From assembly GCA_902779315.1 (NCBI GenBank), contig CACZBC010000028.1, forward strand, positions 24,471 to 88,470: a stretch of 64,000 nucleotides of DNA, in the 5' to 3' direction. The first letter of the stretch is position 1. Every line of letters begins with the position of its first letter. The notes beneath the pieces were generated by a model, which saw only the letters and a list, made by a program, of their open reading frames with translations, did no database searches and was not told where the DNA came from. The DNA comes from an uncultured Bacteroidales bacterium. Its GTDB lineage: Bacteria; Bacteroidota; Bacteroidia; Bacteroidales; Bacteroidaceae. Shown here one piece after another: positions 1 to 64,000 of this stretch. Position numbers and translations under genes: made by a program.

Positions 1-1881
1 CCAAGAAATGCCTCCTGGACACAAGTTGGATCAGCTCAAATCGCCACATCTGAGTGGGTACAATATATCTTTGACCTTGGTGCTATAGCAGCTGCAGGAC
101 AGAGTGGTTATATAGCTATCCGCCACTGGGATTGCTACGACCAGGACTTGCTCTGTGTTGACGACATCGTCCTCACAGCACCAGGTGGCGATTGGACAAC
201 TATTACTACTTCTGGCACAAGCTATCATCTGACTGGCCTTAATATGTTGACCCCCTATCAGGTCGAGGTACAGGTAGGCAGTGGCAACAATCGTCGTTGG
301 ATTGGTACCGGTTTCTCGACAACAACCACGAATCCTGTTCCTTCAGAAGTATCTGTAGATCCAGAGGCAGTGGGTGCCACAGTTAGCTGGTGGGGCAAAG
401 GCGACGAATATGAGGTATGGTATAAGAGTGAGCCCTATGATGGTCCACAGTATTTCTACGATGACTTCGAGAGTAACAAAGGGTGGACGGTTCGTGACGG
501 TAGTAATAATTCGAGCAATTCTACCATGCAAAGAGGCACCGTTCCGACTGCCTATAAGTTCTCTGCCCATAGTGGAAGCAATATCTATTATGCCACAAGC
601 TGGAGCCTAACTTATGGCGATTATCAAGCCAACCACTACCTGATTACTCCACAGGTTCTCATCGGCAATAAGGTGAAGTTCTGGGTACGTTGTAACCCAG
701 GTTATTGTGATACGTATGAGGTGCTGCTTTCTACTGGAGGCAATACCATCAATGACTTCACTGTTACCCTAAAGGAATTGGCACCAGTTCCTAATGTAGA
801 TGCTTGGACAAGAATAAGCATTGATGTGCCTGAACAATATGTGGATAAGCAGGGCTACATTGCCATTCACCACAATATGTATGGCGGTAACTATCTTGCC
901 ATTGACGACTTCGGTATCTTTGAGCCTGATATCCCAGGTTCAGGAGTTTGGAAAACGCTTGAAACAAGCGATGATCATATTGAGATTGGAGAACTTATTC
1001 CCAATACCCCGTATGACTACTACGTAGTAAGTAACAAGGCCGGTGTCGAAGCTCCATCACTTCCACGCGTACAAACCGAAACCTTCCAATTCACAACTGA
1101 TAAGTTGTCAGAACTCGTTCTCGAGGATGATGGACAAAACTCACCGACAATTACTGCCCTTGGTGGTGGAACTGTTCAAACACTGACTTTGCTGAATCGT
1201 ACGCTCAAGGCTAATACGTGGAACACTTTGTGTCTGCCCGTCAGCGTAGCTCTTACTAAAACAGGAAGTGGTACTAATACAAGGTATAATTGGCCTGGTA
1301 CAAGCACCAACGTTGACGTTCGCACATTGACTGGTGCTTCCTACGATCCCAGCACAAAGACACTGACTTTGACTTTCAGTGGTGCATATGGCGTTCCAAG
1401 ACTTGCTGCTGGTGTACCTTATATCATTAAGCCAAGCGCCAATATTAGCGGCGAACACTTCACTTTCACTGAGCGTGTGATTGATGCTGGTATGAATCCT
1501 GTAACATTCCGCCTTGTTGAAGGAGAAGATGTAACCCTTATGTTCAGAGGATCATATGATAAGTTGACATTCGATGCAACAGATAGAAGCGTCCTCTTCT
1601 TGAAGTCCAATAAGCTTGTCTTCCCTGTTAATGGTTCATACATCAATGCACAGCGTGCTGCCTTCTTCTTAAAGGGCGCTCAGGTATCTACCTCTATTGG
1701 CAACTTGATTAAGGAGTGCATTGTGAACCTGGATGATGAAGACGCAACAGGCATCTCTGAACTCCTTGGCATTGAGGAGGAAGCTGGCACTTGGTACGAC
1801 CTCAATGGTCGCAAGCTCACAGGCAAGCCCGTTCAGAAGGGTATCTATATCAACAATGGTAAAAAGACAATCATTAAGTAA
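1..1881 (+). CDS. Partial T9SS-type secreted adhesin (cleaved-adhesin / FnIII repeats)
   Basis: The reading frame is open from base 1, so the N-terminus lies outside the window. The visible part starts in the end of one jelly-roll module (SGYIAIRHW..., DDIVL), followed by a fibronectin III-like stretch and a complete second cleaved-adhesin/choice-of-anchor-J module (YFYDDFE...GWTVRDG to YLAIDDFGIF, bases about 450-935). A second FnIII-like stretch and a beta-rich segment follow. The last about 45 residues (ATGISELLG..., then WYDLNGRKL and KGIYINNGKK) match the C-terminal tail common on Prevotella secreted proteins and resembling the T9SS sorting domain. This suggests a protein exported through T9SS to the cell surface. 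Its binding target cannot be read from sequence. Confidence 0.85.
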   Translation, partial: PRNASWTQVGSAQIATSEWVQYIFDLGAIAAAGQSGYIAIRHWDCYDQDLLCVDDIVLTAPGGDWTTITTSGTSYHLTGLNMLTPYQVEVQVGSGNNRRWIGTGFSTTTTNPVPSEVSVDPEAVGATVSWWGKGDEYEVWYKSEPYDGPQYFYDDFESNKGWTVRDGSNNSSNSTMQRGTVPTAYKFSAHSGSNIYYATSWSLTYGDYQANHYLITPQVLIGNKVKFWVRCNPGYCDTYEVLLSTGGNTINDFTVTLKELAPVPNVDAWTRISIDVPEQYVDKQGYIAIHHNMYGGNYLAIDDFGIFEPDIPGSGVWKTLETSDDHIEIGELIPNTPYDYYVVSNKAGVEAPSLPRVQTETFQFTTDKLSELVLEDDGQNSPTITALGGGTVQTLTLLNRTLKANTWNTLCLPVSVALTKTGSGTNTRYNWPGTSTNVDVRTLTGASYDPSTKTLTLTFSGAYGVPRLAAGVPYIIKPSANISGEHFTFTERVIDAGMNPVTFRLVEGEDVTLMFRGSYDKLTFDATDRSVLFLKSNKLVFPVNGSYINAQRAAFFLKGAQVSTSIGNLIKECIVNLDDEDATGISELLGIEEEAGTWYDLNGRKLTGKPVQKGIYINNGKKTIIK

Positions 1882-1894
1882 GGAGGACTAAGCA

Positions 1895-2089
1895 ATGAAA
1901 AAGACATATGAAGCACCCGAGATGTTTGCCGTGACATTGCAGCATCAGAATAGTATCTTGTTATACAGTATCCAGAACACCGATGGCGGCAATACAGGTA
2001 TAACAGGACCTGAACAAGACGATCCCGAAACTGGTGGTGGTGACGTTAAAGGTTTCACCTCTGACGATCTTTGGAACGCTGAATGGTAA
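1895..2089 (+). CDS. MKKTY-type micro-ORF downstream of a T9SS cargo gene
   Basis: A 64-residue protein starting MKKTYEAPEMFAV and ending LWNAEW. It lies 13 nt after the adhesin stop, with an unusually good Shine-Dalgarno (AAGGAGG, about 1880-1886), which is rare in Bacteroidota and supports real translation. The N-terminal third is hydrophobic and basic, but it is not a convincing signal peptide. The C-terminal half is acidic and Gly/Asp-rich (TGGGD). It shares its start (MKKTYxxP) and a Trp-containing end with the 51-residue ORF at 9848-10003, which also follows a T9SS cargo gene and precedes a terminator. Similar MKKxYxxP small proteins are common in Bacteroidales and lack a known function. 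The function here is unknown. Confidence 0.75.
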   Translation: MKKTYEAPEMFAVTLQHQNSILLYSIQNTDGGNTGITGPEQDDPETGGGDVKGFTSDDLWNAEW

Positions 2090-2126
2090 GAAGCCTCACC
2101 TTTACAGGTGAATAATAAATAGGAAG

Positions 2127-2161
2127 GCACGCCTAATCAAATGATTGGGCGTGCTTTTTTT
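2127..2161 (+). terminator. Rho-independent terminator
   Basis: A GC-rich stem (GCACGCC ... GGCGTGC) is extended by an AT-rich inner stem (TAATCA/TGATT) and followed by seven T residues. It ends the adhesin and micro-ORF transcript and insulates it from the B12 riboswitch unit. Confidence 0.9.
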
Positions 2162-2171
2162 GTCTTTTCTC

Positions 2172-2202
2172 TTGCAAGGTTGCATAAAAAATCGTAATTT
2201 TG
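2172..2202 (+). promoter_or_regulatory. Bacteroidota-type promoter for the B12 locus
   Basis: A TAATTTTG box at 2195-2202 matches the TAnnTTTG -7 consensus. A TTGCAAGG segment lies about 20 nt upstream as a weak -33 element. It sits directly before the cobalamin riboswitch. Confidence 0.65.
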
Positions 2203-2210
2203 TAGCGCAA

Positions 2211-2385
2211 ATGGTGATACCCATGCTTCTGTAACAAGGAGTAGGGTAGAGAGGGAATCCGGTGTAAGGCCGGAGCAGTGCCCGCTACTGTATTTGCCTT
2301 CTTAGTGCAGCGCATGCATGTCACTGGGACATCATCCTGGGAAGACGCGCTGCCGGGCAAGAGCCAGGAAACCTGCCATTTCGCA
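2211..2385 (+). promoter_or_regulatory. Cobalamin (adenosylcobalamin-class) riboswitch
   Basis: The segment carries the class hallmarks in order: GAGGGAATCCGGTG (2251-2264), AAGGCCGG closing the stem, GTGCCCGCTACTGT (2278-2291), and the B12 box AGCCAGGAAACCTGCC (2362-2377). A downstream hairpin at 2398-2416 (CATCCT...AGGATG) lies between the aptamer and the ATG at 2432 and may be part of the expression platform. By known behaviour of the class, bound B12 should switch off the downstream receptor operon. There is no strong U-tract before the ATG, so translational control is more likely than termination. Confidence 0.95.
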
Positions 2386-2431
2386 TAACATAATAAGCAT
2401 CCTCGGGACAAGGATGACAGAATAATCATTC

Positions 2432-4459
2432 ATGGTCTATAAGGACTTTCGAATCATTTGGTGGGTGAAGAATGCCCATACTGTATTTTCAACGATCAAG
2501 AGGAATTACTATCTGCTAGCGATTCTGGCTACCGTATTGGCATTTGCTGTGACAGCAAGTGCCAGTGCGCAGAATCCAACAGACAGCATAAAGGAGTTGC
2601 ACGAGGTGACTGTCACTTCGAAGCAACCGGTTCGCACTATTGCGACATCACAAACACTGAGCGGTGCTGACCTGCAAGCCCTGAGCACAACATCGGTAGC
2701 CGATGCTTTGAAGTATTTTGCAGGCGTGCAGATTAAGGATTATGGCGGGCTTGGCGGTTTGAAGACCATCAATGTGCGTTCTTTGGGAGCACAGCATGTC
2801 GGTGTTTATGTCGATGGTATTCGCCTGACAAATGCGCAGAACGGAACTGTCGACCTTGGCAAGTTCTCGCTCTCATCAATGGAAACTGTGTCACTTTACA
2901 ATGCCAACAGGCTCGACTATTGCCAGTCAGCAAGTGAATATGCCTCGGGTGCAACGGTTTATTTGCAAACCAAGAGGCCCACTCACGACTCGCTTTCAGT
3001 TCAGCTGCGAAACGCTTCGTTCCATACCTGGATGGCCAAAGTGAACGGACAATTCAGTTGGAAAGGCTGGCAAGGTTTCGTTGACGGAGAGTATTGCACA
3101 TCCAGAGGCGACTATCCTTTCCGCTATCATTCTGAATATGAGGACACTGTGGGACATCGTGCCAACAGCGACATCCGCTATGGTCGTGTCGAAGCGGCTT
3201 TGTTCAAGGATGGTTTCTCGTCGCACATCTACTATTATGATTCCGAACGAGGCTGCCCGGGTGGTATTGTGCGGCGCTTGAGCGACAAGTACACGAACGT
3301 AGGCAGAGAGTGGGACCGCGATTTCTTTGTGCAAGCAAGTTATCAGAAAAGGTTCTTCGATAAAGTCCTCTTCAAGGCAAATACAAAGTATGCCAACGAG
3401 TATCTGCGTTATTGCACAGATTATCCGGAGAACCAAAACACCGCTCGCGTCAATAACCATTACCGCCAACAGGACGCCTATGGAGCCCTTTGTGCTGCCT
3501 ATATGCCTTGGGACTGGCTGTCGCTTTCCTCAAGTTACGACATTAGGTACAGCATTTTGAAAGCCGACTTGAAGCGATTCGACGACGTGAAACGAGTGGA
3601 TCAGAAGCTTGTGTTTGCCGCACAAATGAAGTGGAATGGCATTCAAGCTGCAGTTTCTGCACTTCACCAACGCTATTCCGATTGGACTTTTGTGCATGCA
3701 GGAGCGGCCGATCCGATAGATAAATGGACTCCCGCAGTGTCTTTGGCTTACACTTTTCACGGCATAACAGTTCGAGGTTGGTACAAGGAAATCTTCCGCG
3801 CTCCAACCCTCAATGACCTTTATTACACGCAGGTCGGCAACAGAAACCTCAAGCCGGAGGACACCAAACAACTGAATCTTGGCCTGGAATATCATTGGGA
3901 CAACAGACAATGGGCGGTTGATGCCCAAGCCGACATCTATCGAAACAAGATAGAGAACCGCATTGTCTGCCTGCCGCTGAAGGGTACATACACTTGGTCG
4001 ATGATGAATTACGGCAAGACCTTCTGCCGTGGATTGAACGCGACACTAAAGGGGCACTATCATACGAAACAGTGGAACTTCTCTCTTCTCTCGTCAATTA
4101 CCTGGCAGAGGGACGTTGACAGAACTGACCCGACAGATGAAGATATGTATGATAAGCCGATATGTTACTCGCCGACCTTCTCTTCGGGCATTACAGGGAT
4201 AGCAGGTTGGAGGTCGCTTCAGTTTACCACATCGTACCTTTATGTTGGCGAAAGGATGTGGAGCAAAGCAGATCCTGAGGACATTCTGGAGCCTTACCAC
4301 AACATCGACATGAAGCTTTCCTACACCCACAACATTAAGAAAGTCTCGCTTGGGCTTTGCTTGGAGGTTTGCGACGTGCTCGACATCCAATATGAACACA
4401 TTCCTCGCTATCCAATGCCAGGTCGCAACTATAAACTCACATTATCTTTTGGCGTATGA
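2432..4459 (+). CDS. btuB: TonB-dependent vitamin B12 outer-membrane receptor
   Basis: A 675-residue TonB-dependent receptor. The first ATG after the riboswitch gives a long N-terminal extension with the hydrophobic signal segment at about residues 27-45 (YLLAILATVLAF...ASA), so the export signal is sub-terminal or the true start lies further downstream. A TonB-box-like stretch (HEVTVTSK) and a plug domain follow (ADALKYFAGVQIKDYGG, then GVYVDGIRLTNAQ). Next come beta-barrel strands typical of BtuB/CirA (RAPTLNDLYY...NLKPEDTKQLNLGLEY). It lacks an N-terminal carboxypeptidase-regulatory domain, so it is not SusC-like. The cobalamin riboswitch directly upstream fixes the substrate class as cobamide. 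The last four bases (ATGA) overlap the start of the propeller gene, so the two are translationally coupled. Confidence 0.9.
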   Translation: MVYKDFRIIWWVKNAHTVFSTIKRNYYLLAILATVLAFAVTASASAQNPTDSIKELHEVTVTSKQPVRTIATSQTLSGADLQALSTTSVADALKYFAGVQIKDYGGLGGLKTINVRSLGAQHVGVYVDGIRLTNAQNGTVDLGKFSLSSMETVSLYNANRLDYCQSASEYASGATVYLQTKRPTHDSLSVQLRNASFHTWMAKVNGQFSWKGWQGFVDGEYCTSRGDYPFRYHSEYEDTVGHRANSDIRYGRVEAALFKDGFSSHIYYYDSERGCPGGIVRRLSDKYTNVGREWDRDFFVQASYQKRFFDKVLFKANTKYANEYLRYCTDYPENQNTARVNNHYRQQDAYGALCAAYMPWDWLSLSSSYDIRYSILKADLKRFDDVKRVDQKLVFAAQMKWNGIQAAVSALHQRYSDWTFVHAGAADPIDKWTPAVSLAYTFHGITVRGWYKEIFRAPTLNDLYYTQVGNRNLKPEDTKQLNLGLEYHWDNRQWAVDAQADIYRNKIENRIVCLPLKGTYTWSMMNYGKTFCRGLNATLKGHYHTKQWNFSLLSSITWQRDVDRTDPTDEDMYDKPICYSPTFSSGITGIAGWRSLQFTTSYLYVGERMWSKADPEDILEPYHNIDMKLSYTHNIKKVSLGLCLEVCDVLDIQYEHIPRYPMPGRNYKLTLSFGV

Positions 4460-5736
4460 AACGACTCTTGACACTCTTCAGCCTTACATTATTATATTTA
4501 TATCACGCGCGCGCGCAAGAGAAGATTATCCTCTTGAACGAAGGCATGTGGCAAGCCGACAATGGGCGACTCAGCTACTTTGAGGACGGCTCGATAGTCA
4601 GCAACCAGTGGTTCAGGGACAGTAACGGCATGAAACTTGGCGATACGCCGAACGACATCATACAGATTAACGACACCCTCATTGCCATTGCCATCAATTG
4701 GTCTAACATTGTGCAGTTCATCACTCCGGACGGCAAAGCAGTTGCCGCGACAGAGGACATTCCCAACAATCGCCGGCTTTGCAGCGACGGAGAGTACGTC
4801 TACGTCACCAGTTACGGACACGAATGCGAGACAATCGAAGGGACAGTTTACTTCGACAAGGGTTTTGTGGCAAAGATTGACATTAGCACTTTCAAGGTTG
4901 TTGCCACTTGTGAAGTGGGCTACGAGCCAGAAGGAATTGCCCTCTACGAAGGTCATCTCTTTGTGGCCAACACAGGGGGTTATGCCTTTGAGGAAGGTCA
5001 TGAGTTCGAGACGACTGTGAACATCATCAATGCTGGTACGATGACTGTGGAGAAGACTATCGACACAGGGGTTTCCAACCTCTATGGCGAGATGTCTCAA
5101 AGCGAGCGATATCTCTGCATTAACTCGCCTGGAGACTACTACGAGGTGTCCCCTTGCGGCCTGATTTTCGATTGTAAGAAAGCTCTCGACAATGAGGATT
5201 GCGTCGTCGTGTTTGATTATCCAGCCACTTACAACACGACAACCCTCGACGGCAAGTTCTTCGCAGTTGGTTCCAGCTTCTCCTATCTCACAGGAGAATA
5301 CGAGTTCTCTCAGCTAACCATCGACCCCAGAGAGATGATAGAGACAGGTGGCGAGAGCGGACTAAGCGAGTCGTTGCCAGGAACGCTGAAGGCCGACTTT
5401 ATGAGCATGAGCCAGCCTTATGGCATTTATGTCAACCCTTATACGGGCTATATCTACGGTTCGGATGCCGGTTCCTTCGAGGGTGCAGGCTATCTCTACC
5501 AGTGGTCGCCAGAAGGTCAGCTTCTCGGCAAGCACAAGGTTTACATTAATCCCGGCCACTTCCTTGCTTTGCCTCCAGACGGACACTATGATGGCATAGG
5601 GAACATTGCCCAGCCTCAAGTTGCCGATTATCATTCTGCCTACGACCTCCAAGGCCGCCGCATCGGAAATATCAGCCAATTTAAGAAAGGAACTATTTAT
5701 ATCAAGGATGGAAAGAAGACACTCTATAACAGATAA
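4456..5736 (+). CDS. BtuG-like beta-propeller surface protein with T9SS-like tail
   Basis: A 426-residue secreted protein with repeated blade-like segments (LYGEMSQSERYLCINSPG, NPYTGYIYGSDAGS), consistent with the YncE/DUF5074-type beta-propellers that sit beside btuB in Bacteroidota. BtuG from Bacteroides is a propeller lipoprotein that binds B12 at the cell surface and hands it to BtuB. Here the signal peptide (MKRLLTLFSLTLLYLYHARA, cleavage before QEK) has no lipobox cysteine. The C-terminus instead carries SAYDLQGRRI then KGTIYIKDGKK, the Prevotella-type sorting tail. The start overlaps btuB by four bases. B12 binding is inferred from context and fold; family assignment is moderate. Confidence 0.75.
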   Translation: MKRLLTLFSLTLLYLYHARAQEKIILLNEGMWQADNGRLSYFEDGSIVSNQWFRDSNGMKLGDTPNDIIQINDTLIAIAINWSNIVQFITPDGKAVAATEDIPNNRRLCSDGEYVYVTSYGHECETIEGTVYFDKGFVAKIDISTFKVVATCEVGYEPEGIALYEGHLFVANTGGYAFEEGHEFETTVNIINAGTMTVEKTIDTGVSNLYGEMSQSERYLCINSPGDYYEVSPCGLIFDCKKALDNEDCVVVFDYPATYNTTTLDGKFFAVGSSFSYLTGEYEFSQLTIDPREMIETGGESGLSESLPGTLKADFMSMSQPYGIYVNPYTGYIYGSDAGSFEGAGYLYQWSPEGQLLGKHKVYINPGHFLALPPDGHYDGIGNIAQPQVADYHSAYDLQGRRIGNISQFKKGTIYIKDGKKTLYNR

Positions 5737-5758
5737 CTTGTCGAGTCAAGTTCGTTGC

Positions 5759-5824
5759 TCCTTCATGTAGGAGCAATCACTCCTTCATGTAGGAGCAATC
5801 ACTCTTACATGTAGGAGCAATCAA
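5759..5824. repeat. Three tandem 22-bp repeats in the intergenic region
   Basis: Units at 5759-5780, 5781-5802 and 5803-5824. The first two are identical; the third differs at two positions. Each contains a near-palindrome (CTCCTTCATGTAGGAG) with CATG at its centre. On the minus strand each unit starts GATTGC, the same start and the same 22-bp spacing as the arrays elsewhere in this window. Because it lies between the propeller gene and the DUF4465 gene, it could be an operator or a transcript hairpin series. No function is demonstrated. Confidence 0.85.
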
Positions 5825-5910
5825 CTAAGCCTGCCGAGTTGAGCGCCAACCACAGTTAAACAAACCATAGACAAACCATTAATTTATTATAAACCTTATT
5901 TATTAACATT

Positions 5911-8900
5911 ATGAAAAAGCATTTACTAAGTTTCATTGTGCTGACATTGTTCGTAGCGGGCAATGCCTTTGCCACAGAAGTGACTGTGACAATGAACGCA
6001 AAGAGTAAGCTCATCAAGTCGTTGGTCAACAAGTCGACCAATGAAAGTGTGAGTGTGGGCGAGCCTACAAGCAACAAGTACACCTTCGATGCTGCTGCCG
6101 GCTCTTACCTCCTGACAGCAACGGCTGCCGACGGCGAAACGGTGAGCGGCACCATCCAGCTCGACATCGATGCCGAGCACACCGCCTTCACTATCTACTC
6201 TCCCGAGGTGCGCGTGAAGAACGCCGATTGGGTTTATGGCACCGACTACAGCCTCGACCTCAAGGTTACCACTAAGGAAGGCGAAACGGTGAACACCACG
6301 ATGGGCGAGTACACAAGCGGCAACAAGATGTTCCTTGTGTTCAGCGGCAACACTTACTACCTCGATGTTGTTCCCTCCGAAGCCCGTCAGGCAGAGGGTT
6401 ACATCGCTGCCAGCTACTCAGGCACTGTGACCTTCAATCCTACAATACAGGCTGAGGTGCCGATGAGTGTGATGTACGACATTACGGTTCCTGCCGGAGC
6501 AAACCTTTTTGTTGGCACAAAGAAGGCTCACTTCGTGAAGTTCAAGGGGATTGAGCCTGTCAGCGTTAACGGAGATGGCACAGTTTATACCTTCAAACTC
6601 GCAGATAAGCAGCAGTACAACTACCGCGTCAGCAAGGAAGGTAAGCTGACTCAAGCCGGTCTCTTCACTATGAGCACGGACGAGACGAAACGTCCGGAGC
6701 TCGTCTTCACTGATGCTGATATGGAAGCGAAGAGCCCGAAGTTCATTGATCACGACGTGACCTCGAATGGCGGCTACAACGTGGGCGACCTCTTCCTCAA
6801 CATAAACGAGCGCGGCCATCTGCAGCTCGCTAACGTTGGCGACACTTATGACATCCTGCCAATGCGTAACTGGGAACTTATCGAAAGCATCACAAACAAC
6901 TATTTCATCGAGCCTGACTTCCACTTCACTGTCGTTAACCTCAATGGCGAGGCAGACGAAAGTGTCGTTAAGGTCGAGGATGAACTGCTGACGGCAGTAG
7001 GCGAAGGAACAGCCATCGTGCTCGTCACCTACGATGCCATCCACCTTGACCAGTACAGTGGCGCTACGAGGAAAGACTTCGTGGGCGGCAGCGATTGGGG
7101 TGCTATCTGGCCAGAGAACACAGGCGCCTTCGTCGTAACTGTCGGCGAACAAGCCACAGGCATCACTCCTAACATTATTATTAATAAGGACTACCTGACA
7201 ACCGTAACTCCTTGGGGCGGTGGCGACCCAATCGACACCAAACTCTCTATGGAGAATGTTGATGCAGAGTTCGATGTGCTCTATTATCTCGACACGGAAG
7301 CAGGCTTCGACTACACCTTCAAGCCCGAAGGCGTCAGCTCTGTCACACTTGCCCGTCCCGTTATTGGTGAGAATATGGCTTCCTACACAGGCTTCTCTGC
7401 AGAAGGCGTCACAGCCAACGAAGACGGCAGCTACACGCTGAAACTCACCGAAGGTCGCAACATCGTTTGCCTGACTGGCGCAGATGGCAAGAGCGTCTAT
7501 CAGGTTATGACAGCCAAGCCTTGCCACAGAGATATTAAGGTCGGCGATGAAGTCGTGACGAGAGTGCAACCTGGCGACGCTGTGACTGTGCAGTATTCGG
7601 GGCTCTATCATCCCGCTGGCAAGCTGGCAGGCATCCACAACTTCAATGCGTTCCTTGATTACAAGAAGCCTGCCGAAGGCGTCAGCGTAACTAAAGGCAA
7701 GGGCAACCAGTACACGATGGCATCAGCTGCCACTGCTCAAGCAATCTCCTTCACCGTTCCTAACAACTGGAGGGCAAAGACAATTGAACTTACCGATGGC
7801 GTGATGTGTATTGGCGGCTTTGGCGACCCCGTCGGCAACCACCGCTCCACATCTAAAGACACTGGCCGCGCTCCCAACTTCACAGCCATCTCGCAGAACG
7901 CAGTCTTTGGTCGCGTACCTGACGTTGTATTGCCAGTAGGCGACTCCACGACTCCTGCCATCGCTACCTTCGAGGACGTTCAGGACATTACGGAGCCCGT
8001 TGACGGACACATGAGCGTAGGCACAGAGGATGATGATGACCGCGAATTCTTCACAAGTGGTGACTATGCCTTCAATAGCGGTTGCATGCACGACTGGGAT
8101 TATTGGTACTGGTTTGGCTATGCTAATAGAGCTGAGACAAAGTATGAGACACTCGACGACCAATGGAACAATGTCGTAGGTGGTGGCTACGACGGCTCCG
8201 CAACCTATGGCGTTGCCTTCGCTGCCGAGTTCAACGGCCCCTGCTACGTGACGCTGCTCACCGAGCCTGCCGTCGTTCCCGGCTTCTACATCACAAACAG
8301 CAGCTATGCCTACGACTCCATGACGAACGGCGACGGCTTTGCCAAGAAGTTCGAAAAGGGCGACTGGTTCAAGCTCACCATCACGGGTTATGATGCCGAA
8401 GACAAGGTGACAGGCACTAAGGACTACTACCTTGCCGACCTCCGCGATTCAAAGAAGGCTTACATCATCAACGACTGGCGCTTTGTTGACCTCTCTGGTC
8501 TTGGCGAAGTTGCAAAGCTTGGCTTCGAGCTGACAAGCAGCGATACAGGTGACTATGGCATGAATACGCCTGCTTACTTCTGCTTCGACAACTTCGGCGC
8601 TGAGGGCGAAGAGGTTCTGCCTGAGAAGAATGTGACATTGCCTGCTGAGATTGCTACTTTCGAAGACATTGAGGTTCCCGCAGAAGGCCATATGAGCGTC
8701 AGCACCGAGGAAGACGACGAGCGCACGGAATTCGTGAGTGGTGACTTCGAGTTTGCTACTGGCTGCATGAGCGACTGGGATTATTGGTACTGGTTCGGTT
8801 ATGCTAACGAGACCGACAATACTTATAGTTCTCTTGACGACCAATGGAAGAATGTTGTAGGCGGTGGCTATGATGGTTCTGCTAATTATGGTGTTGCTTT

Positions 8901-9846
8901 TGCAGCAGCATTCAACGGTCCTTGCTATACTACTCTGCTTACTGAGCCACAAGTTGTCCCCGGCTTCTATGTCACCAATAGTAGCTATGCATATGACTCT
9001 ATGACTAATGGCGACGGCTTTGCCAAGAAGTTCGGTAAGGGCGACTGGTTCAAACTTACTATCACAGGTTATGATGCCGACGACAATGTGACAGGCACTA
9101 AGGACTACTACCTTGCTGACCTGCGCGATGAGGCTACTGCTTACATCATCAACGACTGGCGCTTTGTTGACCTCTCTGGTCTTGGTGCAGTTGCAAAGCT
9201 TGGTTTCGCTCTGAGCAGCACGGACAATGGTGACTATGGCATGAATACGCCTGCCTACTTCTGCTTCGACAACTTCGGTGCCAAGGGCGAGGAAGTTCTG
9301 CCAGAGAAGAATGTAGTATTTGTTTCCTCTGTTGGTTATGCTACTTATGTTGCCACAAAGGATGTTGACTTCTCCGAGACAGGTGTAGAAGCCTATTCTG
9401 TAACGGAATCTACAAAGGAAGGTTATGTACATTTGGAACCCATTACAGCTGCTCCTGCTGGCGAAGCTGTGCTCCTGAAGGCAGCCGAAGGTGCTTATGT
9501 ATTGCCTGTTGCTGCTACGACTCCTGCTGCTTTGGAAGGCAACTTGCTGAAGCCTGCTTTGAAAGAAATTGCGGCTGATGGCTCTCAATACATCTTGGCG
9601 GAAGGTTCTGTAGGCGTTGCTTTCTATCAGGCAACAACGGGAACTACCATTGCTGCAGGTAAGGGCTACCTTGAGTTAACTGGTTCTGATGCTAAGGTAT
9701 TCGTCTTTGATGATGAAAATGCTACTGGTATCAGTGGTGTTGAGGCTCTTGACGAGAACGACATCATCTATAATGTTGCCGGACAGCGCTTGCAGAAAAA
9801 GCAGAGAGGCATCAACATTATTAACGGCAAAAAGGTACTTTACTAA
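5911..9846 (+). CDS. Large secreted protein with two DUF4465 modules, B12-locus partner
   Basis: A 1311-residue protein with a type I signal peptide (MKKHLLSFIVLTLFVAGNAFA). The N-terminal half (to about residue 680) is beta-rich with Ig/bacterial-surface-like segments. Two highly similar modules follow at about 685-900 and 913-1125 (ATFEDV..., DWDYWYWFGYAN, TNSSYAYDSMTNGDGFAKKF, FCFDNFGA), matching DUF4465. A further beta domain is followed by a tail (IIYNVAGQRL then INIINGKKV) of the Prevotella sorting type. DUF4465 proteins recur, to my recollection, in Bacteroidota B12-transport loci next to btuB and propeller genes; a cobamide-binding or handling role is inferred from this context only. 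The codon choice of the second module and the C-terminus is richer in T-ending codons than the first module, suggesting mosaic origin. Confidence 0.8.
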   Translation: MKKHLLSFIVLTLFVAGNAFATEVTVTMNAKSKLIKSLVNKSTNESVSVGEPTSNKYTFDAAAGSYLLTATAADGETVSGTIQLDIDAEHTAFTIYSPEVRVKNADWVYGTDYSLDLKVTTKEGETVNTTMGEYTSGNKMFLVFSGNTYYLDVVPSEARQAEGYIAASYSGTVTFNPTIQAEVPMSVMYDITVPAGANLFVGTKKAHFVKFKGIEPVSVNGDGTVYTFKLADKQQYNYRVSKEGKLTQAGLFTMSTDETKRPELVFTDADMEAKSPKFIDHDVTSNGGYNVGDLFLNINERGHLQLANVGDTYDILPMRNWELIESITNNYFIEPDFHFTVVNLNGEADESVVKVEDELLTAVGEGTAIVLVTYDAIHLDQYSGATRKDFVGGSDWGAIWPENTGAFVVTVGEQATGITPNIIINKDYLTTVTPWGGGDPIDTKLSMENVDAEFDVLYYLDTEAGFDYTFKPEGVSSVTLARPVIGENMASYTGFSAEGVTANEDGSYTLKLTEGRNIVCLTGADGKSVYQVMTAKPCHRDIKVGDEVVTRVQPGDAVTVQYSGLYHPAGKLAGIHNFNAFLDYKKPAEGVSVTKGKGNQYTMASAATAQAISFTVPNNWRAKTIELTDGVMCIGGFGDPVGNHRSTSKDTGRAPNFTAISQNAVFGRVPDVVLPVGDSTTPAIATFEDVQDITEPVDGHMSVGTEDDDDREFFTSGDYAFNSGCMHDWDYWYWFGYANRAETKYETLDDQWNNVVGGGYDGSATYGVAFAAEFNGPCYVTLLTEPAVVPGFYITNSSYAYDSMTNGDGFAKKFEKGDWFKLTITGYDAEDKVTGTKDYYLADLRDSKKAYIINDWRFVDLSGLGEVAKLGFELTSSDTGDYGMNTPAYFCFDNFGAEGEEVLPEKNVTLPAEIATFEDIEVPAEGHMSVSTEEDDERTEFVSGDFEFATGCMSDWDYWYWFGYANETDNTYSSLDDQWKNVVGGGYDGSANYGVAFAAAFNGPCYTTLLTEPQVVPGFYVTNSSYAYDSMTNGDGFAKKFGKGDWFKLTITGYDADDNVTGTKDYYLADLRDEATAYIINDWRFVDLSGLGAVAKLGFALSSTDNGDYGMNTPAYFCFDNFGAKGEEVLPEKNVVFVSSVGYATYVATKDVDFSETGVEAYSVTESTKEGYVHLEPITAAPAGEAVLLKAAEGAYVLPVAATTPAALEGNLLKPALKEIAADGSQYILAEGSVGVAFYQATTGTTIAAGKGYLELTGSDAKVFVFDDENATGISGVEALDENDIIYNVAGQRLQKKQRGINIINGKKVLY

Positions 9847-9847
9847 T

Positions 9848-10003
9848 ATGAAGAAGACTTATATCGTGCCTGCTTCGCAGGTTGAAGAGGCTCAGGCAGC
9901 ACAGATGCTTGCTGAAAGCCTGATTATCAGTGACGAAACGATTGATGGCGACAAAGCCCTCACGAAAGAAGATAACAGTTGGGATATCTGGGGTGAGGAA
10001 TAA
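9848..10003 (+). CDS. MKKTY-type micro-ORF after the DUF4465 gene
   Basis: A 51-residue protein (start MKKTYIVPASQVEEAQAAQM, end WDIWGEE). The ATG lies one base after the stop of the DUF4465 gene, so it is probably made by termination-reinitiation. It shares the MKKTYxxP start, similar size, an acidic C-terminal half with Trp near the end, and the position between a T9SS-tail cargo gene and a terminator with the ORF at 1895-2089. No transmembrane segment or clear signal peptide is seen. The function is unknown. Confidence 0.75.
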   Translation: MKKTYIVPASQVEEAQAAQMLAESLIISDETIDGDKALTKEDNSWDIWGEE

Positions 10004-10029
10004 TCTTCTGCTTTGAAGCCGGTAAATGC

Positions 10030-10068
10030 GAAGCGAGGACACAACAATGTGCCCTCGCTTCTTTATTT
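10030..10068. terminator. Bidirectional terminator between convergent genes
   Basis: The stem GAAGCGAGG ... CCTCGCTTC is extended by a small CACA/TGTG inner pairing, followed by TTTATTTGTTTT on the plus strand. It separates the micro-ORF from the oppositely transcribed nucleotidyltransferase. Confidence 0.85.
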
Positions 10069-10085
10069 GTTTTCCTTTGTGTAGT

Positions 10086-10785
10086 TTAGAAGAGATGTGC
10101 GGGAATGCGCTGCTTGGCATTCTCGAAGTCCTCGATTGTGTCGAGTTCGCAGGAGAAGAGTTCTGTGACGTCGAGCACAGAGAAGGTGCTTCCTTGGGCG
10201 ATGAGACGCAGGAAGGCCAGCTCGTAGAACGTGTTTTCGAGGTGCTCCTGATTCATCATGATGTCCAACTCCTTGTAGAGCGCAGTCGTGTATGCCTTGC
10301 CCATTCGCTCGATGCCGAGGCTTTCGCCGGCAGCAAGGGCTGGGTTGCAGGTCTTGCTTATCTCGGTGATGGCGCCATCTTCGTTCATCACGACTTTCAT
10401 TTCTTCTTCCCCAAGTTCGTGACGAATGAGGGTGAGGACGTTTTCGTGACTGTCTGCGAGGACGCGCTCGACGATTTGTCCGTCGTAGAGCAGGTCGCTG
10501 TCGAGCCAGCCAAAGCGAATATATGTTGTTGGTCGTTTCGTAGTCCTTGTTGTGGATGAAGCATACGTCGATGCTTTCGCCATAAGTCTGCTTGACGAAG
10601 TCCTCGATTTTCTCGTGCAAATAGCCCGTCACAATGCAGAATTCGCGGATGCCAGCCTTGATGAGGGCATCCATCGAGCGTTCCAAAAGTGTGCGTTCGC
10701 CTACTTTGAGGAGGCACTTTGGCGTGTGAAGCGTGAGCGGACGAAGTCGCGAGGCTGTTCCCGCAGCAAGGATGATTGCACGCAT
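10086..10785 (-). pseudogene. LicC/MobA-like sugar- or choline-phosphate nucleotidyltransferase, frame broken
   Basis: The N-terminal frame (start 10785) has the signature GTASRLRPLTLHTPKCLLKV, then IVTGYLHEKI and NNIYSLWLA. At about 10500-10506 the frame changes, and the C-terminal half (DSDLLYDGQIVERVLA to QRIPAHLF, stop 10086) continues in another frame. Family members have about ten more residues between SLWLA and DSDLLYDG, so a small out-of-frame deletion is more likely than a single-base error. The intact enzyme would transfer CMP or another NMP to a phosphorylated head group such as phosphocholine, aminoethylphosphonate, inositol phosphate or a sugar phosphate. It is cotranscribed after the aminotransferase (3-bp gap). 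Confidence 0.75.
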
Positions 10786-10788
10786 ATC

Positions 10789-11817
10789 TTAGAGGCAGCT
10801 CTTGATGGTGTCAACTACGGTTTGTATCTGCTCGCGTCGGCCGAGGGTGATTCGCAGGCAATCTTCGAGGCCTTTGTCGCCCATGAACTTGATCTTATAG
10901 TCCTGATCTGCAAGGGCTTTCTGCAGTTTCTCCTTGATGGAGGTGGGGTACTTGATGAGGATGAAGTTGGCCACGCTCTTGTAAACCTTGAAGCCGGGCT
11001 TGTCGCCCAGTTCCTTCTGGAAGAGCTGACGGTCCCATTCCATCTCGTCTGCAACCTTGCGATAGTGTTCGTCGCTGTCGAGAGCGGCCAACGCAACTGC
11101 CTCCGAGAAGCGGTTATAACCCAGATACTTGTTGCAGTAGCTGAGGAACTGGTCGTGTCCTGCACCGATGAATGCGAAGCCGACACGCAGTCCTGGCAGT
11201 CCGTAGAACTTGGAGAGTGTACGGGATATGATGAGGTTGTTGTACTTGTTCACAAGGGGGGCGATGTAGTCGACGTCGGTCGTGATGAAAGATGCGTAGG
11301 CTTCGTCCACGAGCACCATTGTGTCGGAGGGGATATTCTCCATGATGCGGCCTATCTCTTCGCTCGTCAGGCTGTTGCCGGTCGGGTTGTTGGGCGAGGC
11401 GAGGAGCAGCATTCTGGGGTGAATGCGATTGGTGTAGGCGATGACTTCCTCGACGTTGTAGGCAAAGGTGTCGCCTGTCTCGTAGAGGGGGTACATCTCG
11501 AACGAACCGCCACACTCGCCTGCTACTCTGTTGTAGTACCACCACGAGAATTCGGGGATGAGGATGGTCTTGTTGTCGCCCTCCATCAGGAAGTAGTGGA
11601 TGGCGTTCTTCAGCATCTCCTCTCCGCCGTATCCCAGGAGGACTTGCTCCTCGGGAACTCCGTAAATCTCACTCAATCGGACACTTACGACACTCTTCTT
11701 CCCCTGGTCATATATGCGGGTGTAGAAACAGAGTGTGCGGGGGTCGAAGTTCTTTATGGCCTCGATGACCTTCTCTGAAGGCTCGAAATTGAATTCGTTT
11801 CTGTCAAGATAGTTCAT
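10789..11817 (-). CDS. HisC-like PLP-dependent aminotransferase
   Basis: A 342-residue class I/II fold-type I aminotransferase. Visible motifs are SPNNPTGN (about 141-148), VDEAYASF (170-177) with the PLP-facing Asp and Tyr, and SRTLSKFYGLPGLRVGF (198-214) with the Schiff-base lysine K203. It resembles histidinol-phosphate aminotransferase, but there is no his operon here. It is in an operon with the broken nucleotidyltransferase and divergent from a CDP-alcohol phosphotransferase, so it may act in head-group synthesis such as an amino-alcohol phosphate or phosphonate rather than in histidine biosynthesis. The specificity is not readable. Confidence 0.8.
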   Translation of the reverse strand: MNYLDRNEFNFEPSEKVIEAIKNFDPRTLCFYTRIYDQGKKSVVSVRLSEIYGVPEEQVLLGYGGEEMLKNAIHYFLMEGDNKTILIPEFSWWYYNRVAGECGGSFEMYPLYETGDTFAYNVEEVIAYTNRIHPRMLLLASPNNPTGNSLTSEEIGRIMENIPSDTMVLVDEAYASFITTDVDYIAPLVNKYNNLIISRTLSKFYGLPGLRVGFAFIGAGHDQFLSYCNKYLGYNRFSEAVALAALDSDEHYRKVADEMEWDRQLFQKELGDKPGFKVYKSVANFILIKYPTSIKEKLQKALADQDYKIKFMGDKGLEDCLRITLGRREQIQTVVDTIKSCL

Positions 11818-11844
11818 TATCTTCTTTAGTTATATTTTGGCGTG

Positions 11845-11875
11845 CAAAGTTACGACTTTTCTCCCGAACCACAAA
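11845..11875 (-). promoter_or_regulatory. Promoter of the aminotransferase operon
   Basis: On the minus strand the -7 box TAACTTTG (11845-11852) and a TTTG -33 element (11872-11875) are separated by 19 bp, close to the Bacteroidota consensus. Confidence 0.75.
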
Positions 11876-11908
11876 GCAAAATGAAAAAAAATGCATAAGA
11901 TGTGGCAT

Positions 11909-11933
11909 AATTGAAAAAGAAGTTGTACTTTTG
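11909..11933 (+). promoter_or_regulatory. Promoter of the CDP-alcohol phosphotransferase operon
   Basis: The TACTTTTG -7 box at 11926-11933 fits the consensus. The leader downstream (about 190 nt) would carry the 22-bp repeat array before the ATG at 12126. Confidence 0.65.
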
Positions 11934-11963
11934 CAGATTAAATGGTGGAATACTTCTGCAGGG

Positions 11964-12085
11964 TTGTCTGCAAACGACTAACGTGAAGTTCGCCAACGTC
12001 ACACTAGTAAATGGCAATCGTCACACTATACGTTTGCGATCATAACACTATACGTTTGCAATCGTCGCACTATATGTTTTGCAGC
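11964..12085. repeat. 22-bp-period degenerate tandem array A
   Basis: A partial unit (11964-11975) is followed by full 22-bp units at 11976, 11998, 12020, 12042 and 12064. Most units read as a half GTCACACTATACG (or variants GTCGCACTA, ATAACACTA, GTCACACTAGT) and a half of the type TTTGCAATC/TTTGCGATC. It lies in the gap between divergent genes and inside the predicted leader of the downstream operon. The rest of the 308-bp gap (11818-12125) holds the two promoters. Confidence 0.9.
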
Positions 12086-12125
12086 GACTCTGGAAGGGTT
12101 CATAAACCAGAAAGCATAAGGTAAA

Positions 12126-13130
12126 ATGATAGAAGATCTGAAGAAGAAAGTACAAGCAACCTTAAAGTCCTCAGAAACAGAGGATTGGCTTGATTATCGC
12201 GTGGTTCGTCCGCTCAGTTATCTGTGGGCCCTGTTCTTCGCAAAACTCGACATTCACCCCAACACCGTTACCATCATCTCCATGATTATCGGAGCCGCAG
12301 CCAGCGTGTTCTTCATGCACGGCAGCTTCTACTACGAAGGATGGCACGGACTCCTGATGAACATCATCGGCGTACTGTTGCTCTGCCAGGCAGACATCTT
12401 CGATTGCACGGACGGACAGCTTGCCAGGATGACCGGAAAGAAGAGTCGTTTGGGCAGAATTCTCGATGGAATGGCCGGTTTTGTATGGTTCATCCCCATC
12501 TACGTCCTCTTGATGGTGCGCTTCTACAACCACCATTCTCTCGAATTCGGATGGCTTGGAATACCCGATACGGAACAGAACGCCCTCATCGCAACTGCGG
12601 TAGTCGTCGTCCTCGCACTCTATTCGGGCTTCGCCGGAATGGGCGGTCAGCAACGGCTTGCCGACTATTACATCCAGGTTCACCTCTTCCTCCTGAAAGG
12701 CGAGAAAGGCAGCGAACTCGACAACTCCCTCCAGCAACAGAAGGTTTACGACGAGACACCCGCCGAAGGGAATCGCCTCTGGAAGTATTTCCTCAAGACA
12801 TATATAGACTATACGCGCAAGCAGGAGAAGTCCACGCCTGAGTTCCAGAAACTCATGAGCACCTTGCGCGAGAAATATGGAAGTGCGGGAAATATGCCCG
12901 AAGAAGTGCGCGAGGAGCTTCATCGCGAGTCGAAAGCCATCATGCCCCTCAACGCGATGCTCACCTTCAACTTCCGTTCCGGCATGTTCTTCCTGTTCTG
13001 TCTCATCGACCTGCCTGTCTTCAATTTCCTCTTCGAAGCCATCTGTATGGGACTTCTCACATATTATATTAATCGCCGACACGAGGCATTCTGCCGCAGG
13101 GTTGCGGAAAAAGTAAGACTTGGAGCATGA
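12126..13130 (+). CDS. CDP-alcohol phosphatidyltransferase family protein
   Basis: A 334-residue membrane enzyme that would exchange CMP on a CDP-activated lipid or head group for an alcohol. The family motif DGxxAR is visible: D93-C-T-D96-G97-x-x-A100-R101, then G110-x-x-x-D114. The usual fourth aspartate four residues later is G118 (sequence LDGMAGF). Several hydrophobic segments precede and follow. A long charged stretch at about 195-270 is cytosolic. It overlaps the next gene by four bases (ATGA), indicating coupling to a flippase-like protein. Whether it makes phosphatidylinositol-type, phosphatidylethanolamine-type or an unusual lipid is unknown. Confidence 0.8.
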   Translation: MIEDLKKKVQATLKSSETEDWLDYRVVRPLSYLWALFFAKLDIHPNTVTIISMIIGAAASVFFMHGSFYYEGWHGLLMNIIGVLLLCQADIFDCTDGQLARMTGKKSRLGRILDGMAGFVWFIPIYVLLMVRFYNHHSLEFGWLGIPDTEQNALIATAVVVVLALYSGFAGMGGQQRLADYYIQVHLFLLKGEKGSELDNSLQQQKVYDETPAEGNRLWKYFLKTYIDYTRKQEKSTPEFQKLMSTLREKYGSAGNMPEEVREELHRESKAIMPLNAMLTFNFRSGMFFLFCLIDLPVFNFLFEAICMGLLTYYINRRHEAFCRRVAEKVRLGA

Positions 13131-14164
13131 AGTGGAGCTGGAATAACTTCTTCTTCTTCCTCGGCATCGTTTGTGTCGTGGTGATGCTCTTCACGTTCGA
13201 CGTCAGTTTCGTTGAGCTTTGGGGCCACATCTGCCGTGCAGGTTTGTGGCTCATCCCCATCGTGGGCATCTGGATTGTCGTTTACGGCATCAATGCTCTA
13301 GCGTGGATGTCGGTCATCCGGGGTAATACAAGTCCCGATGAAACCGTCGGTTTTTGGCGGATCTACAAGCTGACCATCACGGGTTATGCGCTCAACTATG
13401 CCACTCCGGTAGGCGGCTTGGGCGGAGAACCTTACCGAATCATGGAACTGAGCAAGGACATCTCGAAGCAGCACGCCACCTCCAGCGTCATCCTTTATGC
13501 GATGTTCCACGTCTTCGCGCACTTCTGGTTCTGGTTCACGTCCGTCTTCCTCTACCTTGCACTCGCGCTGGTGGGCGACTTGCCCTTCGATACGACGGTT
13601 GGCATCGTGCTTGGCATCATCGTGGTCTTCTGCCTGATAGCCTTCTACCTCTTCTATAGGGGATACAAGTACGGACTTGTCGTGAGGCTGATTCGCTGGA
13701 TAGGACATCTGCCTCGACTCAAAGGATGGAGCGACAGGTTTCTCGAAGCACATGCAGAAGCCCTGCATAATGTGGATTCACAAATCGCTGCCCTGCATCA
13801 GCAGAGCCGCAAGAACTTCTATGCAGCCTTGGGCCTCGAGTACCTCTCGCGTATCGTGCAGAGTGCCGAAGTGCTTTTCATGCTCCTGCTTTTCGGCATA
13901 GATGGTGGCGGAGGGTTCGACGGCATCACCCTCACCTTCCTTCACAGCATCCTTATTGTCTCGCTTACCACGCTTCTTTCGAACCTGATAGGCTTCCTCC
14001 CGATGCAGCTCGGCGTACAGGAAGGCGGTTTTGCTATCTCCACGGCAGCAATGGGCCTGACTATCGAGCAAGGCTTTTTTGTCAGCATCATCTGCCGTGT
14101 CCGCGAGATTATCTGGATTATCATCGGCATCGCCCTAATGAAGGTCGGCAATAAACGAGGGTAA
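13127..14164 (+). CDS. Flippase-like integral membrane protein (LPG-synthase TM domain / UPF0104)
   Basis: A 345-residue protein with about eight hydrophobic helices. The family motif region YALNYATPVGGLGGEPYRI (about 85-103) matches the lysylphosphatidylglycerol synthetase TM/AglD-like family, which has a putative lipid flippase role. A second hallmark is near the end (GFLPMQLGVQEGGF). The start overlaps the CDP-alcohol phosphotransferase gene by four bases. The context suggests that it moves or channels the lipid made by its partner. The soluble aminoacyl-transferase domain of MprF is absent. Confidence 0.8.
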   Translation: MKWSWNNFFFFLGIVCVVVMLFTFDVSFVELWGHICRAGLWLIPIVGIWIVVYGINALAWMSVIRGNTSPDETVGFWRIYKLTITGYALNYATPVGGLGGEPYRIMELSKDISKQHATSSVILYAMFHVFAHFWFWFTSVFLYLALALVGDLPFDTTVGIVLGIIVVFCLIAFYLFYRGYKYGLVVRLIRWIGHLPRLKGWSDRFLEAHAEALHNVDSQIAALHQQSRKNFYAALGLEYLSRIVQSAEVLFMLLLFGIDGGGGFDGITLTFLHSILIVSLTTLLSNLIGFLPMQLGVQEGGFAISTAAMGLTIEQGFFVSIICRVREIIWIIIGIALMKVGNKRG

Positions 14165-14247
14165 TGCGGATGCACTGCATCTGCATTACCGAGCGATAGC
14201 CGAGCTCGAACACAGTTCAAGGTCGGCAACAAACGAGAGTAAAGCAG
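14141..14247. repeat. Duplicated 3' end plus hairpin
   Basis: The 29 bp covering the flippase-like gene's end (14141-14169, starting AAGGTCGGCA) recur at 14219-14247 with five substitutions. Between them lies a hairpin at about 14161-14190 (GTAATGC...GCATTAC, with GATGCA/TGCATC inside). The second copy is non-coding, so this looks like a local duplication of a stop-codon region around a hairpin. Confidence 0.7.
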
Positions 14248-14259
14248 AATCAAACGATA

Positions 14260-14287
14260 AGCTCCCGCGTTTCACAACGCAGGAGCT
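14260..14287. terminator. Hairpin between convergent genes, likely terminator
   Basis: The stem AGCTCC-GCGTT ... AACGC-GGAGCT has a TCAC loop and one internal mismatch. It lacks a clean U-tract on either strand, so termination activity is only probable. It sits between the flippase-like gene and the oppositely oriented 14338-14937 gene. Confidence 0.5.
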
Positions 14288-14337
14288 ATATGGCGCCGAT
14301 ATTAATTCAAAAACTAACTAACAAGTTTTTCCTGATA

Positions 14338-14937
14338 TCAGTCTTTAGGGTAAAGCTTCTTGAAGGCCTCTGTCAGGGACTCCACCTCGGGCAGCAATGC
14401 CTTCAGTTCCTCCTCGTTCTGATTCTTGACGGCCGTCATGGCTTTCTCCAGCACATCTGTCAGCCGCTTGCAGTTGCCAGCGCCTGGCGACCATATTGTG
14501 GCGACACGAATATGGTTCCCAAAGAAGTAACGGGTACCGTCGAGTCCCCTCCGCTCGTCATTGAACATACATGTGGCTACGGTATGTTCTATCAGGTCGG
14601 AAAACATCACAGCCGTGGCCTTGTCTGTCTTGACCTCCATAGAATCCAACCTCAGTCTCGGCTCGCCCGGCTCGGCCTCCTTGTTCACCTCGCACCACTT
14701 CACCTGCAGCCGTTCGCTTCCCCCATAACCGTAATACACATACAGTGCAGAGGGGAAGCTGAATGAAGGGAATATGAGCATCTGCTGGATTGCTCTCTCG
14801 GACAGCCAAGTCCCGAAATACTTTTCTCCCCACAGCTTCTGCTGAGTTTGTGTCATAGGTTCCAGTCTGCTCTGGGCCTGTGCGCCAATGGCTGCCGCCA
14901 TCAGCAACGTCACTAATGTAATGATTCGCTTTTTCAT
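14338..14937 (-). CDS. Secreted/periplasmic protein of unknown function
   Basis: A 199-residue protein with a type I signal peptide (MKKRIITLVTLLMAAAIGAQAQ). The ATG at 14937 is preferred over an in-frame TTG two codons upstream. The mature part is mixed alpha/beta with no recognised domain; it has two Cys (one in a WCEV context) and a Lys/Glu-rich helical C-terminus. The gene follows the regulatory-like ORF on the same strand almost without a gap, so it may belong to the sigma-factor-linked operon. I do not recognise the family. Confidence 0.7.
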   Translation of the reverse strand: MKKRIITLVTLLMAAAIGAQAQSRLEPMTQTQQKLWGEKYFGTWLSERAIQQMLIFPSFSFPSALYVYYGYGGSERLQVKWCEVNKEAEPGEPRLRLDSMEVKTDKATAVMFSDLIEHTVATCMFNDERRGLDGTRYFFGNHIRVATIWSPGAGNCKRLTDVLEKAMTAVKNQNEEELKALLPEVESLTEAFKKLYPKD

Positions 14938-14939
14938 AT

Positions 14940-15698
14940 TCAAAATTTTAGACTTTCCTTCAAGCTTTTTAAGTTGTCATTAGGTAGGAGATAGATTGTT
15001 TGGAATGTGTCGGTTGGCTCTATGACGATGGTCTTATAACCAATATAAGTGAAGTGCATCTTGACGCCTGTGCGGGGAACCCAAAAGGCAAAGTTGCCCA
15101 AAGAGTCCGTCGTCTCGAATCCCCATATCTTCTTTTCTGGTTCAAATTGCAATATATGAATAATGGTATGGTTTAAAGGCTCGTCGTTTTCGTCATACAC
15201 TACGCCCGACACTCGGCGGCGGCTTGCTTTCAGTTCCTCGTGTTGGTCCATATAGTAGTCGCAGAGTGTGTCCTCCACGCAGATGTACTCTACGACGCCG
15301 TGCTTTGCTGCCTCTCCATACTTCTCGATGTAGCGTTGCTTGGCTTCCTCATTCATGTGTCTCATTACTCTGTCCAAACACAAGTGTTGCCCTTTTAAGT
15401 AGTCGCGACAAGACCTCCCGCCTAACCATTTGTTGTTTTCCTTTGGTTGAGGCACTCCGTTGACGAGGTAGAGGATGGAGTCATTGGGCGGGCTGTCATG
15501 TGAACCACCTATGGCGCCTAGGGGAAGAAGCCGTACCTCGTTTTCTTCGGGCACATATTTAGGCAAACCGGCGATTTGCTCTTGTGAGTTTCCTCGCAGC
15601 CGCATGTTGTAGCCGTTGTAGATGCATGACAAGGTTTTTGTCGGTGGGCGAGAACTCGAAGGACTTGTAGCCGGGTTGCTCGGCACGAAGCGTGACAT
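14940..15698 (-). pseudogene. Carboxypeptidase-regulatory-like fragment, probable continuation of the upstream gene
   Basis: The ORF carries a third copy of the repeat seen twice upstream: MRLRG at about residue 32, then SILYLVNGVPQP, KYGEAAKHGVVEYICVEDTLCDYYM and a carboxypeptidase-regulatory-like beta sandwich (RRRVSGVVYDENDEPLN...GNFAFWVPRTGVKMHFTYIGYK). The first about 30 residues are out-of-frame sequence of the neighbouring gene and look non-native. The true product probably begins at MRLRG or is joined in frame to the upstream ORF, whose end (DKNLVMHLQ) lies at the same place. No signal peptide is present. It is a frame-broken or split part of one larger protein. Confidence 0.6.
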
Positions 15699-17349
15699 CC
15701 TTTCTCGGAACCCAGAAGACGAAATGACCCGTCGAGTCGGTCGCAGCTCCTATAAAATCCTGTTCGACATGCACGTAGGCTTCCGTCAAAGGTTTGCCGT
15801 TGTTATCAAACACGTAGCCCTCAACTTTGGTGTACTTCTTCATCAGCTTCGGATGCTTGCGGACATAAGCGTCGCAATAGGTGTCGGGCACAACCTTTAT
15901 TTCTATCACGCCATACTTCGCGAGTCCGCCGTACTTCTCTGTAAACTTGCTGTCTTTGTGAACATACACGCTGTCAATCAGCAGGCCCTGCTGGGAAAAG
16001 TACCGAGGCATGTTTGTGTCCACGTCATCGATGGATTCACCAAATACTTGCCACTTTAATGAATCGGGCAGCGGCTCGCCATTCACCAGGATAAGCGTGG
16101 AGTCGATTCTGTCCTTGTCGCTTGGCCCGTCGCCTGTTCCCCTAAGTCGCATGGTGGTACCTGAACCCAAATCTGCCGAAGTGGGAACGATAGTAGCATT
16201 AGCTATCATGCGTTGAAGTTCTTCCCTTTCCTCTGGAGTAGATGCCCAGATGGCGATTGCACCGTTATTACAAGGTATCTTTATGTTTTGCAAAAGACCC
16301 TGCTCATTGAGGTACTCTTCAATACGTCTGTCGATTTCTTCTGATGTCATACCGCGTGAGTCAAACAGAGTCTTGCCGTTGACCACCACGAGAAAAGAAT
16401 CCGTTTTGCCAATCTGGTCGATGACGCTATCTCCTATTCCCCGAAGGTGCATAGTGGTGCCTGAACCTAAGTCTGCCGAAGCGATGTCCCGTTCTGCAAT
16501 CTGCCCTTGAAGAGCCTGGTCAACAGACTCGAAGGCGAGATCTTCAAGTCCCGTAGTGGCCGGGGCATCAGCTTTCGCTAAAGCCAGTTCTTTGCGAGGA
16601 GCAATGACGGGCTTTGAGACTTCTGCAACTACATCCTTTTCAGGCACTCTTGCAGGCTCGGACACATGCTCGGGCTGGGTAGGCTCTACTTGTGCCATGA
16701 GCGGCTGCTCTGTCTGTTCCTTTCCTATATTATATATAATGAGCAACGCCACGGATGCTGCGATGCCGATGCCCAAAGCCCAAGCGAGTGCAGAGTGTCT
16801 CTTTGTCTCCTTGCCGATGACTTCCTGCTCAAAGCGTGCCCACTCCTTGTCCACGTCGGGCATGCCGATTCTCTTGTCGATGTCTTCCGTCTTCATGTTA
16901 CTTTGCAATTTTAAGGGTTTCTCTGATTCTATGCCAAGTACGGAAGCTGTTTCCGCATAGGTCATCTCTTCCTCGTAGTGAAGCTGGAGCACGCGGCGGT
17001 CTTGCTCTGTGAGGTTGTCGTCGATGACTTTCTGCAACTGCTTCAGCAACTCTTCCCGCTCCTCATCCTTCTGCCAGGCCGTTTCCTTCTGAAGTTCTTC
17101 CTTCAGCCGTCTTTGCAGTTGTCTGTCTCGCAGGATGTGCAGGCATTGGTTCCTCGTTGCAGAGAGCAGATAGCCTCGGATGCTTTCCGTGGCTATTTCA
17201 GGCTTGCCTCTCCACATTTGGACAAACACCTGATGTACGGCATCCTTGGCATCCTCGGCATTCTCTACCAAGGAGAACGCCATGCGATACATGTGCAGAT
17301 AGCTGTCCTTGAAGAGCCGCTCGAACTGTTGTTTGCTGTAATCCATCAT
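15559..17349 (-). CDS. ECF sigma factor fused to a membrane-anchored regulatory-like protein
   Basis: A 596-residue ORF. Residues 1-142 are a sigma-70 ECF factor: region 2 (about 8-75, YRMAFSLVENAEDAKDAVHQVF, RGYLLSATRNQCL) and the start of region 4 (TEQDRRVLQLHYEEEMTYAETASVLGI). Region 4 stops after the first helix of the helix-turn-helix, so the -35 recognition helix is missing. M152 (KTEDIDKR) looks like the original start of a second gene: a cytosolic stretch, one TM helix (187-207), then a periplasmic part with two repeats (SADLGSGTTM-HLRG/RLRG, FLVVVNGKTL / LILVNGEPLP) and a carboxypeptidase-regulatory-like domain (about 525-580). Sigma/anti-sigma pairs in this order are common in Bacteroidota, and here a deletion may have fused them. 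Sigma activity is doubtful. Confidence 0.75.
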   Translation of the reverse strand: MMDYSKQQFERLFKDSYLHMYRMAFSLVENAEDAKDAVHQVFVQMWRGKPEIATESIRGYLLSATRNQCLHILRDRQLQRRLKEELQKETAWQKDEEREELLKQLQKVIDDNLTEQDRRVLQLHYEEEMTYAETASVLGIESEKPLKLQSNMKTEDIDKRIGMPDVDKEWARFEQEVIGKETKRHSALAWALGIGIAASVALLIIYNIGKEQTEQPLMAQVEPTQPEHVSEPARVPEKDVVAEVSKPVIAPRKELALAKADAPATTGLEDLAFESVDQALQGQIAERDIASADLGSGTTMHLRGIGDSVIDQIGKTDSFLVVVNGKTLFDSRGMTSEEIDRRIEEYLNEQGLLQNIKIPCNNGAIAIWASTPEEREELQRMIANATIVPTSADLGSGTTMRLRGTGDGPSDKDRIDSTLILVNGEPLPDSLKWQVFGESIDDVDTNMPRYFSQQGLLIDSVYVHKDSKFTEKYGGLAKYGVIEIKVVPDTYCDAYVRKHPKLMKKYTKVEGYVFDNNGKPLTEAYVHVEQDFIGAATDSTGHFVFWVPRKDVTLRAEQPGYKSFEFSPTDKNLVMHLQRLQHAAARKLTRANRRFA

Positions 17350-17436
17350 GTCTTTTTGGTCTCGTTACATATATAAGACCATCGAAAAGGCAAATCAAAT
17401 ACCCCCTAATTGCAATATTTAAGCAAAGATGTTTCC

Positions 17437-18432
17437 TTATATCTTTCCCAGGATGCGGTCCATCACCCAATTGACGCTGGTGGCGCTGATGCTGTCGGCA
17501 GTGCAGATGCTGCTTTGCTGCAGGTGTTCCACTACGCTTTGAATGAGTGGAAGCTGAACGTGTTCGGGGTTTTCGACATGAAATTCCTGTCGTCCTTGCT
17601 CATTACGCATGACGATGGGTTCGTAGGTGAAGACGGAGAAATGCAGTTGCCCACGTTCGCCGATTAGTTCGATACGGTCGGTGCGGGCACTCTCGTGGCT
17701 GACAAAACACCACGAACCGCTGCCAGGCAACCCGTCGGCAAACTGGAAGGCAGCACTTACGGTGTCCTCCGTCTCATAAAGTCCGCCGCGATTACTGCTG
17801 AAACCCTTTGCTCTGACGATAGGCCCGAATATTTCTTGGAGCAGGTCAATCTGGTGAGGAGCTAAATCATAGAAGTAACCTCCGCCGGCAATGTCGCGCT
17901 GCACACGCCAGGGAAGGGCTGTGCTGTTATAGTCGAGGTCGCGTGGTGGACAGGCAAAGCGTATCTGCACAGACGTCACTTTGCCGATGGCACCGTTCTC
18001 CACCAGTTCCTTTACCTTTTGGAAGTAGGGCAGATTGCGCCTGTAATAGGCTACAAAACAAGGGACATGGGTCTGCTCACTGACTCGGTTAATGCGTTGA
18101 CAATCAAGGTAACTGCTTGCTAACGGCTTCTCTACATAGACGGGCTTTCCTGCCTTCATTGCCATGATAGCATAGGTGGCGTGCGAAGAAGGAGGCGTCG
18201 CTATATAGATGGCGTTTACTTCAGGGTCGTTGATGAGTTGCTGAGCATCCGTGTACCAGCGAGGGATGTTATGCCTTTCTGCATAGGATGAAGCCTTTTC
18301 CTTGCTGCGACTCATTACAGCCCAAATGCGTGAGCCTGCCACAAGATTGAAGGCAGGTCCGCTCTTTTTCTCGGTCACTTCACCACATCCGATGAAGCCC
18401 CATCGTATCTCTTTATATATGGGTTGCGGCAT
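17437..18432 (-). CDS. Gfo/Idh/MocA-family NAD(P)-dependent oxidoreductase
   Basis: A 331-residue protein with an N-terminal Rossmann fold (WGFIGCGEVTEKK, residues 11-23), the conserved EKPLA motif (about 99-103) and a C-terminal alpha/beta domain with GGGYFYDLAPHQIDLL containing the usual catalytic Asp/His region. Family enzymes oxidise or reduce sugars and polyols; the substrate is unknown. The ATG directly follows the stop of the porin gene on the same strand, so it is the last gene of the operon with porin, a small membrane protein and beta-galactosidase, which suggests sugar catabolism. Confidence 0.9.
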   Translation of the reverse strand: MPQPIYKEIRWGFIGCGEVTEKKSGPAFNLVAGSRIWAVMSRSKEKASSYAERHNIPRWYTDAQQLINDPEVNAIYIATPPSSHATYAIMAMKAGKPVYVEKPLASSYLDCQRINRVSEQTHVPCFVAYYRRNLPYFQKVKELVENGAIGKVTSVQIRFACPPRDLDYNSTALPWRVQRDIAGGGYFYDLAPHQIDLLQEIFGPIVRAKGFSSNRGGLYETEDTVSAAFQFADGLPGSGSWCFVSHESARTDRIELIGERGQLHFSVFTYEPIVMRNEQGRQEFHVENPEHVQLPLIQSVVEHLQQSSICTADSISATSVNWVMDRILGKI

Positions 18433-20685
18433 TTAATTAAAGAAGTTCCAACTGAGACCAAAATGAATGGTCATCGGATTAATGGGATAATGTGGCACGA
18501 GGAAGCTGTGGCCTGAGCCTGCATTGACATGACGCAAAGAGACATAGATCCGACAGTGCTTGAGATGCATATTGGCATACGCACCAATAATAGGATAGTT
18601 GCCTATCTTCACCCGCTCGTGACCTGTATCCTGTACGGCAAACTGTTGAATGGCAGGACTATAGTCGGGAGCATAGTATGACGTGAAGTAACGCATATCA
18701 CCGCCTATCTGTACGCGTAAAACCTTTGCAATGCGGAAGAGAAGATAGAGGTTGGTGTAGACGTTAAGTTTTGGCAAGGGCAGCGCGTCTTGATTAGTAC
18801 TTGTCTGGAAGGACACTTGATTGTCCCAATGGATGACCTTCCAGTTGAGGTCTTGGGCAAGCGTGGCGCCGAAGACTTGCACGCTGCCTGTCTGCATGAC
18901 GCCAACAGCATGGCTGTAGTCGGTAGGCAGAAGGCTCAAAGCATCCTTTCCATCAAGCAGAGTATTCTGCATGCCAAAGTAGGTGTAGTTAGATACATTC
19001 TCGAATCCGACATTCAACCTTGTCCCAAGTTTCTTGAGACGAAGAGTACCATCAATCTTCAGACGTACCTCACGATCCAAGTCATTGTTGTCCCACCAAG
19101 CGCTTTGTGAATGATAATGCCGGAAGAAGAAGGTCGGCTTGCGATGCATGAAGTTGACATGAATATCCGTAAGCAGCGTGTCAAGCTTACCAAGGCGCAG
19201 ATTTAAGTCGGTTTTCCCGTCGATGTTCAAGTCACCTACATGTTCGCCGATTAGCCATACCTCGGCAGAAGTGTTGAAGTGGAAACGGGAGCCTTGCGTG
19301 CGAGCCAGTTCACCGCCAACTGAGACATCGCTTTCTGTGTATCGCGTCATACCGCCTTCGCCATCCATCAACTTGTAAGAGCGTAACTTGTGGGTGCCAA
19401 AAAGCGTTATTCCCATCTGCGCCCACTTGTTGAAGCCCTCGCGAAGAGCAATGCCGAAAGTGTTTCGTACGGAAAGAGCGCGTGTCAAGTCCTGCATCCT
19501 GTCCCCGTCGCCAAAGTAACAATTGGTGTAATAATTTTGGGTTGTGTTGTGCGACAAGTACTCGTGCTTGAGATTGCTTACATCGAGGGTATGTATGAGA
19601 CTCGTAACAGGAATGAACTCCTTAGGCACTTCTTGTGAATCATGCCATACTTGCATGAGCGAGTCAATAGCAATCCTCCGTGCTAATGTGTCTTCCCGAA
19701 GCACGGTTTGTATGCTGTCGGGCAAATCGGAAAGGAGTTCTGCGGCAGATGGAGGCGAAGGCTTCAGCGAGTCGGGAATCTCTATGATACGTGTGAAACC
19801 GAGGTTATAGCGATGTGTCAAATAATAGTGTTGCTCGTGATTACGGTTCCATGTTTGGTCGAGCATCGTCGGAATGTTACCCGGACTGTAGCTCTGTCCA
19901 GTACTCAAAGGGTCTTCGATATATCGGTCATCCTCGATGCCACCGTTCTCTCCCATCTTCATGTGGTTGATGCCGACGTAAGCGTGCAAGTTGTATCGCT
20001 CTCCACGATAGTAGCCATAGAACGTACTTCCAAACATACTGTTAGGCTGAGCAAAGTAGTAGCCTACGCCATAGCTGTAGTCTATCTTGAAACCTAAGCC
20101 TGCAAGCTTGTTGATGTTGGTAGCAAAGTAACCTCGGACACGATCCTCGCCGGTTTGCCTATTGCCGCAAGAATGGTAGGCAAGGTTTGTGATGGGGCTC
20201 TTCGTGTTGGTAAAGCGAAAGTCCTGCAGCGAGCCTCGGAAGAAGCTAAAAGGTTGCAAGAAGAGGAACTCGTCAGATGTGTTGTCTCGGTTGAAGTATA
20301 GACGACTCAAACGTGGCGAACCGATGTTGGCAAGGTAGTTGTAGTCGCCCGTATAACCATCTGTGGCATTCCACTTGTAGAAGTCATGCACGACGGTATC
20401 GTTGTTTTCTGCATCAACGACGGTACCTAGGCGAGGCTCCAAAACCCATTGGAACTGGCCAATAGGGATGTTCTTCTTGTTCTTGAAGCGTGTTGTGTCA
20501 CGTCCCCAAGTTGTGCGATTTCCAGCGCCATCTATATAGGAGCCGTCCTCAGAAGATACAACATATGTTTCACCGTCGTCATAAAGGGCGGCATTGCTTC
20601 CGTCCTTATTGACGCGATGCACCTGTGCACTTGCCTGCAGCAAGATGCTGATGAGAAACAGCAATATATAGAGTCTTTTAGTCAT
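18433..20685 (-). CDS. Putative porin, outer-membrane beta-barrel (Porin_10-like)
   Basis: A 750-residue protein with signal peptide MTKRLYILLFLISILLQASA, then alternating aromatic beta strands throughout (YNYLANIGSPRLSRLYF, LNLRLGKLDTLLTDIHVNFMH) and a terminal aromatic strand ending FGLSWNFFN, as expected for an outer-membrane barrel. The pattern TKSPITNLAYHSCGNRQTGEDR fits the putative-porin family of Bacteroidota. The function is a channel of unknown substrate. It lies in the operon between a small membrane protein and a Gfo/Idh oxidoreductase. Confidence 0.8.
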   Translation of the reverse strand: MTKRLYILLFLISILLQASAQVHRVNKDGSNAALYDDGETYVVSSEDGSYIDGAGNRTTWGRDTTRFKNKKNIPIGQFQWVLEPRLGTVVDAENNDTVVHDFYKWNATDGYTGDYNYLANIGSPRLSRLYFNRDNTSDEFLFLQPFSFFRGSLQDFRFTNTKSPITNLAYHSCGNRQTGEDRVRGYFATNINKLAGLGFKIDYSYGVGYYFAQPNSMFGSTFYGYYRGERYNLHAYVGINHMKMGENGGIEDDRYIEDPLSTGQSYSPGNIPTMLDQTWNRNHEQHYYLTHRYNLGFTRIIEIPDSLKPSPPSAAELLSDLPDSIQTVLREDTLARRIAIDSLMQVWHDSQEVPKEFIPVTSLIHTLDVSNLKHEYLSHNTTQNYYTNCYFGDGDRMQDLTRALSVRNTFGIALREGFNKWAQMGITLFGTHKLRSYKLMDGEGGMTRYTESDVSVGGELARTQGSRFHFNTSAEVWLIGEHVGDLNIDGKTDLNLRLGKLDTLLTDIHVNFMHRKPTFFFRHYHSQSAWWDNNDLDREVRLKIDGTLRLKKLGTRLNVGFENVSNYTYFGMQNTLLDGKDALSLLPTDYSHAVGVMQTGSVQVFGATLAQDLNWKVIHWDNQVSFQTSTNQDALPLPKLNVYTNLYLLFRIAKVLRVQIGGDMRYFTSYYAPDYSPAIQQFAVQDTGHERVKIGNYPIIGAYANMHLKHCRIYVSLRHVNAGSGHSFLVPHYPINPMTIHFGLSWNFFN

Positions 20686-20688
20686 GCT

Positions 20689-20922
20689 TTAAAGGAGACG
20701 CAAGATGAATTCTATCACTTTGAACACCATGCCGACAGCAATGACGATGAGTGCCGGCACATGATTCTCGCTGCCGAAGAAATACATGCAAAGCCCGACG
20801 ACTGCCAAGATGAGGAAAAGTACGTTGAATACTATCCTGAGCTTTGTGTTGTCGAATTGCTTTGCTCGCTTCCTGCGAATGCGTTCGACTTGTTCTTCAA
20901 GGGAAAGTTCTTCCTGTTTCAT
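20689..20922 (-). CDS. Small two-TM membrane protein
   Basis: A 77-residue protein with a charged amphipathic N-terminus (MKQEELSLEEQVERIRRKRAKQF, rich in Glu/Arg) and two hydrophobic segments at about 30-48 and 55-75. It lies 3 bp upstream of the porin start and 11 bp downstream of the beta-galactosidase stop. No known domain is seen. It is conserved-looking in layout but its role is unknown. Confidence 0.75.
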   Translation of the reverse strand: MKQEELSLEEQVERIRRKRAKQFDNTKLRIVFNVLFLILAVVGLCMYFFGSENHVPALIVIAVGMVFKVIEFILRLL

Positions 20923-20933
20923 CGCTGTTTAGT

Positions 20934-24515
<3,582 letters not shown>

Positions 24516-24529
24516 TTAATTTATGGGCA

Positions 24530-24560
24530 CAAAGTTACGAATAAGTACGCACAAAACAAA
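24530..24560 (-). promoter_or_regulatory. Promoter of the beta-galactosidase operon
   Basis: Minus-strand -7 box TAACTTTG (24530-24537) and TTTG -33 element (24557-24560), 19 bp apart. The start codon is at 24497. Confidence 0.75.
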
Positions 24561-24607
24561 ACAAAAACAAGAAAAACTCGTTTTTCTTGTAAGGACTTCG
24601 TGGCATG

Positions 24608-24770
24608 TTGGCAAACAACACCAGTGTCGTTGGCAAACTTCAAACGTGAACTTTGCAAACTTCAAACGTGAACTTTGCAAACTTCAAACGTGACGATTGC
24701 AAACGTCACACTATACGATTGCAATCGTCGCACTATACAAATGCAAACGTAACACTATACGATTGCCATC
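24608..24770. repeat. 22-bp-period degenerate tandem array B
   Basis: Seven full units start at 24617, 24639, 24661, 24683, 24705, 24727 and 24749, after a partial copy. Units 2-3 are identical (TTCAAACGTGAAC + TTTGCAAAC), unit 4 is a hybrid, and units 5-7 switch to the GTCACACTATACG + ATTGCAATC type. Thus two sequence subtypes share one register. The 18 bp to the stop of the transglycosylase gene (24789) may be a further decayed unit. With the promoter it accounts for the 290-bp gap. Confidence 0.9.
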
Positions 24771-24788
24771 GTGGCTGTAGTCGTTCCC

Positions 24789-25922
24789 TCATTCCTCAGG
24801 CACCCATTCCTCGGCAGGCTTGACAACACTCTTGTATTCGCCTTCCTGAAGGCTCTTCCTGGCTGGGGCCGGCGTGCTTCCACTGGTGTAACTGCGGGCA
24901 CTTCCGCGATACTGATTCCATCGGTTCATGATGAGACGGACGTAAGCCTCAGTTTCGCTTCCACGCATATAACCGTTCAAAACGTCCGGGTCTCGGTAGT
25001 AACGCGGCTCGGAAAGGTGCAGGATGAAGGGCGCCACTTCCTGCCAAACCTGGTGGTCTCGGCCTGCTTTTCTGGTCAAAGTCTGTGCGTCTTGAACGTG
25101 TCCTACACCTCCATTATAGGCTGCAAGCGTGAATTTGATGCGCTCTTCGGCGTCCTTGATGTCCGAGAAAGACTGGCTGACCTTCCTGATGTAACGTGTC
25201 GAAGCCGAAATGTTCTGCTCCGGATCGAAGCGTTTATCCCTTGGAACTCCCATCGCATCGGCAGTTGAGGGCATCAATTGCATGAGTCCCATCGCCCCCA
25301 TCGACGAGACGGCTTGGGGGTCGAAACCTGATTCCTGATAACTCATGGCAGCAAGCAAACGCCAATCCCAACCGGCAGTCGAGCTGTAGCGGCGAAACAG
25401 ATCGTCAAAGGCGGAGATGATGCCGTGGGAGGCATCCTGCATGACTGGCCGCATTCGGCGTCGAACGGTAACAGTCGTATTGTTGGCCGTGCTCTCGATT
25501 TGCTTGACGCGATCGGGTTTCCACCACTCCGTGATGGCTCCTCTAAGCATGGGCTCGTCTTCTCGCGTCTGCCAAGTCGGCATCTCGAGGGCAATGAAGT
25601 CAATCTCTCCTTGCTTCAACTTTTGCAACAAAGACGTGGTGTCTGGGGAAATCTCCATTTGCAAAACGACTCCGATGCTTTGTGCGAAGGCTTCAGCAAG
25701 CCTGTATTGCAAGCCCATTCCGTTGCCGTGATATTCGTAATAGGTGTCGGGTCCGCTCAAAGTACCTGCAATAATCGTGCCGCTACTCTGTATCTCGTGC
25801 AAGTCGTAATACTGCAAAGTGTCCGCCTCCGCCTCTTCTGTTGCAAAGAGGACGGACGTGTCTTTCTCCTGTTTCGCAGTACAAGCGACAAGGAGAAGAA
25901 GGAGAAGGAGGTGGGGCTTCAA
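24789..25922 (-). CDS. mltF: MltF-like lytic murein transglycosylase lipoprotein
   Basis: A 377-residue lipoprotein. Lipobox LVAC with C14. Residues about 40-150 are a shortened periplasmic-binding-protein-like (SBP_bac_3) module (GTLSGPDTYYEYHGNGMGLQYRL). Residues about 175-330 are an SLT lytic transglycosylase domain with catalytic E197 in SYQESGF, then GAMGLMQLMPSTA and AAYNGGVGHV. It cleaves peptidoglycan glycans with formation of anhydromuropeptides and is likely attached to the outer membrane's inner face. The start overlaps the uridine kinase stop by four bases. The binding module is shorter than in E. coli MltF. Confidence 0.9.
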   Translation of the reverse strand: MKPHLLLLLLLVACTAKQEKDTSVLFATEEAEADTLQYYDLHEIQSSGTIIAGTLSGPDTYYEYHGNGMGLQYRLAEAFAQSIGVVLQMEISPDTTSLLQKLKQGEIDFIALEMPTWQTREDEPMLRGAITEWWKPDRVKQIESTANNTTVTVRRRMRPVMQDASHGIISAFDDLFRRYSSTAGWDWRLLAAMSYQESGFDPQAVSSMGAMGLMQLMPSTADAMGVPRDKRFDPEQNISASTRYIRKVSQSFSDIKDAEERIKFTLAAYNGGVGHVQDAQTLTRKAGRDHQVWQEVAPFILHLSEPRYYRDPDVLNGYMRGSETEAYVRLIMNRWNQYRGSARSYTSGSTPAPARKSLQEGEYKSVVKPAEEWVPEE

Positions 25923-26530
25923 GGTTTAATCCTGTGAATAATGTAGGTCCTCATGATCTCGATGGCTTGCTGGTTGGCTCCGCCTTGAGGGATGATGAGG
26001 TCGGCATACCTTTTTGTCGGCTCGATGAACTCTTCGTGCATGGGTTTCAAGACGTCCCGATAGCGGTCGAGCACCATTTGGGTGGTTCTTCCACGCTCAA
26101 CCGTGTCGCGCTGGATGACGCGGATCAGTCGCTCGTCTGGGTCGGCATCTACGAAGATTTTCAAGTCCATGAGGTCGCGCAACTGCTTCTTCCAGAGTGC
26201 CATAATGCCTTCGATGATGATGACTTCGCAGGGCTCGACGTGTACCGTCTCGGGCAAACGGTTGCTGATCAGGTAGCTGTAAGTGGGCTGCTCTATGCTC
26301 TTCCCTTGTCGCAAGGCCTGTATCTGCTCGGTCAGAAGTTTCCAGTCGAAGGCGTCAGGATGGTCGAAGTTGATGCGTTTGCGCTCTTCTGGCGTAAGGT
26401 GTGTCGTGTCGTTATAGTAAGAATCTTGTGGAATGAGCGCCACTCTGTCTGTGGGAAGCGTCTCGAGAATCTTCTTTACGACTGTTGTTTTGCCAGAGCC
26501 TGTGCCTCCGGCGATGCCGATGATATACAT
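25919..26530 (-). CDS. udk: Uridine kinase
   Basis: A 203-residue cytosolic kinase of pyrimidine salvage (uridine/cytidine to UMP/CMP). The Walker A GGTGSGKTT lies at residues 8-16, and QDSYY (about 35-39) and HPDAFDW (about 56-62) are family hallmarks. RVIQRDTVERGRT is the lid/Arg region. The length fits Udk (about 205-215). It overlaps mltF by four bases and lies one base after the fucosidase stop on the same strand. Confidence 0.95.
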   Translation of the reverse strand: MYIIGIAGGTGSGKTTVVKKILETLPTDRVALIPQDSYYNDTTHLTPEERKRINFDHPDAFDWKLLTEQIQALRQGKSIEQPTYSYLISNRLPETVHVEPCEVIIIEGIMALWKKQLRDLMDLKIFVDADPDERLIRVIQRDTVERGRTTQMVLDRYRDVLKPMHEEFIEPTKRYADLIIPQGGANQQAIEIMRTYIIHRIKP

Positions 26531-26531
26531 G

Positions 26532-27824
26532 TTATTTCAGTGTTGCTGTGAGGATGCAGTCAATGGTGTTCGGTAACTCGGGCAGGAAAATGCGGTAACC
26601 TTCCTTGTCGCGTTTGAACTTCAACTTAGTGTCGCCTGCAAACATTACGACCTTCGAGAGCTTTTGTTCCGTGAGTGGAAGGAGGATTTGCCCGTCCTCT
26701 ACCTTATTTAATATATGTATGTAGAGCGTGTTCTCCTTTTGTGTCGTGACGCCCCAACTTTGTGGAGGAACACATCCGCCACGAGTGCCGTAGATGGTTG
26801 GACCGTTAACTTTCATGAAACTGCCAATGTGCTTCAGAATCTCGACTGCTTGGTCGGGCAGTTTTCCATCAGGACGAGGGCCGATGTTAAGCAGGAAATT
26901 AGCATTCAGGCCTGCCGCCGTAACGAGTCGACGAATGAGTTCATCGCTGCTTTTATAGTTCTTGTCGGTAATGCTGTAACCCCAAGTGTTGTTCATCGTC
27001 ATGCAGGTCTCGAGGGGGAGGCGTGATACCTTCTGTTCTCCAGAGAAGCCCGCCGTGTTCTGTCCCGGCAGATCTTGCTCGAAGAGCTGAAAGTCTTCGA
27101 GGCCGATAGGCGAGCCATGATGGTTGTTTCCTATGAGGCAGGTGGGTTGCAGACGCTTGATGAGGGCATACTGTTCCTCGAGTCGCCAGTCGAATTCCTT
27201 CTCTTTGTGGTCCCACATTCCGTCGAACCAGATGGCTCCAATCGGGCCGTAATTAGTCAGAAGCTCTGTCAACTGACGGTTCATGAAAGCATAATAGCTG
27301 TCCCAATTCGTGGTTGAAGGGTCATGGGGGCAGTTCTGGCAAGCTCCTGTCGGGTAGTCCGTTCGCTGCCAATCCATGTGGCTGTAGTAGAAATGGAGTT
27401 TCAACTCTTGTTCCCTGCAAGCCTGTGCGAGTTCGCCAATAATGTCACGCTTGAAGGGAGTGGCATCCACGATGTTGTACGGACTTGCCTTTGTCGCCCA
27501 CATCGAAAAGCCATCGTGATGCCTGCTGGTAAAGGTGACGTACTGAGCGCCAGCCTCCTTGAAGAGTTTTGTCCATTCGCGAGCGTCGAAGAGGGAAGGG
27601 TAGAAGCCTCCCGCAAGCTTTGCATACTCGCCTCGGTCGAGGTGACGATTGTGCATCACCCACTCTCCGTCGGCCAACATGGAATAGATGCCCCAATGGA
27701 GGAAAATGCCGAACTTGCGGTCTTGGAACTCTTCGCGGATACGACGGGTGTCGTCCGAAATGCTCTGTGCCACAGTCATCAAGGCAAACAGAGACAGAAT
27801 GAAGGAAAAGGCAAAGCGTTTCAT
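26532..27824 (-). CDS. Alpha-L-fucosidase, GH29
   Basis: A 430-residue secreted enzyme (signal peptide about 1-19) with the GH29 barrel motifs KFGIFLHWGIYS (37-48), YVTFTSRHHDGFSMW (95-109) and GAIWFDGMWD, where D201 is the expected catalytic nucleophile. A short C-terminal beta domain follows. It removes fucose from glycans (host mucin or plant xyloglucan). There is no lipobox. It is followed by udk and preceded by a terminator hairpin, so it may start its own transcript although no clear TAnnTTTG box is seen. Confidence 0.93.
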   Translation of the reverse strand: MKRFAFSFILSLFALMTVAQSISDDTRRIREEFQDRKFGIFLHWGIYSMLADGEWVMHNRHLDRGEYAKLAGGFYPSLFDAREWTKLFKEAGAQYVTFTSRHHDGFSMWATKASPYNIVDATPFKRDIIGELAQACREQELKLHFYYSHMDWQRTDYPTGACQNCPHDPSTTNWDSYYAFMNRQLTELLTNYGPIGAIWFDGMWDHKEKEFDWRLEEQYALIKRLQPTCLIGNNHHGSPIGLEDFQLFEQDLPGQNTAGFSGEQKVSRLPLETCMTMNNTWGYSITDKNYKSSDELIRRLVTAAGLNANFLLNIGPRPDGKLPDQAVEILKHIGSFMKVNGPTIYGTRGGCVPPQSWGVTTQKENTLYIHILNKVEDGQILLPLTEQKLSKVVMFAGDTKLKFKRDKEGYRIFLPELPNTIDCILTATLK

Positions 27825-27839
27825 GAGCAGAAATAAATA

Positions 27840-27866
27840 GCCTCACCCTCCAAAAGAGAGTGAGGC
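27840..27866 (-). terminator. Terminator after the NTP-transferase gene
   Basis: The minus strand reads GCCTCAC ... GTGAGGC as a 7-bp stem followed by TATTTATTT. It separates the broken nucleotidyltransferase from the fucosidase. Confidence 0.8.
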
Positions 27867-27877
27867 CGAGTTTGTTA

Positions 27878-28739
27878 TTAGAACATTTGTGCGGGATATT
27901 GACCTGCCTCGTGAAGTGCTGCAAGCTTTGCAACAACCTCAGGACGGTCTTCAGGATAGGTCACGCCAAACCATTTGCTGGTTGTGTCGAGCACTTCGCA
28001 AGTGGCCTGACCTGTTTTGATGAGGTGATCCACCATCAGGGGAATGAAGAACTCGCTCTTGAGATTCTCCTGATTCTTCGGGTCGGAGAGGAACTTCTTA
28101 AAGAAGTCTTCGCTATACTCGAAGTAGTCCGGCGTGAATCCCCAAAAGTTCATGCTGACGGGAGTGGTGTCTGGAATGCTTACCCACTCGTCGTTCTCGT
28201 CGAGATACTGCACGACACCATTGTGGCGTTCAATCTTCGTGCGCTCTACGACACCAGTAAGCAAGTGCGTCTTTTCGTCGTTTTCGCAGATGCCGCGACT
28301 AACTGTGCCGCTTTCGCTCAAAGTGTTATCTACGCGGAAGCCCACCATAGCGTACTTGCCTTTGCTGCCTTCGGGGAGTTCGGTTGAGGACTGCAAAGGG
28401 CTCCTTGATGACATCTTTACCCATCAAAACTGCGTGGTTGGTGCCCCAAGGTTTTTGTCTTCCTTCAGGTACTGTGAAGCCTTCTGGCAGGGCATCAAGG
28501 CTCTGGAAACACAGTTCGCAAGGAACATGTCCCTCGTATTTCGACAGAATCTGCGTGCGGAACTGCTCCTCGAAGTCACGACGAATGACCCATACAATCT
28601 TGCCAAAGCCGGCTTGAATGGCGTCATATATGCTATAATCCATAATGCTCTGACCTTGAGGACCGAGCGTGTCGAGCTGCTTCAGGCCGCCATAACGGCT
28701 TCCCATACCTGCAGCAAGGAGGAATAATGTAGGTTTCAT
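27878..28739 (-). pseudogene. NTP-transferase domain protein with internal deletion
   Basis: The N-terminal frame (start 28739) carries LAAGMGSRYGGLKQLD, FQSLDALPEGFTVP and GTNHAVLMGKDVIKEPFAVLN, then goes out of frame at about 28380-28385. The C-terminal frame resumes with ELPEGSKGKYAMVGFRV, GTVSRGIC, FWGFTPDYFEYS and DTTSKWFGVTYPEDRPEV (stop 27878). Intact family members carry about 20 residues between AVLN and ELPEG (ADDFYG-type acidic motif binding metal/nucleotide), so a deletion of roughly 60 bp has removed a catalytic loop and shifted the frame. The family's substrate is unknown to me. Confidence 0.8.
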
Positions 28740-28762
28740 GTTTTCCTTCTTAGTGTTAATGA

Positions 28763-29230
<468 letters not shown>

Positions 29231-29256
29231 TTAGATGTTTTGTATTTTCTGTTTCG

Positions 29257-31119
29257 TTACTTTTTGAATGGTGTGTACTCCTTGCCTCCGCCGCTGAAGT
29301 CAGCGTTCTTGAAGAACTCGACGAACGTCAGTCGCATCGGATGGACGAATGCACTTATCATGCTCAGGGCAAAGGTGATGCTGTGACCTGCAAGCAGGAT
29401 GATTACCATAGGCAGCCAGCGAATTGCCCAAGGCAGGCTGGAAGTCATATCGTAGGCAAGCGAATTGAAGACGCCGCCAAGTACACCACCCGTCAGACCA
29501 AGGGCGAAGAGGCGGATGTAGCTCAGCAAATCGCCAAGCAAACCTGTTGCCATTCCGTAAGTTGCCCAAACACCTCCGCCAATATTCAACAGGGGGCCGG
29601 TTATCGGATTCTTGTAGGCCGACGGATTATTATATAGGAATATACCGACGACACTTATCGCGATGATGCCGTAGAGTGCATAAACGAGGACTTTTGGCAA
29701 GCTGACTCCGCAAGCGGGCAAACCGAAGAGAGCGATTGCAGCGAGCAAAGCTACTACCCACGAGAAGGTTCCGATGGCATAGCCAAAGCCGAAGTTCTTC
29801 CACGCTTTACAGCCCTTCAGCACCATTCCCAGGAGAACTTGCACGAAGCCGATAATGACGGAGATGACCATCATGGGCGAATAGCCGAAGAGCGGGCCGA
29901 CACCATTGTCGTTGAGGAAGTATGGCTTGACTGGAGCGAGGAATGCCCAATCCTGTTTCGACAGGTCGATTCCGAAGAAGGTGCCAGTCAGAAGGCCGCA
30001 GACGGTTGTTGCCAAACCCAACCAAATGCCGAGTCGTCCGTAACTCTTCATCTCGTCGCTGCCCTTCAGGGCGAGATAAATGCCGCCCAGCAGGACGAGG
30101 AGTCCGTAGCCGCCATCTCCCAGACAGAGTCCGAAGAAGAGCATGAAGAACGGCGCAAAGAAGATGCTTGGGTCGATGTCGCGATAGTTGGGAAGCGAGT
30201 ACATTCGCAGGATGGGTTCGAAGAGGCTGGTGTATCCGTCGTTCTTTATCTTTACGGGCACATCGTCTTCGTAGGCCGGATTCTCGAGCTCGTAGTAAAC
30301 TTGTTTCTCGTCGAGCCATTTGGTGAGTTCCTCGGCCTTTTCCTCGAGCGTCCAACCCACCATGAGTCGAACGGCTCCTTCGGCTATGCTCTCGTCCGAA
30401 AGCTCCACTTGTCGCAGTTGAATCTCGCTTTGAGCCTGCTTCTGGCCTGCTTCGAGTACATTTCTATATTGACGTGCGACTTCGCAAGTCGTATCGTGAT
30501 TCTTTTGGAGGGCTTCCTTGGCTTCGGCCAACTCTTGGCGATACTGCTCGAGCGAGCCGTCAGGGAGCTCCAGACGCTCAGCCTTGATGTCCGGCTCAAC
30601 GTCGGAGAATGCCAGGAAGTAAGTGCGTTTGCGGTACTCGTCTATGGGTGTGGCGAAGTACTTCTCTGCCCAATCTGCCTGGAAAGACTTTGCTGCACAA
30701 GCGTAGAAATACACTTGCAAGCCCGTTTCCTGCTGCAGTTTCTTTATCTTTTCCCAGTCGAAGTTGCCCCAAGGCTCCAGCTTCTGGATGTTCTTCTCTG
30801 CTTCGTCTATTGTATGACGGATGCTGACCTCCTCTGCTTTGAGACGTTCGACTTCGTTGAGGAGCGAGTCTGAATTTTGAATTTTGAATTTTGAATTTTG
30901 TTTCTCGTCCTTCTCCCAAGCCTTGAGCGAAATGTCGAGATAGGCGAGGGCCTGCTGGTAGCGGACTCTTTCTTCGAGTGCCTTTTGCAGAGCCGGGCTG
31001 GTCTGTCCTTGCTTCAACTGTTGGACGTGAACCACTCCTTGCTCTCGCAGGCCGGCAATGAACTCGTCGTATTCCTTCTGAGTCACCAGGAAGGTGAGCT
31101 TTTTCATTCTCTCAATCAT
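29257..31119 (-). CDS. V-type ATP synthase subunit I
   Basis: A 620-residue stator/ion-channel subunit. The N-terminal about 330 residues are coiled coil and cytosolic; the C-terminus has about seven TM helices (YRDIDPSIFFAPFFMLFFGL, GLCLGDGGYGLL, DLLSYIRLFALGLTGGVL with the conserved Arg). A coding heptanucleotide repeat lies at 30872-30899 within the coiled-coil region. The start overlaps the subunit D stop by four bases. Confidence 0.93.
   Translation of the reverse strand: MIERMKKLTFLVTQKEYDEFIAGLREQGVVHVQQLKQGQTSPALQKALEERVRYQQALAYLDISLKAWEKDEKQNSKFKIQNSDSLLNEVERLKAEEVSIRHTIDEAEKNIQKLEPWGNFDWEKIKKLQQETGLQVYFYACAAKSFQADWAEKYFATPIDEYRKRTYFLAFSDVEPDIKAERLELPDGSLEQYRQELAEAKEALQKNHDTTCEVARQYRNVLEAGQKQAQSEIQLRQVELSDESIAEGAVRLMVGWTLEEKAEELTKWLDEKQVYYELENPAYEDDVPVKIKNDGYTSLFEPILRMYSLPNYRDIDPSIFFAPFFMLFFGLCLGDGGYGLLVLLGGIYLALKGSDEMKSYGRLGIWLGLATTVCGLLTGTFFGIDLSKQDWAFLAPVKPYFLNDNGVGPLFGYSPMMVISVIIGFVQVLLGMVLKGCKAWKNFGFGYAIGTFSWVVALLAAIALFGLPACGVSLPKVLVYALYGIIAISVVGIFLYNNPSAYKNPITGPLLNIGGGVWATYGMATGLLGDLLSYIRLFALGLTGGVLGGVFNSLAYDMTSSLPWAIRWLPMVIILLAGHSITFALSMISAFVHPMRLTFVEFFKNADFSGGGKEYTPFKK
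30872..30899. repeat. Four copies of a 7-bp repeat inside the subunit I gene
   Basis: The plus strand has GAATTTT repeated four times in tandem (then G). The minus strand codes for the NSKFKIQNS-type sequence. Since 7 is not a multiple of 3, gain or loss of one unit would shift the frame. Confidence 0.95.
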
Positions 31120-31721
31120 GCGATTTCCTCCTTTCTCTTCTCCTGAAGTGACTTCAATATCTTCTGCGATGACTTGCTGAGGTTCTCCTCGTCCTCCATG
31201 AAGCGCTTTATCTTACGCACAGCCTCCTGATAACCAGGTATTTGAACTTTCTCGAAGAGGTTGACCTTCTGAGTCGTCTTCTTGCGCGCATGTTCCAGGA
31301 GGTGCAGCTTGGCGAAGACGAATTCGCGTTCTACGGCTGTCTTTGCGAGACCTTGCAGGAGCTTGATTCCGTCGAAGTACCACTTCGGAGCGCTGAACAG
31401 GCCGAAGGGTTTCACCTTCAGGCTGATGTTGTTCAGGATGGGAACTCTGACGCCGGCAATCTTCTTGACGCTCAACTCGACGTCGTCCAGGCTGACGAGC
31501 GAAGTGTCGAACTCGCCCCAGAGTGCGTACATCTTTTCGTAGCCGGCGATTTGGCTTTGCAGCTTTCGCTCCAGTTCGTCGGCCTCTTCCTTGCATTTCT
31601 TCACCTCCAGTCGCAGCGCCGTTTCCTTGCTTTTGATGATTGGAAGGGTGCGTTGGCGCATCTTTAGAGCCTTCTCAATCTGCTGCAACGAGGTCTTATT
31701 ATACTGAAACTTTATTGCCAT
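31116..31721 (-). CDS. V-type ATP synthase subunit D
   Basis: A 201-residue coiled-coil central-shaft protein (family start KFQYNKTSLQQIEKALKMR; conserved IKSKETALRLEV; C-terminal coiled coil EKVQIPGYQEAVRKIKRF). It is first in the D-I-K operon; the E, A and B genes usually found just upstream are absent here. Confidence 0.92.
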   Translation of the reverse strand: MAIKFQYNKTSLQQIEKALKMRQRTLPIIKSKETALRLEVKKCKEEADELERKLQSQIAGYEKMYALWGEFDTSLVSLDDVELSVKKIAGVRVPILNNISLKVKPFGLFSAPKWYFDGIKLLQGLAKTAVEREFVFAKLHLLEHARKKTTQKVNLFEKVQIPGYQEAVRKIKRFMEDEENLSKSSQKILKSLQEKRKEEIA

Positions 31722-31740
31722 ACTTGTCTAATTGCGGGCA

Positions 31741-31748
31741 CAAAGGTA
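31741..31748 (-). promoter_or_regulatory. -7 promoter box of the D-I-K operon
   Basis: TACCTTTG on the minus strand, 20 nt upstream of the subunit D start. It shows the three-gene unit has its own promoter instead of being transcribed from an E-A-B gene set. Confidence 0.7.
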
Positions 31749-32292
31749 CGAAAATTTTAGCAAAGAAGAAAGAATAAAGGAGATTTATTTGAGCAGAACA
31801 TGCAAAAACACTTGCGAAAATTATCCGCATTCCACATGTTTTGTAAAGATATTTCCGCAGAAAAGAAGAGACTCTGAAAGCCATTTCCTCAGACTTATCG
31901 TTTGAAAGCAGAAGAGCAGGAACGCAATCTTCGCCCTCGAAACGGGTCCAAATAGGGGAGAAAAAGAGCCATTTGTAACACTTTGATATAGAAGTGGTTC
32001 CGATGCGACTCGCGAAATCGGAAAATATATACAGTCAAGTTGGCCGATTTAACGTGTTACGATTGCAATTTACTAGTGTGACGTTTGCGTTTATCTAGTG
32101 TCACGATTGCCATCATCTAACGTGACATTTTGAAACATCACACTAGTCGCGAGCCCTTTTAGCCTTTCAGGTCAGGAATCCTGCCGTTCCAAGTCCGCCG
32201 ATTTTGTCAAGATATTTCCATCTTTCGGGTAAATTTCCTGCCTGTTAAAACTCAAATAATTCTCCGTTCTGCGCTTTTAATTCTCAAATTAT
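31749..32292. other. Non-coding gap between the V-ATPase D gene and the polysaccharide operon
   Basis: No credible ORF is seen in this stretch. It holds the 22-bp array C (32045-32148), the -7 box of the V-ATPase operon at its left edge and the promoter of the four-helix-bundle gene at its right edge. An AT-rich direct repeat (CTCAAATAATT near 32250, CTCAAATTATT near 32284) is also present. Confidence 0.6.
32045..32148. repeat. 22-bp-period degenerate tandem array C
   Basis: A partial copy (32045-32060) precedes units at 32061, 32083, 32105 and 32127, each starting GATTGC or GTTTGC (the last is decayed) and containing CTAGTGTGAC or similar. The register and period are the same as in the other arrays. 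Confidence 0.85.
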
Positions 32293-32295
32293 TTG

Positions 32296-32303
32296 TACCT
32301 TTG
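32296..32303 (+). promoter_or_regulatory. -7 promoter box of the polysaccharide operon
   Basis: TACCTTTG, 28 nt upstream of the ATG at 32332. No clear -33 element is seen. Confidence 0.6.
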
Positions 32304-32331
32304 CAAAGCAAAAGAGCATTTGTCAAGAGCA

Positions 32332-32988
32332 ATGAACGAAGATAAAGACTTTCTGCGACAAGATAATAATTATCGCACATTAAAGGCATTTCGAAAGGCG
32401 GAGTGCATTTACGATGTGACGTTCTACTTTGCTCACCAGTTCCTTAAACAGGGCGACAGAACCATCGACCAAATGGTGCAGGCCGCTCGCTCCGGCAAGC
32501 AGAACTTGGCAGAAGGCAATATCGATGGTATCACATCTCGCGAAATGGAGCTGAAACTCACGAATGTCAATCGTGCTTCGCTGCATGAGTTGCTCCTCGA
32601 CTATGAAGATTACCTTCGTGTTCGAGGCTTGGAACAATGGTCTTACGACGATCCTCGATGTGTGCAGACACGCGCTTTTTGCAAAGAACACCTTGATTCT
32701 GCAGTCTATCGGGAGAAGATAAAGGACCGCTCGGCTGAGACCATCGCCAACATAGCTATTACGCTAATCCATCAATGCGATGTGCTCATCCGTGGCCTCA
32801 TTGAGTGGAAGAAGCGCGACTTCATGGAGAAAGGCGGCATTAAGGAAGAGATGTACAGAGCCAGGAAAGACTGGCAGAGGAGGAATGGAATGACTGGGGC
32901 TGATGGGCAATATGGGTCTAATGGGCAGAAGCCCAGTTCTCCCACCTCGCCTATTCAACCCAATAACCCCATTAAACCCATCAAATAA
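32332..32988 (+). CDS. Four-helix-bundle suffix protein (23S rRNA IVP/Avd-like family)
   Basis: A 218-residue protein. The ATG at 32332 is chosen because family members start near LRQDNNYRTLKAFRKAECIYDVT; an upstream in-frame start would precede the likely transcript. The body is alpha-helical with the family signature QMVQAARSGKQNLAEGN. A tail after about residue 185 is made of Gly-x-x and Pro-x-x triplets. Families of this fold are known as intervening-sequence proteins in 23S rRNA genes and as Avd in diversity-generating retroelements, but I see neither element here. It precedes a flippase gene with a 4-nt gap. The function is unknown. Confidence 0.8.
   Translation: MNEDKDFLRQDNNYRTLKAFRKAECIYDVTFYFAHQFLKQGDRTIDQMVQAARSGKQNLAEGNIDGITSREMELKLTNVNRASLHELLLDYEDYLRVRGLEQWSYDDPRCVQTRAFCKEHLDSAVYREKIKDRSAETIANIAITLIHQCDVLIRGLIEWKKRDFMEKGGIKEEMYRARKDWQRRNGMTGADGQYGSNGQKPSSPTSPIQPNNPIKPIK
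32896..32979. repeat. G-tract/C-tract 9-nt periodic repeat in the gene's 3' end
   Basis: GGG tracts at 32896, 32905, 32914 and 32923 and CCC/CC tracts at 32932, 32941, 32950, 32959, 32967 and 32977 follow a near-exact 9-nt spacing, so the G half and the C half form an inverted repeat. It codes for (Gxx)n and then (Pxx)n. Confidence 0.85.
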
Positions 32989-32992
32989 CGCG

Positions 32993-34447
32993 ATGGAAGA
33001 GAAATCATTGAAGCAAAAGACTGCTGGAGGAATGCTTTGGGGCGGGTTGTCGAACGGCTTGATGCAGCTGATAAGTGCCGTCTTCGGACTGGTTCTGCTC
33101 CGCTACCTCACGCCTAACGACTACGGAAAGGTGGCTATGCTGAACATCTTCGCAGCCCTCGCAAACGCCCTTCAAGAGAGTGGTTTCATGGCGGCACTCT
33201 GCAACCGACGCGAGCCGACTCACGAAGAATACAATGCCGTCTTTTGGTTCAACCTGCTGGTTAGTGCCTCGCTCTACATTATACTGTGGTTCTGCGCCCC
33301 ACTTATCGCGGATTTCTACAAACAGGAGGAGCTGGTTCCGCTTGCCAGAGTGCTTTTTCTGGGCTTCCTCTTCTCTGGTCTTGGCACAGTTCAACGTGCC
33401 TATCTCTTCGGACACCTGATGGTCAGACAGACCAGCATCTGCTCGCTGACAGCTATGCTTCTCTCTGGAATCATCGGTATCGTGATGGCCATCAAGGGTT
33501 TCGCCTATTGGGCCATCGTGACGCAGGCAATCTGTTTTGTCTTCATCACACAGATTATGGCCTGGTTCTTCTCTCCTTGGAGGCCAACACTCCAGTTCAA
33601 TCTTGCTCCTGCATGGAAGATGTTCGGCTTCAGCAGCAAGTTGATGCTCACGAATATCGTAAACATCTGCAATCTTCACGCCTTTTCCGTCTTGCTTGGT
33701 AAGTTTTTCGGAGACCATACTGCAGGCATCTACTCGAATGCCAAGAAGTGGAACGATATGGCTTCGAGCACGATAAACGGGATGGTGACGAGCACCAGCC
33801 AACCTACTTTGGCACAAGTCACGGACGAGATTGGCCGTTATCGTCAGGTCTTCCGCAAGATGCTGCGATTCATTTGCTTTGTCTCTTTCCCCGCTATGCT
33901 AGGGCTTGGATTGGTGGCGCAGGAGTTCATCTTGCTTGCCGGAGGCGAGAAGTGGAGGGAGAGCGGCTTGATTCTCTCCCTGCTTTGCCTGCATGGAGCC
34001 TTCGTCCCGATTACCACACTCTACAGTAATCTCACGATAAGTCGAGGCAGAAGTGATGTCAACATGGCTTGCACGATAGGCCAATGCCTGGCAGTTTGGG
34101 CAGGTCTCATCCTGCTTTACCCTTACGGATTCCTTCCGATGGTAGTTTATTTCGTGGCGCTCAACATAGCTTGGCTTGCGATTTGGCAGTGGTTTGCCTG
34201 GCGTTTGACTGGCCTCACCTTCATGGAAGCCCTGAAGGACACAGTTCCTTTCCTCGTTTTCACACTCATCGTGCTTGCCCTGACTTGGTGGATTACAAGG
34301 GGAATAGAGAACTTGTGGCTGCTTTTGATAAGTCGCATCCTGATTGCCGCCATCCTTTATGGAGGCATAATGTGGGTGAGTGGGGCAAAGATAATGCGCG
34401 AAGCCATACATTATATATTTAATAAAGGAAGGGATGAAGCAGCGTAA
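32993..34447 (+). CDS. Polysaccharide flippase (Wzx/MVF-like, oligosaccharide translocase)
   Basis: A 484-residue inner-membrane protein with about 12-14 TM helices starting MEEKSLKQKTAGGMLWGG, typical of the lipopolysaccharide biosynthesis Wzx family (GLVLLRYLTPNDYGKVAML). The ATG at 32993, 4 nt after the upstream stop, is preferred; an upstream in-frame ATG would add repeat-encoded residues. It likely flips undecaprenyl-linked O-antigen or capsule units. It overlaps the acyltransferase start by 14 bases. Confidence 0.88.
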   Translation: MEEKSLKQKTAGGMLWGGLSNGLMQLISAVFGLVLLRYLTPNDYGKVAMLNIFAALANALQESGFMAALCNRREPTHEEYNAVFWFNLLVSASLYIILWFCAPLIADFYKQEELVPLARVLFLGFLFSGLGTVQRAYLFGHLMVRQTSICSLTAMLLSGIIGIVMAIKGFAYWAIVTQAICFVFITQIMAWFFSPWRPTLQFNLAPAWKMFGFSSKLMLTNIVNICNLHAFSVLLGKFFGDHTAGIYSNAKKWNDMASSTINGMVTSTSQPTLAQVTDEIGRYRQVFRKMLRFICFVSFPAMLGLGLVAQEFILLAGGEKWRESGLILSLLCLHGAFVPITTLYSNLTISRGRSDVNMACTIGQCLAVWAGLILLYPYGFLPMVVYFVALNIAWLAIWQWFAWRLTGLTFMEALKDTVPFLVFTLIVLALTWWITRGIENLWLLLISRILIAAILYGGIMWVSGAKIMREAIHYIFNKGRDEAA

Positions 34448-35432
34448 CAATGCCTTTGATTTGCTTTGTGGACTTTGCATCCTCAGGATGGTGACGCTTC
34501 ATGCCATCTGCCAGACGCAACTTCGACAGACACCTTGGTGGAAGGAAACGATGCTTTGGACGTTCTTCTTCATGAGTTTCTTCTTCTTCAAGGCAGGCTA
34601 TTTCAACAAAGGCATCACAGGCGAGACACTTCCTTACCTTCGAGATCGTGTCCGTCGCCTCTTCGTGCCCTATCTTTCGTGGGGCATCATAGGCTTTGTC
34701 TTGGCCTTCTTTTGGCTTTGTCTCTTCCCTGAACACCTCGATAAAGCAATCGGGAAGGTGCAGACTTTCACCTGGCTCAAAAGCGGTCTCACCTTCGGCA
34801 ACGCCCCCATGTGGTTCCTCTTGTCGTTCTTCGCGACCTATGTTCTGATGCATTTCATCGAAAAGGTACCTTATCTTCATTGGATTGTGCTGCTCTTTCC
34901 TGCAATAGGATACTGGCTTTTCAAGCAGGGGAACCCGCTTTGGTTCTTCCTCGACAATGTCTTCTGCGGCACTTTCTTCTTTTATATAGGGAAGGTTTGG
35001 CGTTATGTCCTCGACAGGTTGACAAAGCCTTTCGCCCTCTTTATCAGCGTTTTGCTCTTCGTGGGCTTCGTTCTTGCCAACATTTACCTGCATGGCGAAT
35101 ACGAGATGAAAACGAATCTTTGGGTGGGACCCTTCTGGAAAGTCGTGCTCATCATGCCCCTCTCTTTGATGGGAATCTCTGGAATCTTTCTCACGATGCC
35201 AACGCCAAGAGTGCCTTTCATCAATTATGTTGGCGAACACAGCATGGTCTATTTCGTGATGCACTATCCCATAGTCCTCAGCTATGCCTATGCCAGCATC
35301 CTGCTTGGGCACGCTTTCCGCAAAAGCATCCCTGACCTCATCATCATTTTGATACTTGCCTTTACCCTTTGCACCATTGCAGTTCCCTTTGTGGAACGCG
35401 TTCCTTGGTTGAGCGGAAGATGGAAAAAATGA
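34434..35432 (+). CDS. Membrane acyltransferase (acyltransferase 3 family)
   Basis: A 332-residue protein with about ten TM helices and the family start (AFDLLCGLCILRMVTLHAI with the active-site region His). Likely O-acetylates a polysaccharide or lipid carrier sugar. It sits between the flippase and the glycosyltransferase and overlaps each (14 and 4 bases), which supports one operon. Confidence 0.82.
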   Translation: MKQRNNAFDLLCGLCILRMVTLHAICQTQLRQTPWWKETMLWTFFFMSFFFFKAGYFNKGITGETLPYLRDRVRRLFVPYLSWGIIGFVLAFFWLCLFPEHLDKAIGKVQTFTWLKSGLTFGNAPMWFLLSFFATYVLMHFIEKVPYLHWIVLLFPAIGYWLFKQGNPLWFFLDNVFCGTFFFYIGKVWRYVLDRLTKPFALFISVLLFVGFVLANIYLHGEYEMKTNLWVGPFWKVVLIMPLSLMGISGIFLTMPTPRVPFINYVGEHSMVYFVMHYPIVLSYAYASILLGHAFRKSIPDLIIILILAFTLCTIAVPFVERVPWLSGRWKK

Positions 35433-36484
35433 GAACACGACTAATGACGGCATACTTCTACCATACCCAAGACACAGAGCGAATCGTTCGAGAATGGAAG
35501 GAAGGGACTTTTCCATCGCACTTCCTCTATGGCGCTTTGCAGTTGAGCGACTATGGAATCGATGTGGTTTGGCACCATCAAAGGCACACTTACAAACGCC
35601 TTCGGGACATGTTTGTCGCGACTTGGAAGGTCCTGACCTGTCGCAAACACTATGATGTGCTCTATGCCACACACACTTTAGGCATTGAACCCATCATCTT
35701 GCTTCGTGCTTTGAGGCTCTACAGACGACCCATTATTGCGTGGCATCACCAACCAATCGTCAAGGCGAAGAACCCTTTGCGAGAGGCTCTGGCACGCCTT
35801 TTCTATCGCGGAATTGACCATATGATCTTCTTTTCCGAGAAGTTGATGCAAGACAGCTTGCTCTCGAAGAAAGCCGACCCAAGTCGAATGAGTATGGTAC
35901 ATTGGGGAGCGGACCTCGATTACTACGATAACTTGCAAAACGACGGACTTCATCCCATTCAATTCATCTCGACAGGAAAGGAACTTCGCGACTTCGAAAC
36001 GCTTCTCAAAGCATTTCAGGAAACGGGACTTCCCTTGACTCTTTATGCCGAGAAAAAGCGGGAAGCATACTTCGAAGCACTCCATCCTGCAGAAAACATC
36101 GAGTTGCATTATGGTGATCGACCCATTCCTCATGAAATCGCGCTTAAGGTCGCGCAAAGCCGTTGCGTTTGTATTTGTTGCCAGAAGAGCAATTATACAG
36201 TTGGTTTGACGACCGTCGTGGAGGCGCTTGCCCTAGGTCTTCCCATCCTTTGTACGCATAACCCGCAAATGCCGATTGACATTGAGGCGGAAGGTTGCGG
36301 CTTTTGGATTGAGGCGAAGGACGTCGAAGGATGGAAAGAGAGACTCCGTTACATTGCCGATCACACGGAAGAAGCCCAAATGATGGGCAGGAAAGGACGT
36401 GCTTTGGCAGAGCAATATTATAATGTAAGGCAATGTGGCAAGGAAGTGGCAAACATAATAATGAAATGGCAAAAACAAGTTTAA
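35429..36484 (+). CDS. Glycosyltransferase (GT-B, family 1/4-like)
   Basis: A 351-residue protein starting MRTRLMTAYFYH; the ATG overlaps the upstream TGA (ATGA). A start 9 nt upstream is also possible. GT-B features are the N-terminal Rossmann half, SMVHWGADLDYYD in the linker, and a C-terminal half with TVVEALALGLPILC, the usual nucleotide-sugar-binding E-rich region. It probably adds a sugar to the repeat unit exported by the neighbouring flippase. Donor and acceptor are unknown. Confidence 0.8.
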   Translation: MRTRLMTAYFYHTQDTERIVREWKEGTFPSHFLYGALQLSDYGIDVVWHHQRHTYKRLRDMFVATWKVLTCRKHYDVLYATHTLGIEPIILLRALRLYRRPIIAWHHQPIVKAKNPLREALARLFYRGIDHMIFFSEKLMQDSLLSKKADPSRMSMVHWGADLDYYDNLQNDGLHPIQFISTGKELRDFETLLKAFQETGLPLTLYAEKKREAYFEALHPAENIELHYGDRPIPHEIALKVAQSRCVCICCQKSNYTVGLTTVVEALALGLPILCTHNPQMPIDIEAEGCGFWIEAKDVEGWKERLRYIADHTEEAQMMGRKGRALAEQYYNVRQCGKEVANIIMKWQKQV

Positions 36485-36487
36485 ACT

Positions 36488-37171
36488 ATGAAACATAAGC
36501 TATTACTCGTTTTTCTCGCTTTCCTATGCATGGGCTTCCTGTCTGTCGAGGCCAAGAAGAAAGAGAAGCGTCACATCGTTCGAATCGAGACAAATGTAGG
36601 CAACATTCGTGTCGCGCTTTCCGATGACACGCCTTTGCATCGTGACAACTTCCTCAAACTTGCTCGTGAAGGCTTCTACAACGGCACACTTTTCCATCGA
36701 TGCATCAAAGATTTCATGATTCAAGGAGGTGATCCGGACAGTCGGAATGCCGAACCTGGCAAGCTGCTTGGCGATGGAGGGCCAGGCTATACCATTCCTG
36801 CAGAGTTTGATCTTCCCTATCTTTACCATTGGCGAGGCGCTTTGGCAGCAGCCAGAGAACCTGATGATGTCAACCCGGAGAAGGAGAGTAGCGGCAGTCA
36901 GTTCTACATAGTTTATGGCAAGAAACAGGCTGCGGCTGATATCAAGAAGGTCCGTGCCATGTTGGAAGAGAAGGGAATCGAGCTTACATCGCAAATGGTG
37001 GATGACTATTATATGCGAGGTGGCACTCCTCATCTCGACGGACAATATACCGTATTTGGCGAAGTCATTGAGGGAATGGAAGTTGTGAAAAGTATTCAGG
37101 GGGTCAAGACAGACGAGAATGACCGTCCTTTGGAAGATGTTGTCATCAAAAAGATGGTGGTTGAAAAGTGA
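36488..37171 (+). CDS. Secreted peptidyl-prolyl cis-trans isomerase (cyclophilin type)
   Basis: A 227-residue protein with signal peptide MKHKLLLVFLAFLCMGFLSVEA, then a cyclophilin domain: HRDNFLKLAREGFYNGTLFHR, IQGGDPDSRN, SGSQFYIVYG and the end FGEVIEGMEVV. An insertion of about 35 residues (KKQAAADIKK...MRGGTPHLDG) lies between core strands, as seen in Bacteroidota homologues. It helps fold envelope proteins in the periplasm. It lies 3 nt after the glycosyltransferase stop. Confidence 0.93.
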   Translation: MKHKLLLVFLAFLCMGFLSVEAKKKEKRHIVRIETNVGNIRVALSDDTPLHRDNFLKLAREGFYNGTLFHRCIKDFMIQGGDPDSRNAEPGKLLGDGGPGYTIPAEFDLPYLYHWRGALAAAREPDDVNPEKESSGSQFYIVYGKKQAAADIKKVRAMLEEKGIELTSQMVDDYYMRGGTPHLDGQYTVFGEVIEGMEVVKSIQGVKTDENDRPLEDVVIKKMVVEK

Positions 37172-37240
37172 TTGTGGTACAATTGGAGTAAATAGAGCAC
37201 ATTTCTGCCGAAATGCTTTTTCTCGTCCAAAATATTTTCG

Positions 37241-37248
37241 TAACTTTG
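37241..37248 (+). promoter_or_regulatory. -7 promoter box of the PCMD operon
   Basis: TAACTTTG, 29 nt upstream of the ATG at 37278. Confidence 0.65.
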
Positions 37249-37277
37249 CACGCGATTAAAGAAAACGTAGCATAAAA

Positions 37278-38489
37278 ATGAACAAAACATCCATTTTAGC
37301 GCTTGTTGTCGTTCCAATCCTTTTGGGTTCCTGTATCAAGGCAGAACAGGAGAATACCGAGTGCGACATCGAGACAGTGTCTCTCCATCTTGATACCCCG
37401 TCGGATTTCTTCTATCACGACTACGACACGATCCAAACTGTCATTTCGACTGACACGGATATCGTGTTTACAGTTCGCAGTTATGCCAGCGTGCAGCGCA
37501 TCCCCACCACTCTTCGAGTAACTGTTGGGGCAACTGTTTATGTTGTAGCGGAAGATGAAACGATTACGCCATTCCTGAATGGTTCGCTTGTGGATTACTC
37601 GAATGATAAGGTTCAGCGCTTTTTGGTCGTCTCCGAGAACAAGGTATGGAGTCGCAGATACTGTATCTCTGTAGTTCACGATGTGGCCAGCGAAGGCAAT
37701 CTTTCCATGAATTTCGAGAATTATTACCTTGACCCGTCGGGCAAATACTATATCTGGGAGGCTCCGGAAGTCTTTACTGATGGAACATGGAAGAATGGCA
37801 ATCCTGGTTTCAAGATCAGCAAATCTTCGGCAAAACCTTTGGATTACCCATCGACGCCAGTAGTTGGAGGCGGCCCTGACGGCAGTGATTGCCTCAAACT
37901 TGAGACGTGTGACACAGGTCCTTTTGGCAGGATAGCAAAGATGCTTATTGCTTCCGGAAGTATGTTCAACGGCGTCTTTGACGTAAGTAATGCTTTGAAG
38001 GATGCTCTGAAAGCGACACAATTCGGCACACCTTTTACTCATAAGCCTGTACTAATGCGTGTTTGGCTCCGTTACGAGCCAGGAGCCTCTTTCCAAGATC
38101 GCGAAGGAAACAAGGTGGAAGGTGTCATCGACGAGCCTGATGCTTATGTTGTTATGTATCGAAACGAAGATGCAGAAGGCAACAAGGTGCAGCTCGACGG
38201 AAACGATGTCCTGTCGAGTCCTTACATAGTTGGCTTGGGACGTCTTCCTCATCATTATAATGAAGATGGAAGCGACAAACTTTCCAACGATCCGATTCAC
38301 GGCGTAACAAACGAATGGCAGGAAGTGACGATTCCAGTTGAGTATCGTGCAGAACTGGATGCTGACGAGTTGGCCGACAAAGGCTACAGTCTCATAATCA
38401 GCTTTGCCAGCAGTTGGGGAGGCGCATATTTCAAGGGAGCCATTGGCAGCAAGCTCCTCATCGACAACGCACAACTATTTTGTGAATAA
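37278..38489 (+). CDS. PCMD-domain lipoprotein
   Basis: A 403-residue lipoprotein with lipobox LLGSC (C19). The C-terminal two-thirds match the putative carbohydrate metabolism (PCMD) domain (GKYYIWEAPEVFTDGTWKNGNPGF, SDCLKLETCDTGPFGRIAKM, GAIGSKLLIDNAQLF). The N-terminal part is Ig-like. Such proteins are found at the surface, often paired with an outer-membrane beta-barrel, as here (12-nt gap to the next gene). The ligand is unknown. Confidence 0.85.
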   Translation: MNKTSILALVVVPILLGSCIKAEQENTECDIETVSLHLDTPSDFFYHDYDTIQTVISTDTDIVFTVRSYASVQRIPTTLRVTVGATVYVVAEDETITPFLNGSLVDYSNDKVQRFLVVSENKVWSRRYCISVVHDVASEGNLSMNFENYYLDPSGKYYIWEAPEVFTDGTWKNGNPGFKISKSSAKPLDYPSTPVVGGGPDGSDCLKLETCDTGPFGRIAKMLIASGSMFNGVFDVSNALKDALKATQFGTPFTHKPVLMRVWLRYEPGASFQDREGNKVEGVIDEPDAYVVMYRNEDAEGNKVQLDGNDVLSSPYIVGLGRLPHHYNEDGSDKLSNDPIHGVTNEWQEVTIPVEYRAELDADELADKGYSLIISFASSWGGAYFKGAIGSKLLIDNAQLFCE

Positions 38490-38501
38490 AACATCAAAGA
38501 C

Positions 38502-39299
38502 ATGAAACGCATCATATATCTAACCATTTCACTCCTTTTCATTGCATTATCCGTACAAGCACAAGAGGAGAACTCTTTCGAGAAGTGGGGACCTACAACG
38601 GGTCTCAAAGGCGGAGGCTTCATCGCTCGCGTAGGTTATGTCATCGGCGGAACAACCCCTCTGCCCCTGCCAGCTGAGGTCAGAAAGATAAATGGCTTTA
38701 GTCCGAGAGGTGGAATAAGCCTCGGAATTGACGGATACAAGATGTTCACCAAGCGTTGGGGCGTGTCTGCAGGAGCTCATTTCTTCTGGGAAGGGTTCCA
38801 TACGGAAGCCGACGTCAAGAATTATTACGTGTGGCTTGAGCAAGAAGGGGAAATCACGAAAGGTTATTTCACAGGTACTAACATCACTAACACAGAGATG
38901 TGGGGCGTGACTTTGCCTTTGCTCGCAACTTTCCGAATGAGCCCAAGGTGGAACGTGAGTGCAGGTCCGTACCTCAGTCTCTACTTCCATCAGACCTTTG
39001 GCGGTGAGGTTTATGACAATGAAGACGGTGTGGGTTATCTTCGCGAAGACTCTCCTGTCGGCTCAAAGATATTGATGACCAGAGAGAATCCTACAACTTA
39101 TCCTGACGACTTCCCGGAAAAGATGCAACCTGTTGCCCTTGGTATAGAGATAGCGTTCGACTGGAAGGCGATGAAACATCTGAATGTCTTTGGCCTTCTC
39201 GACTGGGGTATGACTGACATTTGGGATCGCAACTTCGAGGCCATCACCTTTAAGATGTACCCTATCTACGCGACTCTTGGCGTAGCTTACCGTTATTAA
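38502..39299 (+). CDS. Outer-membrane beta-barrel protein
   Basis: A 265-residue protein with signal peptide (about 1-21, VQAQ) and amphipathic strands (WGVSAGAHFFWEGFHTEA, MWGVTLPLLATFRMS, WNVSAGPYLSLYFH) ending in an aromatic residue pair (LGVAYRY), the pattern of an 8- to 12-strand barrel of the OmpW/porT-like type in Bacteroidota. It is paired with the upstream PCMD lipoprotein; the function is unknown. Confidence 0.8.
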   Translation: MKRIIYLTISLLFIALSVQAQEENSFEKWGPTTGLKGGGFIARVGYVIGGTTPLPLPAEVRKINGFSPRGGISLGIDGYKMFTKRWGVSAGAHFFWEGFHTEADVKNYYVWLEQEGEITKGYFTGTNITNTEMWGVTLPLLATFRMSPRWNVSAGPYLSLYFHQTFGGEVYDNEDGVGYLREDSPVGSKILMTRENPTTYPDDFPEKMQPVALGIEIAFDWKAMKHLNVFGLLDWGMTDIWDRNFEAITFKMYPIYATLGVAYRY

Positions 39300-39342
39300 A
39301 AAGTTGGCTTCTCTGCCTGACTTAAAGAGGTAGGCTAGGGAT

Positions 39343-39428
39343 GATTGAAAACAACACACGTGACGATTGCAAACGTCACGTTAGTCGTTGGCGATTATCA
39401 CGTGTGACGTTTTCAATGTTAACGTGCC
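39343..39428. repeat. 22-bp-period degenerate tandem array D
   Basis: Units start at 39343, 39365, 39387 and 39409 (partial), each with GATTGC/GTTGGC/GTTTTC at the start and CACGTGTGAC-type ends. It occupies most of the gap between two convergent genes. Confidence 0.85.
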
Positions 39429-39463
39429 TAGTTTCTTTTGTTGACTTGTGTCGAGGGGAAATG

Positions 39464-40951
39464 TCAGTATTTCTTTACCGGATCACAAGTAAGGTCGACA
39501 CCTAACTTCTTGAATATCTTGCGGTCAACTTCCCCTAGCATAATGGTGGTGTGTGCTTGCAAACCGGCCAGGCTGGGCAGTTGAGCGAGGGCTCGGCGGC
39601 AGTTCTCGTCCTGACGGCTCAGTACACTTAGCGCGACAAGGACTTCGTCTGTATGCAGACGAGGGTTGTGTCCTCCCAAATATTCTATCTTTGTGCGTTG
39701 GATAGGCTCGATGAAGTCTTGCGAGATGAGTTTGAGGTCGTGGTCGATTCCTGCCAGGTGTTTGGTCGCGTTGAGCAATAGAGATGAGGCTGTACCAAGC
39801 AGAGGGGACGAAGCTGCCGTGATGATGGTGCCGTCTTCGAGTTCGATTGCAGACGAAGGGACACCCGATTCTTCCAAACGACGGCGTGCTTCGACGGTCA
39901 CTCGACGGTCGTCTGTGCTGATTTTGGCTTGCTTGAGCAGCAGAGATATCTTGTTGACTTCCGAATCGTTGCATGCTCCGTCGGCCATTTGGTTGAGGGC
40001 TGTGTAGTAGCGTCGGATGACTTCGTCCTTGCCTGCTTGCTGGCAAATCTCGTCGTCACAAATGCAGAAGCCCACCATATTCACGCCCATATCTGTCGGC
40101 GACTTGTAGGGACAAGTGCCATAGATGCCTTCGAAGAGGGTGTTGAGGACAGGGAATATCTCCACATCTCGGTTGTAGTTGATGGCGACTTTATTGTAGG
40201 CATCCATGTGGAAGGGGTCGATCATGTTGACATCACCCAAGTCGGCTGTTGCGGCTTCATAGGCTATGTTGACAGGATGCTTGAGCGGCAGGTTCCAGAC
40301 TGGGAAGGTTTCGAACTTCGCGTAACCTGCTTCGATGCCTCTTTTGCGCTCGGCATAGAGTTGACTCAGACAGACAGCCATCTTTCCGCTGCCAGGACCA
40401 GGAGCTGTCACGATGACGAGCGGTTGGGTTGTTTCCACGTAATCATTACGGCCGAAGCCTTCTTCGGAGTTTATGAGCGCCACATTGTTGGGATAACCCT
40501 CAATATTATAATGGTAATAGGCGCGTATTCCGAGGTGTTCCAAACGACGTCGATAGATGGCGGCACTGCTTTGTCCGTTGTAGTGAGTGATAACGACGCC
40601 ATTCACCATGAAACCTCTCTTCTGGAATTCAGAACGGAGGCGAAGCACATCTTCGTCATAGGTGATGCCCAAGTCTTGACGGACTTTGTTCTTCTCTATG
40701 TCGAGAGCACTGATGACAATCACAATCTCGGCACTGGAGCTTAGCTGCTGGAACATCCGCAACTTGCTGTCAGGTTGGAATCCGGGCAACACTCTGCTGG
40801 CATGATGGTCGTCGAAAAGTTTGCCTCCAAGCTCCAGATAAAGCTTTCCGGAGAACTGTGCGATACGCTCTTTGATGTGCTGCGACTGAATGGAAATGTA
40901 TTTGTCGTTATCGAACCCGTACTTCATCTTATTACCTATTTCATTGTTCAA
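39464..40951 (-). CDS. DUF1846 family protein
   Basis: A 495-residue cytosolic protein that matches the DUF1846 family along its length: SKLRMFQQLSSSAEIVIVISA, VVITHYNGQSSAAIYRRRLE, VTAPGPGSGKMAVCLSQLY (phosphate-binding-type loop), YGTCPYKSPTDMGVNMVGF. A possible nucleotide-binding role is suggested by the PGPGSGK loop, but no function is established. Promoter box TACCTTTG (minus strand) at 40956-40963. Confidence 0.9.
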   Translation of the reverse strand: MNNEIGNKMKYGFDNDKYISIQSQHIKERIAQFSGKLYLELGGKLFDDHHASRVLPGFQPDSKLRMFQQLSSSAEIVIVISALDIEKNKVRQDLGITYDEDVLRLRSEFQKRGFMVNGVVITHYNGQSSAAIYRRRLEHLGIRAYYHYNIEGYPNNVALINSEEGFGRNDYVETTQPLVIVTAPGPGSGKMAVCLSQLYAERKRGIEAGYAKFETFPVWNLPLKHPVNIAYEAATADLGDVNMIDPFHMDAYNKVAINYNRDVEIFPVLNTLFEGIYGTCPYKSPTDMGVNMVGFCICDDEICQQAGKDEVIRRYYTALNQMADGACNDSEVNKISLLLKQAKISTDDRRVTVEARRRLEESGVPSSAIELEDGTIITAASSPLLGTASSLLLNATKHLAGIDHDLKLISQDFIEPIQRTKIEYLGGHNPRLHTDEVLVALSVLSRQDENCRRALAQLPSLAGLQAHTTIMLGEVDRKIFKKLGVDLTCDPVKKY

Positions 40952-40955
40952 GTTG

Positions 40956-40963
40956 CAAAGGTA
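40956..40963 (-). promoter_or_regulatory. -7 promoter box of the DUF1846 gene
   Basis: TACCTTTG on the minus strand, 5 nt upstream of the start at 40951; the transcript has a very short leader. Confidence 0.65.
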
Positions 40964-41008
40964 CGAAAAAAAGTTCGGATTTTATCGTTCAGAGTTCAGA
41001 GTTTTTTG

Positions 41009-41016
41009 TAATTTTG
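41009..41016 (+). promoter_or_regulatory. -7 promoter box of the HD hydrolase gene
   Basis: TAATTTTG ends 7 nt before the ATG at 41024, so initiation at the usual distance would give an almost leaderless mRNA unless the in-frame ATG at 41036 is used. Confidence 0.6.
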
Positions 41017-41023
41017 TGCGAAA

Positions 41024-41569
41024 ATGCGAGAGATTATGGTAAATGAGTTGATTCATAAGTATTGCCAGGGCAACGAGCCGTTGGAACAGATACTGCTTCA
41101 TCATAGTACGGATGTAGCTCGTCGTGCGCTGAAAATAGCTAAGGCACATCCTGAACTGAAGGCAGACGAAACGCTTCTTTGGGAAGCGGCCATGCTCCAC
41201 GATATCGGCATAGTTCGCGTCGATGCGCCTTCCATATATTGCTATGGATCAGAGCCTTATATTCGTCACGGCATTCTTGGTGCAGAGATTCTCCGAGGCG
41301 AAGGACTTCCCCTGCATGCCCGAATAGCGGAACGGCACACGGGAACCGGACTCACGGCCTTCGAGATAGAACGCCAGAACCTGCCTCTCCCTCATCAGGA
41401 CTTCACGCCGGAAAGCATCGAAGAGCAAATCATCTGCTATGCCGACAAGTTTTATTCCAAAACCCGACTCGACATAGAGAAGACTCCGGAGCAGGCAATC
41501 CGCAGTTTAGAGAAGTTCGGCATCGACGGAATTGCCGTTTTTAAGGCTTGGATGGCACGCTTTGAGTGA
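41024..41569 (+). CDS. HD-domain phosphohydrolase
   Basis: A 181-residue metal-dependent hydrolase: the HD pair in AAMLHDIGIVR (residues 56-66), upstream H27 and later H/E residues (LHARIAERHTGTG) and D (CYADKFYSK). Related small HD proteins are annotated as nucleotidases or phosphohydrolases. M5 (41036) is an equally plausible start because the promoter box is so close to the first ATG. It is upstream of the LptD-like gene, with a separate promoter between. Confidence 0.85.
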   Translation: MREIMVNELIHKYCQGNEPLEQILLHHSTDVARRALKIAKAHPELKADETLLWEAAMLHDIGIVRVDAPSIYCYGSEPYIRHGILGAEILRGEGLPLHARIAERHTGTGLTAFEIERQNLPLPHQDFTPESIEEQIICYADKFYSKTRLDIEKTPEQAIRSLEKFGIDGIAVFKAWMARFE

Positions 41570-41619
41570 AAAAATCATAATAATAAAAGGAAAAGACACG
41601 AAGTGTCAGAAAATAGTCT

Positions 41620-41627
41620 TACCTTTG
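41620..41627 (+). promoter_or_regulatory. -7 promoter box of the lptD-like gene
   Basis: TACCTTTG. A small hairpin (GACACGAAGTGTC, 41595-41607) lies 12 nt upstream and could be an operator or the upstream gene's end hairpin. Confidence 0.55.
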
Positions 41628-41651
41628 CAAATTGCAATAACTATATAGCGT

Positions 41652-44429
41652 TTGAAGGCAAGGTTATTATCGATACTGACGGCATGCTACGTTTTGGCAG
41701 CATTGGCGGCAAGTCCTTCAGGAAGGGTTCCCTTCTTGAAGAGCGACACCGATTCGCTGCGGGGGGACAGTATCCCCTTGCGTGCCTATACCATCTTGCC
41801 TGACACTTTGGAGCAAGACACAGTGCCTGTCGATACGACTCCCAAGAGCAAGAATGCCCTCGATATGCCCGTAAACTATTCGGCAGAAGACTCCATTACG
41901 TTCGATTACCTCAATTCGCGAGCCCATCTCTATGGCGCCAGTAAGGTCAAATACCAGAATCTCGAGCTCGAGGCAGACATTATAAATATTTCCATCGACA
42001 GCAGTTTGGTGCATGCCATCAGTCGAACAGACTCTTTGGGGAACGTCACGGGCAAGCCTATCTTCCGCCAAGGCACAGATGAATACGAGCCTGACAGCAT
42101 CAGCTACAACTTCAAGTCGCGCAAAGCCTATATCTCCAATGTCTATACTCAGCAGGGAGAAGGATACATGAAGAGTTTGGATGCCAAGCGGGACAGCAGC
42201 GGAACGATGTATGTGAAGAAGGCGTTCTATTCGACCTGCGATGCCGAACATCCTCATTTCTACTTGAATATGACGCGAGCCAAAGTGCGTCCAGGCAAGG
42301 ATGTCGTCTTCGGACCGACCTATCTGGTAGTGTGCGATGTGCCTTTGCCTTTGGCTATTCCCTACGGATTCTTCCCCTTCAAGAGCAAGTACAGCAGCGG
42401 TTTCATCATGCCCAGCTATGGTGATGAGACAACGCGAGGTTTCTACTTGCGCGAAGGAGGCTATTATTTTGCCTTCAACGACTTTGTTGATGCCAAGATT
42501 CTGGGTGATATCTATACGAAAGGTTCGTGGGCCTTGTCTGCACAGTCCACTTATAAAAAGCGATATCGATACAGCGGAAATCTCTACCTAAGCTACCAGC
42601 ACACTCAATCAGGCGAGAAGAATATGCCTGACTTCTCTGTCTCGAAAAGCTTCAAGGTAGCCTGGACTCACCGACAAGACCCGAAAGCCAACCCGACACA
42701 GAGTTTCTCGGCGAGCGTGAACTTCGCGACAAGCAGTTACGAGCGCAACAATCTCGTCAGCATGTACAATCCTGAAAGCTATACGCAAAGTGTCAGGACG
42801 AGCAGTATCAGCTACAGTAAGACCTTCCCCAATATCGGTTTGACGCTGAGCGGCAATTTCAACCTTGCGCAGCAGGTACAGGATAGCAGCCTTTCTGTCA
42901 CGTTGCCCAACATGACTATCCAGCTCAACCGCTTCTATCCCTTCAAGCGCAAGAAGATGGTAGGCAAGGAGCGTTGGTACGAGAAGATAAGCATGAGCTA
43001 TACGGGAACACTCACAAACAGTATCAACACCAAGGAGAACCTGCTCTTCAAGAGCAGTCTCATCAAGGACTGGCGCAATGGTATGCGTCATCAGATACCG
43101 ATTAACGCCACTTTCCCACTCTTCAATTACATCAACATCACGCCTGGTTTCACCTTTACTGACCGTATGTATTCGAAGAAGGTCATGCAGTCGTGGGACG
43201 AGGAGAACAGAAGAGTGCAGCGAGACACCATTTATGGTTTCTACAATGTCTACAACTTCTCGCTGGGTTTGACTGCCAACACGAAACTTTACGGCATGTA
43301 TACTCCGATGCCTTGGTTTGGCGGAAAGAAGATAAAGGCCATCCGACACATGATGACTCCCTCGGTGACCTTCAACTATGCACCTGATTTCAGCACTCCC
43401 AACTGGGGCTTCTACGACACATATATCCGTACAGATGCGAATGGCAATGTCTCGACGGTGAGCTATTCGCCGTTCGCCGGTTCTGCTTATGGTACGGCTC
43501 CCAGCACGATGCAGGGTAGTGTTCAGTTCGACATTTCAAATAATCTTGAGATGAAATGGCGTACTGCTCGCGACTCGACGGGTGAGAAGAAGATCAGCCT
43601 CATTGATGAACTGGGCTTGTCTATGGGTTATAATATGGCCGCGAAGAAGAAGCCTTGGAGCGATTTGAACATGCGTATCCGCTTGAAACTAACGAAGTCT
43701 TACACCTTCTCGATGAATGCGCAGTTCGCCACATATGCCTACGAGTTCGACAAGAACGGCAATGTCTTTGTGGGCGACCACACTGAATATGGCCGAGGAC
43801 GCTTTGGCCGCTTCCAAAGCATGTCGCAGAATCTTCACTACACCTTCAACAACCAGACTCTCAAGAAGTTGCTTGGCATAAGGGATAAACTGACAAATCG
43901 CTATTCGAGCAGTGGCAAAGAGGACGATGAAGAAGACGAGTACGACGAGGATGAAGTGGATCCCACCATGCAAAACGTCGATCCTGACCGCAAGAAGGGT
44001 AGGGAGGCTGCAAAGAGGGACAAGCCGAGCGAGGTTGACGAGGACGGCTACTTGAAGTTCCAGATTCCCTGGAGCCTTACGGTCAGCTATAGTGTCTCGA
44101 TGCGAGAAAACACTGCGGCGAAGATCAACCCCAAGCGAATGCGCTATCCCTACAGGTTCAATCAAACGCTCAACTTCTCCGGAAATGTCAGCATTGCTGA
44201 GGGTTGGAATGTCAATTTCTCGTCAGGTTATGACTTTAACTACAAGAAGTTGAGTATGACGGTCGTTTCTTTGGCTCGAGACCTCCATTGCTTCTCGATG
44301 TCGTGCAGTATGGTCATCACGCCCTACACCAGCTTCAACTTCCTCTTTGCCTGCAAGGCCGGCACGTTGGCAGACGCCCTCCGATGGAAGAAACAAAGCT
44401 CCTACAGCAGTAACGTAGAGTGGTATTGA
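41652..44429 (+). CDS. lptD: LptD-like LPS assembly outer-membrane protein
   Basis: A 925-residue protein that starts at TTG, the only start that keeps the signal peptide (LLSILTACYVLAALAASPSG); no ATG is available in frame upstream of it. The N-terminal OstA/LptA-like part (residues about 75-215: ALDMPVNYSAEDSITFDY, GASKVKYQNLELEADIINIS) precedes a long beta barrel (YGFFPFKSKYSSGFIMPSYG, many aromatic strands). An acidic stretch (EDDEEDEYDEDEVDP, about residues 756-770) lies in a loop. It would place LPS in the outer leaflet with LptE. Confidence 0.9.
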   Translation: MKARLLSILTACYVLAALAASPSGRVPFLKSDTDSLRGDSIPLRAYTILPDTLEQDTVPVDTTPKSKNALDMPVNYSAEDSITFDYLNSRAHLYGASKVKYQNLELEADIINISIDSSLVHAISRTDSLGNVTGKPIFRQGTDEYEPDSISYNFKSRKAYISNVYTQQGEGYMKSLDAKRDSSGTMYVKKAFYSTCDAEHPHFYLNMTRAKVRPGKDVVFGPTYLVVCDVPLPLAIPYGFFPFKSKYSSGFIMPSYGDETTRGFYLREGGYYFAFNDFVDAKILGDIYTKGSWALSAQSTYKKRYRYSGNLYLSYQHTQSGEKNMPDFSVSKSFKVAWTHRQDPKANPTQSFSASVNFATSSYERNNLVSMYNPESYTQSVRTSSISYSKTFPNIGLTLSGNFNLAQQVQDSSLSVTLPNMTIQLNRFYPFKRKKMVGKERWYEKISMSYTGTLTNSINTKENLLFKSSLIKDWRNGMRHQIPINATFPLFNYINITPGFTFTDRMYSKKVMQSWDEENRRVQRDTIYGFYNVYNFSLGLTANTKLYGMYTPMPWFGGKKIKAIRHMMTPSVTFNYAPDFSTPNWGFYDTYIRTDANGNVSTVSYSPFAGSAYGTAPSTMQGSVQFDISNNLEMKWRTARDSTGEKKISLIDELGLSMGYNMAAKKKPWSDLNMRIRLKLTKSYTFSMNAQFATYAYEFDKNGNVFVGDHTEYGRGRFGRFQSMSQNLHYTFNNQTLKKLLGIRDKLTNRYSSSGKEDDEEDEYDEDEVDPTMQNVDPDRKKGREAAKRDKPSEVDEDGYLKFQIPWSLTVSYSVSMRENTAAKINPKRMRYPYRFNQTLNFSGNVSIAEGWNVNFSSGYDFNYKKLSMTVVSLARDLHCFSMSCSMVITPYTSFNFLFACKAGTLADALRWKKQSSYSSNVEWY

Positions 44430-44520
44430 AGCATTTCTCACAGGTCTTTTATTTTGCTGCGAAGCCCAGTATCCATCGGCATTTCACGAGATTCTGTCCC
44501 AGTCCGTTTCCACCAATTCT

Positions 44521-44665
44521 GTTGCAGTGTTGCAGTTGTTGCAGTTGAAAATAACCCATACACAATGTCAAAAAGAAATTCTATATTTATATTAATATAA
44601 ATATAGAGCATAAAAATGGATGTGTGTAACCCTAAAATGAACTGCAACAACTGCAACACTGCAAC
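44521..44665. repeat. 145-bp concentric inverted repeat
   Basis: The outer arms of 26 bp (44521-44546 and 44640-44665, beginning GTTGCAGTGTTGCAG) are perfect reverse complements. The inner 28-bp palindrome (44580-44607, TCTATATTTATA...TATAAATATAGA) has the same centre (44593). The spacers between arms and core are partly complementary. It sits in the 377-bp gap between convergent genes, together with array E. Confidence 0.9.
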
Positions 44666-44709
44666 AAAACAACCTGATGTGCCGCCGATCACCCAAAACA
44701 TACAGGAAC

Positions 44710-44806
44710 GTTTGCAAACGTATAGTGTTATGATGGCAAACGTATAGTGCGACGATTGCGATTTACTAGTGTGACGTTTGCGATTTAACAGTGTGACGTT
44801 TTCAGG
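44710..44806. repeat. 22-bp-period degenerate tandem array E
   Basis: Units start at 44710, 44732, 44754 and 44776, with a partial one to 44806. Unit types: GTTTGCAAACGTATAGTG, GATGGCAAACGTATAGTG, GATTGCGATTTACTAGTG, GTTTGCGATTTAACAGTG. The last base is next to the engB stop codon (44807). Confidence 0.9.
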
Positions 44807-45400
44807 TTACCCCTGAATGATTGCCTCGATATACGAGAGGACTTCCTCTTTCCCTTGTTTCGTCTCACTACTTGTGATGAAGTGCGGCGGCAGTTCTTCC
44901 CATTGTTTGGAGAGTTCGGAAAGGTAGTGCTTGATGTTTGCGGCCAGTTTCCCCTTCGACAGCTTGTCGGCTTTCGTGAAGACGATACTGAAGGGAATGC
45001 CGTTCTCGCCCAGCCATTCGATGAACTCCATATCGATACGTTGGGGTTCATGACGCGCGTCGATGAGCAGGAAAAGGTTCATCATCTGTTCCCGACGCAG
45101 GATGTAGCCCGTTATCATCCGTTGCAGCTCGTCCCTTTGCTGCTGTCCCCGCTTGGCATAACCATAACCGGGAAGGTCCACGAGATACCACTCTTTATTA
45201 ATAAGGAAGTGGTTGATGAGGATGGTTTTGCCGGGTGTGGCAGATGTTTTGGCCAGACCCGCTCTGCCTGTCAGCATATTGATGAGGCTGGACTTGCCCA
45301 CATTGCTTCGTCCTATAAAAGCGAATTCCGGCAATTCTCCCTGGGGACATTGGTCCACACGGGCACTGCTGATGACGTATTCGGCCGATTTGATGAGCAT
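44807..45400 (-). CDS. engB: Ribosome biogenesis GTP-binding protein EngB
   Basis: A 197-residue GTPase (YihA/YsxC family). G1 loop GRSNVGKSS (residues 30-38), switch region TPGKT (54-58), G3 DLPGYG (about 74-79), G4 TKADK (about 140-144) and G5 near TSSETKQG. It is needed for large ribosomal subunit assembly. The stop codon abuts the 22-bp array. It lies 20 nt after the DUF3078 stop on the same strand. Confidence 0.95.
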
Positions 45401-45420
45401 GGGTGGAATGGGTAATTGCC

Positions 45421-46737
45421 TTAGAAATTGTAGGTTAAGCCCAGACTTAGCAGCTCCTTGAACATCAGGTAGGTGCCGTCGTGCTTTTCTCCTGAACGGT
45501 ATTTGGGGTTGCTGTTATCGAAGCGGGGATAGAGATGAAGGTTCGCGGTAATGAGTTTGGTGACCGTGAAGTTGATGTTGTTCTCCCATTCCCAGATGTG
45601 ATAGTCAAAGTTGCTGAACCAATACATGCGGTTGTTCCAGACGATTTGCTTGCATATCTGCCACTTCGTGCTGAGCGTTATGTTGGGACCAAACGTGGTT
45701 TTCTGGTTCTTCCCCTCTGCTATGCCGAAATTCTTGACGAGTTCATCATCGTTGACATACAGGATCTTCATGGCAAGGGGGGCTATGTTGAGCTGGCCCG
45801 TGAACTGCTGCTTCTTACCCCATCTGATTTCGTATTTCATACTGGGGGCAACCGTAATTTCCAAAGGAGAGAGGCATTTCGAGGTGACAATATCGGTGTT
45901 CCTCTGGTAGTTGGGTGCAATCTGAGTCTGCAAGATGACCAAAAGAGAGTAGTACCAGTTCTTCCAAGCCTTGTAGCCGGCATTGCCGGTATAGCGAAGC
46001 AAGTTGTGGCTTGGACGGAAAGTACGGTTTTGGTCTGTTTCTGTTGTCTGGAAACCCAGTTGGGCATCCAGTGTGTTTTCCCAAGTTATCTTGCGTTGGT
46101 CGTTGTAGTTGGCGCGCAATGTGAGGTCGAAATTGCCAACCCAGTTAGTCTCACCGCCTTTGTACCAGTTGTCCGAGACATAGTTCTGGGCGAATTGCAA
46201 CGAGGTGGTGCCTGAGAATTTCCAGAAGTTTGGACGACGGGTGATGACCTCTATCGCTTCGTCCACTTGTGGGGCAAGTGTGGCGGAAGCAACCTTGTCG
46301 GCCAGTTTGTCGGAGGTCTGCAGTCTGTCATTAATGTCGCTTCGGATGGCAGCCTGTCCCAAAATGTCGCTTTCTGTGTATGTAACGAGTTGAGGTGCCC
46401 CGGCATAAAGCGAAGACAGCATCTTTCGGGCAGCGAAGAGGCGTTGTAACTGAGTGTCAGAGACGGATGTGTCCGTCTGACTCAGCATTTGATGTAACGA
46501 GGAACCATACAGGGCGGGCTTCGAAAGGAGCTGATAGTAATAGGCATTCGGTGTGGAAGCTGTCGCGGAAACATTCAGCGAGTCGCGTTCCTTAGCCAAA
46601 GTTTCGAGGGCTTTCATGTAGTTCCTCAGCAAAAGAGAGGAGTCGGCAAGAGCTTCTGTTTCGTCCTTCGAGTTTGCGGCATAGCTGGTTCCCAATGCCA
46701 TCAAACAGATAGTGAATAGTATTGTAAGTCGCTTCAT
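45421..46737 (-). CDS. DUF3078 outer-membrane-associated protein
   Basis: A 438-residue secreted protein with signal peptide [20 protein letters not shown]. After an N-terminal helical region the C-terminal part is rich in beta strands ([62 protein letters not shown]), the DUF3078 pattern in Bacteroidota. Probably a barrel; the function is unknown. Confidence 0.88.
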
Positions 46738-46753
46738 TTGTTCTAATTTTGTG

Positions 46754-46761
46754 CAAAGATA
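46754..46761 (-). promoter_or_regulatory. -7 promoter box of the DUF3078-engB operon
   Basis: TATCTTTG on the minus strand, 17 nt before the DUF3078 gene start (46737). Confidence 0.65.
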
Positions 46762-46804
46762 CGAATAAAAGAAGAATTAATCGTGAAGAATGAAGATTTT
46801 TTTG

Positions 46805-46812
46805 TACTTTTG
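46805..46812 (+). promoter_or_regulatory. -7 promoter box of yidC
   Basis: TACTTTTG, 30 nt before the ATG at 46843, divergent from the DUF3078 promoter. Confidence 0.65.
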
Positions 46813-46842
46813 TACGCCTAAATCATTAAACACCTAACCTAT

Positions 46843-48696
46843 ATGGATAAAAATACAATAACAGGATTTATTCTTATTGCCCTTGTCGTAATCGGTTTCA
46901 GCTGGTACAGTCAGCCCAGCAAGGAAGAGTTGGAAGCGATGGCCAGACAGGACAGCATCGCTGCCGTGGAGCAGCAGAAACAGGCGGAAGCAGAGAAGAA
47001 GGCCGAAGAGGTTGTGGCTTCTCCAGCAACCCCAGACAGCAGTTCTCTCTTCTTCTCGCAGAGTAACGGAGAAGGAGAGCGTATATTGCTTCAGAATAAT
47101 AAGGTAAAGGTTGGCATCAACAGCAAGGGTGCTGTCGTCGAGGATGCTGAGATAATCGGATACAAGAGCCGTCGCAGGGATGGTGATGTCGTGATTCTCG
47201 GCAAAGAAGACGCTTCGATGAAGCTGACTTTACCACTCAAGCAAGAGAACCTTTGCCTGACAGACCTCGTCTTCAACGTAGCGGAAAAGACCGACTCGAG
47301 TGTTGTCTTCGTCGCTGAACAAGAAGGAAAGCAGTTGCAGGTAAGCTATACGCTTCGTCCCAATGCCTATATGCTCGACATGAACATCGCGTCTCAGGGG
47401 CTGGAGGGAATGGCTATGCCTGGCGAAACGGCTCTGCTCCTCGATTGGAAGGCAACAGTCCTGCAACAAGAGAAGGGTAGGGACTTCGAGAACCGCTACA
47501 GCTCCCTTACCTACAAAAGGCAGGGCAAAGGCGTGAAGAAACTCAGCGAGATGAAGGACGACAGCAAGGAGCCCGAGGAAGCTCTCGAGTGGATTGCATT
47601 CAAGAACCAGTTCTTCAGCGCCGTCCTCATTGCGGACAAGCCCATGACGAAGGCTTCTCTCTCCTCCACCCAAGCTGACGAAAAAGATGCGGATTACCTG
47701 AAAGAGTATGAAGCATCGGCACAGATTCCGTTCGATGTGACAGGCAAGGAATCCACTCATTTGCAGATGTACCTTGGTCCGAACGATTTCCATATCCTCA
47801 AGGCACACAGCAAGATGACGGCTTACGGCGCAGATGCCGACCTCGACGAACTCGTCTATCTCGGTTGGTGGATATTCCGCTTCATCAATCGTTGGTCAAT
47901 CCTTTATATCTTCGACTGGCTCAAGGCAATGGGTCTGCCGATGGGTATCGTCCTTTTGCTCTTGACGATTATTATCAAGGTGCTTGTCTTCCCAACTCAG
48001 AAGAAGAGCTATCTGAGCAGCGCCAAAATGCGTGTCCTCAAGCCGAAGCTCGACGAAATAGGCAAGCAATATCCTAATCCCGACCAGGCTATGCAGAAGC
48101 AACAGGCCATGATGCAAGTTTACAGTCAGTATGGCGTCAGTCCCATGGGTGGCTGTTTGCCTATGCTCATACAGATGCCTATCTGGATAGCGATGTTCAA
48201 CTTCATTCCTAATGCCATCGATTTGCGTGGAGAAAGCTTCCTTTGGGCTAGCGACCTCAGTGCCTACGACGACCCAATCCGTTGGGGGACAAGTCTTCCG
48301 CTCATCGGCAACCACTTGAGTCTCTTCTGTATCCTCTTTAGTGCAACGAACCTTATCAACACTTGGATATCGATGCGCCAACAGCAGAACCAGTTCACAG
48401 GCGAGCAAGCACAGCAAATGAAGATGATGCAATGGATGATGTACCTGATGCCTCTGATGTTCTTCTTCTGGTTTAATAACTACTCGAGCGGTTTGAGCTA
48501 CTTCTACTTCATATCGGGTTTGCTTAACATCGTAACGATGTGGTACCTTCGTTGGAAGACCGATGACAAGAAGTTGCTTGCCGGCTTGGAGGCTTATCGC
48601 GAGCAACACAAGAACGATCCCAAGAAGGTGTCCGGCCTGCAAGCACGCCTCGAGGCCTTACAGAAGATGCAGCAGGAACAGGCGAAACGAAGATAA
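46843..48696 (+). CDS. yidC: Membrane protein insertase YidC
   Basis: A 617-residue inner-membrane insertase. N-terminal TM (about 7-21), a periplasmic beta domain (about 80-340), then the C-terminal TM core (about 350-600) with KLDEIGKQYPNPDQAMQKQQAMMQVY, MGGCLPMLIQMPIWIAMF and YLMPLMFFFWFNNYSSGL. It inserts membrane proteins alone or with SecYEG. The typical Bacteroidota length is about 600-620. It is followed by a short gap with heptamer-like ATTAAAG repeats just before the next gene. Confidence 0.96.
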   Translation: MDKNTITGFILIALVVIGFSWYSQPSKEELEAMARQDSIAAVEQQKQAEAEKKAEEVVASPATPDSSSLFFSQSNGEGERILLQNNKVKVGINSKGAVVEDAEIIGYKSRRRDGDVVILGKEDASMKLTLPLKQENLCLTDLVFNVAEKTDSSVVFVAEQEGKQLQVSYTLRPNAYMLDMNIASQGLEGMAMPGETALLLDWKATVLQQEKGRDFENRYSSLTYKRQGKGVKKLSEMKDDSKEPEEALEWIAFKNQFFSAVLIADKPMTKASLSSTQADEKDADYLKEYEASAQIPFDVTGKESTHLQMYLGPNDFHILKAHSKMTAYGADADLDELVYLGWWIFRFINRWSILYIFDWLKAMGLPMGIVLLLLTIIIKVLVFPTQKKSYLSSAKMRVLKPKLDEIGKQYPNPDQAMQKQQAMMQVYSQYGVSPMGGCLPMLIQMPIWIAMFNFIPNAIDLRGESFLWASDLSAYDDPIRWGTSLPLIGNHLSLFCILFSATNLINTWISMRQQQNQFTGEQAQQMKMMQWMMYLMPLMFFFWFNNYSSGLSYFYFISGLLNIVTMWYLRWKTDDKKLLAGLEAYREQHKNDPKKVSGLQARLEALQKMQQEQAKRR

Positions 48697-48727
48697 TTGA
48701 TTAAAGACTAAAGATTAAGGATTAAAG

Positions 48728-50969
48728 ATGAGACACAGTAAGCATTCATTCTTTCATTTTTTCATTTTCTCATTATTACTCATGTCTTGCGGTACGCAAA
48801 AAGAAAGTGACAAGGTCAACATAGAAAAGCAAACCGTTCAGCTTGAGGGCGACCTCATGACGCCTGAGGCTCTTTGGGCAATGAGCCGTATAAGTGGCTA
48901 TCAGGCATCGCCCGACGGAGAGCACATCGCCTTCCAGATGGGCTATTACAGCGTGGCGGAGAACAAAAGCCATCAGGTTCTTTGGATGATGAACGCTGAT
49001 GGCAGCGAGCAGAAGCAACTGACAAATGATGCCGAGAACGAGACCGACGTGCAGTGGCTCGACAACGAAACCATTGCTTTTCTCCGCGAGGGCGAGGTCT
49101 GGAAAATGAATATAAACGGCAAGAGCCGCAAACAAATGACCAAGACCGACGGCCAGGTGGAGGGCTTCCTCTTCGCTCCCGACGGCAAGAAGGCTATCCT
49201 CTTGAAGAGCATCGACTTTAATGAAATCATCCAGAAGAACCCCGAAGACCTGCCAAAAGCTACCGGCCGCGTCGTGAACGACCTGATGTATCGCCATTGG
49301 GACCACTATGTGGAGAGCATCCAGCATCCCTTCGTCATAGATTTCGAAACGGGTGAGGAGTTCGATATCCTCGATGGAGAACCCTTCGAGTGCCCCATGG
49401 AGCCCTTCGGCGGCATTGAGCAATTGGCTTGGAGCCCAGACTCGAAGTTCATCGCCTTTACCTGCCGCTGCAAGACTGGCTTGGAATATAGCATCTCGAC
49501 CGACAGCGACATCTTCCTTTATGACGTTGAAGCTCGCGACCTCAACTCTATTGAGCACACAAAGAACCTGTGTAAGCAGTTCAGAGAGTTTGGTATACTT
49601 GGCTGCAATGAGATGGCTTATCATGGCGATGGAAAGCAGTTGAATCCATGGAAAGCAGTTGAATCCCACCAAGACACTGAAAGATCAGGAAATCAACGTT
49701 AAGCATAAGGGTGAGAACGTGGGCTACGACCTCAATCCCAAGTTCTCGCCCGACGGCAAGTATGTGGCTTGGCTCTCTATGGAGCGCGACGGCTACGAGA
49801 GCGACCGCCAGCGTCTCTGCATCTACGACCTGAAAGAGAACACCAAGACCTACGTCACGGAGAGCCTCGACTCCAGCGTCGATGACTTCTGCTGGGCGCC
49901 TGATTCCTATACATTATATTATATAGCGGTTTGGCACGCAACGGAGAATCTTTACAAGACGAACCTCAAGGGCGAAGTCAAGCAACTCAGCAACAACTGG
50001 GCCGACTTTGGTTCCGTGCAGATGCTTAATGAGAAGGAACTTGTTGCAGAGCGTCACAGCATCACGGAACCTGCTGACCTCTATGTGGTTAATCCTGGCG
50101 ACACGATTGCCGACACACAGATAAAGCAGCTGACCGAAGTGAACAAGGACATCCTCGACCAGCTTGCGAAGCCCACCATCGAACAGCGTTGGGTGAAGAC
50201 AACCGACGGTCAGGAGATGCTGACTTGGGTCATCTTGCCTCCTCACTTTGATGCTTCGAAGAAATATCCCACATTGCTTTTCTGCGAAGGCGGTCCTCAG
50301 AGTGCCGTCAGTCAGTTCTGGAGCTACCGTTGGAACTTTATGATAATGGCTTCGCAGGGTTATGTCTTGATTGCTCCGAACCGTCGCGGAGTGCCGGGCT
50401 TCGGGCAAGAATGGCTTGAGGAAATCAGCGGAGACTGGACCGGACAGTGCATGAAGGACTATCTTTCCGCGATAGACGATGCTGTGGAGAATCTTCCTTA
50501 CGTCGACAAGGACCGTCTCGGAGCCGTCGGCGCCTCGTTTGGCGGCTTCTCGGTCTATTATCTGGCAGGTCATCACGAAGGCCGCTTCAAATGTTTCATC
50601 GCACATGATGGAGCGTTTAACCTCGAGGCAATGTACACCGAGACTGAGGAAAACTGGTTCTCCAACTGGGAGTACGACGATGCTTACTGGAACAAAGACC
50701 AGACCGCACGTGCCCGAAAGACCTACGAGAACAGTCCTCATCGCTTTGTTGACAAATGGGACACACCCATCCTCTGCATACATGGCGAGAAGGATTACCG
50801 CATCAACGCCACCCAAGGCATGAGTGCCTTCAACGCTGCTCGCATGCGAGGCATCGAAGCACAACTGCTCATCTTCCCCGACGAGAACCATTGGGTGCTC
50901 AAACCACAAAACGGAATCCTCTGGCAACGGACCTATTTTGCTTGGCTCGACAAGTGGCTGAAGAAGTAG
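48728..50969 (+). pseudogene. DPP5-like dipeptidyl peptidase (S9), frame broken by a 19-bp duplication
   Basis: The N-terminal frame starts as a probable lipoprotein (FSLLLMSC, C18) and has the beta-propeller repeats of S9 peptidases (SRISGYQASPDGEHIAFQ, QLAWSPDSKFIAFTC). After about 49650 it runs into a wrong frame. The rest of the propeller and the hydrolase domain continue in another frame (from about 49659): RRGVPGFGQEWLEEISGDWTG, GASFGGFS (catalytic Ser), HGEKDYR (Asp), DENHWVL (His). The breaking event is a tandem duplication of ATGGAAAGCAGTTGAATCC (49631-49649, 49650-49668). Removing one copy restores one uninterrupted protein. The function is release of dipeptides from oligopeptides. 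Confidence 0.9.
49631..49668. repeat. 19-bp tandem duplication in the peptidase gene
   Basis: Two perfect adjacent copies of ATGGAAAGCAGTTGAATCC. Nineteen is not divisible by three, so the frame shifts. Confidence 0.97.
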
Positions 50970-51012
50970 GATAATAGGAAATAAAGATAATAAGAAAATA
51001 AGAAAAAAGGTT

Positions 51013-52571
51013 ATGACACAAGCAATTCAAAAGACTTTACGCGACAGCGCCGGTATGCGCTGGACGGCTCTTCTGCTCTTGGCACTCGCCATGTTTTGCA
51101 GTTACATCTTTATGGACATTCTGTCTCCCATTAAGGATTTGATGCAGGAGACTCGTGGATGGGACAGCACAGCCTTCGGAACGATGCAAGGCTCCGAGGT
51201 GTTCCTGAACGTTTTTGCTTTCTTCCTCATCTTCGCAGGCATCATTCTCGACAAGATGGGCGTGCGTTGGACGAGAGTTTCATTGGAAGCGAATTGGCAA
51301 CATGGTTCACCAATCATTTGAACTACATTCCTGTGTTCGAGGAACTTGGAGTGTCGCCTTTCTATGAAGGGATGCCTGCCTCCGCTAAGTTTGCAGCCTG
51401 CGGTTTCATGATATTTGGCTGTGGTGTGGAGATGGCCGGCATTACCGTCAGTCGCGGTATCGTCAAGTGGTTCAAGGGCAGAGAAATGGCTCTGGCAATG
51501 GGTTCGGAGATGGCTCTTGCCCGTCTTGGCGTAGCAACTTGCATGATTTTCTCGCCCTTCTTTGCTCGTTTGGGTGGTCAAGTCAGTGTTTCTCGCTCGG
51601 TTGCCTTTGGCGTAGTGCTGATGTGCATTGCTCTCATCATGAGTATTGTTTACTTCTTTATGGATAGGAAACTCGACGCGCAGACTGGTGAGGCAGAGGA
51701 GAAGGACGATCCCTTCAAGATCAGCGACTTGGGACAAATCCTTACCTCGAGTGGCTTCTGGCTTGTCGCCCTGCTTTGCGTGCTCTATTATAGCGCTATC
51801 TTCCCCTTCCAGAAGTACGCCGTGAACATGCTGCAATGCAACCTCACACTCGTAGCGCCCGATGCTAATTCCTTCTGGGCAAAGCCTGATGTGACCATCG
51901 TTCAGTACCTCATCATGCTCTTTGTGGCTGCAACTGGTTTTGCAAGCAACTTCCAGAAGAAAGCCGGAGCCAAGTACGGTTTGCTTTGCGTCAGCATCCT
52001 CGCCCTCGTTACCTATTGTTATATGGGTTACATGCGACAGTCTGCCGAGAGCATCTTCGCGGTGTTCCCACTCCTGGCCGTGCTTATCACACCTATTTTG
52101 GGCAGTTACGTCGACCACAAAGGTAAGGCAGCTACGATGCTCATTCTGGGCTCGTTGCTCCTCATCTTCTGCCATCTGACCTTTGCCTTCGTGTTGCCTT
52201 TGTTCAAGGGTTCAGCCATCGGAGGCATCGCGATTGCCTACATCACCATTCTTGTGCTGGGTTCCTCGTTCTCTCTGGTGCCTGCATCGTTGTGGCCAAG
52301 CGTGCCTAAACTGGTGGATGCCAAGGTGATAGGTTCCGCTTATGCACTCATCTTCTGGATTCAGAACATAGGTCTCTGGCTCTTCCCATTGCTTATCGGC
52401 AAGGTTCTGGACAAGACAAATCCTGGCGTTACCGACCCGACTCAGTTCAACTACACAGCTCCGCTTGTCATGTTGGCTGGTTTGGGCGTAGCAGCTCTCT
52501 TGCTTGGTTTCGTCCTGAAGGTCGTTGACAAGAAGAAAGGTCTGGGCCTCGAGGAGCCGAATATCAAGTAA
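51013..52571 (+). pseudogene. MFSD1-like MFS transporter (putative dipeptide carrier), internal deletion
   Basis: The first frame covers TM1-TM2 (LLLALAMFCSYIFMDILSPI, GIILDKMGVRWT). At about 51271 the frame shifts, and the remainder (ESFIGSELATWFTNHLNYIPVF, then MALAMGSEMALARLG, about nine further TMs) continues in another frame to 52571. Homologues have about 20 residues here between GVRWT and the ESFIG-type motif (one TM helix), so a short deletion with frame change is likely. The VKWFKG-type motif near residue 140 resembles MFSD1/peptide MFS carriers. It lies 43 bp after the peptidase gene, so peptide cleavage and dipeptide uptake would be coupled. Confidence 0.8.
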
Positions 52572-52626
52572 GGAAGGCTCGTTTCCTAAGCTGCTGATTT
52601 TCAGGCGGCGTAATATACTCGAAAAG

Positions 52627-52702
52627 TTCACGTGTGAAAATGCTAAACTTCACACGTGAACTTTGCAAACTTCACGTGTGATGTTGGCCAACTTCACACG
52701 CC
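52627..52702. repeat. 22-bp-period degenerate tandem array F
   Basis: Units start at 52627, 52649 and 52671 with a partial unit ending at 52702, of the type TTCACACGTGAAC + TTTGCAAAC. It contains palindromic CACGTG cores. It lies in the gap before the GH92 gene. Confidence 0.85.
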
Positions 52703-52720
52703 ATGTTAATAAACCACCTT

Positions 52721-55015
52721 ATGCAAAACAGATTCCTCTCCCTTTTCTGCGGGTTCGTGTTAAGTGTCATATCGATTAATGCGACAAGCCAACCCGACTT
52801 GGTCCGCTATGTAAATACGCTGCAGGGCACGCTTTCGAACTTTGGCCTTTCACACGGAAACACCTTCCCAGCAACGGCTATGCCGTATGCTCAGCACATG
52901 TGGACGCCCCAGACGGGACCGAATGGCGAGGGTTTTAAGTACCTGTATGAGTCGGATCAAATCAGAGGATTTGGTCAAAGCCATCAGCCTTCGCCTTGGG
53001 TTAGCGACTATGCCGTCTATACTTTCTTCCCTGAAACAGGCAGTTTGGAAGTCGATCCGGATAAGCGAGGTGCGCGTTTCTGCCATTGCAAGGAGGTCGG
53101 GCAGCCTCATTACTATAGTGTCGCTTTTGACAACGGCATTCGAACAGAGATGGCACCTACAGAGAGAGGTGTGCATCTTCGCTTTTCGTATCCCAAGAAA
53201 CAGGACGCTTTCCTTGTTATCGACGGCTATACCGCTGAGTCGGAAATCCATGTAAATCAGGAGAAAAGACAAGTGACGGGCTGGGTCAACAACCAGCGTT
53301 TCGTCAATCATAGCGAGAACTTCCGATGCTTTTTCGTGATTCAGTTCGACCAGCCGATACTCGATTACGGCACATGGGAAGGGGAGAACAAACAGACTTT
53401 CCCGCATGAAAAAGACGGCCAAGGCAAGCGTTTCGGCTGTTATCTCAAGTTCAAGCCGGGCTGTAAGGTGCAGGCTCGGGCTGCTTCAAGCTACATTTCT
53501 GAGGAACAAGCCTGGCAGAACTGGCGCTCGGAACTTGGTGCGGACAAAACTCTGGAACAGACAAAGAAGCGGGGCTTCGAGACGTGGAATGCCCTGCTGA
53601 ACCGCATCCGTGTGGAAGGAGGCAGCGAAGAGCAGCTGCGAACCTTTTATAGTTGTCTGTTCAGAGCAAACTTGTTCTCTCGCAAGTTCTATGAAATCAG
53701 GTCGGACGGCACACCTTATTATTATAGTCCTTACGACGGAAAAATCCACGAGGGTTATATGCTGACCGACAACGGCTTTTGGGATACCTTCCGAAGCCAG
53801 TTCCCCTTGACAAATATCCTGCATCCTATTCAACAGGGACAATACATGCAAGCCCTTCTTGACGCGCAAAAGCAGTTCGGATGGCTGCCTGCATGGTCTT
53901 GTCCGGGCGAGACGGGAGGCATGTGTGGCAACCATAGTATCTCGCTTTTGGCAGATGCGTGGGCAAAGGGGATACGCTCTTTCGACCCGGATTCTGCGTT
54001 AACTGCCTATGCTCATGAGGCTATGAACAAAGGACCTCTTGGTGGAGCGAACGGTCGAGCCGGTTGGAAAGAGTATTGGCAACTCGGTTATGTCACCTTC
54101 CCAGAGTCTCACGGAAGCGTGACACAAACGCTGGAGTATGCTTATGACGACTGGTGCGCTTGGAAACTTGCCCGCAGTTGTGGCAACACTTTTTACGAGA
54201 AGATATTCGAAAGAGTGCTCCATAACTACCTGAATCTCTGGGATCCGGAGACGAAGTTCTTTAGGGGAAGAGGCAAGGATGGCAAGTGGAGTGTGGAGCC
54301 TTTCGACCCGCTTGTTTGGGGCGGACCGTATACCGAAGGTAATGCCTGGCACTATATCTGGAGCGTTTTCCACGATGTGCAAGGTCTTATAGAACTCTTC
54401 GGCTCGGATGAAGCCTTTGTGGAGAAGATGGATAGCGTCTTTTCGCAGCCAAGTACGGTTAAGCCCGGCTGGTATGGCGGCAAGATTCACGAGATGACGG
54501 AAATGGAGATAGCAGGCATGGGACAGTATGCTCATGGCAATCAACCCATTCAGCACATGCCTTATCTCTACAGTTATGCGGGCCAGCCTTGGAAGACTCA
54601 GTACTGGGTTCGCCAGATTATGGAGCGCCTTTACCACAGTACGCCAGACGGTTTCCCAGGTGATGAGGACCAAGGCGGCATGAGTTCGTGGTATGTTCTG
54701 TCTGCTCTCGGACTTTATGCAGTTACCCCCGGAACAGACCAATACGTACTTGGCAGCCCTGTTTTCCGTAAGGCAACCATCACGATGGAGAACGGGAAGC
54801 AGTTTGTCATCGAGGCGAAGGACAACTCGGAGCAGAATGTCTATGTCGATAGTCGAAGCCTGAATGGTCAGCCTCTCTCGCGTAACTACATCACTTATAG
54901 CGAGTTGGCTGCAGGAGGAACACTCCAGTTGCAGATGTCTGATAAGCCGAACAAGCAGTTGGGAACTGCCAAGAAGGATGCTCCCTACAGCCTGACTTTT
55001 GAACTAGGCAAGTGA
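52721..55015 (+). CDS. GH92 alpha-1,2-mannosidase, secreted
   Basis: A 764-residue secreted enzyme. The ATG at 52721 gives a clean signal peptide (MQNRFLSLFCGFVLSVISINATSQ); an upstream in-frame ATG at 52703 follows array F directly and is less likely. GH92 features: N-terminal beta-sandwich (YVNTLQGTLSNFGLSHGNTFPATAMPY), then an (alpha/alpha)6 domain with LTDNGFWDTFRSQFPL, PETGGMCGNHS-like acidic catalytic region and PGDEDQGGMSSWYV. It removes mannose from N-glycans using Ca2+. No lipobox or T9SS tail is seen. It ends at array G. Confidence 0.95.
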   Translation: MQNRFLSLFCGFVLSVISINATSQPDLVRYVNTLQGTLSNFGLSHGNTFPATAMPYAQHMWTPQTGPNGEGFKYLYESDQIRGFGQSHQPSPWVSDYAVYTFFPETGSLEVDPDKRGARFCHCKEVGQPHYYSVAFDNGIRTEMAPTERGVHLRFSYPKKQDAFLVIDGYTAESEIHVNQEKRQVTGWVNNQRFVNHSENFRCFFVIQFDQPILDYGTWEGENKQTFPHEKDGQGKRFGCYLKFKPGCKVQARAASSYISEEQAWQNWRSELGADKTLEQTKKRGFETWNALLNRIRVEGGSEEQLRTFYSCLFRANLFSRKFYEIRSDGTPYYYSPYDGKIHEGYMLTDNGFWDTFRSQFPLTNILHPIQQGQYMQALLDAQKQFGWLPAWSCPGETGGMCGNHSISLLADAWAKGIRSFDPDSALTAYAHEAMNKGPLGGANGRAGWKEYWQLGYVTFPESHGSVTQTLEYAYDDWCAWKLARSCGNTFYEKIFERVLHNYLNLWDPETKFFRGRGKDGKWSVEPFDPLVWGGPYTEGNAWHYIWSVFHDVQGLIELFGSDEAFVEKMDSVFSQPSTVKPGWYGGKIHEMTEMEIAGMGQYAHGNQPIQHMPYLYSYAGQPWKTQYWVRQIMERLYHSTPDGFPGDEDQGGMSSWYVLSALGLYAVTPGTDQYVLGSPVFRKATITMENGKQFVIEAKDNSEQNVYVDSRSLNGQPLSRNYITYSELAAGGTLQLQMSDKPNKQLGTAKKDAPYSLTFELGK

Positions 55016-55016
55016 T

Positions 55017-55113
55017 GATGGCAAACGTATAGTGTGACGATGGCAAACGTATAGTGCCACGATTGCAATCGTATAGTGTTACGTTTGCGATTTAATAGTG
55101 CCACGTTTTCAAA
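55017..55113. repeat. 22-bp-period degenerate tandem array G filling a convergent gap
   Basis: Units start at 55017, 55039, 55061 and 55083, with a final partial one from 55105. The stop codons lie at 55013-55015 on the plus strand and at 55114-55116 on the minus strand, so the array occupies the entire intergenic region. Confidence 0.93.
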
Positions 55114-56133
55114 CTAGCTTGCCTGTGTTTTCGAACCACCTGTTTTGATCAAGTCCTTTTGGGCTGTGAACCAAGGCAAGTACTTGCTCAGGAACCAGCA
55201 GCAGAACATGGAGAAAGCGATGGTGAGTGCAAGGAAAATGAGGCTCTCCATGCTGCCTGTCTGTCGGAAACCTTCAGGTAGGAAGTGCAGAAGGGCAACA
55301 AGGAGAGTAATCATGACCATATGTGTGCAAAGCACAATGAGGGAATAACGTCCGATATAGGAGATGATGGGCAGTCTCTGAATAACGCTACTCAACAGAA
55401 GTATGGCAAGCGAACCGGAAAAGCCTGCGATATAAAGCATCGGCCAAGGGCTGCTGTAAGTATTACTGTAAAAGTAGTTCTCGCCCATATACAAGTAGTG
55501 CAGCATCACGAACAAAACGACTGCCGAACCGATTGCCCACCACCAGGGAATTCTCTTCTGCAGCACATTTAGCCTCCTGTTCAAGATAAAACCCGACCAC
55601 AGAAGTGGCATACTGGTTAACGCGGTACCGAAGTTCAGATGCAGGTTGCCGGTATGATAGCCCGCTATGCCAATCGCGAACATGCAGATGCCCAGCAAAA
55701 TGTCTCGAATCAACTGATTGGATGTGATTCTGCGAATGCCGTAGTATGTAATCGCAAAGATGACATTCATGAAGAACAGGCAGCGAAGGAACCAAAGCGG
55801 ACCCCAAATGACGTCGATATTGACACCCGTCGAGGCAAAATTTGTGTAGTTGCGAACAATCCAGCCAGCTCCCCTGAGCAGGAAGATGAAGAAGAGATAG
55901 GGAACGAGAATCTTGTTGACTTTGCGCAACAGGAACTCCTTGATGCCCCCTGCGTAATCCTTGAAGAACAGGCCGGACAGGATGAAATAGAGCGGCATAC
56001 GCATCTGCTCGAAGATCTCGTTCAGCGGATAGTCTCCGGCAGAAAAGTATCCCTCGTTCGAGATATGGTCAACGACAACAAGCAAGATGCAGATGCCTTT
56101 GGCCAGATCAATGTACTGGATGCGCTCTTTCAT
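55114..56133 (-). CDS. Membrane acyltransferase (acyltransferase 3 family)
   Basis: A 339-residue protein with about ten TM helices starting MKERIQYIDLAKGICILLVVVDH (the family active-site His motif) and MRMPLYFILSGLFFK. It would O-acylate a lipid-linked or envelope glycan. It is the last gene of the porU-porV-ispF operon, which raises the possibility of a role in modifying the LPS that anchors T9SS cargo. It is not very similar to the one at 34434. Confidence 0.85.
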   Translation of the reverse strand: MKERIQYIDLAKGICILLVVVDHISNEGYFSAGDYPLNEIFEQMRMPLYFILSGLFFKDYAGGIKEFLLRKVNKILVPYLFFIFLLRGAGWIVRNYTNFASTGVNIDVIWGPLWFLRCLFFMNVIFAITYYGIRRITSNQLIRDILLGICMFAIGIAGYHTGNLHLNFGTALTSMPLLWSGFILNRRLNVLQKRIPWWWAIGSAVVLFVMLHYLYMGENYFYSNTYSSPWPMLYIAGFSGSLAILLLSSVIQRLPIISYIGRYSLIVLCTHMVMITLLVALLHFLPEGFRQTGSMESLIFLALTIAFSMFCCWFLSKYLPWFTAQKDLIKTGGSKTQAS

Positions 56134-56142
56134 GGGAAAGGG

Positions 56143-56622
56143 CTATTTTTCAATAAGGACTGTTGCGTAAGCGGAAATGCCTTCTTCGCGACCGGTAAAG
56201 CCCAACTTTTCTGTCGTAGTGGCCTTGATGGAGACATCATCAACTTCGATTTCCATAACTTCTGCAAGACATTGTTGCATCTCGGGAATGTGTGCCTTCA
56301 ATTTTGGCCGCTCAGCACAAATGGTGGCATCAATGTTGCCGACCTTGTAGCCTTTGGAGGCGATGAGGTCTACCGTTTTGCGCAAAAGGATTTTGCTGTC
56401 TATGTTATGGTACGCCTCGCTGTTATCGGGGAAATGATAGCCGATGTCGCGCATATTGGCGGCACCCAACAAAGCATCACAAATGGCATGAATCAGGACG
56501 TCAGCATCACTATGTCCGAGCAGTCCGAGTGAGTGCTCAATACGTATGCCACCCAACCAGAGCTCACGTCCCTCTACAAGTTGATGGACGTCAAATCCGA
56601 AGCCAACTCTTATCTTGCTCAT
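56143..56622 (-). CDS. ispF: 2-C-methyl-D-erythritol 2,4-cyclodiphosphate synthase
   Basis: A 159-residue enzyme of the MEP isoprenoid pathway. Metal-binding GFGFDVHQ (D8, H10) and HSDADVLIHAICDALLGAA are visible, with KATTTEKLGFTGREEG near the end binding CDP. It converts CDP-ME-2-phosphate to MEcPP. The start overlaps the porV stop by four bases. Confidence 0.97.
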   Translation of the reverse strand: MSKIRVGFGFDVHQLVEGRELWLGGIRIEHSLGLLGHSDADVLIHAICDALLGAANMRDIGYHFPDNSEAYHNIDSKILLRKTVDLIASKGYKVGNIDATICAERPKLKAHIPEMQQCLAEVMEIEVDDVSIKATTTEKLGFTGREEGISAYATVLIEK

Positions 56623-57797
56623 CTTCTCCTCATCTTTCCGAAGAGGTCGCGCATTCCATCAAGGTCAAAGCCAAGCGAGAAACGCATGGTCTGGTCCAAA
56701 GGATTCGTTTGTGCCGTAGAGAACACATAGGAAGCATCAACAGAGAAGACACTCATGTGGAAACCCGCACCAACGGTAAAGTACTTACGATTACCTTTGT
56801 TCTCGGCCTCGTGATGATAACCTGCACGCAGCATAAAGCGGTCGTTGTAGGTGTATTCAGCACCAAGACTCCACTGGATTTCCTGCATCTCTTCCTTGAA
56901 ACCGCCAGGAGCGTCACCGAAACTCTTGAACATACCTGCAATGGAGGACACATCGTAATAGTCTTTCTGCACGCGGTCTTCGTAGTCGTTATCTGCCTCT
57001 CCCTCATCTTGTTTGGGGTAAGTGGGCACAAGAAGCTTGTTCAAGTCTGCACCAATGCTGAACTTGTTGTACTCGTTGAAGGGAATCGTGAAGTTGCAAC
57101 CCAAGCGAAGATTGGTGGGGATGAACTCCGAGTTGTCGCTTCCGCCATAGGAAATCTTCGAACCAATGTTGCTGATGTTGAGACCCCAGCCGAAGCTGCA
57201 CTCGCGATTGCCTGCCATAAAGTATCCCAGACGATAGAGAGCGATATCGGCGGCAAATGCCTTTCCGGCACTACTTTCTGCCGTATAGTCGTATTTAATG
57301 TCGGAAAGAATGAAACGGAGATTGACACCCATGGAGAACGTTTCGCTGAGCATGCGGCTGTAACCTGCGTCGATAGCCATCTCATAGGGCCTGATGGTCA
57401 TGTCGTCCATGTCTGCGAGGTACACCTCACCAAGGCTGAAGTAACGCAAAGATGCATGTACGGCACTATAGTCTCCTATTCGATAGAAACCCGTCAGGTT
57501 GGCAAGGTTGATGTCGTTCACCAGTTTGCGAAGCCAAGGCGTGTAGCTGACGCCAACACCTGCGCGGGCAATATTGAACGGATACTTAGCCGGGTTCCAA
57601 TACTGTGAATAGACATCTGCCTCGGTTGCAACACCGATGTCGCCCATAGCACCTGCACGAGCATCTGGAGCAATAGCCAAAGAAGTCACGCTGGTATTGA
57701 CGGGATTGAACATGTTCTGCTTGTCCTGCGCAAGGACAACTTCTGTGCTGCATAAGGCGAGCAGCAACAAAGTGCGGATGATTCTGTGTGCTTTCAT
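56619..57797 (-). CDS. porV: T9SS outer-membrane protein PorV
   Basis: A 392-residue FadL-like barrel with signal peptide (about 1-23, VVLAQ). PorV-type N-terminus: VTSLAIAPDARAGAMGDIGVATEADVYSQYWNPAK. In T9SS, PorV binds the sorting domains of cargo and brings them to the PorU sortase. It lies 25 bp downstream of porU. Confidence 0.93.
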   Translation of the reverse strand: MKAHRIIRTLLLLALCSTEVVLAQDKQNMFNPVNTSVTSLAIAPDARAGAMGDIGVATEADVYSQYWNPAKYPFNIARAGVGVSYTPWLRKLVNDINLANLTGFYRIGDYSAVHASLRYFSLGEVYLADMDDMTIRPYEMAIDAGYSRMLSETFSMGVNLRFILSDIKYDYTAESSAGKAFAADIALYRLGYFMAGNRECSFGWGLNISNIGSKISYGGSDNSEFIPTNLRLGCNFTIPFNEYNKFSIGADLNKLLVPTYPKQDEGEADNDYEDRVQKDYYDVSSIAGMFKSFGDAPGGFKEEMQEIQWSLGAEYTYNDRFMLRAGYHHEAENKGNRKYFTVGAGFHMSVFSVDASYVFSTAQTNPLDQTMRFSLGFDLDGMRDLFGKMRRR

Positions 57798-57822
57798 ACT
57801 CTATAATAACTGAGCAAGAGCC

Positions 57823-60800
57823 TTATTTATTGTTCCTAACCACAATTTTTTGCGTCTTTGAGGTCCAATTGCTCTGTCCGCACCTCACTCTGCAACGATA
57901 AAGATATATACCTGAGCCGACTTTTGCCCCAGCTCCGTTAGTAAGATTCCATGTAATGGTGTAGATGCCGCTGGAGTTTCCTGTGTTCTCTTCGTGCATC
58001 CAAATGCGTCTGCCAGAGAAATCGAAGACCTCGAAAACGAAATCACAATTGCTGCCTGGCAAATCGTAGCTTACCATGAAGTTCGTGCTGGTGACGGCTG
58101 GGTTCTGACTTGCCATGAGGCGAAGAATGCTTGTTGCAAGTCCATCGTCTACAACAAAGTCGAGACTTGTCTGGCTCGTGTTGTTAAGGACATCCCATGC
58201 ACGGATGGTTAGGCTGTGCGTGCCGTTCTCAAGTTGCGGAATGTTATAGGCAACTGTGCCTTTAGTGAAGTCGCCGAACTCGTGGGCATAGTATTCGTTG
58301 ATGTTGTATGTCATGTCGCCTCTGCCGTCAATACATAGCGAGAGGTCATGGCCAATGCCGTTACCGCTTGTGCTTATACCGCTGGCGTCGTTCAGTTGTG
58401 CCACGAAGAGTGGGGTGGCGTTGACTGTGCCTCCGTTCTGGAAGTCTTCGTCATTGAGATAAGCGAATATCTGAGGCCCATCCTTGTCAAAGTCTGTGTT
58501 GTCCACAATGCCGCCAAGCGGAATGTCTTCGTTGTAGCCGTTTGCTTCAATCCCATTGGTTGTGTCTATGGCATAGAAGACGAGTCGGCCGGCTTCGTTG
58601 CTGAAGTTGATGTCGACGGGAATGATGAACTCTTCCGAGAACAGACCGGCGCGAACACTATCCTGTGACTCGTAGAGCATGGCGTTTCGGTCTGTGAAGG
58701 TAAAAGCTGCGTCTGCTCCGGCGTTGTTGCGGCAAATAATGGTCTCCTTGTTGTCGAAGAGGCGCGTGTGTACGATGCCGTTGAAGGTCGTCATCGTAGT
58801 GCCGTCTGCTTGTGCGATATGTCCTGAGAGCTTCACGCGTTCGCCTGCCTTGAGCGGAATGGCTGTGCCGTTCACCTCATGATCGTTGATTTTGTCTACG
58901 ATAACCTTCTGTTTGGGGTTACCCATAGTAAGGGCGGGATCACCGAGTAACGCATATTGGAGTTTGTTCTCCAAGTATCCTGCTTCGCGTCCGTCGCTAA
59001 TGATACTGTTCTTGGATAGTCGGATTGCATCACCGATGCGATTGCGCTCGTTGTTCGTGGTACTGTTGGTGAAGAGGTACTGCATGAAATAGCGGTTCAT
59101 GTTGTAGTTCTGGCTGGCATAGACGGTACGTGTTGTGCCATAGAAGGCAAGAGCGCCGCCATTGGGGTTGAGTACAGCCGCTTCGCCGATGTTGCCGTTG
59201 TTCGAGTCGAAAGGCATAACGTCGCAGGCGCAAGTCACCCACAGGGGCAACTTCGTGCTCTTGATGGTCTCGAAGTCTTCGCGCAGAATCACGTATTCGT
59301 GGCTGAATGCATGAGCACCAGCATGACCGGTATAGTTCATCACCAGAGCGCCGTCACTCATTTGTTTCTTAATCTGTTTGGCTGCTTCGGGATAGGTGTT
59401 GCTCTTGGCCGAGCTGACGCGTGTATATGCATCCCACATGATTTTGTGCACTTCCATATCGGGGAACTTTGAGATGATGTTCTCCGCAACATTGTTGGCA
59501 TAGCGCATGTGTTCATTCTGGTCACCGTCGTCACCCAGTATGTAAACAAGGTTTTTCCAGGGGCCTGTGTTCTGGTGGCTCATATAGGCGATACTCTTGT
59601 CCACCATAATCTTGGCATCGGCAATTTGTGTGACAGGGAATCGTCCGATGCCTATGTCGCTCTTTTCACGCAGAAGATTGTATCCTTCGCCATCGTCGAG
59701 CAGTCCGAAGTAGTCTTCCATGATGTAGCTCTTGGTGTCGCTGAAGCTGTTTTCGCTTTCGTAGCAGAGCAGGAAGTCGTCGGGATTGCTGTTTCGCCAA
59801 GCTCCCGAAAGCATGCGGTTGTCCCAAGCGCAGTCGCCCATGAGCAAGAGGTAGCGGGGAGCGACATCTACGCTGGCAGCCTTGTCGTAGAGCATCTTCA
59901 TGAAGAGTCGGTAGGCTGTCGGATCGGGTGTTCCGCTCGAGAATTCGTTGTATATCTGATCTGCACGGACTACGGCTACATGCATTCTGTCGTATTGCGC
60001 ATGGGCATCTGCCAGGCGTTGTGCTTCGGAGAGCAGTTTCCCGCTTGTCGGTATGATGATGACCATATCGAGGCTGTCGAGGCTGTGCAGGTTCTGGTTT
60101 TCAATGTTTTCCACAAAGGTGGGTTCGGGGAAGGAGGCTGTGGTGTTGAATGCCACGAAGTGTTCTCCGCCGTTATCTACTTTGATGGTATATGTCTCAC
60201 CTTCCTGTGTGCCTGGAACCAAAGCGTCCTTCTTCTCCAGACTGCCTGTCCGGATGACCTTGACGTTGGTGCCTGAGATGTTGAATGTTGCGGCATCATT
60301 TCCGGAGTGGGTGAAGTCGACGAAGCCGTTTGCCTTGGTGCTAAGCTTGCGGTCGTAACTGTATGCCAGATAGTCCAGACGTGCTTTTTTGCCGGATTGC
60401 GAGCGCAGGTTTATGCTGAGCTTTGCAGGTGTGCCTTGTTCGGCCAGGTCGTAGTCGCTCGTGGTGGATGTGGCGTAGATGTAATCTGCGAGGGGAGGAA
60501 CACTGAAGGAACTTGCCTGTGTGCCATTGATGGTGACGCTAACCTGGTTGGTCGAAGCATCGGAACTGGTGAAGACAATTCTCAGCTTTCCGTTGCCGAC
60601 AGGATCTGTGGCATAGAGGGAATAGTTGTGGGAGTTGCTGTTGGCATAGTTCTCGCCATCGTAGAGGTGACGTCCGAAAGAATACCACGCATATTCGTCC
60701 TTTTCGTAGAGCGTGTGTGCTCTGGTGCTATTGTATGCTTGTCGTGGGAGGTCGGGGTTGAAGGAGAGCGTTTCCATAGTGGAAGGCGCATCTTCTTGCG

Positions 60801-61569
60801 TCAGGAAATAGCAAGCCTGACGGGCGAATGTGTTGGTGATGCGTGTGTCTCCGTTCCAATGAATCAGGCCGTTTCCCCAGAATATCCAGCTGTCCGTCTG
60901 GTTGTTATAGTAGAGTGGCACTTCGACCATATCGTCGTAGTGTGTGCCCTTGCGGATGAGTTCGGGCAACAGATGACCGCCATAGCCGTAGAGATGCACG
61001 TTGTCGGGATTGGTGAAGCCCATCTTCTTGAGCGAGGCGCGCGAGAACTGGTAGAGCCCGTCCTCCTTGATGCTGACCTTTACCCACTTGCCGCTTGCCA
61101 GCTTCGAGTTGGCTGCATAGCGTCCTTCGCTGGCGGCTTCTCGCCTGGGGGCATTGAGCCTTCCGCTTTGCTTGGCATTGATGACGATTTGTGCGCTGAC
61201 GAGCTTCTCGTATTTCGAGCCTTGGCGACGAATGGGGATGAAGGAGATGTCGAGCAATCCCTTGCCGCGTTCCACACCGACAAATGTCTCAACGTCAATC
61301 GTTTCGCTGATGAGGCTGTCGAATTGTTCTGCCACTTGTGCTTCCTTGCCGCTCAGCGGAGCATACTCGGGGTAGAGCAGCGAGACGGTGTAGGTGTGTG
61401 TGCGATAGTCTGTTTCCAAAGGTACGACCTCGGTATAGACGGGCAGCACGGAGTCGATTCGCATCTCGTTCCAGTCGAGGCTGGTGAAGACCAATCCTTT
61501 CTCCTGCTGTGCGATGGCTGCCTGCATCATTGTTGCAAGCACCAGGCATATAGTATAAATTCGTTTCAT
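57823..61569 (-). CDS. porU: T9SS sortase PorU
   Basis: A 1248-residue signal-peptide-bearing protease. The peptidase C25 (gingipain-like) domain lies at about residues 500-890: VMNYTGHAGAHAF with the catalytic His near 745, and WVTCACDVMPFDSNNG with the catalytic Cys near 780. The C-terminus has an FnIII-like domain and a weak sorting-type end (IYTITWNLTNGAGAKVGSGIYLYR). PorU cleaves cargo sorting domains and attaches them to A-LPS at the cell surface. Together with porV it shows a T9SS is present, in agreement with the tail-bearing proteins in the first 10 kb. Confidence 0.93.
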   Translation of the reverse strand: MKRIYTICLVLATMMQAAIAQQEKGLVFTSLDWNEMRIDSVLPVYTEVVPLETDYRTHTYTVSLLYPEYAPLSGKEAQVAEQFDSLISETIDVETFVGVERGKGLLDISFIPIRRQGSKYEKLVSAQIVINAKQSGRLNAPRREAASEGRYAANSKLASGKWVKVSIKEDGLYQFSRASLKKMGFTNPDNVHLYGYGGHLLPELIRKGTHYDDMVEVPLYYNNQTDSWIFWGNGLIHWNGDTRITNTFARQACYFLTQEDAPSTMETLSFNPDLPRQAYNSTRAHTLYEKDEYAWYSFGRHLYDGENYANSNSHNYSLYATDPVGNGKLRIVFTSSDASTNQVSVTINGTQASSFSVPPLADYIYATSTTSDYDLAEQGTPAKLSINLRSQSGKKARLDYLAYSYDRKLSTKANGFVDFTHSGNDAATFNISGTNVKVIRTGSLEKKDALVPGTQEGETYTIKVDNGGEHFVAFNTTASFPEPTFVENIENQNLHSLDSLDMVIIIPTSGKLLSEAQRLADAHAQYDRMHVAVVRADQIYNEFSSGTPDPTAYRLFMKMLYDKAASVDVAPRYLLLMGDCAWDNRMLSGAWRNSNPDDFLLCYESENSFSDTKSYIMEDYFGLLDDGEGYNLLREKSDIGIGRFPVTQIADAKIMVDKSIAYMSHQNTGPWKNLVYILGDDGDQNEHMRYANNVAENIISKFPDMEVHKIMWDAYTRVSSAKSNTYPEAAKQIKKQMSDGALVMNYTGHAGAHAFSHEYVILREDFETIKSTKLPLWVTCACDVMPFDSNNGNIGEAAVLNPNGGALAFYGTTRTVYASQNYNMNRYFMQYLFTNSTTNNERNRIGDAIRLSKNSIISDGREAGYLENKLQYALLGDPALTMGNPKQKVIVDKINDHEVNGTAIPLKAGERVKLSGHIAQADGTTMTTFNGIVHTRLFDNKETIICRNNAGADAAFTFTDRNAMLYESQDSVRAGLFSEEFIIPVDINFSNEAGRLVFYAIDTTNGIEANGYNEDIPLGGIVDNTDFDKDGPQIFAYLNDEDFQNGGTVNATPLFVAQLNDASGISTSGNGIGHDLSLCIDGRGDMTYNINEYYAHEFGDFTKGTVAYNIPQLENGTHSLTIRAWDVLNNTSQTSLDFVVDDGLATSILRLMASQNPAVTSTNFMVSYDLPGSNCDFVFEVFDFSGRRIWMHEENTGNSSGIYTITWNLTNGAGAKVGSGIYLYRCRVRCGQSNWTSKTQKIVVRNNK

Positions 61570-61584
61570 ACGAGTTGATATTTG

Positions 61585-61611
61585 TTCCCCCTAAAGGGGG
61601 TTAGGGGGTCC
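61585..61611 (-). terminator. C-rich hairpin, Bacteroidota-type intergenic repeat
   Basis: The minus strand reads GGACCCCCTAACCCCC then TTTAGGGGG, a 5-bp C/G stem directly after the FAH gene stop. Such CCCCCT-based hairpins recur in Bacteroidota genomes; this one likely ends the FAH transcript. Confidence 0.65.
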
Positions 61612-62232
61612 TTATTTTACATTAAATTCCAGTACCTTTTCTCCTTCGAGGTAACCTTCCAGGTGGTCTTCCACGTTGACCGGCCCCACTCCGACAGGTG
61701 TTCCTGTGAAGATGATGTCGCCCGTCTTGAGCGTGAAGAACTGGCTGATGAAGCTCACCAGTCTGTCCACTCCGAAGAGCATGTCCTTCGTGTGGCCCTC
61801 TTGCACCTGCTCGCCGTTACGAAGCAAGTGGAAGTGGAGGTCCTGAATGCTTTTCCCGTAGCGGGAGAGTGGCATCCATTTCCCGATGGCGGCACTTCCG
61901 TCGAAGCCTTTGCAGAGGTCCCAGGGCAGTCCTTTCTGCCGCAACTGCTCCTGCAAGTCCCTGGCTGTGAAGTCGATGCCTACCGTCACCTCGTCGTAGT
62001 AGCGATGGGCAAAGCGTTCAGGGATGCTCCTGCCCAAATGGTTGATGCGTACACAAAGCTCCGTTTCGTAGTCGCAGCGCTTCGTGTATGCAGGGATGAA
62101 GAACGGCTTGCCGCCCGAGAGCAGCGCAGAGTCCGCCTTCGTGAAGACCACAGGCTCTTCTATATTTAATAACGAATTTTGCAGCTCTTTATTGTGTGCT
62201 GCATAGTTCATTCCTATGCCGAATATCTTCAT
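61612..62232 (-). CDS. Fumarylacetoacetate hydrolase family protein
   Basis: A 206-residue enzyme of the FAH superfamily. Motifs: MNYAAHNKEL, EEPVVFTKADSAL and a YETELCVRI metal-binding Glu, GIDFTARDLQ and FTGTPVGVG. Members hydrolyse or decarboxylate beta-keto acids or catechol products, and several act as acylpyruvases. The short length fits the YcgM-like class. The exact substrate is not known. Confidence 0.92.
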   Translation of the reverse strand: MKIFGIGMNYAAHNKELQNSLLNIEEPVVFTKADSALLSGGKPFFIPAYTKRCDYETELCVRINHLGRSIPERFAHRYYDEVTVGIDFTARDLQEQLRQKGLPWDLCKGFDGSAAIGKWMPLSRYGKSIQDLHFHLLRNGEQVQEGHTKDMLFGVDRLVSFISQFFTLKTGDIIFTGTPVGVGPVNVEDHLEGYLEGEKVLEFNVK

Positions 62233-62261
62233 TTTACGTTATTCAACGTACATTTCGGGCG

Positions 62262-62292
62262 TAAAGTTACGAATAAGCAAGCACAAAACAAA
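62262..62292 (-). promoter_or_regulatory. Promoter of the FAH gene
   Basis: Minus-strand -7 box TAACTTTA (62262-62269) with a TTTG -33 element at 62289-62292, 19 bp apart. The rest of the 150-bp gap shows nothing else. Confidence 0.6.
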
Positions 62293-62385
62293 ATAAATTC
62301 TATTTATTTTTATTGTCAGGTGCAAAAGTAGCTCGACGGAGTCAGGATGTGGGAAGAGATTTTCTTTCCGTCCTTGATGTGGATT

Positions 62386-64000
62386 CTACCACTCGCCCCA
62401 GAGGAGGGTGCCGTCTTGGGCCTGGCCTTCCGCTTCGATGCTCAGAGTTGTCTGGCGAGAGTTGTTGTAAAACGTGACTTCTGCTTCGCCTTCTTCATTC
62501 AACTTGAGGTTTGGATTCCAATAGAGCGTTCGGCGATAGTCTTTCTGACCTTCTGGCAATTTGTGCTTGCTGTAGTCGGGATGGTAGAAGTCCTCGGGAA
62601 TTGCATAGCCATCAAGGACAATATAACGGTCTCTGTAGGTTATGCGTTTCGCATCATCAAGGAAACGACGCAGGTCAACTGTCACTTCCGGCATATCTGC
62701 ACCCCAGAACAGATCGCTGCCCTCCTTGCGGGGAGAGTAGTCCGTATAGACATACACTTTGTGAAGGTTTGCCAGATGATTGTATTTAAGCTGTTCCTCG
62801 GCTACCTGCACGCTGTTCTCCGAAAGGAATCTTCCGTTCCATCGCCTGTCTATTTTCAACTTGTCCCCCGTATGTTGTCCCATATCGCCCACAACCAGAT
62901 GACACAGTAATTCCGTAAACGACCAAGAGCCGGCAAAGAAGGCTGAGGTCAGTCCTGCATCGACCAGCTGGTTGTAGGCATCATAGACGTCCATCACTAA
63001 TGCGGGCTTGGTCAGGTCCACTTTTCGATGAATCCTTCTTCTTGACTTTACCTTGACTTCCCGAAGGTTTGTCACGTCTGCCAGCATGCTTTGTTTTGAG
63101 TTGGACTCATCTTCTTTTTCCATGAATTGTTGCTGATAGAATTCATAGGGTTTCACCCAACGGGGAAAACATCTGTGTAGCCTGACATTATAGTCCGCAT
63201 ATTCGTCGGCACTGGGTAATAGCCATTGATGCGAAACCTCATAGCCACCTCCTTTGCCTTTCTTCATCAGTTTTTCTTTCTTCTTCTCGTCCTTCTTTTT
63301 GGCCTTTGCAAGCTTCTTCGAATCTGTTGACGACAGATGCATGAAGCAGTAACCTCCGAAGTGTGGGGCTAGGAAACTGAACTTGCCATTTGCCTTGAGA
63401 TTCATTTTCCCATAAACGGGAGACGATCCTGGCTGGATAAATTCCGAATATAAAATAGTATTTTGTGGGACGCCATTCAGGAACTCAACTTCGTTTGTAT
63501 AGCTTTCGTGCTTCGAAGAAGAAGTGTTTGTCGTAGTCGAGGCATCTGTTCTTGCATAAGCCGTTTCGCCACTCGTTCTGTCGGATACTGCATTCCCTTG
63601 TGTTTGATTTGCTATACCCACACCTCTTAATGACATGTTTCCATAAGTTGTGAGGGCGGACTCATACCCCCCTTCATTATGTCCTTCCTCGTCTCCCAAT
63701 ACTATTTGCCCTCTCAGCCACAGCGGAATGGGAGCTATGCCTGTTTCTCTCATTTCTACATGTTCACTGCCAAACGATTTTAGGTAGAATCCGTCTTCTT
63801 GGTCGAGAGGCGTGTATTTGCTGACTTCTCCGGTTATTATCTGCGACTTCTCGTAGGGCTCCACTATTTCTGGCACGTTGATGCTGAACCTGCGCCAACC
63901 TTGCACCATGAGCAGGAGGTCGAGGTGATGCCAGTGTTCTGCATCGTCCTTCTCGAAGTAATAGCCCGGGTTCTCCACAAAACCTTTTATGTGGCTGGAG
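62386..64000 (-). CDS. Partial large secreted MG2/plug-type protein, C-terminal part
   Basis: The frame is open to the window edge, so the N-terminus lies beyond base 64000. The visible about 538 residues include DLLLMVQGWRRFSINVPE (a motif common in large Bacteroidota MG2/TonB-plug-like proteins), a Lys-rich linker (KKLAKAKKKDEKKKEKLMKK), and the usual C-terminal end (RTLYWNPNLKLNEEGEAEVTFYNNSRQTTLSIEAEG). The role is unknown; such proteins carry alpha-2-macroglobulin-like MG2 domains and a plug domain further upstream. Confidence 0.75.
   Translation of the reverse strand, partial: SSHIKGFVENPGYYFEKDDAEHWHHLDLLLMVQGWRRFSINVPEIVEPYEKSQIITGEVSKYTPLDQEDGFYLKSFGSEHVEMRETGIAPIPLWLRGQIVLGDEEGHNEGGYESALTTYGNMSLRGVGIANQTQGNAVSDRTSGETAYARTDASTTTNTSSSKHESYTNEVEFLNGVPQNTILYSEFIQPGSSPVYGKMNLKANGKFSFLAPHFGGYCFMHLSSTDSKKLAKAKKKDEKKKEKLMKKGKGGGYEVSHQWLLPSADEYADYNVRLHRCFPRWVKPYEFYQQQFMEKEDESNSKQSMLADVTNLREVKVKSRRRIHRKVDLTKPALVMDVYDAYNQLVDAGLTSAFFAGSWSFTELLCHLVVGDMGQHTGDKLKIDRRWNGRFLSENSVQVAEEQLKYNHLANLHKVYVYTDYSPRKEGSDLFWGADMPEVTVDLRRFLDDAKRITYRDRYIVLDGYAIPEDFYHPDYSKHKLPEGQKDYRRTLYWNPNLKLNEEGEAEVTFYNNSRQTTLSIEAEGQAQDGTLLWGEW

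Follow-up and report, generated by a model that had tools for sequence, protein, structure and literature searches.

The window, by which we mean the whole stretch of 64,000 nucleotides analysed here from an uncultured Bacteroidales bacterium (genome G000), holds the following arrays of units repeated with a period of 22 bp.

5758–5823, strand unassigned: 22-bp array with a second vocabulary, CTCCTTCATGTAGGAGCAATCA three times / TTGCTCCTTCATGTAGGAGCAA
11960–12085, plus strand: 22-bp lattice array in AC orientation, five full units plus terminal half-units
24601–24776, plus strand: 22-bp lattice array with two vocabularies, eight units, TTCAAACGTGAAC then GTCACACTATACG
32033–32150, minus strand: 22-bp lattice array, five units, the junctions being one AC and three GT
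39337–39430, strand unassigned: 22-bp lattice array between convergent genes, four units
44704–44806, minus strand: 22-bp lattice array in GT orientation, four units
52623–52702, strand unassigned: 22-bp lattice array with a more palindromic vocabulary, TTCACACGTGAA / TTTGCAAA
55011–55113, minus strand: 22-bp lattice array between two convergent genes, occupying the space from stop codon to stop codon

All seven gaps in which a sequence-only reading of the window had placed 22-bp arrays do hold them; the array at 5758–5823 had been overlooked. A half-site weight matrix, whose hits were scored without regard to spacing, delimits these seven lattices at 11960–12069, 24601–24776, 32033–32142, 39337–39424, 44704–44791, 52633–52698 and 55011–55098, and degenerate or terminal half-units take them out to roughly the limits given in that reading. 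The array at 11960–12085 lies upstream of the gene at 12126, which encodes a CDP-alcohol phosphatidyltransferase domain, and probably sits in its leader. Nine proteins encoded beside arrays look ordinary, one having no Pfam match. The only Rfam match in the window is a cobalamin riboswitch at 2195–2394.

The abundance of the arrays was determined in 464 kb of G000, i.e. the window and 20 stretches of 20 kb, which together represent 16% of the draft genome. The matrix returned 114 chains, 51 of them single hits and 63 with at least two units, of which 62 passed the score filter and are counted as arrays in the following; the reversed (read-backwards) control, without score filter, returned 19 chains (18 single hits and one of two units). 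Likewise, TTTGCAAACGTCACACTATACG with up to three mismatches has 132 matches in its own genome compared to none for the reversed pattern. Neighbouring hits up to 70 bp apart (n = 201) were spaced by 22 bp in 198 cases and by 44, 7 and 23 bp in one case each, placing 199 on the 22-bp lattice, while the reversed control yielded one pair. The arrays are thus dispersed, intergenic and present in many copies, with 7 of the 62 located inside crudely called ORFs, and a vocabulary-free scan of the sampled DNA detected a 22-bp array in 49 of 172 intergenic gaps (28%).

Each unit consists of two inverted 11-bp half-sites, and the units abut directly. The interchangeable halves described before do exist, but are more precisely 11-bp half-sites in alternating orientation. 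Every second dyad centre (B) is an asymmetric AC or GT in 220 of 226 junctions, and A/A occurs at the flanking position once among these 220. Of the 62 arrays, 22 contain AC junctions only, 16 GT only, 18 both, and 6 another junction as well, which bears out that both orientations occur. The information content of the G000 half-site is spread across most positions and does not mark one helix face; a protein contacting one face was rejected as there is no simple 11-bp face pattern.

In 24 of 26 comparisons with related species, the orthologous gap has retained an array; at most of the compared gaps the array persisted with its vocabulary replaced. The array at 11960–12085 has orthologues in a gap that is 22 bp longer in G054, 44 bp longer in G058 and of equal length in G039, and an unrelated 22-bp vocabulary occupies this gap in G085 and G088. 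At 24601–24776, the gap is 291 bp long in G000 and G054 and 225 bp in G058 and G039. The gap at 39337–39430 is 22 bp longer in G054 and G058, and the orthologous gap carries an unrelated CCCCTATAGGGC 22-bp array in G085 and G088 and a TTAACACGTTAA array in G039. The array at 44704–44806 is retained in G054, G058 and G039, with a weaker lattice in G085 and G088 (27/44), and for 52623–52702 repeated short matches in G039, G085 and G088 are among the matches listed. Arrays matching that at 55011–55113 in position occur in G054, G058, G085 (gap +22 bp), G088 and G039 (gap +9 bp), each with a species-specific vocabulary, and the locus of 5758–5823 harbors one unit in G058 and three units of different sequence (TTGCANNNTCR half-sites) in G054.

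Among close relatives, arrays gain and lose whole units. In whole uncut gaps from 15 gap comparisons, with the lattice taken as ±11 bp, the in-lattice indels comprised six of 22 bp, three of 44 bp and one compensating 3/3 pair. Outside the lattice, the same 15 comparisons contained 17 indels, of which one (220 bp) was a multiple of 22, and in array-free gaps 14 of 15 indels were not multiples of 22. The counts from the 15 comparisons omit L058:15585, where the arrays are not orthologous (0/2 units aligned), and L012:1478, a repeat of L065:3251; since few gaps and related species underlie them, the events are not independent. Together with the 199 of 201 hits on the lattice, the indels in 22-bp steps support the earlier claim that spacing is conserved more strictly than sequence. 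Substitutions between orthologous arrays peak at half-site positions 2 and 6 (20/130 and 27/130), with 4 to 11 per 130 at the other nine positions.

The vocabulary of G000 is abundant in only three close species among 139 genomes of the genus (G000, G054 and G058), and lattices with other vocabularies span the genus and five further genera of the family (Bacteroidaceae), so that the proposed Prevotella-type repeat class was too narrow. In the vocabulary-free scan, period 22 was detected in 22 gaps from 16 of 40 sampled genus genomes; 26 other periods averaged 1.6 gaps in the 40 genomes, with a maximum of 10 at period 21 (= 3 × 7), in 7 genomes, and in the controls period 22 turned up in 1 of 174 gaps of the outgroup and in none of 41 from E. 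coli. The 40 genomes include five with known G000-type hits (G010, G039, G070, G085 and G088), of which G039 and G088 supply 4 of the 22 gaps; the other 18 lie in 14 of the 35 genomes without known hits of this type. G112 shows period 22 in 11 of 39 gaps (threshold 30 of 44), with several vocabularies within this one genome. The scan of genome and relatives that had been put forward as a check argues against one-off coincidences, and the 22-bp spacing is kept elsewhere. Array units are mostly unrelated in sequence from species to species. Of 50 arrays from outside the G000/G054/G058 clade, a set that includes stretches picked because they had hits and several members of one family, 25 showed significant dyad symmetry (p < 0.05) and 25 did not; the relatives G027 and G026 have perfect or near-perfect palindromes. 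Sequences that change between species at a spacing of nearly always exactly 22 bases suggest that, in some rumen bacteria and related species, it is the spacing and not the sequence that a protein or a copying process follows.

In line with the sequence-only reading, which knew of no described element of this kind, we found none that matches the arrays in the open-licence literature, and no array in the window matched Rfam above the gathering score. BIME, REP and REPIN elements are described as short palindromic units in alternating orientation that form regular clusters, often with more than 100 copies (PMC2817692), and REP-type clusters occupy extragenic space according to a second report (PMC3733652). 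The 22-bp arrays resemble them as dispersed intergenic units in alternating orientation, but have a fixed period, no spacer and, in G000, arms that are not selected to pair. Self-complementary units of the REP type are missing in G000, a statement restricted to this genome, since G027 is palindromic. A search of 22 genomes for the Y1 (RAYT-type) transposase (PF01797) gave no match in 16, including G000, G054, G058, G039, G085, G088, G318, G322 and G280 (completeness 84% for G000, 99% for G280 and G318), and matches over the cut-off in six (G027, G001, G112, G007, G070 and G181), of which G027, G001 and G112 also have 22-bp arrays. The reading of RAYT/REPIN as mobiliser was therefore rejected for G000, G054, G058, G039, G085 and G088, the six species of the comparison, as well as for G318, G322 and G280.

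Porphyromonas gingivalis, a member of the same bacterial order, harbors BrickBuilt, which is likewise dispersed and contains a tandem array with a repeat of about two helical turns (23 nt). BrickBuilt is a MITE with terminal inverted repeats and an internal minisatellite; it constitutes a single family, equipped with leader and tail segments, that is found in P. gingivalis and has hits in P. gulae, and its 23-nt unit AGAYCATARTATCCTCTCRTRTG is unrelated to the array units. We consequently rejected identity with BrickBuilt on unit and length, and, unlike in BrickBuilt, the 22-bp period is shared by many unrelated vocabularies in several genera. PINSR of Prevotella intermedia/nigrescens is also intergenic, with 177 and 184 copies in two strains, no terminal inverted repeats and about three quarters of regions common to both strains, and differs in its description as one 188-bp consensus. 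Plasmid iterons are repeats of about 22 bp in helical register, bound by one protein and confined to origins, whereas the arrays are scattered throughout the genome and switch orientation every 11 bp. A CRISPR array was rejected because the units abut without spacers. Phage or plasmid cargo was rejected as far as a single array and a single pattern can tell: neither 50,697 phage nor 72,556 plasmid records matched the array at 24601–24776, and one exact array pattern was absent from viral contigs. A promoter-array reading of CTATACGTTTG, in which TACGTTTG resembles the Bacteroidetes -7 box, fits poorly: the upstream TTTG is 14 bp away, compared to 19–21 in Bacteroidetes promoters.

We tentatively favour, with slightly less than even confidence, a phased lattice of dyads that is bound by a putative dimeric DNA-binding protein and is spread and resized by in-register recombination. 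The arrays are non-coding elements scattered along the chromosome; what they conserve is a lattice of dyad half-sites at 11-bp intervals, two to a unit, and they may act as phased binding platforms for such a protein or a related set. The putative protein would dock once per helical turn in alternating orientation, possibly cooperatively; with docking at every turn, a small indel would break the lattice, and substitutions would merely tune it. Within a genome, recombination or gene conversion might homogenise the arrays, and for the host they could perhaps keep neighbouring transcription or supercoiling units apart, as BIMEs do. The strict spacing, the B-centre rule, the substitutions concentrated at half-site positions 2 and 6, the 22- and 44-bp indels, the vocabulary turnover in place, the period 22 detected independently of vocabulary, the dyad symmetry in half of the foreign arrays and the lack of conserved arm pairing in G000 all speak for a binding lattice. 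Against it stand the other half of the foreign arrays, the information not confined to one face, an overall substitution rate that is no lower in arrays (7.7%) than in array-free gaps of the same length (6.2%), and gap lengths in distant relatives that do not always differ by multiples of 22 (164 vs 144 and 121; 98 vs 107). Moreover, the several unrelated vocabularies of G112 would need several readers or one loosely specific reader.

Copying alone suffices to explain the stereotyped unit order and why arrays from different loci are so similar. A selfish or neutral minisatellite, dispersed by transposition or recombination and without host function, is a real possibility, although we hold it to be well short of probable. 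It would be a small element with AAAAC...GTTTT ends around a 22-bp tandem array, the 22 bp being fixed by a mobilising enzyme or by in-register recombination. Each of the 62 G000 arrays has a match in at least one other (e.g. 92.6% over 122 bp), 127 of 5079 inter-array matches reach at least 20 bp past the array end, and an AAAAC consensus lies just outside the called ends; the outermost called half-sites, which lie inside these ends, show complementarity at chance (z 0.0). CTAG units precede CTAT units in 17 of 18 arrays, adjacent units resemble each other more (0.708) than randomly chosen ones do (0.541), which indicates local duplication, and in a one-contig genome a 1.5-kb array-bearing region is duplicated with 98.4% identity. 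One gap has an array in G058, G085 and G088 that is absent in G000 and G039 (G054 is not aligned there); at this sole gain/loss site no target-site duplication is readable by eye. The orthologous retention, the near absence of the small indels that a neutral element should gather, and the period of 22 common to unrelated vocabularies argue against this explanation.

A structure-driven wrapping, in which the DNA curves around gyrase, HU or another general protein thanks to flexible pyrimidine-purine steps at 11-bp intervals, would account for a constant period with varying vocabularies, and the centres CACG, CATG, TATA and ACGT carry such steps, judging from their sequence; pyrimidine-purine steps are flexible, and supercoiled DNA in vivo has a helical repeat near 11 bp. 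We nevertheless consider it improbable, as the vocabulary within a species is rule-bound (the AC/GT centre) beyond what general bending needs and the spacing never relaxes to 21 (0 of the 201 neighbouring hits).

There is equally little to recommend an RNA-level element, i.e. transcribed hairpins acting as terminators or 3'-end stabilisers. Arrays are frequently near stop codons: in tandem gaps, 20 of 30 are closer to the stop and 10 to the start (p = 0.10; median distances 23 and 112 bp), which is only suggestive of a 3'-end specificity. RNA folding z-scores average -2.4 (124 strands of 62 arrays) compared to -1.2 in 87 other gaps, some relatives (G027, G026) have palindromic units, and the array site 39358–39381 is one of 18 terminator-like sites in 20 kb scanned. 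However, these 18 equal the shuffle level (17.8), and arrays occur in every gap type, tandem (30), convergent (11) and divergent (8), among 49 classified after leaving out 7 in called ORFs and 7 at stretch edges (one both; 13 rows); crude gene calls give 85, 34 and 40 gaps of at least 60 bp, respectively. In G000, the arms are even less complementary to each other than to reshuffled partners (z -4.4 across B, -3.4 across A, -4.0 nested), so that the earlier suggestion of an RNA reading the arrays finds no support as far as conserved pairing is concerned. The RNA hairpin or terminator was rejected on this arm pairing and the shuffle-level terminator-like sites of the 20 kb; this pairing and the missing Y1 transposase in the six compared species leave both the hairpin and the REP/REPIN readings unsupported.

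A repeat class defined by its period slips past ordinary repeat and motif searches, which may explain why no description was found. The arrays offer a clean test of the concerted evolution of dispersed repeats in bacteria, and a synthetic 22-bp array compared to a 23-bp one could serve as bait for the putative chromosome-binding or recombining protein in Bacteroidaceae. It is conceivable, though on balance unlikely, that the system is family-wide, with a putative conserved machine, namely a DNA-binding or recombining protein with the geometry of 11-bp half-sites, that maintains and rewrites the arrays, such that the 22-bp register is inherited and the sequence is a fast-changing species dialect. 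If true, this dialect would have been swapped in place at hundreds of loci.

The seven intergenic arrays reported in the window (G000:C28:24471-88470) by the sequence-only reading are all real. A half-site weight matrix, which scored matches without any spacing requirement, was trained on 464 kb of the window's own genome (G000; a draft with 107 contigs, a size of 2.83 Mb and 84% completeness). In these 464 kb the matrix found 114 chains, including 51 single matches, and 62 chains with two or more units satisfied the score filter and count as arrays; the reversed-DNA control of 464 kb gave 19 chains, i.e. 18 single matches and one two-unit chain. Adjoining matches at most 70 bp apart were spaced by exactly 22 bp in 198 cases, and by 44, 7 and 23 bp in one case each. 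The strict 22-bp spacing proposed for the seven gaps extends well beyond them.

The 22-bp unit consists of two inverted 11-bp half-sites with a consensus of about CAAWCGTCAMR, which alternate between an A centre and a B centre. The A centre reads TTTG-CAAA, with a central GC in 211 of 288 cases, and the B centre is an asymmetric AC or GT in 220 of 226 junctions (A on both flanks in 1 of 220), the frequent types being CACA-CTAT, CACA-CTAG and CACA-CGTG. Unit order is stereotyped: 18 arrays hold both CTAG and CTAT units, and when these are read in AC orientation the CTAG units come first in 17 of them. Array ends carry an AAAAC consensus. Adjoining units are more alike than random ones (similarity 0.708 versus 0.541), from which we conclude that units are duplicated locally. 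A conserved hairpin in G000 is not supported: selected folding predicts arms that match above random, and the observed arms match worse than randomly dealt ones (z of −4.4 and −3.4 across the B and A centres, and −4.0 for nested arms). The mean RNA folding z-score is lower in the 62 arrays (−2.4, 124 strands) than in 87 other gaps (−1.2), but dyad-rich DNA would be expected to yield such a difference in any case. Perfect or near-perfect palindromes are present in some relatives (genomes G027 and G026).

Next to this sequence structure stands the behaviour of the arrays at orthologous positions. We compared 15 gaps of the window (6001-25900 and 38001-57900), six of them with arrays in G000, with two close species sharing its vocabulary of units (G054, G058) and three more distant relatives (G039, G085, G088). 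For the array gaps, the relative scored at least 30 of 44 for period 22 in 24 of 26 comparisons, two of which (G054 and G088 at 52572) concern gaps of 2.7-3.2 kb where the match may not be the orthologous array; the remaining two (G085 and G088 at 44430) scored 27. Of nine array-free gaps, seven lacked period 22 in all alignable relatives (scores up to 20 of 44) and one had no alignable relative; gap 17350-17436 holds an array in G058, G085 and G088 and none in G000 and G039. The unit sequences at a given gap can differ between species (see table). Even G000 and G054, with 91-95% identity in the five matched blocks of more than 5 kb, carry different three-unit arrays between corresponding flanks at gap 5737-5910, and G058 has one G000-type unit there. 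Gap 52572-52702 measures 131 bp in G000 versus 2.7-3.2 kb in G054 and G088 (stretches L128 and L133), a gene-sized insertion or loss beside the array.

Unit vocabularies of 22-bp arrays.
Gap 55016-55113, G000, G054 and G058: CGTATAGTGTTACGTTTGC-type units
Gap 55016-55113, G085 and G088: GTGGCGTGCCATCTTTGCAAAC units
Gap 55016-55113, G039: TTAACACGTTAACTTTGCAAAC units
Gaps 39300-39463 and 11779-12125, G085 and G088: an unrelated CCCTATAGGGG array
Further genome G001: GTTTCTGCAGCAGAAACTTTTA
Further genome G007: CAACACAGCGTGCTGTGTGGGG
Further genome G027: TTGCATCTACATGTACATGCAA
Further genome G043: ACTTAAGTGTTTCTTGAGTTTC
Further genus, G318 (4 contigs): TTTGCAAAGAAAACCGGTTTTC
Further genus, G280 (one contig): AAACGTTTCCGTTTCTACGATC

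A scan of related genomes for this period had been suggested by the sequence-only reading, and was run here without a motif, testing every period of 14 to 40 bp in the gaps between genes. Period 22 occurred in 49 of 172 gaps of G000 (any other period: at most 2) and, among 40 genomes of the genus (the opening 20 kb of contig 1 in each; 282 gaps in a total of 686 kb), in 22 gaps of 16 genomes, the other 26 periods averaging 1.6. The second-ranked period, 21 (10 gaps, 7 genomes), is a multiple of common 7-bp repeats. Eleven other genomes of the family, five of which had been picked for a pattern match elsewhere although the scanned positions were not match-selected, gave 2 of 91 gaps (any other period: at most 1). 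In 14 outgroup Bacteroidota the count was 1 of 174, and in E. coli K-12 it was 0 of 41. Unit sequences are mostly unrelated between genomes. One genome, G112, has period 22 in 11 of 39 gaps at a threshold of 30 of 44, uses several vocabularies, and shares one array family with G027; three-unit, 66-bp elements of type TTGNANNTACATGTANNTTCAA occur as a family of their own in G112 (L175, L246, L248, L249) and G027 (L152). Among 50 arrays from outside the clade formed by G000, G054 and G058, 25 show dyad symmetry (p < 0.05) and the other 25 do not. Five further genera (G318, G280, G322, G181, G153) have lattices of their own, and since G318 and G280 are assembled in few contigs, these are not an artefact of fragmented assemblies.

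Gap lengths differed by multiples of 22 both within the trio G000, G054 and G058 and within the pair G085/G088 (347/369/391, 274/296, 164/186, 291/225, 98/120, 422/444, 238/194 and 131/109 bp), with exceptions. G000 has an insertion of about 263 bp at 44430-44703, next to the array at 44704, which is absent from G054 and G058; it bears inverted repeats TGTTGCAGTGTTGCAGTTGTTGCAGTT ... AACTGCAACAACTGCAACACTGCAACA and looks like a recent MITE-like insertion. Between close species, a pair of 475 versus 253 bp turned out to hold non-orthologous arrays, and one of 687 versus 445 bp differs mostly by other repeats: the G000 gap (L065:3251-3937) contains repeated partial tRNA-like segments (GTGGGCGCTGAGGGATTCG...), of which G054 has one, and by eye these seem to account for most of the 242 bp. 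The second-vocabulary gap at 5737 is 21 bp longer in G054 and 22 bp shorter in G058. Against distant relatives the rule is not always kept for whole gaps (164 versus 144 and 121; 347 versus 274; 98 versus 107). In whole-gap alignments of close species (15 comparisons), the indels inside the lattice ±11 bp measured 22 bp (six) or 44 bp (three), apart from a compensating 3/3 pair. Outside it in the same gaps, one of 17 indels (220) was a multiple of 22, and in array-free gaps of these species 14 of 15 were not. The events are few and partly common to several species. Substitutions peak at half-site positions 2 (20/130) and 6 (27/130), the others ranging from 4 to 11. Their overall rate is 7.7% in arrays and 6.2% in array-free gaps of equal length, so array sequence taken overall is under no stronger constraint. 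Elsewhere in the window, G000 and G054 do not have the same form of a larger repeat (CGGTAATAAACGAGGGTAAAGC...) in gap 14165-14337 and stretch L180 (length difference 87 bp), and a cobalamin riboswitch (RF00174, 94.5 bits) lies at 2195-2394, upstream of the ORF at 2432.

Every one of the 62 arrays has a match within the set (e.g. 92.6% over 122 bp). Of the 5079 matches, 127 reach at least 20 bp past the array; one pair has common flanks (a larger duplication) and one represents two parts of a single locus. This matching across loci points to arrays having been copied or converted between them. Of 139 genomes of the genus, three are rich in the G000 vocabulary (132, 92 and 106 matches), five others have one or two matches and the rest have none. 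An exact-pattern scan of named genomes, from which the records of G000 itself were possibly excluded, found 23 stretches in three metagenome-assembled Bacteroidaceae, RGIG10220 (yak rumen), RGIG9745 (yak omasum) and Tb.RUG.125. The pattern was not found in viral contigs, and one array queried against phage and plasmid records gave no match. A Y1 transposase is present in G027, G001 and G112; none was found in the six species of the gap comparison, nor in G318, G322 or G280. In G280, a 1.5-kb stretch without called genes, containing 22-bp arrays, occurs in two inverted copies (L256, G280:C1:1208201-1210200, and L257) of 98.4% identity about 0.9 Mb apart.

Among the open-licence papers listed, we found no description of sequence-variable 22-bp lattices, in line with the earlier statement that no described element is known to match, nor the phrases "22-bp periodicity", "22-bp repeat" or "22-bp tandem repeat". 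The register is the invariant feature of the arrays, and what has to be accounted for is in-place sequence replacement at many loci together with the near absence of small indels. In-register recombination between arrays would produce homogenisation and 22-bp steps, and a putative reader requiring phased half-sites would explain the missing small indels and the same period across unrelated vocabularies. With a selfish or neutral version of the arrays close behind, we therefore tentatively favour, at somewhat less than even odds, a lattice that is bound by a putative protein and evolves by in-register recombination.
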